Origin: Pegea sp. RAD2-039
Taxonomy: Eukaryota > Chordata > Thaliacea > Salpida > Salpidae
Assembly: GCA_034620365.1 (NCBI GenBank)
Contig: JAQGEQ010000071.1
Location: forward strand, 5,642,001 to 5,706,000
Length of the DNA: 64,000 nucleotides
Direction of reading: 5' to 3'
A program made the translations under genes and the position numbers. Positions 1 to 64,000 of the stretch are shown one piece after another. Numbering within the stretch: position 1 is the stretch's first letter; every line of letters starts with the position of its first letter. Below the pieces are notes generated by a model. The model was not told the origin of the DNA. It saw nothing but the letters and a program-made list of their open reading frames with translations, and searched no databases.

Positions 1-1262
1 CTAGTCTGACTTATAATTAATTTTCAATTAATCTCTTACTAAGTGATCAAAGTGATGTGTAAGTTTGATTGAGTTTAATATAGATAGAGTTTAATTACTT
101 TCAGAGGCTTAAACAATCGCTTGTTAGAAAGAGTGTTTCTTATGTTTGCTTTTGTTTAGCATCTATTTTATGTTTCTATTATTGTATTCTAACAACATTT
201 GAAATTCAAAAGTTCTTCTAATCTCTTATTTTTATATTTATATCTTTACTTTTTTCTTATTCCTCTCCTTATTTCATCTTTGTTCTTATTTTTCTATCTT
301 TTATTTAGCATTTGTGCTCATGACATAGTTTAAAATGACCATTTTGTTTCAATCTAAACTAGTGACTTTCTCTAAAATAATGTTATTGTATACTTTTGTT
401 GAATTTTTATCCTTATTTAGCTTGTTTAAAATAATTACTACTAGTTTATTTATTTGTTTCATTTATTATACATTTTCCTTCCAATTTTTAGCTGCTTATA
501 TCTTTAAACGTTTAATAAATTTACTTTAAATATTTAGCATTTAGTTAAATAAATAATTATTAAATAGGTTAAAATAGTTACAAATTTTGTATGCAGATTT
601 TTGTTTTCATTAATTTGTTTTCAAACTTAAAAAACTGTTATTATCAATAATTTAATTTTCTAAATAATTCATGAATAATGATTTTTATTCTTATTTAGTT
701 AATTTAGGATATATTTATTAGATTAAAAATTATCTTTTATAAATATATTTGTTTTAACAGTCATCATGTAATCTATAAACATTTCTTATTCACTAACTAG
801 TTTTGAGACATATAAGTTTATTATTATACAATTTTTCTACTAAAGTTATTCTAATGTTCAAAAAACATTTTTTTAAAAAGTATTTATAATTGATTTATTA
901 TTTTAGATATACTTTCATTACTTCTTTAAACTGATTGGTTACAACAAAGTAAATTAAATTGATAAAAGTTGTTATATAATTTGAAAATTTAGATTTTCTA
1001 GCCTAGGAATAAACTTGAAGTTATATATTTTTATAATTAATCTATTTCTGCTTTGATTTCAATTTTTAAATATTAACAAGTACTTTCTCTATTAAGAACG
1101 TTTCTTAACAAGATATTTTTTCATTTTTAACAAATTTTTATTCCATTTCTGTTATCATTTTTTATGTAACCAACTAAAGTTTTATTTTTGAACATTTTTC
1201 TTTATTTTCAAATCCAATTTTCTTTCATTTAAATTTTAAAATGTTTTTAATTTAGTAGCAAA
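1..1262. other. AT-rich spacer upstream of RagC/D
   Basis: I see no gene here. The stretch is strongly T-rich around 180-330 (CT/T tracts). A 64-codon open frame at 335-529 is hydrophobic and low in complexity, has no splice or homology support, and is most likely chance. A tttaatttag at about 1247-1256 sits just before the RagC/D start and could be a 5'-UTR splice acceptor. Confidence 0.5.
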
Positions 1263-2847
1263 ATGTCTAGTCATCATTTGGACTTCACTGTAGGATCTTA
1301 TAACAAGACATTTAGTTTTGCTGAAGAAGAAGAAATTGAAAATGGTGTCCTCACAACTGCTGATATAAAACCAAGGATTCTTTTAATGGGGCTTCAAAGA
1401 AGTGGAAAATCTTCAATCCAAAAAGTTATTTTCTAAAATTAATCTTTAAAATAAACTAAACTTTTGGTAATAGGTAGTCTTCCATAAGATGCCCCCAAAT
1501 GAAACCCTTTTTTTACAAAGCACTTGTAAAATATTTAAAGATGATATCTCAAATAATTCTTTCATAAATTTTCAAATTTGGGATATACCAGGTCAGATCA
1601 ACTTTCTTGACCCTCAGTTTGACTTTGACGCTATATTTGCTGGCACTGGGGCACTCATATTTGTTATTGATGCACAAGTATGTCTTATTTACATAAAAAA
1701 GTTGACTTTTAACTTTCTATATCCATTTTTAGGATGATTATATGAATGCCTTATCCTGTCTTCATCAGGTTGTCACGAAAGCATATGCGGTGAGAAATGT
1801 TTGTTGTGAACAACTTTTAATGAGATTTTACTTCAGGTTAATCCACATATAAAGTTTGAAGCTTTTATCCATAAAGTTGATGGTTTGAATGATGATAACA
1901 AAATAGAAACTCAGCGGGATATTTCAAGAAGAGCTAATGAAGATCTGGCAGTTGCTAATCTTTCTGAACTAACACTTTGGTTAGTTTTTAAACCACTTTT
2001 ATTTCTAACCCTACCTTGTCACTAACTACTTTTTTTGTAGTTTCCATTTAACTTCTATTTATGATCACTCAATATTCGAGGCTTTTAGTAAAGTGGTACA
2101 AAAGCTAATCCCTCAGTTGTCTACATTGGAAAATATATTGAGCATATTTGTACAGGTTTGTGAAACTCCTACTGAAAACATGTTCATCTTATGTGAGCTA
2201 GAAACCAACTAGGAATGCTTATAGGGTCGTTTTTCAGCTTAAAGAAAAGTTAAAAATTTTAAAATTAATTTTTAGCAGCAACTATCTTTAATTTTCAACT
2301 TTTGATTCTCTTCAAGAACTCCGGCGTCGAGAAAACATTTTTGTTTGATGTGGTCAGTAAAATATATGTAGCAACAGATGGGTCCCCGGTGGACATGCAT
2401 TCGTACGAGTTATGTTGTGAAATGATAGATGTATTGATGGATGTTACAACTATATATGGGTAAATAATCTGCTTGTAAAAACCTAAGAATCAATTTTGTT
2501 CTTATAAATTTGTAGTAAAGATGAAAGTGAGATTAATTCTGAACAAGGTTCAACTTGTATCATTCGTTTAAATAATTCAAACATTCTCTACTTGCGTGAA
2601 ATTACCCGTTTTCTTGTGTTAGTATCTGTACTACGAAATGAAGCCTTCAACCGGAGAGGTTTGTTTCAGAATTTGAGGAAAATGTATTTGAAGCCGAATT
2701 TGATTTTCAGATATTGTTGATTACAATATTTTTTGTTTACAAGAAGCAATTAGAAATGTCTTTGGAGTGACCCTCAAGCAACCAAACAAGACCTTGAAGA
2801 AATTAGAAAGTTGTCAAGGAGACTCTAATCTTCTTTCTTTGCGATAG
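1263..2847 (+). CDS. RRAGC: RagC/RagD small GTPase
   Basis: Rag GTPase of the RagC/D branch. It pairs with RagA/B on the lysosome surface and recruits TORC1 when amino acids are present. Eight exons: 1263-1424, 1474-1677, 1733-1789, 1837-1979, 2041-2155, 2317-2459, 2516-2658, 2711-2847. All junctions are GT-AG and phase-consistent, giving 367 residues (human RagC is 399; the difference is mainly in the low-complexity ends). Visible motifs are the P-loop GLQRSGKSS (about residue 43), the effector and switch region with WDIPGQ, HKVDGL as the G4 box, and the C-terminal roadblock part with [14 protein letters not shown] and [11 protein letters not shown]. Long stretches such as [12 protein letters not shown] and [22 protein letters not shown] match the family almost residue for residue. 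The start is the first ATG in frame after an upstream stop. C versus D cannot be separated, so this is probably the single pre-duplication orthologue. Confidence 0.96.
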
Positions 2848-5800
2848 TTGATTAAATTGAAGATATCTCTCATTTACTGCCACTGAATAATTGTTTTATT
2901 AATACTTTTAAGTCTAGAGAATTGAAATTGCTTTAGTTTAAATAAGTTTTAATTAACCAAACTAAATCCATAATCTAAAGAAATCATCTGGTAATACATA
3001 AGAACACCGTTTCAAAATAACTTTCAGTAAATCTCTTGTAAATCAGAGGAAATTTTATTCTACAAAATATTTCGAAACTAATTTTTCAATTTTTTATCGT
3101 TTTGTATTTTTTTGAAGACTTTTCTAACCTGGTTAGCATTTTCATTATGTTTTAATTTTGTTGATTATTTAGTTATTCAGATTGTTGCAAATATTTATCC
3201 AAAATTATTTTCATTTCAAGTATTCGATAGAAAATATAAAATTATGCGAAATTTTTAGAATCAAAATCTGATTTTTTGTAAAGTTACTTTAGTAAAGATA
3301 ACAAAATAATTAACTGCATCATCATCAATTTTTCAAAAATTTAAGTTATTTAAATTGTTGATAATTACACGAAAGTAATAAGAGGAAAACTATTTCTAAA
3401 TTTGATAATAGTTTTAAGGTGACCTCGTCCAACTTTATTCTTTTGTCCAACAATTTAGTCAAGTACATTTGGTCAAAATATAAGAAGTTTTATGTAAAAA
3501 ATTTTATTGAAGTTTCTTTCGATACAAATGCTAAAAATTTGCTTCAACTACATCTGAATACTTTGTTTTAGTTGAAAGAATAGAAAATACTCATTTGTTC
3601 CTAGTTCTTCGATCTTTGTAAGATTCTAACAATTCAATAATTATTTTTTTATCAATCTTTAAATTTTAATGGCATAAAAAACTTTGATAATTTTACTAAT
3701 TAAACATTTGATTTTCTTCATGATTAGTTTGTTAATTTGTAAAATTCACTCATTAAATCAAATCAAAGAAGTAATTAGCTAGTTTAAAAGTAGTTTTTTA
3801 CTATTTATCTGATAAATCTTAAATAACTTTACGTAATAAATTAACATTAAATTAATTAAATTAAGTACATAATAAATTTTGCATTATTATAAGCGCCAAA
3901 ACGAAATCTTTGACTAGAAAATGATTTCATATCTTTTTTAAATTTTAATAAATGCAAAGGAGGGTGTCTGAAGAGAGCACCTATCGCTAACACACATTCT
4001 CACAAATAAGACCTATTATACATAATTAAGTTGGAAATATTAAAAGAAAAAGATGTAACACATGGCATTTTATTTAATTAGTTTTTGCATTTCATATAAA
4101 TCACATATTTTGAAACTTCTAGTATATCAAATAAAATGTTTTAAAGACTTTAATTTCCAGTTAATTGTATAAAAATATTTTTTATCCTAAATAAAATAAA
4201 TCAAATGTATAGATATTAATTGTTTTTATTAAATACAATCAAGCGGCCAAAAAAGTTTTTTTTTAGAAACGTATAATCTAACATAATCTATTATTACGAT
4301 AATCATTTTTAATAAGATCTAATTAATCATTATTTAATTTTTTTATTATGCAGACAAAAAATTGATTATTATGAAAACTGAAATATGCTCATCGAAATAG
4401 TATTATTAATATTTATAAAAAAAACTTGTTAGTTTCATTTTAAGTAAAATATTTATAAGCGACAGTAGAATTGGAAAGGCTTTTTTAGAAACTATAAAAT
4501 ATCTATTATGTAAAGATCAAAAGTTGATATTTGTAAAACTTTCAACTCGTTAAATACAATTCTAATAACTATACTAAATTCTGCTAATAATTAATAGAAT
4601 TAAGCTTTAAATAATTAGTTAAAACTTTTTTAGCACCTTTGGGATATGTTTAAAAGATTTCTTAAACAAAAAAAGTCCATTATCACGGATCTTTTAAACT
4701 AAAATAATTTTTTTGAATATATTTATCACTAAAATTGTTTCGAAACAATTCAAATCACTTTAAAAGCTTGTTTTGGTGTTTCAAATGTTCTTCTAAGATA
4801 AGGAATTTGATTTTCTACAAAATAATTAAATTTGGGGTTTAACTAGGGAAGCAGGATTTATTTGTTCTTCTAGAAATCACTAGAGAAAGATCGGTTGTGT
4901 TTGAAGCTCTCTTGAGATTAAAATGATCGCAGAAAAAAACTAAATTTAAATTTTGCAAAAAAAAACTGATTACTCTTGAATTCTTACTGAATTTCAGATA
5001 GAAAATTGTTATTTGAACATCAACTTTAATATTTTATTCATAATCCACATTCAAAGCAAGTTCTTCTACGAGTTAACAGCTCTTATATTGTAGTTATGAA
5101 TTATTGAAGTTAAGTTTTGTATGTGTAAGTTAGCTTTATATCTCAAGTAAAGAGAAAAGTACATTGCAAAAGTTCTTTTGAAATCAAAATCACTTAGTGC
5201 TAAAAACTGCTAAACGCCAGCTCAATATGACAACTGTTTTCACAACTTGTAAGTAACGCGTTTTTAGTGTTAAGAGATTAGTTATAGAGCAGCTAGCAAT
5301 CTGGGTTTTGACGATATCTAATACTATCTTATGAGCAATTTAGTTTTTCTGAATTTACAAATTTAAAATAATGTTGTTTGTCTTAGTGAATTCATTCACT
5401 TCGTTTAATATTTTATTTACTTAGTAACAATTCAATCAATATTAGAAACTATTCCTAATCAAACGATTGTTATTCAAATAATAATAGAAATAATTCTTAT
5501 TTTATAAACAGTAAGAAATATTTAAAATGTTTTACTACTAGAATTAATCTTTAAAAATTACAGAAAAGTTTTTGTTTAATCGTTTTTCTTTGCATCTTTT
5601 TAGTTTACTTAAGTGACGTAAATTCCTGAGTGGCTTCTACTCTTTTAAAGCTTAATACAAAAGACGGTGCTAATAATTTAGACATTAATTATTTTTTAAT
5701 TGCTGGTTGTATTTTGTAACTAGTTGCTGAAGTTAACTAATTGATAAAAGTAAAGTTTTGATTACTTTTACAATAGTCTTAAGATTAATTAGTATGATGA

Positions 5801-8800
5801 ATATACTCTTTAAAAAGTTGCAATACAACCTCCAAGACAATAAATTACTTTGTAAAATAGTGATGATTGTAATGCTGTTAACTTCTATATCACATTAAAT
5901 TTATGGTTTGTTTTATTCACCTACAAAGTTTGCTGAGTAAGAAATATTTACAAAGAAAATTTCAAAGAATTCTTCAGTGTATTTACAATGACTGTTAGTT
6001 GTACTTAAGTTTTGTTTACTTTCACCAGTAAGAGGTTAAATGAAACCACAATTCTTTAGATTTTATTGAAAAGGTTAGGGAATATAGGCACATGATAGAA
6101 AGCTTATTTTTATTTCTAAAAACCTTAGAATGATTTTAAAAACGTTTAATTCAATAGAAGGAAATTGATTATTGTTAGTACAAAATGTAAACTAGTCTAT
6201 GAATAATTTGTTGTAAATATACAACTTTCTAGTTTCAAACTTTCAATTTATTTTTATCAGTCCTGTTAAATTATTTCCTATACATTTATTATTTTTATCT
6301 AAAGTCATATTTCTAACAAATATTATTGCAATATTATAACATGTTATGCTAGATTATCTTCATAAAAATATAATATAAATTATGTTTATATATTTAAATA
6401 TAATATATTTATTACAACTTTATTTTTCTGACATCTAAATTTAAGTCCAAATATATATCTTCAGTAGTTTTTTGTTTCAAGTAGTTTTTAAAACAAGCTA
6501 AAAAGCTTATAATAATCAATTTATCAAAATATTTAATATTGTTTAATTTAATTTTTAAATATTTTACATTTAAATTTATTTTTTATTAAAATTGAAAGCT
6601 ACAAATAAATAACTGATGCAAAATTAAATAAGAACTAAGATAAGTTATTCGAAAAGCATTATAGTAAATATTCATTTTCAAATTGTAAAAGAGATTATAC
6701 GAGTGTTTTGTAGCAATCAATTAATGACTTTAAATTATTGATCTAACCTTCTGTTTAAGATTTGACTGCTTTGACTTTAGAAAAAACTGCTAAAAATAAT
6801 AAGCTTAAAGTTCTTATAAACATCTAATTTGTTTTTTAAATGGTTTTACTGAAGCAAAGAAAAGAAATCACAAATAAGTTAAAAAATATTATTTTAGAAA
6901 TAATTCGAGTTCTAACATCATTTAAATGTATTACAATTTTTATGTAGAAATTGATAAAAATAGCTTTTAGGCATTTGTACCACTTGATATAAACAAATGA
7001 AAAACGCTTTTATTGTAAATTTTTTGAATTAAACTTTACTGTAATTCTTTTTACCAGGCTTTTCAGAGATAATCGATTTTACATTTAGACTTTATAAGGA
7101 TAAATAGTTAAAAAAAGTTTTATTAAATTTAAAAAAGTCTTCTTTTTATTTCTTAACTGATATAAATTTTACAATTAAATCTACTTTAAAACCCTATTAT
7201 ATAAAAATCATTATTTTGTTCTCTAAGAATTAGTTTGAATAAATAATTTTTTTTTTGTTTATTAAGTATTTGAAATAGTTGAATTGTTTTCTATATAAAG
7301 CAAAAAGTATCCTTAACCTGAAACTAATAAAATATTTATCATTTGTTTAGTTAAAAAAGTTGTAGATTACTGAAGTACAAGTCACAATATATACACCACC
7401 AAAGGTTGTAGTTACCAAAAAATATCGGTAAAAAATCTATAGTTATCACTAGACCAGAAAAAATGAAAACTAAAGCTGATTAAAAGTTTAAAAATTAAAG
7501 TTTTCTCATTTATATTTAGTATCGATTACTGTGTAAGACTGCTAAAGTAAATTTAAAGTTTAGAATGAAAGTTAGATTGAAAACATAAATAGTTGCATCT
7601 GTTTTCTAGCTTATGCATAATAGTGTTTAAGTTTGAAATGTATTTGATAGATAGATTTGTTGTTAACAAAAAGTTTTTAAAAACTGAAAAAACAAACTAA
7701 TTTAATTTTCTGTTGCTGTAAAAGTCAATTAAATCATTTTACAAAAATTTAGTAGAAATTTTATTAAGAAACTTAAACCAGAAAGACCTTCAAATTGGTT
7801 TTTAAACTGCTTTTCAAGCTTTATAAAAATCGTTGACTAAAATTATCGATTTCATTTTGAGCAATTTTGAAAATAAAACAATTCTTTGCTAACAAAGATT
7901 TTAGGAAATTTAAAAAAAGTAATATCAAGTTAAAATCTAAAATTTGCTATAAATGCTACAAAATGTAAAATGAAACTATTTGAAATTAAACTTTACTTGA
8001 AACTGAGTCTTGTAAATAAATCTGAAGAACCTTTTAAAAATCATAGAAATTTTAACAATTATTTTATTATTGATTTACAAGAATTTATAAAGTTACTTTA
8101 GTTTGGTATGAAAATAATTGTTTTATTAGGAATGACTCCAAAATTAAATATAATTTGTTTACTAAAAAACTTTTTAATTAACAGAAAAAATTTTGTTGTA
8201 AATTTTATATATGATAAATTAGCAAATAATTTGAACCAAAACAAGACCTAACAATCAGGTGTTATGTAGTCATAGATCAAGTAATAAACTAATAAATGTT
8301 ATTTCAATTTGTAATATTTAAGAACATATGAGAAAAAAATGAGAGAATTATGAAAAAAAGCTATTACGTAATAGGAAAGCGCTTTACATAGGTTTTGTGT
8401 CCTCTTTATGTTCATTCTATTCTATAGTTGTAAAAAGTAAAGTTTATCTTTTGATATAAAATTGTTTTATTATACCTTTTTAGTTTTGTTTTTTTGAAAG
8501 TTATAAATCAAAGAAAGGCAGATTTTTATTCTTTTAGGTTTACTAAGAAAATAAATATATATAACACTCTAATTATAGAAATTAATAAATGTCATCATCA
8601 GCCTAAAACAAATCTGTTTGAATTATTAGTTGTCAGTTCAATAAATTTATCTTTTTTAATTATCTTAACTTATTTTGAATATTCACCTATATATTAGATA
8701 ACATATAATATCAAATTTTTAGTATATTAAATTAAAGTATTTAGAATTATAGCAGATATAAGCAATGCTGTTAAGTATAAAATCTAATGTTTAGACTACA

Positions 8801-10160
8801 AAATTGTTATTGTAAGGTAGGTAAAATGAACTACTACTTCAAAAATAGGTTATACTTCCAAAAAATTAGTCTCTTAAGTTAAAAGTTTAAAGAAAAACTT
8901 CTACGAAATAGTCAAAAATGCTTTTTTTAGAGCAGTTTTTTATCTTTTTAACAAATAAATGATTTGTTTGTCATTTGAGTCTATCCAAAATAAATTATTT
9001 AAGTTTGATTTGTAGATAATGAGCTAGATAAATAAACTAAAAATAAAACTGATAAAATTTAAAGTAAAAACAACTAAGTTTTTATAGAAAATACAACTGT
9101 TTGAACAATCTTTTTAATTCAATCTAAAACTTGGAACTTTAAACTAAATGAGATATTTTATTTTATAATTCAAATAACAACTAACTCTGAAAGTTACCTG
9201 AATGAAAAGATTTGAGTGAAATTTTGTATCATAAATATATAAATAAAACTGTAAAAGTGTTTTAATGAATTATTGATTTCACAAAAAACTTTTTGATGTT
9301 ATTTTGCATCTAGTAGTTTAGAATCGTTCTTTTACAGCCTTTCTTTCAAACATATCAAAAGTTTTCAGTTGACTGAATTGTATGTCACTATAATTTACTT
9401 TCTAATTATTAACCCATAAGCTGATATAAAAAATTTTTTTGGATAATTATTCTTATACTGTAAAATAATTTGAAAAATATCTTGAAATTAATTCTTTTAA
9501 ACATTTTAGACACTATTTATTTTTCTTTAAAAATTAAAATTGAAATATTTAAAGTATTTTAACCTGAGCATTTTTTTATTGCAAGAAAAGTTTTTAATTC
9601 CATTAAGCTATTTATGTAATGCTTACAACTACTATAAATAGGCGAAGCAAATTTAAATACAAGCTTAGAATTGTTACATACAAAAGTTTAATTAAAATAT
9701 CTAGTTTACGTTGTTTATTAAAAAAATTCTGAATTTTATCATTTTAGTTTTAAAAAATTCATCGAATATTTTGTTTCCTGGCATTTATCCAAATTATTTT
9801 ATCTTAATGAGAAGTTTGACGTACAGAAAAGTTAATTAATTAATTTAATTTCAAAATTAAAAATTCTGGGTTTTTCTAATTTTAGATCTATAATATTTGT
9901 AATGAAAACAATGATATAAAAAAGTCATATCTTTACAATTATATGTACTCAGCAGAAAGTTATTTTTCAATATTTACAAATAAAACAAATTTAAATAAAA
10001 ATAGTTTTTAACTTTTTTGATTATTTCATCTTACAATCATATCTTCAATCTTTTAAATAAAATAATATTTAAAAAATAAATAAATTTCCGACAAAAGTCT
10101 TCACCAAAAAACAACTTTTTTTTTATTTTAGACAACTTGAAGTTACTCTTCTTTAGTAAA
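2848..10160. other. 7.3 kb AT-rich intergenic region
   Basis: No gene was recognised on either strand. Open frames are short and low in complexity; the longest, 8494-8697, has a composition typical of non-coding AT-rich DNA. The only structured item is a dispersed-repeat copy at 3947-4070, listed separately. Confidence 0.5.
3947..4070 (-). repeat. Dispersed 3'-tail repeat, copy 1
   Basis: This is one of three copies in the window (others at 59285-59410 and within 52900-53035). Shared features are an AATAAA-like run, then AGGAGGGTGyCTGAAGAGAG, GCACCTmTCGCTAACACACA and TTCTCACAAAT. About 45 bp further on, GATGTAACACATGGyATTT is also shared with the 59.3 kb copy. Part of the core folds as a hairpin (GAGAG-cac-CTMTC). 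Read on the minus strand, the repeat ends in an AT-rich tail, and copy 3 lies downstream of a reverse-transcriptase C-terminus. I therefore interpret it as the 3' end of a non-LTR retrotransposon or a SINE that shares its tail. Confidence 0.7.
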
Positions 10161-13100
10161 ATGAAAACTACAAAACAAAGTAATGGGAGAGTTGTTCTTA
10201 ATAATGGAATAGAAGTTGATCCAAATGATCCTAAACATCCTCTGATGGTTCATAAATCTTGTATTCCTCCTTGTGCAAAGGAAGCTTACATTATCAACGG
10301 TTACATGATTCCAGATATGCCTATTAGGTGAGTGAAAGCTTAGATCTTAACTTCAAAGACAACCCCTACAACCGGTGAAAATACTATTAATTTTTGTATA
10401 TTTTTATGGAATTTATTTTGTTTTGTATTCTTAGTTCTATAAACAAAATAGAAACTCCTTTAAGTCAATTTTCAAAGCATGTTGGATATTTCATCAATCA
10501 ATGTTTTTGCTGAGGAGTTGTTTTTAGTATTTTGCAATCTTGTACAAAATTTAAATTAAAAACAAGTCTGATTAGGATGTTTAAAAAAATTATATTTTGC
10601 CATTTCAATTACTTAAAGCTTTCATTTAGCTAAAATATTTCCACTGGAAGATTTGCTCGAACAAACACCAACAAAATAGTTTTAGATTAAAGACCAAAAA
10701 AATACAATTTACTATCCAAAAATGAACCCAGTAATTGTATAACAGAATAATTTGTAAAAAATCAGTTTAAATCAATGAAAAATCAACTGAAGAAATTTTT
10801 AAGTAGATAGAATTGTCTTTGTATCTGAAAGTAGTTGCTTAAAAGCTTTACAATTAATTTCCTGAGAGGTTTACTATAAGTATTATTTCATAGTAATAAG
10901 ATACTAAGCTGTCATTTGAGAGTTTGCAGGAAGTTGTTTGTACCAAGAGAATTATCACTTCAAAATTTATCATAACTAACTTATCATATAAAATCGAACA
11001 GATTTCATGCTAACAAAAATGGTTTTCTGCTTCAGATACTTTTTATTATTTGAATTAAACTTTAAGTTAAAATTTGTAGCTAAATATTTTGTCTCAATTC
11101 TAATAAAAAAATTGGAAGTTATTTGAGAATTATATTTCTATAATTGTTTTATGAACTAATCTAAAAAAATTAAATTTTTAAAATAACTTTTAGTAAGTTA
11201 AATTAACAAACGATTTATATCAATTTAAAATGATTAATTAGATTAGATTTTTAATTAATTTATTAATTGACTGATGTTACAAGTACAACGACAACATTTT
11301 AAAAAAAGCCATTTTCTAGTTTAATAAAAGATCTTATTTCACAATCTGAGTCATATTTCTTCACTATATATATTTCCTAAACATATGCCTTGATTTTGAT
11401 TAAACAAATATTAAATAATTCATATTTTTTTTAACCATTTTTAAGTTTAACTGAATTAGCAAAATATTTTTCACTTTCATGTTCTTGTTTATTTGTTGTT
11501 TTGTAGTTATTATTGGAAAACCCTTTACACAGTAAATTACGACTTCATAAATGTGTGGACTCACCTTCTTCCAGCATTTTATCTATGTTATGTCATCTAC
11601 AATTTCTCAAAAGTACGTCAAATATTTGAAATATATCTACTATAACTTTCAGCTACTAGACTGTAAAATATTAAACTCTAAAGTTTGGTTTAAAACAATG
11701 TTAAACTCTTTACAGACTATTGATTTAATAGAGGCTTGGCCTCTTCTTGTAATAAGTAGTGGTATTGTGATGGTGTTTCTCCTAAGTACAATCGCTCATG
11801 CTTTTCATGGCAAGTAAGTTGATTTACAATTAATATTTACATATAGTACAGAAAAACGTTAACTACCTGTACAATTTCTTCAAGGTCGTCAGCATGGCAT
11901 CGCACTGTGTTTATACTGGATTATTTTGGAATAAATTTAAATGCATTCACTCAAATAATTTGTCACTTTCATGTAGTGGCTGACGTAAAGCTTTTCAAAA
12001 TGTTTGTTTACTTTTATTCTCTTTTATATGTTTATATCTATCTGTAATGTTGAATCATAGATTAAAAAAGAAAAACTTTATTAAAGCACTAAAAGTTTTT
12101 TGTTGTTGTTTTAGGTTTCATCCATATGTTATGCTGATTAGTACCTTGATTAGCTCTGTTGGTTTTACTTTCTACGCTTTTTCAAAATTGATAAATCACC
12201 CTTTTTCTCATTTCATTAAGCTAGGAAAAAGAATCTCAAATATTATGTTTTTTGCCCTCAAAATGGTTCCTTGTTTTCACAGGTAACTTTTGTTAAAAGC
12301 TAATTACTTACAAGCTAACTATTTTGTTAACCTTTTTGCTTAACTAAATTTTCTAAGAAAGTATTTTAAAGAATATTTGAAAACTAATTAATATAAATTA
12401 ATTTAAAACTAATTATCAAATAATTTAATTTATATTAAACTTTAATTGAATGATTGTTATTATACTTTAATCATTTATTTATTTAAAACTTTATAATTTA
12501 CTAATTTTTCAACTATATCAAATTGAAATAAAGAATTTTGGTGATCGGTGGTCAATGGACAGCCTTAAAGTACCACATTCTTCAATTCCTATTCCTTGGG
12601 ACGAGTCCGTTAATATTAAGTAGTCCTTATCCTCAAAAGTTATTCCCTGGATATTTTGATATATTTGGTGAGGTTATTATTTTCAGATATAAATCATTTA
12701 ACCGCGTGACACCATCAATTTTTAGGACTTTATACTTTACATTTTGCTGATTATATACATAAAGATATGATAAACAGAGATTTAATAAATCTTATTTTAA
12801 CAAATAAGATATTATTACTAAAAGTTTAATTAGTTTCAAAGTATTGGCCGAACTACAAAAATAGTTTTGATAATTTAAAAAATCCTTATTGCTGTTTAAG
12901 ATTATCAAATGAAACAATTTTTAGAATTATTTATATTAAAAGGAAATCGTGTTGATTTTTTTCTAAATTTCTAAAAATATACTACATTAACAGTACATAA
13001 AAAAACCTGAATAAAACTTTTGAAACTCGTTCAGATGATGTATTTAGTTGATGTAAAAGCTATTTGATGTTTTTAAGATCATTTAATGTAGAATACTTTT

Positions 13101-13844
13101 GAATACAAAATATTAAAGTCGTGTATTTTATTATTAATTCCTAATTTTATCTGTGCGTAAATATAAAAAGTATAAAATAAGTTAAGTTTCAAAGTATCTA
13201 CACATAAACTTTAGAAAATAATTGCTTCATTTATTTTTAAGAATTTAGTTTAGTTGAACTATTTTCATGTAATTGTAAAAATACTTTAAGAAAATAGCGC
13301 TACAAATTAGCAGGAAGTAAAAAAAAATTTTGTAGTTAAACTTATTCAACCTTTTGAATCAAAATTCCATAAATAAGTTAGTGAGTAATTCTCAAATCTT
13401 ACACCTACATCTTTAGATAATTAAAAACATTTATTGCTTTGATCAAATACTTTTTAATAAAGTCAGTTTTATGTCAACTGAAAAATCTGCTAATAAATTT
13501 AATTATTATTCCTAACTAAAACATTGTGGTTAATTTTAGGCCACTCGCATATGTGGTTTCATGTCTGGACCTCTATAGGTTGTTACTGTGATGTACTTGG
13601 CATTTATTATGATATTACTTCATCTGATGGGGCGTGGAAACACCTAAATGCTTTAGTAAGCCAATTTGTAGTCAAAATATGTTGTGTTAAAAAAATAAAA
13701 TGTATTTTTTAGGAAATTTACCCGCCATTGGAAAATATTTTTCCTTATTTTTTTGTTTTTTTCTTTTATTCACTTGCTATCATTTTTTACACTAATAGTG
13801 AAATACGCAATCATAAAGAAACTGCCAAAAAAAAAGAAAATTGA
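10161..13844 (+). CDS. PAQR-family membrane progestin receptor
   Basis: Seven- or eight-pass membrane protein of the progestin and adipoQ receptor family, closest in layout to the mPR group (PAQR5-9). These proteins are steroid-responsive receptors of the CREST hydrolase-like superfamily. Eight exons: 10161-10327, 11507-11612, 11716-11813, 11885-12001, 12115-12282, 12534-12667, 13540-13655, 13713-13844; about 345 residues, the usual size. The first intron is 1.2 kb, others down to 71 nt. Family signatures are INGYMIPDMP, NVWTHLLP, AWPLLV, and the putative metal/catalytic set S-x3-H (STIAHAFHGK), the aspartate of ILDYFGI, and H-x3-H (GHSHMWFHVW). The middle has VPCFHR and LFPGYFDIFG like vertebrate mPRs, and the C-terminus is lysine-rich. 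ATG 10161 follows a splice-like tttag at 10128-10132, so a 5'-UTR intron is possible. The exon 3 start could instead be 11653, which would add 21 residues; 11716 gives the family's normal spacing. Confidence 0.9.
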
Positions 13845-14198
13845 AATGGCTAAAAAAAATTGATTTTGAGTTTTACCGCCACCTAACGGATTAATGTTAT
13901 ATACTTAGATATTCAATACAAAGTAAAATGATTATTTTTAAGTTATGTATGTGTTTAAATAAATCAAGGTTTTCATCAAGATACTCTAAAGTCAACAAAA
14001 ATACAAAATTTAAAGTTTTATAGTTTATTTATTGTTGAAGAAAGTTAGCTACATTTTGCATAAAATCGTTTCCATAAATTACAGTATAAAGTAAAATTAC
14101 TTTTAGAAATTGAAAATTTCAAACTGGTTTACAGTGACGTGTAACAGTTTAGTGAATTCATCTAAGACAGCAAAAAACGTATATCTTATGATGATTAG

Positions 14199-16198
14199 TT
14201 AGAGAAGATAAGTCTGATCTGATCTCATTGAATATCCAACATAATTTCGAGTTGAGAATAAATTTCTGGAGTTGTAATGAGATAAATATACAGACATCTA
14301 AAAATTAAGACAATTGTTCCTCAATACTATTTGTCAAGTTATGAATAAAATTAATTAAAAAATTTATGAACTAGATTATGTTTTATATGTAGGAGTTTTT
14401 AAAGGATTCAAAATTTGAGTCATTTTATAGAAAGCTTTATAAGAAATTTTTAAGGTTTTTAAGAATAATTGATAAAAATTAATAATAATTTTATTTGTTT
14501 TATAAAACTTTATTAATAATTAACTATGATATTATTTACTAATGATAAACTTTACGAGATAAATTTAAGTAATTATTAAATTATTAAATATAACAAATTA
14601 TTATGTTGCAATAATTTTGTCAATTTTTAAAGCTTAATATAGAAACATGTTTAAAAAACTAAAGGAACTACATTTATCAAAGTGAAAACAGATCAAAGAT
14701 GATTTTGTTGTAAATATAAGTATTTTTCTCACCATATTTCGGTTTTTGTAAATAAGTAATGAAAGAAACAAAATTACAATGATTGGTAAGACAATTGATA
14801 ATATAGGTGTTTGTTTTTGTATCTGTAAATAAAATTTATAACATACATATTATAACATCTGTATAATTTTGTTTTTAATAAGAAAATAACTGGGAAAGTA
14901 ATTAATCAAATTATAAATATTGTAAACTTTGTAAATAAAAACTATTCCAATTAAAAAATAGAAAATCTTAATTTGTGTTTCAACAAAACCTTGATAATAG
15001 TTAATCATAGGCAAAAATAAAACTTTAAAAATACGAAGATTTTTTTTCTACTCATAATTTCTGATGTGTTACAATTTAGTGTACGAAAAGTTATATGTAA
15101 AAACAAATTATTTAAACTTGAATTAAAAATCATTTTCTACTTTAACAAAGTATTTTGGGATTAAATTAATAAAACTATTAGATTATTTTTCACTTTGTTT
15201 AAAAAAGTTATAATAACTTTTCTTTCATTTACTTTAATGAAATATTTTTCAGGGTTAGAAAAAAAGCCTTAAATAATAATTAATTTTTCTTGAAATTTAT
15301 TTACATAAATTATCTTTTAAGACATCTCCATTTATTTTCTAACCATCATAAAACCATTTTATTGTTTAAGAGTTGTACATTTAACAGAAGTTTAGAACTT
15401 ATCAACAGATGTAGCAGATTACTATTTACAGTTTTTAATTCTCTTTTTAATACTCTTTATTGTTTCTCATGAAATAATTTTGCTTACTTTTTTTGACGGA
15501 ATAACTTCGACAGCAGCAAATGATATCTAAATAAACAATTATAAACATCTCAATTTTTCAATTTGTAAATAAATAGTTTTCAAAACCTTCGTTGAATTTT
15601 CAACTTCGTTTCTAGAATCTGAGGGTAAAGTTAAGATTGATTCTTGATTTTCAAGTGATGAAATTCCTGAAAATTATTACATTTTTTACATTTAAAATAA
15701 AATTAATTTAACTTAATAAACTAGAAAGTTTTAATAAAATATATAAAGAAGAATTAAAGAAGATAATTTACAAGATTTAATAAATACAACTTTAGAGCAA
15801 AATATTATCTTTATTAAAACATATAAATATGACTTCTTCAAATGATTTTGCTTGTTATGAAAATCATTTATCTTGTAAGGTATGTTAGATTTTGTTTTTA
15901 CTTTTAATACATTTATAGAACATTTATTAAAATCCAAGTTTTTATAATAAGAATAATAAAAATATTCATTGAATAATTTTAAATATTTTTTAAATTAGAA
16001 ATATACGGTTATTCGATTTTCAAAACAATAAATTAAATCAAATAAAAATTCCTTGATCTAAAACTAATTATTAAAACTTATGACTTAAAAACAATTGAGT
16101 TTTGTTATGTATACAAGTTTTTTATTTCTAATACTAAACTTACCATAAGTTAAAACAGTGATAAAAATCAGAAAATAATTTTTTGTTAAGGCGTTCAT
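14199..16198 (-). CDS. Small type I single-pass membrane protein
   Basis: Hidden gene of five short exons, none long enough to stand out as an ORF: 16144-16198, 15587-15666, 15488-15526, 14733-14822, 14199-14297. Phases join perfectly (1, 0, 0, 0) with GT-AG sites, giving 120 residues. Order: signal peptide (MNALTKNYFLIFITVLTYG), a short polar ectodomain of about 43 residues without cysteines and with an N-glycosylation sequon (NST), one membrane helix (about ILSIVLPIIVILFLSLLIY) followed by KNR as a stop-transfer, then a 32-residue cytoplasmic tail rich in tyrosine (YLSHY, NYVGYSM, TYLL) ending in TAA. I do not recognise the family. It lies tail-to-tail with the PAQR gene, 354 bp apart, and in tandem with receptor A, which ends 776 bp upstream of its start. 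An extra exon in the 663-nt third intron cannot be excluded. Confidence 0.66.
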
Positions 16199-16974
16199 TT
16201 TAATTAGAACTTATAAATGATGAACAAAACATTTTCAACAGATTTTTGTTTGATTGAGGATTTATTTACAAATTCAAATTATAGATTTAACTCAAAAAGG
16301 CTTTTTCGCCCAAATATGTTAAACAGTAAAAATTTACTAACTAAAATAAGTTATTTAATTTAAAAATACTTTAAATTCTTTTTAAGTAAGCTTATAATTT
16401 TTTTAATTTGATAATGACCCAATGACAAGGTACATGAGTAAATCAAAACATTTAATTAGTTGATTCCACAACCGCACTTTAAAAACATATGTTTTACACG
16501 AACAAATATTCTTTTATAAAAAAAGTTTAATTTAATCTGACTTTGTTTGTTGATAATCTTCAAGACTCATCTACTCCTAGCAACTGTAAAAATATGAAAT
16601 TGAGTAAATATCTATGATTAACTCTAATTGAAATCTTCAAAGTTAAAAGTCTTCTTAAAAAATATATTGAATTTGTGAATGACACAAGTGTGTCAACTAA
16701 TCATGATGTCACATATCAATGACGTCATGTTTAATCAACTTTCAGCACCTTTCTAAAACCATCAACTTCCAACTGACACAGTCTTGTAGAAGACTGCTTT
16801 ATTTTTGAACCTTATAAAAGAGAACTAACCACCATCGGCTGCTTTCAAATATTGTTACTAAGACGAGCTTGATAATAATTTATATTTTAAATTTATTTAC
16901 ATCAGCACGAAATATCATGATTATTAAAAAGCAAAAGTTGTTATCGTCACACTTTCATTTAAGTTTGGGGCCGA
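16199..16974. other. Spacer with receptor A 3' UTR
   Basis: Holds the probable 3' UTR of receptor A, with a minus-strand AATAAA at about 16892-16897. A perfect TGACGTCA palindrome lies at 16720-16727. No further gene is seen. Confidence 0.45.
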
Positions 16975-19900
16975 TTACACAGAAGTAGATTCATTTGTCT
17001 GTTCTAGACATGGACTTCGTGAGAAGATCTTTTTTCTTGTACCAAAACTGTGAATAGCGACGTAAAGATGACGATGAAAACGGGAATATATTATTGGATT
17101 CAAAATACTGTTAATAGGAAGTAGAAATATCGCGATCTTTGCGTAAATCTCTGGAGGCAGTCGGTATACAGTAAAGCTAAGAATTGCAAGGGTACAAATT
17201 GGGAACCAGCAAAGCGCGTTTGTCATCACTAAAAGAGAAATTCTTCTCTTCAGCGTTTGCTTCTCTCTTGTTGCTTCTTCTCCGTAACACTGAGAACTCT
17301 CCCCTACTCGTCGATTTAATGATTTTCGGTAGATGATGACGTAACAAATGATAATGACTAACAACGCTGTTGTGTTGTACATAGTGATTGTGAGTGAGTA
17401 GATTTGATTCCTAGTGTAACTAACGAAGACATCAGGAAAGCAGATACCATAGAAACTGTAGTAACTGAACATACCATCAATAAATAGATATCTAGTTGGA
17501 AAACGAATTCTAGAAGCTGCATCAAAAAAGACAAACGATTTCCGCCCTGTATTCCACTGATAATTATTGGCAGCAATTATTTGGTTGGTTCTTGAGATGT
17601 ATCGATTTAATGACGTCACACTCACATTAGATGCCTTGAAGTATAATTTGTTGCCGGATATTAAGACACTGTTACTAAAATAAGATTTAGCTACGATTGG
17701 TAAGATACTGACAAACAAAGCCTGGGCCCATATCACTGTTACTACAATCCAACAATGCCTAGCTGTTATCTTAGATGTGTTAAACGGACGCAGGACTACA
17801 ATTAACCTCAATATAGTCAGGGCAGTTAAAAGATTGACCGTGACTAGGGTGGACGTTAAAGTCAGCATACCGATGGAGTTACATGTATTACTAACCCGCC
17901 ATTGGAAGTGATAGAAGCAATATTGACCACCAAAGCGCAGAGCCATTGTCCCAATAACAAGAAGAGCCAGACCCATAAGCAAATCAGCTGTAGCAACATG
18001 AGCAACAAATAATCGGTTGCAATAAGCTACTGAATTTCGAATTTTACAATTTTTAAGTTCCCTAATAGAGTAGAAAATGACCCAAGTGTTTGCTAAAGAA
18101 GATAACAATCCTATAATCCATACATAAGTCCGAATAAGGATTTGTGCTATCATTTGATTGGACGAAGCAAAACTATCATTTATCTCTTCCCCGCATTCAT
18201 CTGAGTTATCATCACAATCAAAGACGCCATCAAATACTTGGGAACGATTAACAAAAAGTTTTGTTCCTTCTTTACAGTAAAAATGAGTTTTCTCAGGACA
18301 TCCTATTTCATCAGATTGATCTAAACAATCAATGATGAGATCACAACGTTGAGACATATTCACACTATCACCAACATACTTTGGTAGTGTCCCTGATAAC
18401 CTCACGGCAGTCTTACACCAAAAGATTGAGGGGCAATCAGATTCATCTACCCCATTATCACACTGTTTTACTCCATCACAAATTTCTGAGGACTTAATCG
18501 CATTCGGCAGCCGGTTAATAAGGCAGGGCTGGTCCCCAGTGTGGTTTCTACTACAAAATGTGGACCTATAAGAACAGCTAGGTGAGCATTCGTCATCTCT
18601 AAAGGGACACTCTAATTTGCCGTCACAAAACGTTGCGCTGACGTCATACTTAAAGCGAAAACGCTTTTCCTGAACGATACTTCGACAAGTGTACTGGGAT
18701 GAAACATCAACTCTGACGTCATCATGACAAAATCGTTCGTCTATTGCATCACTACAATCGATGACGTCATCACATACCAAACTATGGTTGCCTAGCAACG
18801 TCTGGGCACAGTCATGTTGTATGTGAAGAAGAGGATAAACCAACTGACAAATTGGTTCAGCTTTTGTTTCTTCACAGCAACATTCATCAGATAAATCAGG
18901 ACAGTCTATAAACCCATCACAAAGCTGTTTCGGTGAAATAATCGTCTTGTTGTCAAGGCAACGCGCGCATTGAAAGTTGCCCTTGTTGTCATAGCAACGG
19001 TCTGATTTATCGGGACAAAATGCGAATTTATTTGTCAAAGTAAATTGAGGAACGAAACACTTGCTTCTCGAAACGACGCATTTGAACCCTGAAAGCTCAT
19101 TCGTTCGTTCATCAGATCCATCTGTGCAGTCACGTGTTCCATCACATGTATAAGCCCAAGGAATACAAACAGAAGTATCGTTGCTACATCTGAAGCGTCG
19201 AGGTTCATCACAAAGTTCGATTTCGTCGCTACAATCTGCACAATTCTTAACTCCATCACAAAGATACTTTCGAGGTAAACATCGAGAACCATCTTCACAA
19301 GCAAATTCATCTTCTGTACAATTTCTCAATTGTTCTTCTTCATCTATTCTTGATTTACAATCGAAAAGGGAATTACCCACCCACGATCTTGGTATGCATC
19401 TGTGTTCTCCAACACATTCAAACTCTTTGTGAAGATTACAGTCGAAATGGGGAAGATTTTCATCAGTAGCGTTGATACAGTCAGCAAATCCATCATTTAC
19501 ACGATATCTTGGTATACATCGACCATTTACCGAACATCTGAACTCATTTTGATCATTACAATCCAAAGCTTGATCTTCATCACTTCCATTTAAGCAATCT
19601 TTCATTCCATTCATCACCATGTCACGTGGTATGCAACGAAGTGTCTTGTCATGGCAACGGAACTCTGTTGTTGAATCACAAGATTCTAAAGGTTCATCTT
19701 CATCACTTGTATCATTCAAATAATCCTGAAAATTTTGAATAAAATTGGTTGTTAGTAACTTTCACTTCTTTTATTTATCTGTTATACAAATATAGAAAAA
19801 ATAAATGGTTTGTAACGCAAATATGTAAACTTATCTCAGTTTATTGTTATTGAAACTAATTTTAGTTTTTTAAGCTCATCAATTATTTATCACGCGTAGG

Positions 19901-21554
19901 ATATACTGATATAATTTAAACTTTTCAAAAGCATAAAAGTTTAATGCCAAGTCAGTTTCTAAACTAATTAAATCTCTAAACTTAAAAATATTAATTATGC
20001 AAGAGCAAGAGTAAAGTTACATTGAAGTTTGGATAAATTATTCATATAAGTTTTAAAAATAGAGAACAAAATAGCACTTGTGGTTAACGTATCAGGAAGT
20101 TCTATATCTGCAACTAACTTCATGTAAGGAGCAATCTACCGAACCATCCTTGACCCATTTACGAGGAATACATCTTTCACTTAATTTGCATTTAAACTCA
20201 TTTTGATGGCATTCGATTGAAATTGAATGTACTTGATACTCACAACCAAACATTGTGTTAATTTCATGTCTTTCTACGCAACGGCTACAACAAAAAAGAA
20301 GAAAAATTCATTAAAAAGATTTACTTCTTTAGTTTTGTTGAAGTAATTTTGAAAATTGTATGCAGTAGCATCTTTTAGTTTTATCGTATCTACAGTATTG
20401 CTTCATATTTTATTCGTTTCATGAAAGTACAAATTATGTTTTAATAAAATTTTGTGAAAATTATTTCAATATTCTTATAAAAAGTTGAGTTTTATCTCAA
20501 TAAGTTCAGATTAACTTAAAAAGTTCAACATTTTACAAAGTTTTCTTCAGTAGTCTTTGTAGAGATAAGATCAATTTTATTCAATAAGACTTCATCAGAT
20601 AATGTCTTACAGCAGGGTTCCTTATTATTTTATGTGCAAATCAGTTCATGTACTTTTACTAACTTTGTGAAAATTTTTTTCGAAATTATAAGAAAATTAT
20701 TAAATAAAATCAAAACTCCAAAGAAATTAGTAAAGATGAAAAACTGACTTGTGTGTCTTACAACTTAACTCATCATCTGAGCAAGTGATGCCAAGAAAAG
20801 AATTTGAATCTTTACATGCTCCTGAGGGACTGCTCAATCTGTTCACTACAGATCTTCGGATGCAGTTATCATCTGGATGCTTCGGACATCGGTAGAAACC
20901 ATCTTCTGATCTGCATGGATATATTCCTGGTTGTATTGAAGGACCATCTTCAGGAACAGGATATGCTTCTGATTCAAATCAAATTTTTTGTATTTATCAA
21001 TCATTTGATAAAAATTAAAATAAAAAGTTTCAAAATATTCTATTTCCAACAAGTTAAAAAGTCACTTCAAAGTTGTTTTTCTTCATCGTTATTATTTCAT
21101 AGACATTTTGAAATCTCAAAAACTTTATTCAATTAACGATGAATAATAAAACGAGCAATTAGCTTTGTTCCGTTCCTGATTTGAGTAAGTTTTGTTGTTT
21201 AGTTTATGATGAAGTTACCTGGACAATAATCACAATGAGGTGAAATGTAACCACTTTCTAACGACTTATTGCCAAAGTGTGTGAAGCATGGGTCTTCAAG
21301 AAAAGCTTTTTTAGAGCTACAAGCTCCTAACATAGATGACCTGCACACGTGACCACTTGTGGTGCAAGATATTTCTAGAAAAATTAATTTATTTTAGTTT
21401 TGAAATATAAAATTAGTTAATAAATTATTTGCAAAGTATCAGCTTGTTGCCGATTTTGTTTACATCATTTGAAAAAGTGATAAAAGAAAAACATCTTACT
21501 TTTGCTTGTACATTTAAAGATTACAGCTAACAAAATTAACAAAAACTTCTCCAT
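16975..21554 (-). CDS. Receptor A: LDLa-repeat 7TM receptor
   Basis: Large cell-surface G-protein-coupled receptor of the LGR/relaxin/GRL101-like class, with LDLa modules as ectodomain. Five exons: 21500-21554 (signal peptide MEKFLLILLAVIFKC), 21219-21374, 20749-20968, 20119-20284, 16975-19725; 1115 residues, phases 1, 1, 2, 0. The small exons encode a cysteine-rich region with a CTTSGH...CDYCP motif. The big exon holds about 12 LDLa-like modules (CIPR, CDG, DGSDE, SDEC), then seven helices: NSVAYCNRLF before TM2, ADLLMG in TM2, LTILRLIVV at the end of TM3, CWFPIC in TM6, and LLPINSILNPIIYS in TM7 (NPxxY present). The DRY/ERW acid is missing (LRL). There are no leucine-rich repeats between LDLa and 7TM, unlike relaxin receptors and GRL101. 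The C-terminus is short, ending TNESTSV. The ligand is unknown. Confidence 0.93.
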
Positions 21555-22270
21555 CTTGTTAGAGTTTATAAAAGTCATCTTGAAATAATCAAAATATCAG
21601 TTTGAGCTCCTTAAATAAAGATTTTTTTGGTTTTTATTTAATTTCTAAGTTTGAATTTGAAAACATAAAATGTTCTGTTTTTACGCCGATTAAAAACATG
21701 AAAGTTAATTTTGGGGAACTCGTTTCACTGCTAAAGAGCTACGAATCTAAAGAAAGCGATTTGGAAGTGATGAAAAACAAAAAACAGAAATAAATTTGGA
21801 GAAAATTGTTGGCAGTAAAATAGAAATTTGAAAACTGACAAATTAACTTAAAAGATTGCAATTTTTATTGAAAATTTTCAAATTTTACTGAATTTAAAAC
21901 TTTAGTTGTAGACTAGAAAGCTAAAAGAAAACTGAAGTTGATATGCATCAATGAATAAACTTCTGTTCTTCTAAAAACAAAAACTTTAAATCTTTTGAAA
22001 TTTGTAATTGGCTAAAAGACTAATACGTTAAACTAAAGTCTGTAAACTTGTTATTTAATTAGATCAAACTTCAATTTTTCTCATTGAAGTTTCCAACTTC
22101 TAATTGTCATCAGAAAATCAGGATGTTTACATTAAAATTTTTAAGTAGAAACGTTTTTATCAAATAACAAGAAATTAAATCAACATTTAGATATTATTGC
22201 AATTATGTCCACTAGAGGGCAGAAGTGAGAGAGTTGGAGAAATTTCCCTTTTTTTCTTATAACTTTTATT
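20396..22270. repeat. Inverted duplication, left arm
   Basis: About 1.87 kb that recurs as its reverse complement at about 36955-38822, with introns and 5' flank conserved as well as exons (I estimate well above 95% identity by eye). It spans receptor A exons 1-3 and about 0.7 kb upstream. Homology stops at about 20396 (before exon 4) and at about 22270. Confidence 0.9.
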
Positions 22271-22317
22271 AATTGAGTTTTTTCTGGGCAAAAAATGAAC
22301 GGAAGGAAGTTTTATAT

Positions 22318-22545
22318 CTGCAACTAACGTCATGTAAAACTCTCGAGCGATTTTTGAACCATTTACGGGGATTTCACTCAATTTGCATTTTAACTCATTT
22401 TGATGGTTTTTAATTGCAATTACTCACAATAGAATATTGTGTAATTTCATGTCTTTCCACGTAACAACTACAAAAAACGATGCTGAGTCATTGAAATATT
22501 TACTTCGTTGTTTTAGTTGAAGTAATTTTAATGAAAATTGAAAAA
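22318..22545 (-). pseudogene. Decayed copy of receptor exon 4
   Basis: About 230 bp clearly related to receptor A exon 4 and its flanks (20090-20365). Shared landmarks include TATATCTGCAACTAAC, the TTTACG-GG run, CATTTTAACTCATTTTGATGG and ATTTCATGTCTTTC. It has lost the CIPR region and carries several indels, so the frame is broken. It sits just outside the left arm of the inverted duplication, upstream of receptor A on the same strand, and looks like the remnant of an older tandem receptor copy. Confidence 0.8.
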
Positions 22546-25364
22546 AATTTGAAATAACTGTTTTTTCTATAAACTACTGAAAATTTACAAAATTATTTTA
22601 TACTTTTTAAGTTCTAGGTTTGATATGCCTGAATAAAAGCCAGATATTTTACCGGAGCTTATTTTTAGCTAAAATGTTTATATTTTCAAAAAACTTTGTT
22701 TCAGTGTCAGTAGTAATTTCTACAAATAAATAATTTAAGGTTTAAATATTTCATCAGATTGAAATAAATTGAATTTTAGTTTTGATATTGCCGAAGTGAA
22801 AGTGTTGTCAGAATTGAACAAATGAAGTCAAGTTGTTTTCATCCAATGAATGTCAGTTAAATCCCCTTAAATTCTGGGGTATTATCTTTGTTGAATTTAT
22901 TCAGAAGTTTATGTTAATGTTTACTTATACAAATTTGAAAAAAACGAGTTGTATCTCACAGTAAATATTTCAAACGTTTATTTCTAGATTTCAAAAACGT
23001 TAAAAGTTTCAACTTCAATTCGTTTGATTATTAATAGAAAGAATGAGTTTTTAGTTTAACGCAGTCACAAGTTCCTAAATGTCTCATTGATTAGTCACAA
23101 GGCAAGTTTTGTTCAATCAAAAATTAGATATATGTCACGTGTTTTAGAGGCCCACTTAGAAATGTATTAAAAGTATTTTGCTGCTTTTTTTATCAGGTAT
23201 TATATTTTAAGTTGGAATTACGGTTTTTTTCCACATTATTTATACTTTGAAAGTAGAATTAAAAAAAGCAAACTTTGACGTCAGCAAATATTGTTCTTCT
23301 GGTGTGAGTTATGTGAGAGAAAATAGGAGAGATGGTCTGGGTGGTTAGATAAGTTAGACATGAAAATTCATTGAAGTTTTGAGTAAATAGAAGAAAAAAC
23401 AGCTAATTATTTATTTAGAGTTTATTAATTTTGTTTAAAAGCTAAAGAAAATAAAATTGAATTAAATTTTAATCAAATTAAAATTTTCTTAGACAATTTT
23501 ATCGTTTTATTTATTGATTTTTTTAATTGAAAAATGTTTTAATTATTTATTTTTTATTAAATTAATTTAGAAATGATGGATTTATTTAAAAAAAACAATT
23601 TAAATTATTTATAAATGTTGATAAGAAGCAATTTATTTGATCAAATTCGTCTGTTGGCTTTCTCATTAATTGTAAAAAGCGGTCAGGTCATTATACCAAG
23701 TTTGGTTTTTGATTGAACAAAATAAAACTTTTTAATGATTTTTCTTTATAGAAAAACTGACTTTATATAAATTGCAATTAGATTATTTTCTCAGTTGATC
23801 GATTTGTACATCAGAACAGAATTGAAAGATTTTTAGCTGTATCTTTTTAGGTATCAAATAGGTTCCTTGATAGACATTTATAAGTTACTGATGTAAAAAG
23901 TGTTAGAGAAATAAAAACGTTCTTATCAGAGATTTCAAATCAAGTTTAAGGTTATTTAAAAACTTTGGAAGCTAACTACATTTGTAATAATTGCATTTTA
24001 TAAAATTTAATAGTTTTGCTATATGATCCTATAAAAGGTGATGAGTATAACAAGCTAGAAATCTGGTATCTGACACCCATCTAACTATCGACAAAAAATG
24101 ATAAAATACTTATTTGTGAATAAGCTGTAAAAATTCTCCTTAAAAACTCCTTGAAAAGTAAAGTAAAACTTTTTCTTTGTATTGAAAGAGACATTTTGAA
24201 AACATATTCATCTTTATTCTATGTAACAGCTTTTGAGGTTAGATAGTCCATTTTATCACAATGTTTTTAAAGCTTTTAACTATAATTAAGCTGAAAATCA
24301 TTCTTTATACTAGAAAGTAGTAAATTGAAAAGAGTTGTTTTCCTACTTTGTGAGCTGTTTCATTATTTTTTAAATTGTGTTTAAAAGTTACAAACAAATT
24401 TTGGCCTAAAATAGTTTTTTAAACTTCAATCTTTGATCTGTAACGTTTTTTCACTTTAAATAGAATTATTTATATATATTTAACTGATTCAACTTTAAGC
24501 AGTTTAGTAAAAACAAGTTTGCGGTTTTTTGAAGTTATTTTGAGTGAATAGTTTTGGCAGTATACTGCTCAAGGGCAGAATATGTAAATATTTTGTTGGC
24601 TAGAAGTTCGAAGCCAATTGAGAGTATTTAGATTCATAAAGGGCTTTATAAACAGTATTGAGATTCAAAAATGACAAATTTATAATTATGATGAATAAAA
24701 CTTTAGTAGAATATAAATACGATTCAATTAGTTTATCAGATATTTGATTTGTTTATTGTTATTGTTAAAGAATCAGTTTGTTAATGAACTCATAATTATT
24801 TTTGTCGATAACAGTTTCAAATATTTATTTTATCTGTAAAATGAAATTAGTTTATAATTGTGAATGAAAAGAAAATGCTTTTAATGAACCCGATGATACT
24901 TAAAATATAAATTCAATTAGTTCGACATATCTGTAGTTAATTTAATCATCCAAAGTCGTTTTTTGGGTTCAAACAAAAAATAAAAGCTTTTAAGATTATT
25001 GAAAGTGTTTAACTATCAACTTAAATGTAGATTGCAACGTTAAAAGTTTCTAAAAATTTCTTTTTTTTCAAGTATGATTGAATTTGAAAAATGTTAGGTT
25101 GTAAAAAGATTTTTTGAAAAAAAACTAATTCTATGTGAAAAACTTGCTTAAGTACTTCGTAAGTTATTCTATTTAGCCAGTTAAACGCCAAATTGATATT
25201 TTTTTGCTTTTCAGTCACTATAAGATTAATAATAAAACGATATAAACTTTTTTTGGTCCAATTTTTTTTTAAATTTTATCAAAAATAGAAAGTTTTAATT
25301 TTTTAATCAACCATATATTTTACTTGGAAATTATCAATTTTTTATCAGTTTAATAAATCAAAGT

Positions 25365-25510
25365 TCAAATCCTTTTTTTTCAAGTCCCTTGAGACAAAAT
25401 GCTAGGAAGAAAGAAGCAGAGAGGCTTTGATTTGAAAGCCAGACTTCAAAACGATTGTTTGGTGACTTAGTCGTAACATTGATTCCAATGTTTCTATCAG
25501 CAAATTTAAA
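25365..25510 (-). other. Unexplained less AT-rich island with open frame
   Basis: A short island whose composition resembles the exons here rather than the spacers. On the minus strand, a ctgatag acceptor-like site at about 25496-25502 is followed by about 44 open codons (INVTTKSPNNRFEVWLSNQ and so on) ending at a TGA near 25365. No partner exon was found, so it could be a terminal exon of an unseen gene, a repeat fragment or chance. Confidence 0.2.
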
Positions 25511-27047
25511 ACTGAAAGATATTTTGAATATTTGTTAATTTGGTTTCGAATCATTTTTTCAGTAGTTGGCGATTTGAAAATCAGTTTATTTTTAATTTTT
25601 AGTATAAAAAAGCAGTGAAATGAATTTAGTTTAAATAAATTATTTTTGCAAGTTTGTCTTACTTTGTTGAAAAACTTGTTTAATCAAAGTGATGCTTAAT
25701 GCAAATACAGGTGGGTTAGACACTTTTAGAATTTCACTTGAGTAAATTTATTAATTTGAATAATTATTTATTCTTATGACTTATGATAAATATTTAAACA
25801 ATTTTGGACAAGTATCAAGATGAAAAATAATTTTATAGGAACGAAAGTTTTATGAAAAATTTATTTAGGTTTTTGTAAAAGCATTTAATAAAATGTCATT
25901 AAAAAAACAGATTCTCAGGATAATATGTAAGCTACTTAAAATGAATTTTTACATAAAATAGTTCGCATTTTTGTTGAAACTTTTTTCATATTGTTTATTA
26001 AAAGATTTTATTAATGACTCTGTCAGAATGTTTATTTTTTTTCGCGCAAATATCAGAAAATATTATAAAAAGTTTGCAGTAAAGAATAATCTCATATATA
26101 ATTTGCTAAAATTTTTAGAATTGCATTAAAAAAACCGATTTAATTACTGAATATTTTAGCAAATGCAAAATAGTGTTTCAGAAATTTGGTGATTACTGTT
26201 TACAAAAATAATCATTCAGTTTAATAATTAGTTTGATAAATGATAAGAATTTATCATTTTATAGTTTGATAATAAATTATAATTAGAATAAAGTTTTAAA
26301 GACAAATTACTTTGAGTAATTATTATCATTAATTTAAAGTATTGAAAATATTCTTTTTAAAACTAAGCATGACTGAGTTAAATTGTTATTCAAATTATTT
26401 AAAAATGCTCAAATTTAACCTTTATCCAAATCTTAAATCTAACAGCTTCTCAAAATGAAATAAAGTTAAGTTTCTCAATTAGCTTAACAAAGACATCAGT
26501 AATTCGAAATCAACTATCCAAGAACCACTTTGTCTGGAATTTAGTAAAGGAAAAAAACTTTAGCAAAATCTTGAGATTTAGAAGGTTGAAGTTTAAAATC
26601 ATGATATAGCGTTTGTTTGATCATAACACGGGTTCATATTCGTTGAAAATAGACATTTACTTTGTGGTGTCTTCAATAATTTACTTCAAAGTTTTATTTC
26701 AATGCAAAATTGATTCTAAACTTGATTCATTGAAACTTAATTTGCATTCTTATTTCAAAGCATTTTCGCAAACAACATTTTCAAAACTATCTTTAGACAA
26801 AATTTATTGATTATTAGGCAAATAAATATTTATTTAAGTTGAGTATAATTTATAGTTTTATTATTTAATTCTTTTAAATGAATGATTTATTTTTTGTAAA
26901 CTAGCTGCTACCAAAATACTTTTTTTATTTTAGTTTTTAAAAACTTAAATACTTTAAAATATCATTGAGTAACTTTTTTTCTTACCAGAATGGTATAAGT
27001 AGATTTTTTTAGGAGATAATATAACATTTACTATCTGTAAAATAATA

Positions 27048-30000
27048 ATGATGATATTAATGAAAGTTTTCATAATTTTATCAATTTTTGGCGTTGGAAA
27101 CACTAGAAGTAAGTTTTTTTTTAAATTCAAATTTAATTTTTAACTACACTTGTAAATTTTTTACAACAATCATAAGATTTGATGAAAAAATTTTTAGGTC
27201 TTTTTCTTGAAATTTTAAATTTTGTCTTAAACATTTTCATTAGCTTTATTTTATCCACACAGAATTTCTTTTAAGGAATTTTATTTCAGTCATGTCAATA
27301 CTCACATAGTTTATTTGAATCACATTTCAATTGAATGCTTTTTAATTTAATTGGTGTTTGTTACTGCATGATATAAACAAAAATATTTTAAGCTAGTTAT
27401 TAAGCTGTCACCACTCATATAATTTAAATGAAAGTTTGTAAACCTAGTGTAAATACAGAATAATTGCTGACAGGAAATTTAATAGAAAATAATTTATCTT
27501 TTCATTCAGTTAAACCTCAATTAAGTTTTCAAGCGCTAAAAATAAATCTTAGCTATTTGAACAATTTCATACATATATAAAGTTTAGTTTTTAAACGCTT
27601 GAATAACTTGATTTCAACTTTTGTTACAAAATCAAATATTTGTATTTCTAAAAGTAAATAATAGATTTGATAATGAAAAGATTCTTTTGTTAGATTATTT
27701 ATCTTAATAAGATAAATTTGCGATTAATAAAAAGTTTACATTGCGACTTAATAGTATCTTGCAGCTGCTAGTGACGTTTTTCCTTTACATTTTTTCACCT
27801 CAAATACCATTCTTTAATCTATAAAACTATTTTAAGCTCGAAATAAAACCTTAATCGTGTGAAAGATATAGATTTTGGTTTGTATTAATCAAATCAAATA
27901 TTTTCTAGAAATTGAGTGCACAGCAAGCGGGCATAAGTGTCGTCCAATCACAAGCCCTGTTTGCTCAATTGCTTTTCACAATGAAGGCGAATGCATGGAA
28001 GATTTATATGTCTCTAAAAGTTGTGACTACTGCCCTGGTAATTTTCATCATATTTATTTCTATTTGAAAATAGCTAAATTAAAAGTTATTTTAAAATATT
28101 TAAACCCGTAGATTTAGAAATATTATGAAAACTTTTTAGTCAACAGCAGATTATTTGAGGATTTATCTAAAAGTCAACTGTTAAGTTGTAGAATTAAGAT
28201 AATCTGAAAAAGAAATTGAAGTTGATAGTGACTACTCTTTAAATTAGTTTAATGAATTAAGAAGCTTCCAGCTGTTCTATTAATGTTCGTCTTTTGATTA
28301 AAGTTGATTTTATTATCAGTAAAACATTTTAACTTTGAAATCAATTTCTTTTAGTTTTCATTCTTTGATTTGTTAAAAATCAAACTGAATTTATAGAAAC
28401 AAAGAAGTTATATTGAAAGTTATCTGATATCATAATAAACTTCACAACATTTTACAATGTAGTTTACGAAACAAACTCTTTTTTAATACCTTCCTCTGTT
28501 TGTTGACTGAACTGTGACTCTATTTTTTAGAAACACACATCCCAGGTGTTAGTGGACCAAGCCTTGACGAAGATAAATACCCATGCAGACAGGAAGATGG
28601 TTATTTTAAGTGTCCAGATCATTTAGAAAATAATTGTGTTCGTCGGTCTATGTTGAATAAACTGAATTCTTTCTCTCCATGCTTTGGTTCCGGTAGTAGA
28701 TATACTTACTATAATATATCATGTACAGATGAAGAACTCATGTGCCATACACACAAGCAAGTTTTGAGAATTAATTTTTATAATTTGATTAAGCTCAAAA
28801 TAGGAAATTTATGAAATTAAATTTACAATTTGATGATCAAGATATATTTGAAAACATTTTTTAATAATTTTTTAAGAAGCTAAAAATAGAAATCTGTTGC
28901 AACAACCGCATACTAATGGGACTTAAGATATATTTAGTTTTAATATTTAAGTATTTGGCAACTGTAAATTATTAAATAAAATTGACCTTAGTAATTATAA
29001 CTTATCCAAATTTTCAAATATTCTGTTCAGTAATTTATGGAAACTTTTGTTTAGAAAAAAAATTCGAGTTTAAAAAAAAACTAAAATAGCTAAAAAAATT
29101 AGCATTTGCTGAATTCAAATCGATTTCAAAGTTTACTGATTTTTCCAACCAAGTTGTTCCTGAATACAATTCCAATTTGTACATTAAAGGTAACAGCATT
29201 TCTCTTTTAGTCGCTGCGTAACGCGTTTTGAAATCAATACTCGGTTTGGATGTGAGTTTTCATCTCGACAACTTCACATTACTTGTCATCAAGAAGATGA
29301 GTTTGAATGTAAGATCAGTAAGCGATGTATTCCTCGTAGATGGATCAGAGATGGTTCCCCTGATTGCTCTCTAAATGTGGTAGGTTCAGAGAAAGTTTGT
29401 TTAAAGTTGTTACAATTAAAAACTTTTTAGGATTATTTGAATGATACAAGTGATGAAGATGAACCTTTAGAATCTTGTGATTCGACAACAGAGTTCCGTT
29501 GCCATGACAAGACACTTCGTTGCATACCACGTGACATGGTGATGAATGGAATGAAAGATTGTTTAAATGGAAGTGATGAAGATCAAGCTTTGGATTGTAA
29601 TGATCAAAATGAGTTCAGATGTTCGATAAATGGTCGATGTATACCAAGATATCGTGTAAATGATGGATTTGCTGACTGTATCAACGCTACTGATGAAAAT
29701 CTTCCTCATTTCGACTGTAATCTTCACAAAGAGTTTGAATGTGTTGGAGAACACAGATGCATACCAAGATCGTGGGTGGGTAATTCCCTTTTCGATTGTA
29801 AATCAAGAATAGATGAAGAAGAACAATTGAGAAATTGTACAGAAAATGAATTTGCTTGTGAAGATGGTTCTCGATGTCTACCTCGAAAGTATCTTTGTGA
29901 TGGAGTAAAGAATTGTGCAGATTGTAGCGACGAAATCGAACTTTGTGATGAACCTCGACGCTTCAGATGTAGCAACGATACTTCTGTTTGTATTCCTTGG

Positions 30001-32163
30001 GCTTATACATGTGATGGCGAGGAACAATGCTCCGATGGATCTGATGAACGAACATATCAGTATCCTGGTTTCAAATGTGATATCGGTGGACAAAGATGTC
30101 TCGTACCTCAATACGCGCTAAAACTTCCATATCTTAACATTTGTCCCGACAAATCAGACCGTTGCTATGACAACAAGGGCAACTTTCAATGCGCGCGTTG
30201 CCTTGACAACAAGACGATTATTTCACCGAAACAGCTTTGTGATGGGTTTATAGACTGTCCTGATTTATCTGATGAATGTTGCTGTGAAGAAACAAAAGCT
30301 GAACCAATTTGTCAGTTGGTTTATTCATCTGATCCAAAAGAACCAGACACCTGTTCGAGTCCTTCACAAGTTTGTAACGGAATCGATGAATGTGGTGAAG
30401 ACGAAAGATTCTGTTTTGACGCGCGCTTACACCCAAAAATTAACTCTTCATCTTTTTGTACAAATGAGTTCCCAAATATCGGTTTAAAGATGAGATTTAA
30501 TCGAAGACCCACTAGATTTTGTGATGGTGTAGTCACGTGTATGTTTAGAGAAGACGAATGTGGAGTTAATTGTAATGATAGTTCACTTTGTCGTAAAATT
30601 AGCAGTAGCGTTAGTTGCCTGGTAGATAATATCCACTCGTTCCTACCTGCCGATCAGATATGTGATGGTGTGATGAACTGTGATGATGGATCAGATGAAG
30701 TTGACTGTATAGGAAGATTTGAATGTGATGCCAGAGATAGTTCATTAAACAAAAGGCTTGAAGGTAAAATTGTTAGCATCGAACAAGATAAAATCTGCGA
30801 CCTCAAAGTTGATTGCTTAGATTATAGCGATGAAACCAATTGCCCTGATACAACTCATTTTTATTGTCTAAGTGGTGAAACTATTTTTGTAAGCAGAGAT
30901 AAATGTCTTAATAGTGTTTGGGACTGTACAGATGGGTCAGATGAATGTCCTCCTGAAAGTTATAAGGAAAATATTTTTTCAGATCGTAAGGAGCTTTTCA
31001 AAAATATTTTTATGCGTATTTGTGTCTGGATAACAGGATCACTTTCCATAATTGCTAATATTTTAGTCGTACTTTTTTCAAAACGAAAACTTCAGCACTG
31101 TCGACAGAAAAACTCAGTCGCTTACTGTAACCGATTACTAGTCCTTCACTTGGCAATATCTGATTTTTTAATGGGTATTTCCCTTTTTATTCTTGCTAAT
31201 AACTCACTCAAATTTTCAGGAGATTATTGTATACATGACGTACAATGGAGAAGCAGTGGAACTTGTAATCTAATTGGAGTTTTAACTATGCTTTCTACAC
31301 AAGCATCTATTAATATTTTAACTGTGTTAACATCACTTCGTCTTTATGTCACTATGAAACCAATGACACTCAATATGGTCCGCCACCGCTTGTGCTGGAT
31401 TGTAATTCTGTTCTCATGGCTGCTAGCTTTAATTTTTAGCACTATTCCTGTGTTGAAACCTCATAAGTTTGCCACACAATACTGGATTGCTCAACAATCC
31501 TTCTTTAAAACTTCTTTAGTTACTTCTGATTCAATTCAAAAGTACTTGAGTAAAAATAACCAAATAGTCAATACGAGTCAAGTGTTAGATGAAGGATTCT
31601 GGTTTTCAAATGAAGCTAACTCAACTTTTCCAAATCGATTTATTAAAATCAAAGGAATCTTCGGTTACTACAGCACTCAAAGTATTTGCTTTCCGAACTT
31701 TTACACGGAAACAACTCACCCTCACTTTACATATTCATTCTGTATCATCACCTACAACACCTTAGCTATGTGCTTCATTGCGATTAGCTACTTCCTTATC
31801 TACAGAAAGTCTTTAGTAAAGAAAATGGTCTCAACGGATGTCAACAATTCTTCAGTAGATCAAGATCGTCGAACATTACGACGACGAATCACTTTGGTTG
31901 TTATGACAAACAACTGTTGTTGGTCGCCAATTTGTGTCATGGCTTATATGAGTTTTGCTGGCTTCTCACTACCATCAGTCGCTTATTCTCTATCTGCAGT
32001 ATTTCTCCTTCCCATCAATAGTTTTCTAAACCCTATGATCTATTCGATGTTGCATCGGCGAGCTTACAAGAAGGTCAACATCACTATACGTCGCCTCTAT
32101 TCTGACAAACGCAGCACAATAATTGATGACGTCACTGAACAGATTGAACTAAACTCTGCTTAA
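27048..32163 (+). CDS. Receptor B: LDLa-repeat 7TM receptor
   Basis: Paralogue of receptors A and D. Five exons: 27048-27108 (signal peptide, MMILMKVFIILSIFGVG), 27909-28037, 28531-28756, 29211-29379, 29431-32163; 1105 residues with the same intron phases (1, 1, 2, 0). Intron 3 begins GCAAGT rather than GT: only the GC donor at 28757 keeps the phase used by A and D. The ectodomain has the CTASGH...CDYCP segment, then about 12 LDLa-like modules. The 7TM part shows NSVAYCNRLL, SDFLMG, LTSLRLYVT (no DRY acid), CWSPIC and LLPINSFLNPMIYS. Residues 4-195 of the last exon are almost identical to A and D; the 7TM domain is strongly diverged. An AATAAA at about 32462 can serve polyadenylation. The gene lies between the arms of the inverted duplication. 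Confidence 0.93.
29437..30017 (+). repeat. Ectodomain block shared by A, B and D
   Basis: 581 bp in receptor B, matching 43920-44500 in D and 19139-19719 in A (reverse strand). It encodes LDLa modules 1-5 with only a handful of amino-acid differences (for example SVNGRC/SINGRC, TEDEF/TENEF, EDQ/EEQ), and silent sites are also almost unchanged. Similarity drops abruptly after ACATGTGATGG. This is a sign of recent homogenisation, not simply of protein constraint. Confidence 0.9.
30143..30326 (+). repeat. Second ectodomain block shared by A and B only
   Basis: About 185 bp from CCCGACAAATCAGACC to GTCAGTTGGTTTAT, essentially identical to 18835-19018 of receptor A (reverse strand) and absent from D, which has a diverged version. 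It encodes CPDKSDRCYDNKGNFQC through the CDGFIDC module. It lies between stretches where A and B differ strongly. Confidence 0.88.
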
Positions 32164-35100
32164 ATAGAACGAACTATTTTCAGTCATTTGTTTCAATAGT
32201 GGAACGCTTGATTTGTAATAATTGAATCACTCGATGTGACGTCATCATCATATGTTGGTAGGATTGAGGTGAGAACAAGACCTGTTTACCACGTTGCACT
32301 TGGATATTTTCTACTTTTGTATATTAATCTGTGAGCTTTTATGTTATTTTTTTGATACGTATGTTTTTGTTGTATCTTGCCGTTTACTTCTGTCACAGTC
32401 CAATCGTGATTTGAGACTAAAAGATAACTTTAAACTCTTTTCTCTTTAGTAAGATGTAAGTAAATAAAAAAAACTTTTATGATTTTCAAGGAAATTTTGT
32501 TTGATCATTTCATGCGCGCAAGAATTTTAAGTTGAGTCTTTTACAAGAAAGGTAATAAATTGTTGAACTCTTTCGACCTGCTTAAGATATTCAAAGCGTT
32601 TACCAACTCAACAAGATCTCAAAAATTTAATTTAAGAGTTGAAATATACAACTAAAGCTAAACATCATTTAGTTTTTAATAATTTCTTAAATTAAAACTA
32701 AAATTACTTTTTCAATGGATTTATCGATCTTGCTATAAAAGAAAATGTCTCAAATATTAATTACTTCTTTTTAAAGATAAAAAAAATATATTAAAAGTAA
32801 AATTTTGAAAATAAGCAGGATATAAGACGTTTTACAGGGTGTTAACAACCTTAAAAACTAATTAATTACATGTTTGAAAACAAAACTCCTTTAGACTTGT
32901 CTTATAAAAAATGTTTACATAATTTTACCTAATATTTAAACTCAAGAAGAAGTTCTTGTTTTTATTTAAAGTTTTTTTAAGATAAAGCTCAAATTTTGAT
33001 GAATAATATTATTGTTTTCTGCTTTTCCTATCTTTCTTCTGATATTGTTTTTCTATAAATTACAACAAATTAAATTAATTTTTCTTTAGTTTTCAACCTA
33101 CGTAGATAAAAAAAGTCAATTTCTTTAAGAGCCCAATTAAATTATATTACAAAATAACATTTATCATCAAAATTAAGACCTTGAACCCAGCTAATTGGAG
33201 CAATTTATTAGTTTGCTGTGAAATAATCAAAGGAAATCTAAGTTGAAAATATATAATTTAGGCGATTTAGTAAAAAAATTTCCACTATAATACCTAGATA
33301 GGTCTGTTTGATATTGAGTAAAACTAAAAATAAATTTTAGGTCATATATTTACTTTTATTAAATAATTTCGTCTAAAAAATGTCAAAAATTTTAGCTTAT
33401 TGATTTACTTTTTGTATAAGCTCCTTAAAGAATATTTTGTAAACATGAAATCTCACCAACAAATTTTATACTATTTTTACATATTGTAGATGTAGTAAAT
33501 GAGTTAGATGTTTTTACAAATCTTTAAACTAAGAACTCTTCAACAAAAGTTTTGAAGTTTTGGTATTTTCTCTTTTTCTTTTAATATTTTGGAATAAATA
33601 AAGCTTAATTTAATAATTAATATTTTTTACTAAAATTTTGAGCTAATGCTTTAATTACTTTCAAATGAATGTTTTGAATATATACAAGCAAATTAAAAAT
33701 TTAATAAACATAACAATCTTTCATTAAAAAACACTTAAATATAAAACAATTAAAAACTATTTCCTCAAATATTAAACTAATTACTTATTGATAAGTAAAA
33801 ATGATCTATGAAAGCAGATACAATTTCTTAAGTAAAATTTAACTTATATAGCAAAAAACTAAAACTTAAAAAATTAATTTCATAATAAGATATTTTCTAA
33901 GATATTCTTTGTATTGTTTCAAACATAGTTAAATTGAAACCTAGTTCTATTCGTGGATATTCTCAAAATCAAACAAACGTGAAATTAAATGTTTAGAATA
34001 TTTTAAAACAGTTTGAAAAAGTGCATTTAAAAGTTTAATGGTAAAACAAGTTGTATGTACATTAGGTTTAAAACAAGAACCTTTCAAATTAACAATGTTC
34101 AATCATTAATTAGAAGTGTTTTATTAGAGCTTGTTTCAGTTTTATTCCATCATAAAATTCTTCGTTGAAATACTTCACAGCTAATACAAACCTTTTAATG
34201 TACTTTCATCAAACTTTTCAAAGTAGTTATATCTCAAACCTCGACCAGTGTCTATAAACATTTTAAAAAACTTGATACATACAAGCACTGGGCTTATAAA
34301 AACAACAAAAGCAATTTACGTTGTCGTTAAATTGAATATTTTTTGTAAATCAATATTTCAATATCTATATTATGAAAATAATGTCGATTTGAAATGTTAC
34401 CTTCTAAAGAAAATTTAATATGAAACAACTAGAAACGTATATTGTTAAAGTAATAAATTATGCAAGTTTATTGACTTGTAATTATTAATTTTAATACACA
34501 ACCGTGTCACGGCTAGTTTAGATTTTCTTTAAAGTCTAAAAATATTACAACATAAATTATTGAGTTGTTTTTATCTTGTTTGACACGAAATCTTGTTTGA
34601 ACTATTAGCTAGCAGTTTCACAAAAGTATTAAAATAAAACTTTTTTAAACAAGTTAGATTTTATTAATTTCTTCAGAAAATTATGAAGCTTATAAAAAAT
34701 TCAAGTAAGGTAATAAAACAACCGCTAAAGAATAATTCTTGAGTTTATGATCTTAAAATAAAAAATTTAAATAAAAAAATCCATTCTAAGATCTCGAGAA
34801 TAAACTAAATAATTTTTATAAGATAAAAGTGAACAGGTTTATAGTTTTCGTAAGATGTAAATTTTTAAGGTCATGATACTTTGAAACAAAACAACTGTAA
34901 TGTGAATTACCAAGTGACAAAAACATGATGAAAACTAAAACAGTAATGTAAAAGAAAGCAAACAAGAAAATGTTTTTACACACAGCTACAAACAACTTTT
35001 TAAATATTAAGATCAGAAGGTATAATTAATTTACATTAATGTTCTAAACGTTTGTATAAACAATTAAGAAAACTCAATGACTTTATTTTAAAAAACGTTT

Positions 35101-37661
35101 TAGATTGAAAAGGTGGTAAATAAACTTTTTCAACCACACCATATTCAAATAAACCTTTTTCGATCGTATAAAACTGTTCACAATTTAACATTTGATAAAA
35201 ATGACAGGTATAGTGCACTTAGAAAGTTAAAAATGTTTGATAACGATTAATATTTATCAAATTCTACGTAGAAATTTTGTTACAAACATTTGAAAATTGT
35301 GTAAATAGAAATCGATACTTAAGTAAGATTTATGAGTAAAATCTCCTTTCCACAAAGTTATCTTTTTTGTATTTTTATCAAGCATATTTTCTATTACATA
35401 CTAAAGTATATTTTTCTAAGTAGCTTTAATTAAGATTGATTTGATTTTTTGTTAAATTTTTTCAGATTGCTTGAAATTTATGTACATATTTTGTAAGTAA
35501 AAAATATCAAAATTAGGAATAACTTTCAAAATTGATTGCTGATAGTTTAGTTCTATCAACAGGAATTTTTCTCCTTCTTAATCTTATTTACTAAAGAACA
35601 TCCTGTTTAAGGTCATGCCCTAAAATAAAGACTGATTAGCCAGACTACAGATTCAAAAAGCTTAAATTATACAAAGCAAACTTCGTAACAGAAGTTATCA
35701 TTCATATTAAGTTTATTCAATTAGTATTTTGTCACATATTTTATCTTAATTAAGAATTTTTAGTGTTTCAGTTGATAATGAGAAACGTACATTTGACAAT
35801 TTTACTCAAGTTGACTTTGTTTGAGTAAATAAAGTGAAATATCCTTTAAACTGAAATTATTATGGATTGAAACTACGAATAATAGAAATCGATTTATACA
35901 TGTTAACATTAACAGCTTTACTAACAAAACAAGTTTTGTAAAGTTTAACATTGAACTAAACAATCATTTGTGTGAAGAAAAAAATCTAAAACTTCTTATT
36001 CAGAATTTAACTTAAATGGAAAAGATGGTTATCCAAAAACCCAACAAATGTCATTTATTATAATTAGATTAAATAGAACTTGTAGCTCTCAATTGAAATT
36101 TTAATAAAATTGAAAAACTATTAGAGTCTGAATAATAATTTGTTTTCTGAAACGCTTTCATAATAGGCTACTACATTATAAAAAAAGCTCAATTTTAATT
36201 TTATCTTTACAAAAACAAAACATAATTGTCTCTTTTTTTTCAACAAAAATTTCATTATCTTTAATATTTTACAATAACAAGTCTAGTAATGACTTGATTA
36301 AATCATTTATTTGAATCTTAAAAACAAAACGATAAAATATGAGGTCTAATATCGTAATAAAATAGGTTTTTGTGACTAAAATCAAATGAACAGCTCTTAA
36401 GATAAGTAAGGCAAGGTTAAAGAAATTTTTTCACTAAATTTAATCTGATTTTTAAATCTGCAATTTTCATTCGAAAATTTTTCTCAAGTTTCAAGCTTAA
36501 GGAATTTGGCATCCATGAAATAAGCTCATTTTCTAAGTAGGTCATTTCTTGAGATGTCTATCAGATAATTTTAGTTATAATCTTTAAAAAATAAACAAAT
36601 TTTTGGGTCAATCGAAAAGTATGTCTTAAAATTTATTCTGTTTTTGAAATTTATCAAATTAATTTTTAAACAATTTTAGTTTCTTAATTTTTCTCAATTT
36701 GAACAATTGAAAAACAAATCAAATTCCCCTTTTTCTGTAAACTGTAAACTAATTAAGCAAAGAAGTTGAACACGCTCTAAACGCGGATATGACGTCATCA
36801 CAGAAATAGTGTCGAGTTTTATTGATAGATGGGAAAGTAAACAGATGAGAAAGTTTTTAAAAGATAGCCGCCCTAAAAGAAAATTAAAATTAGATATTTT
36901 TCTCCGGATAAAAATAAGAATTTAGGTTATTAAACAAACCATCCAAATGGAAAAGTTATTATAAAAAAAAAATTTCTCAAACTCTCTCACTTCTGCCCTC
37001 TAGTGGACATAATTACAATAATATCTAAATGTTGATTTAATTTCTTGTTATTTGATAAAAACGTTTCTACTTAAAAATTTTAATGTAAACATCCTGATTT
37101 TCTGATGACAATTAGAAGTTGGAAACTTCAATGAGAAAAGTTTGAAGTTTGATCTAATTAAATAACAAGTTTACAGATTTTAGTTTAACGTATTAGTCTT
37201 TTAGCCAATTACAAATTTCAAAAGATTTAAAGTTTTTGTTTTTAGAAGAACAGAAGTTTATTCATTGATGCATATCAACTTCAGTTTTCTTTTAGTTTTC
37301 TAGTCTACAACTAAAGTTTTAAATTCAGTTAAATTTGAAAATTTTCAATAAAAATTGCAATCTTTTAAGTTAATTTGTCAGTTTTCAAATTTCTATTTTA
37401 CTGCCAACAATTTTCTCCAAATTTATTTCTGTTTTTTGTTTTTCATCACTTCCAAATCGCTTTCTTTAGATCCGTAGCTCTTTAGCAGTGAAACGAGTTC
37501 CCCAAAATTAACTTTCCTGTTTTTAATCGGCGTAAAAACAGAACATTTTATGTTTTCAATTTCAAACTTAGAAATTAAATAAAAACCAAAAAAATCTTTA
37601 TTTAAGGAGCTCAAACTGATATTTTGATTATTTCAAGATGACTTTTAAAAACTCTATTAAG
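32164..37661. other. AT-rich spacer downstream of receptor B
   Basis: Contains receptor B's 3' UTR with a TGACGTCA at 32237-32244. It is otherwise AT-rich DNA without a recognisable gene. Another TGACGTCA lies at 36790-36797, just outside the right duplication arm that begins near 36955. A 60-codon ATG frame on the minus strand (35036-35218) has no support beyond being open. Confidence 0.5.
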
Positions 37662-38822
37662 ATGGAGAAGTTTTTGTTAATTTTGTTAGCTGTAATCTTT
37701 AAATGTACAAGCAAAAGTAAAATGTTTTTCTTTTATCACTTTTTCAAATGATGTAAACAAAATCGGCAACAAGCTGATACTTTGCAAATAATTTATTAAC
37801 TAATTTTATATTTCAAAATTAAAATAAATTAATTTTTCTAGAAATATCTTGCACCACAAGTGGTCACGTGTGCAGGTCATCTATGTTAGGAGCTTGTAGC
37901 TCTAAAAGAGCTTTTCTTGAAGACCCATGCTTCACACACTTTGGCAATAAGTCGTTAGAAAGTGGTTACATTTCACCTCATTGTGATTATTGTCCAGGTA
38001 ACTTCATCATAAACTAAACAACAAAACTTACTCAAATCAGGAACGGAACAAAGCTAATTGCTCGTTTTATTATTCATCGTTAATTGAATAAAGTTTTTGA
38101 GATTTCAAAATGTCAATGAAATAATAACGATGAAGAAAAATAACTTTGAAGTGACTTTTTAACTTGTTGGAAATAGAATATTTTGAAACTTTTTATTTTA
38201 ATTTTTATCAAATGATTGATAAATACAAAAAATTTGATTTGAATCAGAAGCATATCCTGTTCCTGAAGATGGTCCTTCAATACAACCAGGAATATATCCA
38301 TGCAGATCAGAAGACGGTTTCTACCGATGTCCGAAGCATCCAGATGATAACTGCATCCGAAGATCTGTAGTGAACAGATTGAGCAGTCCTTCAGGAGCGT
38401 GTAAAGACTCAAACTCTTTTCTTAGCATCACTTGCTCAGATGATGAGTTAAGTTGTAAGACACACAAGTCAGTTTTTCATCTTTACTAATTTCTTTTGAG
38501 TTTTGATTTTATTTAATAATTTTCTTCTAATTTCGAAAAAATTTTTCACAAAGTTAGTAAAAGTACATGAACTGATTTGCACATAAAATAATAAGTAACC
38601 CTGCTGTAAGACATTATCTGATGAAGTCTTATTAAATATAATTGATCTTATCTCTACAAAGACTACTGAAGAAAACTTTGTAAAATGTTGAACTTTTTAA
38701 GTTAATCTGAACTTATTGAGATAAAACTCAACTTTTTATAAGAATATTGAAATAATTTTCACAAAATTTTATTAAAACATTATTTGTACTTTTATGAAAC
38801 GAATAAAATATGAAGCAATACT
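36955..38822. repeat. Inverted duplication, right arm
   Basis: Reverse complement of about 20396-22270, including introns and upstream flank. It carries receptor exons 1-3 intact but stops before any exon 4. The opposite orientation puts receptor B inside a 14.7-kb loop between the two arms. Confidence 0.9.
37662..38467 (+). pseudogene. Receptor C: orphan exons 1-3 of an LDLa receptor
   Basis: Three intact exons identical in layout to receptor A: 37662-37716 (signal peptide), 37842-37997, 38248-38467, phases 1, 1, 2, 143 codons with no stop or frameshift. Only a few residues differ from A (SSKRAF for SSKKAF, SFLSIT for SFLGIT). All splice sites survive, including the donor after exon 3. No exon 4 or 7TM exon follows before receptor D starts at 41629, so this is a 5' fragment copied with the inverted duplication. 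It is either a truncated pseudogene or an alternative first part: its phase-2 end is compatible with receptor D exon 4 at 43429. Confidence 0.8.
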
Positions 38823-41628
38823 CTCGGAAATATTTTAAATAACTTTTTCTCCGCTATTTGGCTCACAGAGCAGTATGATTTTGGCAGCCACATGTTATTA
38901 AGAATAATTTTATAGAAAACAATTTCTATTAAAAAGGAAATAAAGCACTATAACAAGTAACCACAACTTAAAATTATTTCAAACAGTATGTAGCATTACT
39001 CTAATTAAGTAGTGTTTAAATTTTTTTGAATTTGTGTAATATATTTTTAGGAAATTTTTAATGATGCAGTAATTTTATTTTCGCAATAATATTTTTATTT
39101 TGATATTTTAATAATAAAATCCTTTAATAGTTAGTTAATTAGAAAGAAAAACTAAGAATCAGATTATTACATAAATTATGAAACTTTAATCATACTTATA
39201 AATTTTTTAATAAAAATCTAAGTTTTCAACTTTAATTTTGAGAAATATGAAATTAATTTCTGTTGCATCGTTGTAATAAAAGATAATTCCAAAATAAACC
39301 CGTTTAGTTGATAATATTACAAACTTCACGTTTACATATCGATGCATCATATAATTTCATGAACAGTTTGAAGTTTAACTGTGAGTTTATAACCAAGGAA
39401 AATATTTTAAGAATGAGAATAAGTTGAAATTGTCAAAATTATTCCACAAAAATTCAATGATAATTAAGGAAAAAAATAATTGAATTTAAATTATAAGATT
39501 TAGTTGTAGATTTTGAAATATTTTCAAAGGAATGTTTTGAGTCAGACATGGAGAGGTAGAGTTCAAATTTTATGATTAGAGCTGTCGATCTTATCATAGT
39601 TTTTAGTCATGGTAGTCACAGAGTGATTTGATGTCAAAATTTTATCTAAATAAAAAGATTCTATTTTTAAGTGACAGTTTCTATGCGTTGTCATTTTGTT
39701 TGAAATTACTTTTTGTCTATATATATAGTCGATATTCCATTTACAGATCAGAAAACCAACTTATTTTAATTACAGATGTTTTCTAAGACTAAGAAATTAA
39801 TATAACAAGCTTCATTACATGTGTAATAGCGTATACTATGTTGCAAAGGTTATGTAATTCCATATCTTACAGTTAATGCGTCATTTCTGACTTAGTGATT
39901 TAGATTTAGTCAAAATACGAGCTAAAGTTGGTAGTTTACTTATGTGTGAAATTCTGCATGAAACAAGCGAGTCATTAGTACCTTCAAGCACCAAGCACAA
40001 GATTTGTTTGTAAGCTGTTAACCATTATAAGATTTTTTATAGCTTTATTGGCAGAAAGGTTGTTAGATTGACTCAAATATTTCTATCAAAGTCTTATTTG
40101 AGTATTATAGGTATATTAATCTTATATTATTGAATGCAATCAAAAACAATTAAGTATGTTTAGAGTTAATTCAATTTTTTCATTACAATTTAATCTAATA
40201 TTGTTTATGTTTTGTAATTTCTTGTTTTTCATCTTGAAATAAAATTGGATATATTTTACTAAAATTGTTTTATATTTTTGTTTTTAATTTATTATTGATT
40301 CGTTTAAGTTTATATATTTAGTTATACATGAAAACTATACAAAAATATACTTATTTAGAGTATAAATTAGAATTTAATTTTATAGAAAATTATTTTCTAA
40401 ACAGTTTTTATTCAGTTTTTATTTGTTTTGTTACAAATTCTTTTTCAAGTATATGTTGCCTGAATACTTTTGTAACATTGGTAAAAAATTGATTTTAATA
40501 ATAACCACGTTCAAAATATTTTAATGCTATTTTCCAGTTTGACAGAAAACGTGAATTTTGAAATAAAAATTACACCAAATACAAAATATTTTATTTATTT
40601 TGCATAATATTCATTTTTTGTTAAATCATGTTGGAAATAGTTTAAAAGTAAAAACTATTAAACACATAAATTCGGTATTTTAATATTTCCAATTCTTTAT
40701 GCCACATAATATTTTGATATTTATATAAGCAATACATTTGCACTTTTCTTATTTAAAGGTTAATATCATTCAGTTTAAAGTTTTTAATTAATAATTAATT
40801 TGAACCCACTAGCACAAAAAACTGTTAATAAAAATATTTTTGTCTCACCAACGATTATGTGTATTTAATAAAGTATTATTAAAATACAAAATTGTCATGG
40901 GTTCACATCGGATGTTGTTATATGAGAAAAAATATTTTATTTAGTCTTCAAGCATAATGTGAAATTGTAAGACGCCAAAATATATTCTTGAAACTAAAAC
41001 TATATCTCAAGATTTTGTTTATTTTATGGAAAGTTGTAAAACAGAAAAGTTTTGACATCTTTTATTTTCATCTTTAATATATTTAAATCGATACTATACG
41101 ACTTGTGACAAAAAAAAAAGGTTTTAAAATGAAGTTTAAAGCAAAATTAAACTCTTTGAATTATTAACAACTATTAAAGTAAAGATATATGATATACCAA
41201 CTAATTTCTATATTCTGTAAAACTGTGTTTATATTTACATATAGTAAGCTTTTTAAAACACAATTTTTCAATTAGATCAAAATAGTTTTTAGTAAACTAA
41301 AAAAACATTCTATTGATTGATTTTCTTTATATAGATCTCTAAAATTTATATTTTTTTGTATATCGTCAATAAATAAGCAACTAATTTTTTTAGTAGATTT
41401 TTATTTAGAAAAATATTTTAAAAAAACGTTCAAATATTTACAGAATAAATTTTCCGATAAAATATTATTGGAATTAATTTATTTCTAACATTGATACTAA
41501 TAAATATTTTTAAAGATAATCTATAGGATTTTTTCTTTAAGTGCAACTTTAAAGTTTAGGTTAATCTGCTTTTTATGAGTCTTACTACAGAGATCGAATC
41601 ATAGAGTTTTATTCTACCTGATTTACAG
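38468..41628. other. AT-rich spacer between C and D
   Basis: The inverted-duplication homology ends at about 38822. The rest is AT-rich with no exon-like stretch that I could support on either strand; in particular, no receptor exon 4 is seen. Confidence 0.5.
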
Positions 41629-44600
41629 ATGATTTGCAAGTACTTTTGGATATTATTTTTCTTCTTCTGTGGGGCTCAGCTTAAAGGTATTTCTGAAGAT
41701 TCTACAAATAAATCGTCAAAATTTCAAAAAGTATTTCGTTTAGTTCACTAATTAGTTGGTCACATGTTTCTAACAAGCTTTGCAGCTTACAAAATTGAGT
41801 TGTTTACAATCAGCTTCAAAATACTTTTTTGTTTTTGTTTCTAATTTAAATAAAAATCTTATAAGGAAGCCAACTGAACCGCTTAATCAATTAATTGCTA
41901 ATTCAACTATTTAATTTGTTGCAAATATAGAATATCTAAAAGCTGAGAAAACTGTAGTAGGATTTACTGACAAAATTAGCTGTCAAAAATTTTCTAAAAC
42001 ATTTTCTTTTACTTTAAAACTAATTTGACACTAAAAATAAGCTTATATATTTAGTATAAACAGATGTAAACACTAGTTTTCGTTTTATATGTTTCGGCTG
42101 GAGATATTTTTTTCTTAATTTTGATTTGAAGAACCTTTATATCTTTGTAAAACATTAATAACAGAATGATGAATCCCAGCATATGTAGAAAGAGAACTAT
42201 TTTGTAAGCCACGACTCATAGTCAAAACGTCTAATGTAGAGTACAATAATTGATTAATTCTGATAATTAGTAAAGTTAACAGTGAAAGATTGCTTCTTGA
42301 AAGAAACCTAGTTTACAATATATTATAAGCAGCTGTATTTGTAAGCTTTCTGAGATAGTAGTTCAAGTCACTAAGTAACTAAATTTTTAATTATAAAAGA
42401 AGTATTGACCAGTATTACACGTCATAAACTAAACACTAATTTTTTGACATTAAATTAAAGAAGTATTGACCTAAACCTAGTTATGAACACTTGAAAGTTT
42501 TAAAGTGTCTAGAAACGATTACTTAAATAGAATTAAAAATATTTTTGTCATTATAATAGAAAATAATAATAACAAAGTAAATTATGTGCTTATTATTAAA
42601 ATATAGGTTAATATTAAATGACATAATTTTATAAATTGTGTAGTTATCAGGGCTTTGTAATTTAATAACTTACTTTGATTCTAATTTTAGAAAAATTTCG
42701 ATTTTAAACCAGATAATTTGAATCTAATTTGAAAAAGTTGCTTATAATTATTACACTAAAATTATATTCAATTCTGAACTTTTAAAACTAAATTTTCCTC
42801 TTTACTAATTTAAGCTTGAAAGCTAATTAAAAATGTCACAAGAGAATGAAAAATGAATATTTTTTGACAACTTAACTGTTAAACAGAACTCAGATGCACT
42901 ACAAGCGGACATCTGTGTATTGCTGAGAATCAAACAAACATGAACCCTTGTGCAACTAAAGCTGCTCACGATTTTCAGTGTTTTCAAAATGAGTTTATCT
43001 CTGGTATTTGTGACTACTGCCCAGGTTTATTTTCAAGACATGTTTTATACTCTTTTAAAATCTTAAGATTTGAAAAATTCTTTCGTAGAAACCCACCTTC
43101 CTCCTACACAAGGACCTTCAAACAAGGAAGGACTTTTCCCCTGTCGAAAAGAAGATGGGTATCATTTATGTCATGGAAATAAAAGCGATAATTGTGTGAG
43201 AAGATCGACTCTCAACTCACTTTTACATTTAACCCAACCGTGTAAATTGATTGATGAAAAAATAGAGTTTGTAGATATAAACTGTACAGATGATGAAATC
43301 ACTTGCAGGACACACAAGTGAGTATTGATTAGTTAGATGAAGATTAAATTCGTATAAAATTAAAAAAATGGAATATATAAAAAGTTCTATTATGTAACAT
43401 GATGGAAAACGCTTTAATGATTATTTAGGCGATGTATCAACCGTTATGAGCTGGGAACTGAATTCGGTTGTGAGTTTGACGCTGTTAACGTTTTTATTAA
43501 ATGTCATCAAGATGAATTTCAATGTAAATCAAGTAAACGCTGTATACCGCGGCGTTGGGTCCGCGATGGTAACGCTGATTGCTTGCTATCAAAGGTGAGA
43601 TTTTGATGTTTGTATGATAACGTTTTAAAGATTTATTGAGAGGTTAATCAACTTTTTAAGTTTGAATATCTGAAATATTTCCCAAACCTTTTATTAAGAA
43701 CAATATGAATGTTTTTTAAGTTGTTTAAGTTTCAATCGATTAAGAATTCAAAATAAATACAGAAAAAATGCTTTGAAAATAGAATAAAAAATGTAATCAT
43801 CTAAAATCAGATTATAATTTTCATTCATTTTGATGTAAAAGTTCAAAGCCTGAAATACAAAAATTTATAATTTTTGAAAAAAAGATTTCAAGAAAATGTT
43901 CCTCAATTTTTAGAAACCTTTGAATGATACAAGTGATGAAGATGAACCTTTAGAATCTTGTGATTCAACAACAGAGTTTCGTTGCCATGACAAGACACTT
44001 CGTTGCATACCACGTGATATGGTGATGAATGGAATGAAAGATTGTTTAAATGGAAGTGATGAAGAACAAGCTTTAGATTGTAATGATCAAAATGAGTTCA
44101 GATGTTCGGTAAATGGTCGATGTATACCAAGATATCGTGTAAATGATGGATTTGCTGACTGTATCAACGCTACTGATGAAAATCTTCCCCATTTCGACTG
44201 TAATCTTCACAAAGAGTTTGAATGTGTTGGAGAACACAGATGCATACCAAGATCGTGGGTGGGTAATTCCCTTTTCGATTGTAAATCGGGAATAGATGAG
44301 GAAGAACAATTGAGCAATTGTACAGAAGATGAATTTGCTTGTGAAGATGGTTCTCGATGTCTTCCTCGAAAGTATCTTTGTGATGGAGTAAAGAATTGTG
44401 CAGATTGTAGCGACGAAATCGAACTTTGTGATGAACCTCGACGCTTCAGATGTAGCAACGATACTTCTGTTTGTATTCCTTGGGCTTATACATGTGATGG
44501 TCCAAAGGACTGCACAGATGGATCTGATGAACGAACTAATGAGCTTTCTGGGTTCAAATGTTCCTCAGACCACTTTAATCAGTGTTATCGACCTCAATTT

Positions 44601-46682
44601 ATGCTTCAAGATAATAATCATTACTTGAAATCATGTCCTGATCATAGTGATTGGTGTTTTGAAGGCGATCAACTGGTTAATTGCTCTAGATGCTTGGATA
44701 AATCACGAATAATTTCAAAATCACAAATTTGTGATGGACTAGTTGACTGTCCTGACCTTTCAGATGAATGCACATGTGCAGAAGCTACAAACGTAGAACC
44801 TCTCTGTGTCTTGCTTCTATCAATGGATCAGAAACTACATCAACTCTTCCCTCTGGTTTGCGATGGAAAATCTGATTTGAAAGATGGTTTAGATGAAGAG
44901 TTCTGTTTTCAGAAAACTGAATCCATCATCAACACAGAAACTTGCAAAAGTCAGCATTCAGATTTCAATCTTAGTTTAAAAATAGGAGCAAGACAAATGA
45001 CTCGATGTGACCACGTGATTGACTGCCCACTTCGCGAAGATGAATGTGAATCTAATTGTACTGGAAATGAAGATCTTTGTTTCAACTTCAGTAAGATCTA
45101 TTGTTGGATTGATGGAATGTATCAGTCGGTTAGACAAGCTCATGTATGTGACGGAATCGTTCATTGTGAGGATGGGAGTGATGAGAGTAATTGCTCTTCA
45201 AATCCTGAATCTTGTTTTGGTCGTAAGCTTCATTATGATCAGTTTTCTCTGAAAAAAGTTCGAATTGAAAATCCGGCGCAATGTGATTTTGTTACTGATT
45301 GTAATGACTCCTCTGATGAGCTCAATTGTAATGAGACACATTTTTATTGTCAGGGAGGAACTCCTTTGTATATCCGGAAAGATAAAGTTCTTGATTTCAC
45401 GGTCGATTGTGACGATGCTTCTGATGAGTGTTCAGTTCAAATTAAAAGATTTCAAAATCGCGCTTTCGCGTCAGAAACCGAATTGCTGAACTCAAAATTT
45501 TTCAGAATATTTATTTGGATTACTGGTGGCGTTTCCATAATTGGAAATATTTGTGTGTTTATCATCACTGTCAAAAAGCTGTTTAAATTGAAAGAAAAAA
45601 ACTCAATCCCATATTGCAATCGTTTACTGATCTTACACTTGAGTATAGCTGATCTTTTAATGGGAGTTTCTCTTTACATCCTTGCTTTTAAATCCCTCAA
45701 TTACTCAGGGAATTATTGTCGTAACGATATTACTTGGCGTGGTAGTCTTACATGTAACCTAATTGGATTTTTCACTGTCCTTTCCTCTCAAGCCTCACTT
45801 AACATTCTAATAGTTTTAACAGGAGCAAGACTGATGGTTGTTGTTAAAAGCTGTCATTCAGGAGTCATCAAAATGCGTGTTTGTTGGCTTTTGATTCTCG
45901 TCTCTTGGGGATTAGCTTTTATTTTTGCTGTCGTTCCTTTACTCCATAACAGTCTTTCAACAAATCAAATCTTTTTAAGATCTAATCCATTTTTTAATAA
46001 GACCTCCCTTGTCACTGAACAACAGATGATCCGATATATGACAAGAACAAATCAATTTGGTAACATTAGTGAAGAAAAAACGTTTTTATCCAATTGGTAT
46101 TTTCTTACTGACCAGTCTAAATCTCTTTTTCCTTTTAGATCTGTATCAATAATAAGCTACTTAGGGTATTACAGCAACAACAGTGTATGTCTTCCAGACT
46201 ATTACACGTCTGCAGCCCCTAAGAAATATTTTTCTTTTACGGTGATAATGTATAATATTTGCTCTATACTTTTTATCACGATTAGTTATTACACAATTAA
46301 TCAACGCTCGCTTCCATACAAGACCGGATCTCTTCGTAGAAGATTTAGTGATACTTTAAACAGAGAAAAAGCAACTTTAAGACGAAGAGCTGCTTTTTTA
46401 GTTTCTACGAATGTATTTTGTTGGCTTCCTATTTGTTTATGTTCTTTGCTGACTTATGGAGGACTGGAACTTCCTATGGAGATGTACGCTATCACACAAA
46501 TAATTTTACTTCCAATTAATAGCTGTTTAAACCCTATTTTTTATTCTATGCTACCGCAAAGGTTAGTTGGATCAGTTTTAAATTACTTTAAATGCAATGA
46601 TAAAAAGGAAAATCCTAGCAACAGTCCAACACTTACTATTAAAGAAGCATATTTTAGCACAACAGTTTTCAACATGAAATAA
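41629..46682 (+). CDS. Receptor D: LDLa-repeat 7TM receptor
   Basis: Third complete paralogue. Five exons: 41629-41686 (signal peptide MICKYFWILFFFFCGAQ), 42887-43024, 43089-43317, 43429-43594, 43914-46682; 1119 residues, phases 1, 1, 2, 0 as in A and B. Exons 2-4 encode the cysteine-rich head (CTTSGH...CDYCP; TCRTHK; KCIPRRWVRDG region). The last exon encodes about 12 LDLa-like modules and a 7TM domain with NSIPYCNRLL, ADLLMG, LTGARLMVVV (DRY acid absent), CWLPIC and LLPINSCLNPIFYS. It shares the 581-bp block with A and B and, just beyond it, the DGSDERTNELSGFKC segment with A only, and then diverges. The C-terminal tail is somewhat longer. It is convergent with UNC79, 2.2 kb away. Confidence 0.93.
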
Positions 46683-48844
46683 ATATTAAAATCTTGCGCA
46701 TTTGGTTTGTAATTTACTTTTATATATTTAATGATTACAAGTTCATTAAAAAACGTTTTCTACTTCAACCAAACTTTTTTCTACTTTCTGTTTTAGTTTA
46801 TTAAAATGATCGAATATAAATTTAAAAGATGAAATTCGTTTGTGTAAATATTAAATCATGGTATTCTGACCTCTGACCTGACTAATTTTGTAAATTTATT
46901 TATGATACAAACTTCTTTTATTTTCAAAACTTTCTTTTTCGAACTATTGTATTGTCGATTAGTATTTTTTTGTAACAGTTGAAAGTATTATGTGAAGACA
47001 TCTTTGAAACACTCACTGTCAAAATTAAATTATGAACTATTTAAAAAGTTGTTGAATGTTGATTTTTCTAGCATCTGTAGAACCTTAAATTTTTAAAGTT
47101 TCAACAATTAGTTAGATAATAATCAGGTTATACAAAGTTCAATCTGATATATTTTATTAATTTTTTATTAATCAAATATATTTCATAACAAATAAACGGT
47201 TTTAAAACTTTATAAGACTTTGATAAATGATTTTTATTTGAGATTTAGTGTTTTGGAAAATTTAGTTTGGTATTTTAGTTTTATTTATGTGACCTTATTC
47301 GTCACTATCCTGACTAACTCTAAGATGCTCATTTTACTAAAATGCTTCAAAAATTTCGGCTAAAATGTTATTTTTAAATTATTTAAGACTATTTACCAGC
47401 AAATAACTGAGAAGAAAAGTAAAACTCTCTGAACATTTTAAATAGCCAAAAATTTTTTGAATAGAAAAAAAAATATTTTAAACATTGCTACAATAATTGT
47501 GATTTACAACCACTGTAAGTTTTCTCTTAAATATCATTCAGTATTACAACCATACAATTAAAGATTGATGATGCAGTCTTTTTCGTATTCCATTTGTATC
47601 AGTTCAATTAACTAATCGATAGTGAAGTATATTATGATGTAAAACCAATGCATTGATTTAGTTTCATCAAATTTTAAAACTTAAATCTTCCCAACTCAAT
47701 GTAAAAACCTTTCAAAAAAAACTGCTTGACTTGTTAACACATTTACATTATGATAAACCTTAACATACTTTTAATATTCTGTAGAGTCAATTAGGAACTA
47801 TTCTAATATCTAAGGTTGTTAGAAATAGTCTTATCAGCATGGAGAAAAAGTAATTTTTTGAGTTTTGTAATTCATCAGTTTATTAAAGGCATTTATGGAC
47901 CGCAAAAACCCTAGACGAGTAATTTGTAAAACCAAAATTTCATTAACTAGCTTTTTATTTATCTAATAAATTATTATGGGTTTATATTTGACAAAAATCA
48001 AAATGTTATTTTGACAAAATATATTTTAGAAAAGTCTTCTATTATACTTGAAACATTCAGTGGTAGTGTTTGATATATCAACAGCAACAAGGTTGACACT
48101 TTTCAAGAATATATCGTTTAACAGTGAAGTCTTAAGAAGTTCTAGTAGGAAACTATTTTGATTAATAAATATAAATAGATTGAATCGTTTGCAATGTCTG
48201 AATGGAAGTAACTGTATAGTTACTGTAGGAATTAAATAATATCTTAACAAATATAGAAAGTCATCTAAAAATATTTATACAACGAACTGATTTAAATAAT
48301 ATAAATCAATTCTAGTTTGAATATTTAATTAGTTCAATTAGAACATTTTTTGGAAATTCTCAAATTAAATTTTATTAGAATTAACTTGTATGCAAATGAT
48401 GAAGGTTCGTAAGAGACAAAAACTCGATAAACTATATCTAGAGGTTTAATCCCAGATGATTGAAGGCTTTTGCTTTCACAAATACAAATGTATTTAAAGG
48501 ATTAAAGATACTAAAAATTTAATTAATCAAAACTTTGAACTTTTAATTATGATCTGTTATTAAAAGAGTATTTGAACAGATTCTAGTCTGTGTTCGATTC
48601 TGTGTGTGTTAAAAGTATCAAAAAGTTTTTATAAAACAATTTAAATATATAAAATTAAAAAAGAATCATTCTGAAACCTTATAAATACATTTATTTACGA
48701 ATATAACTTTCATTAGTTTGTACATCTCATAAGTTTTTTGCAATAATCTCATATTAATTTACAAAGATCAGTAGATTAGAAAAAGCAATTAAAATATATT
48801 TACAGTTAGTTCTGTTTATTTACAAATCTTGTAATCGTAGAGAT
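46683..48844. other. Convergent spacer between receptor D and UNC79
   Basis: AT-rich with no gene recognised. A minus-strand AATAAA (TTTATT at 48816-48821) 25 bp past the UNC79 stop is a good polyadenylation signal candidate. A 74-codon minus-strand frame at 48026-48250 has no support. Confidence 0.5.
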
Positions 48845-51800
48845 TTAGATAGCACTAAGCCCTTCTCCTTTGTCTATTAATGCCAGTTTGTTCTTCATTT
48901 CATAGATAATTTTGCCAATGTTTTGTATAGACGAAAATTCTGTTTCTACAAAACAAAATTGAATTTCAGGAAATAACTATTCTAGTTTTATTTTAGTTTA
49001 ACTTACAGTTCACTGACAAATAAAATAAACAATTTTTTTTCATATAAAAACTAATAAAGAAAATATTATGAAGTTATTTTTAGACATATGTCAACTTTAC
49101 CTTCTTCGACGGTGTTTAATGTTGTTTCTAAAAGATTATCATTTTCTTGCTGACAACTTTTTAAATCTTTGATAGCAAGCATCGGTTGCCACATTTTATA
49201 CAACTAAAATAACAAAAGTTAGTTTTTACAGTGAACCAAAATTGAAATTTCTTGCAAAATCTACTAAAGTGTTTTCGATTTATAATTTAATTATAAGATC
49301 TTACAAGAAGCAATATTGCAGAATCGTACTGTTGCAGAGTTTTTATCATACTCTCAATATTCCTGCGGACAACTCCAGAAATCTAGAAAACAAAGTTCAA
49401 AATAAGAAATTATTTTTGATGTTTTTGAAAAATATTTTGACTAAAATTGAATTCTTTATCATCAACAAGAAAAAAATCGAAGCTAAACTCAGACAGATAA
49501 ATTTGTATGCTTGAAAATTTATTCTAAATTTGTTGGAGGTTTCAATATTTTAAAAACAACTTTTGAAAGTTGTACAGAAAAAGCTGAAAAGATTTTGGAT
49601 GATATTTTTCATTCAAATCAAATATTTTGTTTTTCAGCTTATTTTTAGTATTTGTTCAAAGTTGAAAATAAAATAGTTTTCAGATAAATATTTCCTTCTC
49701 AATAAAATTAAGATAAAAAATTTTATAACTAAAATACAAATCTACATGATAAATATAAAGTTTCAAATACTACTTCGTCTTTTCCGAGTAACACCAACAA
49801 ACTTGGAGTAATTTTACTCCAAAATTCTAACAAATGAAAAGTCGATTCAGGAATACCATCCGAAAGTTTACAAGATGAATCTATTTGAGATATATAAGGT
49901 TTTGGCTTTGAGAAATGGGTGATTTGTTCACAATAAATTGTCCATAACTGTTATAAAGTAGATTAGTTCAGTCAATATAAAAACTGATTTTTAAATTTTA
50001 CTTGACAAAAAATAGAAGCATAAAACAGAGGAGCCATTGCACTTTCTTCATACTGTAAAAATTGAGATGATTTAATTCTTTCAATTGTTGGGTATTTGTT
50101 TACAAGTCACAATGAATTTACAGAAAACTTCAAACAACAGGAAGCAATAATTAGTTACCTTATTTGTTTCTAAACATTCAGTTAGAACAACTTGGATAAC
50201 ATTTGCAATCGATGAAGTCTGATCAACTGGTAATGGTTTCCAGATTTCTACATCTTCTTCCAAAGAGACTCTTTCTAGAGACGCTAAAAGAATCCAGTTA
50301 AACTTCTTTACAAAATTCAAACTTTCTTGAAACTCCTTAGGCCTGTTAATACAACTAGAAAATTAGTTAAATCATTTAGACTTAATTCATCTAACCCTCT
50401 TTGCAGGTTAGAAGGTCTACTCGATAGTAGAGGGAAGTAAGTGTTTAAATGCTTCTTCTCTTCACTAAATTCGTAAGCAATCATCAAACCAATCGCAATT
50501 TTTAAATCTGAAGCCTCAAAAGGTCGAATGTAGCTGTACTTGTTGCTTAGAGGAAGAGTAAGATTTCTACCAGACTGGTCGCTCTGTCAGAAACAAATAT
50601 TGGTAATCGTTACGAGTTGTCAAGTGTGAATTTATAACAAGATTTTTTTTAACCGAAACCTTAAACAGATTTTATTTACTTTTCTACTTCTAAATGAATT
50701 CTCATTTCCTACAAAGTCTAATAATTCATTTAATTGTATTCGGATCATTTCACAAGCATGACATGAAGCCTGCAAAGAAAGTTGATAATATTTAAAGTAA
50801 CATCGCTAAACTATAATAATGAAAACTCAAACTTTGAAATTTTAAAACTTTAAAAAGCTTAAATGTGAGCATTTTGAACTGTTTTAAATTCAGAATTTAT
50901 TTAATTTAAATTTATCTGTTTCAACAAAACTTTTATATTATTCTATCAGAGTTATCTTTTTTAAAACAAACTAATTTACTAAAATATTTTCTAATAAAAC
51001 TGAAATCTTTTTTAACGATTGTTAGATTTAATTTTTTGCCTTTATTTAAAATAAACTTTTAACAGCTATTATCAAACCATTCTTGAATTTGCTGTGTAAA
51101 AGTATATTGACAAGCAGCCTCCTAGACAACTTCCTATATCTTGAAGGATTAACTAAAACAGAAACTTTACTAAGACTTTTAAAGTATCAGTTTTTTGAAC
51201 AAAATTGTCAAAATTTATCTGCGGTAGACCATTTAAATAAAGCAACAAACCTGAATAATCGAAAGTATGTTATACTCAACCATATAAGAAGCTGTGTTTT
51301 TTAAAGCGGCTACAAGTTTGTTGCTGATAACTCTCATTAATGCAAGCATGTCTCTTTCCTAAAAAATCGTAAAAACTTAATTTATATCAAAAATCTTTTC
51401 CAAATCACCTTGGTGAAGCATTGGTAGGCACTACAACAAAGTTCCTGAAGATTTTGTAACGAAAATCTCTCATTTGTTAAAAGATTTGATAAAATTTTTG
51501 AGTAAGGTTCCAGAAGAATTTGCTAAAGTATAAAATATAAGTTGTTAGAAAAAAGTAATTTCTATCTTTGATTCTACTATAATACAAAATCAGTAAAAGG
51601 ACTCTTATATACATTTGAGTCCGCAACATTGAATTCATTTAAATACAAAAAGTAAATTTAATTTGGTCTTTAACTTGTGGACACCAGTATTTGACCCCAA
51701 AATCGATTCTGACCTTGACTGAAGCAGGGGCCGGGACCTTGAGGGTCAGACTCATTAAGCGGAGAAGTCTATCAAAAGAAGGCTGTAAATAAAATAATTA

Positions 51801-54800
51801 TTATCAAGCAAACGTCTTTTGGTGGCAATCAAGCAGAAAATTGCGAAAGACACGAAATTAGAATGATAAAAAAACCAAAACGTTACTGGATGATTGCTTG
51901 ATGAGATGTACGATTGAATTTTGTTGAAAAATAATTGCATTTGTGTTATAGTTTGATGCCAATTACCAGAACCAGCAGTTAAATCAACTAATGATGAAAT
52001 GAAGACCGCCATATTACTCAACAACTTATTGATGGATGAAGTCTTTAAGTTACTTGTTTCATCATTCATTCCCTTTTACATAAAAGAAAATTCTGTCTTA
52101 GTTAGATTCAATAAAAATATAATTTATATTATTTAGAAATTTTATTAATAGATATTCACTATTTTATATCATTATGAGTTAATCTCAAACGTCATCAGAA
52201 GCTATTTATTTAAAATTAAACCGCTCAACAAGTTTAATAGCACCTAGTGGAGTTATTTTATAAGGTAGCCAAGGTTTGGAATTCCCTTCCTCATTCCATC
52301 ACTACTATCGCATCTTTTAAAACTTTCTTAAAAAACCAGATTTAAATACTTTTTCGTTAACAAGTGACAAGTAACACTGACAGTTTCCTCGCTTTCTTCT
52401 ACTTTGTCATATAAGATATTTTATTCATAATTTACGTTTTACTTAGGCCTCCATAGTATCTCTATTCTTTCTGTATTAATCTTAAATAGTGATACCTAAG
52501 ACCTTTTAAGCTCTTCGCTAATAATATTTGGTTTTTGTTCGCTATGAGAGCTTTTGAATTTGTTACCACGCGTTAATTATATAAATAAGTGAACAAAAAT
52601 AAGGATTAGAAATCAGTAGACTAAATATTTATAAGATAATTTATTTTTTTGATCTCCTTTAAACATCTATGAGCTATTAGTTAAAGTTTTTAGTAAATCC
52701 AAACCTTAATGACGAGTGAAATCACGTCGCATAGAGGCAATTCCGTGTAGTTACGAAGACATGATACCAACACGGGTATAAAACAGTTTCCTAAAAAAAG
52801 TTTTATGTTTTAAGTTATATTTTAAGTTTTTTAGCGAAAAATTTGAATATAGCATTAGCTAAAAACTTGTTTACTTTTTACTATTTGAAGTAATCAATTG
52901 TAAAGTTTAAAAATGTTTCTGTACGTATAAACCTCTATCATCTTAGATTATACAATTTGTAAGAATGTGTTAGCGAGAGTTGCTCTTTTCAGGCACCCTC
53001 CTTCGCGTTTATTGTATTAAATAAATATGTAAATTTTAAGTTATTTGCTAATTGTTATAAGTTAGTGATTATTAACGTTAACAGTTGTTGATAAAAATCA
53101 AAATCAAACACCGAAATTAAACTTTTTTACAATAGACAATTTTTAAAGCTAAGTAAGTTATTAAAGCTAATTATTCATTTTATAAATTAATCAATGTGAT
53201 GTAATGTAGAAAGAAAAGTTTCTATTATGATAGAATAGAAAGTTGTTTCTACTTTCGACCACCGGAAGTTAAACAGCTGACTAAAAAAGATTTATGTTGA
53301 AATCACTTCCTGTTTTCCATAAATTAAAACAACACAGTAAATCTGCTTTAAAATCAAAGAATATTTTTGTATTTTTGATGTGAATTATTCACTAAATATT
53401 ATTGAGTTGCAAATACAAGACACAAATCTTTTGTGTAATTACCAAATTGGGTGTTCTTGAAGAAGATTCGAGTTAAGATTTGTAGATCTGCTAGCTGACG
53501 TAAAATGTATCTTATTTCTTGTTTAGCAACTAAAGTAATTGAAGATATGCCAAACTTATGAACAGCTGAAGCACCTAAATTGAGGGAACCGTGGTGATGT
53601 ACAGGTTGGTAAACAGCTGCAAGCTGCAAGCATCAAAATTTCAACCAACGATTTTGAAAAATAAATTTCATTTTAAGAACTAATTTCTTACAAGATCTTA
53701 TTTTTGATTCAAAATTTATAAAATTTGTTTTAATAATCTCAAATTATAAAAGATAACTTTTAAAACTTCTTCTAACTGTTTACATCTCTACACGAATTAA
53801 ATAAAGTTTTCTGAAAGAGGAAGATTTATCAAATCTCACTTGTTCCAGGATTCTAGGAAGTAGAGGAACAGCAGAACAGGGATCAAATCTCACATAGTGT
53901 CCCAAATTTATCATACAAAGAGATAAGACATTGCTTCCTAGTTTATTAAGAGGGTGATGACATCTTCCGCATCTAAAAGAGACATCCACAAATCATATAA
54001 GACATAAAAACAAAAATCTTAAATTTTTAGAATATTATTTTATTTGACAACTAAATATTTTTATTTCTATTTAAAAAACAAATTTCAATTTGAAAAATGT
54101 AAAATCTTTAAGATGTATCTCACTAACTTAAGAGCAAGATTTCGTTTCTTTGATTTTTCTAGCTCAAGTATCTGACTGAAGTTAAGATCCTCTTTTTTCT
54201 TGGTCTCAGACTCCGAAGACTGGGGCTTTAAAAACATTCGAAAAAAATGAAACTTTTATAAATTGCCTCACTTACCTCAAAGCTAGAAGATTTTTTAATC
54301 TCTCTAGAACAGGAAGCTTCACAAGAAGTTCTTAATGATTGAAGCTCAGGATCAGAAGATAAGATCTTTACTGCATCCATATATTTCGGAGGAGTCTAAA
54401 GATATTATAGAGACATTAATTAGATGCAACTTTTTGCCTCAACTTTTCAAAAATGATCACAAAAATAAATTTGAAATTTTCTACTTTATTTTTTTCTGCA
54501 TCATCTACTTCCTCGTCTAACGGAAAACACTCGTTGTAACTTGGGACGGCTTCGTTTGCCCTGGAAGGTACACTTCTGACAATTATACATTAAAAAAAGT
54601 TCTTTTATTTACAAACCTTTCATTGGAGAAACTAGTTTTGCTTTTTTTCATCTTAGAAAGGGGCTTTTGAAAAGGTTCATCATCATCTACAGATAGATGA
54701 AGAAGATGAACATGTTTTCAGTGAGTTTAAACATCTATTTCCTACCATCAACACTTATTTCATATGTATCAACCACAAGCATCCCTCTAGAACATTTATG

Positions 54801-57800
54801 ATAGGCTCCTTCAATTGTGTTCAAGCAGATGATTATAAGAAGATAAAGCTGCTTCTCATGATCGGCATCCATCAATTCATACTAAAACAGAATATTCATC
54901 TAATAATTGAACCAGTTGATCAGTATCCTCACTTTGTACATGATCACTTGAAGTGCACTCAACCATGACATCCGCAAGGCTTCAGGGAGCTGTTGTAGAG
55001 AGTAATGTTGACAAGGATTTCCAGATGAGTCATGAGGAGCTATTTTGAAAGTTTGTTTGCTTGGCAACACACTAACTTCGAGTAGAAGGAATATCATTGG
55101 TAGCAACGTGTTTCCAAGGGTTAAACTTCGATCTAAAATCTGTAAATTATATTCAACAAGTTTTAATTTGTATGAAGTCTTCTGAATTTTTTGATAGTTT
55201 TATTGATTCAATGACTTTTTGGGAGTTAAGACTTTTTAATTAGTTTACTTTTGGGGCAGCGCTTAAAAAACTGTGGAAACCAATTGAGGAATACAATTCT
55301 AAAGTGTTGCAAGTGAATTGTGAGACATCGTCAGAATATCCGATTAATCCATAAAATTGTCGGACAAATACTCCAAGAGCTTGATAACTACAAGATATCT
55401 CTGCATCTTTTTCACAGTCAATCATAAACTGAAACATTCAAACTCAATTTTTTACTGATTTATTGAGTTTATTATTTTAACAACTAATATAAACTTACCT
55501 CACACATAATAGTCATAAAATGCAACATAGCTTTTTCAAGAACGTCATAAGAAGCAAAGGTTTTATTATCTAGAAATTTAATGATTTGAGATTGAGGTCT
55601 TTAGAATGGATTTACCTTCAGGGTTTCTTTTAGGTGCAGGTTCATGCTCAGAATTCAGGTTCTGACTACAAACACCTGAAAGCAAATTTACTAATCAAAA
55701 TTTAGCATCAAAATAAGCTTACTGGTTGGAAATGGGTGACGGTGTTCGAATGCTTGGTATAAACGGGACTCATGAGCTAAAGCATCGATCCTTCGAGTAA
55801 AGAAAGTGAACGAAAAGACATTTGCATCATTTCGTAACTGATGTAGTTTCAGAAGAGCTGTAAGAAGCGTACATCTATCAGTAGTCCCAGCATCGAACTC
55901 TATTTCCATACATCTGCTAGCATCCTACAAAATCCTGCTAGTCAGTATCGTGTCTTTGTTGATCCTTCAAACCTTGATGCTTCTGATGCTGAGTGAATTG
56001 ATGATAAATTTCGATTTAGTGACGATCAAAGTATTAGAAGAGTTGAAACAGTTGATGATTGTGCACATTGATAGCGCGATTATATGGGTTGCATGACATT
56101 GTGATGAGAAGAGAGTTCCATCAGCAAATACGAGTAAAGAATGGACTTGATCAACTGAAAAAGTTGTAGCTGAAAAAAGAGGAAAGAATAATATAGTAAT
56201 TACTTGATATTAGCATTGGTGATAGATTTTCAATTGAAATATCTTGTCCGGTGTTGTCATCTGTAAACGCTGACTCAAAAAAGTCAACAGTTGCTTTGAA
56301 AAAGCTGTGAAGAGAAGATATACAAGCAAATACAATTGGAACTGTTACATGAGCTAGGTTTGAGTGTCGTAACAAAAGTTGTTTCCACAATCTGAAACAT
56401 ATTTATTAAATTGTAAAAATATTTCATTAATTCGTATTTTACCCATCAAACAAAATATCTTTTTCAAATTTCCACAAGACAGGATCTCTTAAAGACCTTG
56501 GGGCCATTGATGGGTCTCCTATGTAACAGTGTATACATAAAAGAGATACAGACATCACTATAGAAGTTCGAACTTTTATTGGAGGATTTGAAATCAAAAC
56601 CTGTGCATCAGTTACAATTATTAAAATTTAGTTTAAATTTGATTTTACCAGAAGTAAGTTTCGGAGTAATTGAACCGGGAAAGAGAAATTTGAATCAACC
56701 CATTTTTTAAAGTATGATGAAGAGCTTGGTTCTTCAGCTTTTGAGTCTCCTTTTGAAACTTCTAAATTAAAGTTTCTTCTGACAATTTCCTAGATAAAGT
56801 AGAAAAGAGCTCAACAATTTAAATCAAAATGTAAATTTTAGTTGAAATTAATTATAAAAATTTGTAGTATGGTCTGCTTCAGCAGAGAACGGCCATGCTG
56901 TAAGCCAGGGCAGAAGTTATGGAGATCCCATGCAGCCCGCGTCCACTCTCCACGCCAACAAACAGACTGATATAAATACGCCCAGCTGATATCGCAGGAG
57001 CTGCCAGAACGACACTGAGTACAGTGACGAACTGCCTACGAGGCTCCAATTCCGGTTTTAAATTCGGAGTTTTACGTCTCCTAGAAGTTCTGTCTTTAAC
57101 CAGACTACAAAGTCCCTTCTACCCGTGGTCATAATGAACTTTTCCTTGTCGCTAATAAGTGTCTGTCTGGGCTAGAACCTTGGGCGAACTAGACAGGTGT
57201 GTATCGATACAATACTCGATACAATTGTTTAGTTGTCATCAACAACAAATAATTTAATTATTTTTAAATGATTGAAAGTTTACCATTTTTGGCAAGATGT
57301 ATTTGAGTAGTTCACTCAACGTATCATAGAAGATTTCCAACAACCAACACTCAGTTTCATTTAATTTCTTTTTTAGATCATCTAGAAATATTTCGCATTT
57401 AATCTTTAATTTTTTATCATTCTAATTTGTATTTATGATTAGTTACTTATTTAGTGCAAAATTTATTTATAAATATAATCAAAATATTTTAATATTTAAT
57501 AATAAATTTGATAAGTTATATAATTATTATAACATCTTATCTATTTTTACAGAAAGAACATTAATGGATTTTATAAAGTTATTTATTAAATATTTATAGA
57601 ATAAATTAGATAAAACTATCTCATTTTTTGAATAAATGAAAATAATCACATAAATATTTGTAGAATTTTAATGAACATCAAATACCAGATAAATTTGAAG
57701 AAAGGCTTTGTTGGCGTGTATTTGATCTTTTAACCAATCTTGAAACAAAAATATTTAGAAGCTCAAACAATTTTTCGTATCTCTTCTGGTTTAATAAGGC

Positions 57801-60800
57801 TTCATATCTAACAAATGCCTGAAGATGAATCTGTAATCATCATAAAATTATCTTTATACTCATCAAAAGAACAAAAATAAACCTGTTGGAGAATGATATC
57901 TATTATCTCAACAAAACAAGAGATTAATAGAGCATCATCAAGATCTGTGCACTGTCGGAAGTTGACTTGTGAGTTTTCTGTTTCATGAGTCTCAGTTTTA
58001 TTTGTAAGATCTTCACTATTTAAAGATTGTTGTCGAACAAACTCAGTTGTCCCAATAAAAGAGCTACGAAGTTGCTTGCTTGAAAAACTCTTTTTTCCTT
58101 TATAACTTCTTTGGCTTCTAGTTCTTTGTAAATATGCAGCTAATAAACGAAATTTTATTCCATTTGAAGCTTTTAAATAAAGTAAAAATGAATCTCTAAC
58201 GTGAAAATTTAGAAAGAGCTTCTTTAACAGCAGGAAACCTCCGACTTTGGGAGCTATTTCTTCTTATGGAAGAAGTCATACTCCTCTTTGAGACATCTTT
58301 TTCTCGATTTTCTGGTTTAGCTCTTAACCATTCAGTGTCCTTATTTTTCCTGGTAAAAATTCGAAACTAGTTTTTACCACTTCTAGCTAAAACCCTTTTT
58401 AATTTTCTAAATTAAGGAAAGTAAAAATTGCTTGTACTAAACGCTTCCAAAAAAAGGTTGAAGTCATTTAATATACTACATTTGTTTGTAAGATTGTTAC
58501 TTGAGGAGCTTTATAATAAAATAAGTTTGATTGACGCAACTGACTTTGTTCAAACAATTACTCCTTATATGAAATAATTTGAAAAGATATAATAGTTTTT
58601 AATATCAACAATATAGATGAATAGAAAGCTTATATCATTTAAATAATCAAATTAAGTGAATGATGAAACAGACAGATTGATTAGATCGACGCTAGCTTTT
58701 GCAAAAGCAGTTTCAAAGGTCTCAATCCCATATGCATCACTCTCTACATCTTCAATCAGTTTCTTCATTTCTGTTTAAGAATAATTTAAGGTTTTTTAGT
58801 GGCCGAAACTGATAAATCATTTTATGTAATGTTTAGTTTCTATTTGAATAATTAGATTTTATATAAGTCAAAAGTAATTATCAAATATTTTACTTTGTAG
58901 CTTCTATATTTTAAACTTATTTTATTTTATAGTTTAAATAGATGTTTTATTTCGTTATAATTTACACAAAGATGGAATCAACTTACCATAAATTAATTGC
59001 GAATCAGCGAGCTCAACTTTTACAGAGTTCTGAAGAAAAGTTATTTTTGAATAAAAACTTTTGTTGGTATTTAACTGAGTTTTACCCTCATGTTGACTGC
59101 TTGAGTATCAGAAGAAAAACAAAGAAAACTTTGAGCTTGTAGAAACATTTCAATAATACTTTCAAAGGGGAAATAAACTTCTATTTCACACAAAACCTTG
59201 AAACAAAATGTTGTTTCGATTTGTTTAAAAAGTATTGAGTTGTTTTAACAAACTAAAAGTTTTGTTTCTCACTATGATAGCTATTTATTTATTACAATAA
59301 ATCCGAAGGAGGGTGCCTGAAGAGAGCACCTCTCGCTAACACACATTCTCACAAATAGCATCTATTTAGCCAAAAATATAGAAAATAAAAGATGTAACAC
59401 ATGGTATTTCGATATCACTCAAAGCATATGACATTGAACAATTACATGAAATTATACTAATATTAAAAAAATAAAAAATTCACAATTTAGAAATGGCAGT
59501 GTTGGTAATATTATAACGGCTATTATAACAATATTTAGCTATGTTAGGACTATTAAGGAGCTATTTGTTCAATTTTTTCTGTCTTACCTGTAGCCACTGC
59601 AGTACACGCTCTTGGTCTACTCGTAGCGATTGGTTAAATAATTTATTTGCAAATCCAAACAACTGATCTTGACTGACAGCAAGTGGAGACATATTCTTAT
59701 CAAATAATCCGCTAAGGGTATACAGAGAGCATTTTATCGAAAAAATATTTTGATGAACTTTCAACATTTAGAAGAACATCTTTTAAACATTTCATAAAAC
59801 TAAAACGAACTTTACGACTAATTTCAGCTTCAGAACTTCTGTACTATCTAAATTACGAGAGATTGCTGTCATCCAAGCTGATATAATCACTTCCCAGATA
59901 CTAAGACTAGAAAATAACAATTTAAATGATGATTAGACGATCAAAACTTTAATTGTCTCACTTGACAACTGAATAAGAAGCTAGACAAGTGATTAACTCC
60001 AAAACTTCTTTGTACTGTTTCCAAGCTGGTAGAATTTTATCCCTACAAAAACTCTTTTTTTTCAATCAATTGTTGAAATAAAATTAAAGTTTTAAATGAT
60101 CTGTTGTAACTGTTTGTGATTTAATTTTTGGATGAACTTAAATTATTTGTCAGCTTTTCAATTTAATAGTAAAATTCGATCAGTGTAGATTGTTTGAAAG
60201 AAGTTTTCTCACCAGTGTCCCTGAATTCTGCATTCTGGAGGTGGATTTGGAATAAGAACAGATACAAAAATGCTTGGATAATAATGATACATTTGTTGTA
60301 GCCATTTAACCAAGTACTAAAAAATAGTTTATAAGTTTACAGTTATTGTTGTTAGATTTTGTAGGCTACAATGAAAATATGAAATAATTTATTAAATAAA
60401 TACAGACTAAAACCAAACAAACTTTTGTTTTCAACCTTTCCAACTCGTTTCCAAACTTATCTAAAAAATTAAAACAATAATTTAATTATTTTAAACTTTT
60501 GTGAGCAGCTCACAGGAACTAAGTTTCAAATTTTTTCTATAAGATTGACTTATTTAAATTGACTTATTCTCAATTATTTATCTGATTTGAAAATCTTCAA
60601 ATTCAGATTTGAACCAGTTTGTTTTTATACTTATATTATATTAAAGATATATATTTTTATTTATGTATTAATTTAACGCGTGGCTGCGAGTTACAAATTC
60701 AACAAATCTTATAGCGATTCTAAACCAAATATTATGAGCAAAGAGACAATTGAAAGGTTTTAATTAATTTAAGATTATCATATCAAGAATACTGCAGAGG

Positions 60801-63800
60801 CAGGTGTAAAACGTAAATTATGAATCAAAAATTTAATATGATAAAATATGAGAAGAAACAGAAAGTTTCATTCACTTGTTGAAGATCTAAATTATATCTT
60901 TTAGGAATAATTTTGAAAACAAACCATTAGTAAGCCTTGAATTTTTTCCAAACCAAACAACAACTGCTGCAATAAGTTGTGAAGCTTGTTCCTGTAATCA
61001 ATAACATTAAATTGATGCAGATTTATCTGATTTGTACCTTGGGTATTCTTGAAGAAGGAGGACATAAAGATACTAAAAGCCAAACTCCATAATGACCCAC
61101 TATATAAACTTCATCATGATGCCAAAGACAATCAAAACAGGCCATGCAGCTATAAGTATCTGAATAAACAAAACAAAAAGCCAAATATTAACAGGATCAT
61201 GAGCTAAGAACCCACCAGCATCGATGAAATCGTTATTAAAATCACCACAGACTCCTCCGTCGCCGTTATGTGAGTTTAAAATGTCTTTTCCCACCATAGA
61301 GCGTTGACTCATCTTTCCAGCCATCTGGTTGCTTGTATCATTTGTTAAAAGACTGAAAATTAGAAAGATTTCGTCACGATTCGAATGAAGCAAATTGAAT
61401 AAAGTAATCTTCAACTATAAGTCTGGAGCTTTTATTAAATTTATTGATTCTTTGATCCTGAATTACAATTTTAGCGATTATTTAAGGAGTCTTCTATTAA
61501 AAGATTCTTTTTCTTCAATCTAAACAGCTCTTTAGCGAGACTTTAAAAAGATAAATTGAAGAAACCTTAAAATGCAATCCACAACCAGTTGGCGTGTGTC
61601 TTCATCCAAATAATCCCAAGCACACTTAGGAGACGTCTGAATCATCAAGCCAGACGAAGGATCCAAAGATGATTCGACTTTTTTTAAGCACGGCTCGCAA
61701 TAACGGATCAGTTCTTGAGCTTCAACTTCATATGACTCTTCATCATAAATCAAGCGGTGAGTAATCCCGCCATCAAGTGTTCGATCATAATATGATTTGT
61801 AGCTGTTGATACCCTTCGCGAACATTTGACTACAAACAGCTGTTAATTTGGTTTGCTGAGAGCTCGGCTGCTCACATTTTTCAAGATGCTGGAACAAAAA
61901 AGTTTATTTTGTAATTTGCGACTAAATCGGTAAAAATGAATAAATTAGTTTCTAAAATTATTTTATTTACAAAGTTGAAACACTTTCCAGAAATCTTAGA
62001 GATCGGCATCATCAGCGCGACCTTGGTGATATCTTCATCGTTGCCTAGCAACGTCTGTAACCAAATTTGGAGTGGTTAGTATCTAATTCGAAGGTTTGAT
62101 GTAGTTTGATAAAAGATGAAGTTTTTTTGAACTAACTTTACAACAATTAAAGCAAAGATAAAGAGGTGGAGACGTTGATCCGTGCTTGGCTGCCATGAAT
62201 GGATCGAAGATTATGAAAGATGCAAAGGAGGATATCTCTGCTATTTCGCTCGTGCATTTCTGATTACCACATTTCAACCTCCGGTAAACTTTCATCAAAA
62301 AAATAGTTTAAAGAGTTTTGATATCACAGAAAAAATCAAAAATTAGAAATTTATTTACAACTTTCCGTTCTGACTTTATGCTCGATGGGTTTACTCGCGT
62401 TTAGTTCAGGAAAATAGTGAAAAAGAAGCTGTGCTGCTGATCGGATCGTTCTTCCATCATTGTAAGCAATCACAATCATCAAATCCTTGATAAAAAACCA
62501 GATTATCATCTAATCAACTTTTTGTTGCTTCTTTACTTTCCATAAGTCTTCTTTGATCAACATCAGTGTCTCGATGAGTTTGTAGTGTTGTCTGATGTCA
62601 TTAATTTCTTCCATGACGAAAGTGATGATTCTAGGAATACCGTTTGTGTTCATCTCAAATTCTTCATTACGTGGCAAAGAACCTTTTAAGTAAAGAATAT
62701 AATTTGGTGAATGAAGACTAAAGGAAAAAGTGAGTGATGAATAATTGATGAAGTTTGCGTTTTTATAACGCCAGTTTTTTTAAAACCTTTTTTTAATAAG
62801 TAAATATTTTCTTTGTTTTTAAAAAATACTAATTATCAAAGATTGTAAGATTATTTATCACTAAAAGTTTCAGAAAATCTTCTCAGACAGAAGGATTATA
62901 AGTTATTCAATGAGCTAAAAAATTTAACTCCAAAATAAAATCTAAATAAAAGTGAAGATTTTGTAAAATAGATATTTTAATTATAAAAACTTAGTAGAAA
63001 AGCATCAGTGTTACTGAAGACTTATTTTCGATAATTTTGAGAGTAAGTGATAATTACCAACCAAGACACAAAGGAACAATTTTGTTGCTCAAGGTCTCCA
63101 TCACGAATACTTGTAGTGTTCCGTTTGTTTTAGAGAAAGCATTTAGAGATTCAGCCACAATAACTGGCAATTCTGCTTGTGTTGACTCGTCCACAAAAAC
63201 CATTAATAAGGACAAGCAATTGAATAAAACATTGATGAGTTCTGATAAAAATAAAGATAAAGATTAACTAACTCATGTCATATAACTAAACAAATACCTT
63301 AAAAATTGTTTAAACAGAATCAAACTTTAATGCTATTTTATCTAAAAACATTCTATAAGTTAGAAAAAATTTCACTTATTATATCAAATCTTTTAAACAA
63401 TGTTAAATAATTAATTTATAAAAAGGATTTTTCAGAAAAATTTTCGTTGAAATTATTAAAGGATTTTCAATTTCAATGAAAACTATAATTGACATGAAAT
63501 GATAAATGAAATTGAAAAGCTTTTTACTTGAAAAACTAAAAAAAAAACATAAATAATTATTTCATAAAACTTTAATTACTTAAATAAATTTAAAATAATC
63601 CATTTTAGTTCAATTATATTTCTCTAGAAATTACATTCTGTTTTTAAAAAGATTTTACAAACTTTTCTAGAAATTTTTCTATCGAAATGTAATTTACAAA
63701 AACTTATCTTCAAATTTGGTCAAATTTTTTTGGTTCAGTTAACTATCAAACTTGACAACTTTAAGCTTTCTTCTAAAACTTCTTTTTTTTTAATTAAATA

Positions 63801-64000
63801 AAACTTAATCAGTTGGGTTTTACAGAAAATTTTACTCGTTTGTCACTTAACAGTTTATTCTATTTGTCAATTTGATTTACCTTTCTTGTCACTCGTCACA
63901 TCTTTTAAAGCTGGAATAAGAGCAACCAGTCCATCAAACAGAATAGGGTAGTCTAGATCAGGAAAATTACACGAGCCTCTCCAAGAAAAATTCTCACTTA
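48845..64000 (-). CDS. UNC79: UNC79, NALCN channel complex subunit (5' end beyond window)
   Basis: Large HEAT-type scaffold that, with UNC80, carries and regulates the NALCN sodium-leak channel in excitable cells. About 2177 residues lie in the window; roughly the first 120 are off the edge (human 2635). Anchors to the family: WKDL-IVIAY, PPLYLC, GVWLLVSLC, HWDK, LLEPYSK, GPKEF, LWTIYCEQ, EFWSKITPS. Exon ends (high to low): 64000-63881, 63241-63058, 62717-62537, 62485-62359, 62288-62137, 62054-61971, 61888-61566, 61352-61216, 61159-61038, 60991-60925, 60460-60423, 60316-60213, 60042-59962, 59906-59811, 59711-59588, 59196-59086, 59029-58987, 58770-58674, 58349-58201, 58169-57883, 57830-57686, 57381-57284, 56789-56649, 56600-56443, 56391-56204, 56154-55973, 55924-55723, 55675-55616, 55569-55499, 55428-55249, 55139-54933, 54881-54746, 54686-54617, 54575-54509, 54395-54276, 54225-54128, 53972-53840, 53623-53417, 52072-51887, 51782-51714, 51522-51409, 51358-51251, 50769-50680, 50583-50396, 50342-50159, 50052-50002, 49947-49774, 49382-49305, 49203-49101, 48945-48845. 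All phases join. The least certain are the 53417 and 51714 donors and the 54509 end. Confidence 0.93.
52241..53035 (+). mobile_element. 5'-truncated non-LTR retrotransposon (LINE) remnant
   Basis: In an UNC79 intron, antisense to the gene. An open stretch from 52241 to the TAA at 52343-52345 reads VAKVWNSLPHSITTIASFKT and ends FLKNQI. This is the typical C-terminus of CR1/Jockey-type reverse transcriptases (WNSLP followed by SFK and LK). Upstream is a stop (TAG at 52238), so only about 34 codons remain. About 600 bp of UTR-like sequence follows, ending in the third copy of the hairpin tail repeat (about 52957-53035, same orientation as the ORF) and an AT-rich tail. Linking the ORF remnant to the tail repeat is inference from order and orientation. 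Confidence 0.62.
52957..53035 (+). repeat. Dispersed 3'-tail repeat, copy 3
   Basis: Reads AATGTGTTAGCGAGAGTTGC, then TCTTTTCAGGCACCCTCC, TTCGCG and an AT tail. The hairpin is retained with a changed loop and base (AGAG-ttg-CTCT). It lacks the CCATGTGTTACATC box shared by copies 1 and 2. Confidence 0.7.
56863..57247 (+). mobile_element. LTR-like insert (candidate solo LTR) in UNC79 intron
   Basis: A sharply bounded stretch of about 385 bp, far richer in G+C than everything around it, in the intron between the exons ending at 57284 and starting at 56789. It begins TGTAGTATGG and ends ...CATCAACAACA (TG...CA). It has a TATAAATA at 56971 that could be a promoter box, and a short internal repeat TCGATACAA near the 3' end. 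No coding frame, primer-binding site or second LTR was found, and no clean target-site duplication could be seen (flanks aaaatt and acaaata). A solo LTR fits best; another mobile-element fragment is possible. Confidence 0.5.
59285..59410 (-). repeat. Dispersed 3'-tail repeat, copy 2
   Basis: In the UNC79 intron between the exons at 59588-59711 and 59086-59196. It has the best-preserved hairpin (GAGAG-cac-CTCTC), a second possible stem GGTGC...GCACC, and the distal GATGTAACACATGG box shared with copy 1. Read on the minus strand it ends in TTTATTGTAATAAATAAAT. Confidence 0.72.

What the first reader, a model, noticed from the sequence alone, without database searches (positions are those of the whole stretch)
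16975..46682. Mosaic ectodomains in a clustered LDLa-7TM receptor family
Receptors A, B and D share a 581-bp block (LDLa modules 1-5) that is nearly identical including silent positions. A and B alone share a second block of about 185 bp. A and D alone share the segment between them (DGSDERTNELSGFKC). Intervening modules and the whole 7TM domain are strongly diverged. Such patchwork is what gene conversion or module shuffling among neighbouring copies produces. The swapped parts are the ligand-binding modules, so the cluster may generate receptor diversity.
Basis: partly seen in the sequence, partly recalled or inferred. Interest (0 to 1): 0.78.

Follow-up and report, generated by a model that had tools for sequence, protein, structure and literature searches.

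The report
Receptor genes copying one shared segment
Three old, very different neighbouring receptor genes of a small animal carry an almost identical stretch of their outer part, best explained by DNA copied repeatedly between the genes, which keeps that stretch alike while the rest diverges.

Summary
A, B and D are ancient LDLa-7TM paralogues: synonymous sites in the 7TM part are at or near saturation. The first 196 codons of their last exon are 97-99% identical (dS 0.04-0.07). A and B also share block 2 (184 of 185 nt).

The same happened elsewhere in this genome. Two linked copies on contig C265 share ~160 codons at dS 0.01 against 0.9-1.4 over most of the rest. C47 and C81 share block 2 and part of block 1. 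Of 91 gene pairs, 5 have strong tracts, including 4 of 4 linked pairs. Constraint alone is rejected: the same blocks are silently saturated against other paralogues.

Best explanation: recurrent non-allelic gene conversion, mostly in the segments that purifying selection keeps alike. It homogenises blocks 1 and 2; the private parts are the stretch between them, the later ectodomain and most of the 7TM. Module shuffling is disfavoured, since tract edges cut through LDLa modules.

The closest precedent is regional conversion in protocadherin clusters. It is a new member of a known kind, in an LRR-less, relaxin-receptor-like family of at least 49 places. GC3 is not raised in block 1, and function is untested.

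The parts
16975..19725 (-). Receptor A, last exon: LDLa array plus 7TM
   Evidence: open frame 16975-19761; acceptor ...TTTTCAG|GATTATTTG; Pfam LDLa E 1.3e-37 and 7tm_1 E 1.1e-17
29431..32163 (+). Receptor B, last exon
43914..46682 (+). Receptor D, last exon
19138..19725 (-). Block 1 in A: first 196 codons of the exon, shared with B and D; the A-D tract runs on to 19079
29431..30018 (+). Block 1 in B
43914..44501 (+). Block 1 in D (identity with A starts at 43919); the tract with A runs on to 44560
18835..19019 (-). Block 2 in A, 185 nt, shared with B only
   Evidence: 184 of 185 nt; pS 0 over 58 codons
30140..30324 (+). Block 2 in B
20119..20284 (-). Receptor A, next-to-last exon, with most of the LDLa module that the last exon would complete; diverged from B and D. 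Exon ends placed by hand from splice signals
   Evidence: 61% aa A vs B; LDLa profile positions 2-29 of 37; coordinates checked
29211..29376 (+). Receptor B, next-to-last exon (ends placed by hand)
43429..43594 (+). Receptor D, next-to-last exon (ends placed by hand)
20394..22267 (-). Inverted-repeat arm holding the upstream part of A: probable signal-peptide exon (ATG at 21578), exon a (about 21217-21381), exon b (about 20730-20978) and introns
   Evidence: 98.0% to 36951-38822 over 1875 columns, 33 mismatches; the DNA search of the genome found only these two and a 34-nt match
36951..38822 (+). 'C': 5' fragment of a receptor gene, the other arm; tblastn found no exon c or last exon between it and D's own exons
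22305..22460 (-). Decayed copy of the next-to-last exon with stops, upstream of A

Best explanation
A, B and D are old tandem or inverted paralogues of an LDLa-7TM receptor family. Double-strand-break repair repeatedly used a neighbouring paralogue as template (non-allelic gene conversion), copying up to about 640 bp at the start of the last exon and, between A and B, a second ~185-bp stretch. Purifying selection keeps blocks 1 and 2 similar enough between paralogues to go on recombining. The segment between them, the later ectodomain and most of the 7TM diverged past the homology limit, or resist conversion because they carry each receptor's own specificity. The result is a set of receptors with a shared outer module string and private remaining parts. 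SHOWN: the mosaic, its silent-site nature, its recurrence in other groups, its link to proximity, and the greater protein constraint on the blocks. INFERRED: that conversion rather than another copying process made it, the repair route, the homology-limit argument, and any functional meaning (shared ligand or activation element versus private specificity).
For: Sharp silent-site contrast: block 1 dS is 0.04, 0.07 and 0.07 (A-B, A-D, B-D), while 7TM dS is 2.28, saturated and 1.95. Permutation: 0 of 2000 reach the observed tract for each pair.

Recurrence: the linked pair C265a/C265b has dS 0.01 over 162 codons, with its 5' edge again within a few nt of the apparent splice acceptor, against 0.91-1.44 in the gap, block 2, later ectodomain and 7TM (0.39 over A-residues 250-285). 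C47/C81 has dS 0.04 in two tracts, A-residues 98-180 and 252-335, against 0.41-1.14 in the gap, later ectodomain and 7TM.

Proximity: 5 of 91 pairs have strong tracts (scores 496-591; the next is 67). They include all 4 pairs lying within 25 kb on one contig and 1 of the other 87; hypergeometric 1.9e-6, though the pairs are not independent.

Constraint on the blocks: against the paralogue C84, A has dN 0.41 in block 1 and 0.30 in block 2, but 0.67 in the gap, 0.71 in the later ectodomain and 0.73 in the 7TM; dS is about 2 in both blocks.

Edges: at the acceptor in A/B and 5 nt inside the exon in D, where unrelated introns begin. At least two events: A-B is closer than either is to D in block 1, and block 2 is shared by A and B only.
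Against: GC3 is not raised in block 1 (0.21-0.22 against 0.30-0.37 in the 7TM of A, B and D), unlike the rise reported for fugu protocadherins (PMC1852091, passages). C47 and C81 lie on different contigs, so proximity is not shown there. The 7TM is not wholly exempt: C47/C81 are 91-98% alike around A-residues 593-650, and C265b-C81 and C47-C265b have short high segments near 588-643. In one search, 18 of 78 pairs exceeded all 300 permutations, 13 of them weakly (scores 66 or less), so short conversions or local constraint also exist outside the strong cases. C47/C81 are also about 90% alike at A-residues 38-97. Trees differ in branch length but not significantly in topology: AU p 0.24 for A+D and 0.285 for C265a+b held as clades in the 7TM. 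The large near-identical array shows no such contrast; its N part is the least conserved (mean 0.937). No alleles, reads or other species were available.
Confidence: 0.85

Rival explanations
1. Strong constraint alone, on protein plus codon usage or an overlapping regulatory element, keeps blocks 1 and 2 alike without DNA exchange.
For: Blocks 1 and 2 are the more constrained parts as protein in comparisons with C84.
Against: A against C84 has dS about 2 in both blocks, and A against C39 is saturated there. The near-identical sequence is specific to each cluster: A/B/D and C265 block 1 are only 60-61% alike in DNA.
Confidence: 0.03
2. Recent exon or module shuffling: an LDLa cassette was duplicated into older genes as a unit.
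For: Block 1 starts at an exon start in A and B.
Against: Block 1 starts inside a module split by the intron and ends inside module 5. Introns are not carried along. C265a/b end elsewhere, and the two main C47/C81 tracts lie inside the exon. The blocks sit in register with the homologous codons, as conversion requires.
Confidence: 0.06
3. Conversion with a cDNA copy of a neighbour's mRNA as donor, which would explain a 5' edge at the splice acceptor.
For: Edge at or within a few nt of the acceptor in A/B, D and C265.
Against: The next exon upstream is not homogenised (61% aa between A and B). Unrelated introns bound any DNA-level tract equally well. The two main C47/C81 tracts have no exon edge. 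The A/C repeat holds introns as well, so DNA-level copying has happened at this locus.
Confidence: 0.05
4. Assembly or polishing artefact.
For: No raw reads could be seen.
Against: Within codon columns 14-206 A, B and D carry 3, 4 and 9 private bases. The window lies on a 6.1-Mb contig, and the pattern is seen independently on C265 and C47/C81.
Confidence: 0.03

Closest known systems
Regional gene conversion in clustered protocadherins (fugu, zebrafish, human)
   Same: Clustered cell-surface receptor genes; one part of the ectodomain is homogenised at silent sites among neighbours while the rest diverges; homogenised parts differ between subclusters (PMC1852091, passages; PMC3966226, passages).
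   Different: Different receptor family; in fugu the 3' region of the variable exon is homogenised, here the 5' part of the last exon; divergence outside runs to saturation here; GC3 is not raised in block 1; no shared constant exons were seen.
Conversion against selection for new function (Innan; RHCE/RHD named in the reference title)
   Same: Conversion acts over some exons, and selection may keep one exon free of it (PMC3966226, passage and reference).
   Different: That work is on the human RH genes; here three groups of receptors show it, with two tracts in some pairs.
Type C LGR / relaxin receptors (RXFP1/2) and GRL101-like receptors
   Same: LDLa modules before a class A 7TM; the best solved match to the 7TM part is relaxin receptor 1 (7tmw, E 1.4e-29).
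   Different: No leucine-rich repeats found by Pfam, and many LDLa modules. A starfish GRL101-like protein has six LDLa motifs and is discussed as an LRR-containing type C2 LGR (PMC6267866, passages).

Membership tests
Domain-restricted ectopic gene conversion in a receptor cluster | Silent-site homogenisation confined to a segment of otherwise diverged paralogues | tested here: met
Domain-restricted ectopic gene conversion in a receptor cluster | Goes with physical proximity | tested here: met
   4 of 4 linked pairs, 1 of 87 others; the exception is C47/C81, on different contigs
Domain-restricted ectopic gene conversion in a receptor cluster | Same segment affected in independent subgroups | tested here: met
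   block 1 in A/B/D, C265 and part of it in C47/C81; block 2 in A/B and C47/C81
Domain-restricted ectopic gene conversion in a receptor cluster | Raised GC3 in converted tracts (seen in fugu protocadherins) | tested here: not met
   block 1 lower than 7TM in A, B and D; block 2 of A and B 0.36 against 7TM 0.37 and 0.31
Domain-restricted ectopic gene conversion in a receptor cluster | Orthologues in sister species less alike than paralogues in the blocks | not testable with these tools
   no related animal genome is held (one search says the genome has no relatives here)
Type C LGR / RXFP receptors | N-terminal LDLa module(s) | tested here: met
Type C LGR / RXFP receptors | Leucine-rich repeat ectodomain | tested here: not met
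   no LRR family in 5 last-exon proteins at E up to 5 nor in 6 upstream exon stretches at E up to 1; HMMER's filters drop most matches above about 0.1
Type C LGR / RXFP receptors | 7TM of class A closest to RXFP/glycoprotein-hormone receptors | tested here: met
   among the 60 shown of 116 PDB matches, RXFP1 (1.4e-29) then LH, TSH and FSH receptors lead for the 7TM part; sequence only

The most novel reading that the evidence does not exclude
The two shared segments form an evolved common sensor or activation head that is kept identical across functionally different receptors by position-specific conversion, with break hotspots or selection at these sites. The 98% inverted repeat around B lets the cluster invert and exchange 5' parts, so individual animals carry different receptor combinations.
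Probability: 0.1. Interest if true: 0.75.

Novelty: new member of a known kind. Interest (0 to 1): 0.5.

Why it matters
It is a very clean natural case (dS 0 to 0.07 against saturation inside one exon, with the same segments affected in three groups of one genome) of conversion and divergence partitioning one receptor into a shared and a private part. It marks which ectodomain segments probably do a common job, and it warns that trees built on the N-terminal LDLa part of such receptors give false recent duplications.

Tried and rejected
Topology conflict between block and 7TM trees: not significant; the contrast is in branch length. GC-biased conversion: no GC3 rise in block 1. Same contrast in the large array: not seen in the 23 members examined of 36 found; segment means are 94-98% identical. 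Structure of A from the three-row alignment: mean pLDDT 34, unusable, not searched further. Rfam on the window: 0 matches at gathering scores. Missing signal-peptide exon of D served by C's first exon: none found in 41801-42886, but a candidate of D's own exists at 41629, so this was dropped. Species: GC 27% in the window and 105.7 Mb fit monogonont rotifers (GC 25-31% in PMC11954553, passages), but this is not proved. Literature: the listings show, by title, no paper on gene conversion in LDLa-7TM receptors; most subscription papers are not held.

Limits of the scan: 36 of the 49 family places found were examined (13 diverged genes and 23 array members); the 13 left out all belong to the array. 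C382a and C46a entered with frames that lack the N part, and several frames were cut at the locus end. One search lists four further partial array places that were not examined. Permutations were run for 78 pairs, not for the 91. The hypergeometric figure treats pairs as independent, which they are not.

Full report
WHAT IS THERE. The window is part of a 6.1-Mb contig of an unnamed 105.7-Mb assembly. Three receptor genes share one layout: a next-to-last exon with most of an LDLa module, then one long last exon with many LDLa modules and a rhodopsin-type 7TM. A is on the minus strand, B and D on the plus strand. One search finds 49 places of the family in this genome, 46 of them outside the window; these counts are lower bounds, and adds four partial ones. 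Thirteen of the 49 are diverged genes (A, B and D included) and 36 form a near-identical array, mostly on small contigs.

THE MOSAIC. Outside the blocks A, B and D are about 50% identical in DNA, and the 7TM is 36-44% identical in protein. Synonymous sites in the 7TM are at or near saturation. In block 1 (588 nt) A-B match at 580, A-D at 571 and B-D at 570 positions, with dS 0.04-0.07. In block 2 A and B match at 184 of 185 nt with pS 0 over 58 codons, while D against either has dS 1.99. None of 2000 permutations reaches the observed tracts. Private bases in codon columns 14-206 are 3 in A, 4 in B and 9 in D, so A-B exchange looks the more recent.

EDGES. In A and B identity begins at the splice acceptor, in D 5 nt later; the introns before it are unrelated beyond the acceptor's T-run. 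That acceptor splits an LDLa module: exon c matches profile positions 2-29 of 37. The other end lies inside module 5, at CysAspGly. Tract ends therefore ignore modules, which speaks against module shuffling.

RECURRENCE. C265a and C265b, 12 kb apart, share about 160 codons at dS 0.01 from nearly the same 5' edge, and are at 0.91-1.44 in the gap, block 2 (codons 252-309), later ectodomain and 7TM, with a more similar patch at A-residues 250-285 (0.39). C47 and C81, on different contigs, share A-residues 98-180 and 252-335 at dS 0.04, but are at 0.51-0.61 between these, 1.14 in the later ectodomain (345-455) and 0.41 in the 7TM. In all three groups the stretch around A-residues 208-240 and much of the later ectodomain escape. 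A scan of 91 pairs (13 diverged genes and one array member) finds five strong tracts, with scores 496-591 and the next 67. They include all four linked pairs and one of the other 87. In 299 comparisons of diverged genes with 23 array members the best score is 54. Permutations, run for 78 of the pairs, single out 18 (0 of 300 reach the score), the five strong ones and 13 weak ones with scores up to 66.

WHY NOT CONSTRAINT. Block 1 of A against C84 has dS 2.06 and dN 0.41; block 2 has dS 1.98 and dN 0.30; later ectodomain and 7TM have dN 0.71 and 0.73. The blocks are more constrained as proteins, but silent sites saturate when genes do not exchange. Constraint probably helps by keeping homology long enough for recombination; this is inference.

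MECHANISM AND MEANING. Recurrent non-allelic gene conversion homogenises the outer LDLa string and block 2. What differs between receptors, and so could set ligand choice or signalling, is the rest. Conversion here reduces diversity within the blocks. It could still create new combinations, as the A/B/D patchwork shows, but no excess of useful variants is shown. In RXFP1/2 the LDLa module is needed for activation (starts of the abstracts of PMC3822782 and PMC4837482, listing), so a shared activation element is a reasonable guess, untested here.

AGAINST. GC3 is lower, not higher, in block 1. Trees do not conflict significantly in topology. The large array does not show the contrast. C47/C81 are not shown to be linked, and parts of their 7TM (A-residues 593-650) and of their block 1 before residue 98 are also rather alike, so their pattern is less clean. 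No reads, alleles or other species were available.

SURROUNDINGS. A 1.87-kb inverted repeat at 98.0% (20394-22267 and 36951-38822) carries A's probable signal-peptide exon, exons a and b, and introns. Behind the second copy ('C') tblastn finds no exon c or last exon before D's own exons. It flanks B, so recombination between the arms would invert the B segment (inference). The DNA search found the repeat only here, apart from a 34-nt match. A decayed copy of exon c lies at 22305-22460.

KNOWN RELATIVES. As a process it matches regional conversion in protocadherin clusters (passages of PMC1852091 and PMC3966226). As proteins these are relaxin-receptor-like in the 7TM (7tmw), but no LRRs were found, so they are not filed as RXFP or GRL101 members.

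Noticed in passing
window 20394-22267 and 36951-38822: 98% inverted repeat of 1.87 kb with A's 5' exons, flanking receptor B; C is a 5' gene fragment with an open signal-peptide exon.
   Followed up: partly
window 22305-22460 (-): Decayed next-to-last exon with stops; the stretch around it has 73.5% DNA identity to 20094-20358.
   Followed up: no
own genome, contigs such as C172, C174, C179, C308, C343, C374, C377, C382; also C63, C46: 36 near-identical LDLa-7TM places, neighbours on a contig often about 10-20 kb apart, a few with stops; looks like a large, poorly assembled recent tandem array.
   Followed up: partly
window 19318-19680 (-), A residues 28-148, and homologues: The first LDLa modules are compact and seem to lack the cysteine before Asp-Gly, one cysteine serving between neighbouring modules; read by eye, with the canonical cysteine pattern recalled.
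   Followed up: no
window 3918-4070, 52955-53037, 59282-59409: Short dispersed repeat, three places in the window; two copies share the core AAGGAGGGTGnCTGAAGAGAGCACCT; no Rfam match.
   Followed up: no
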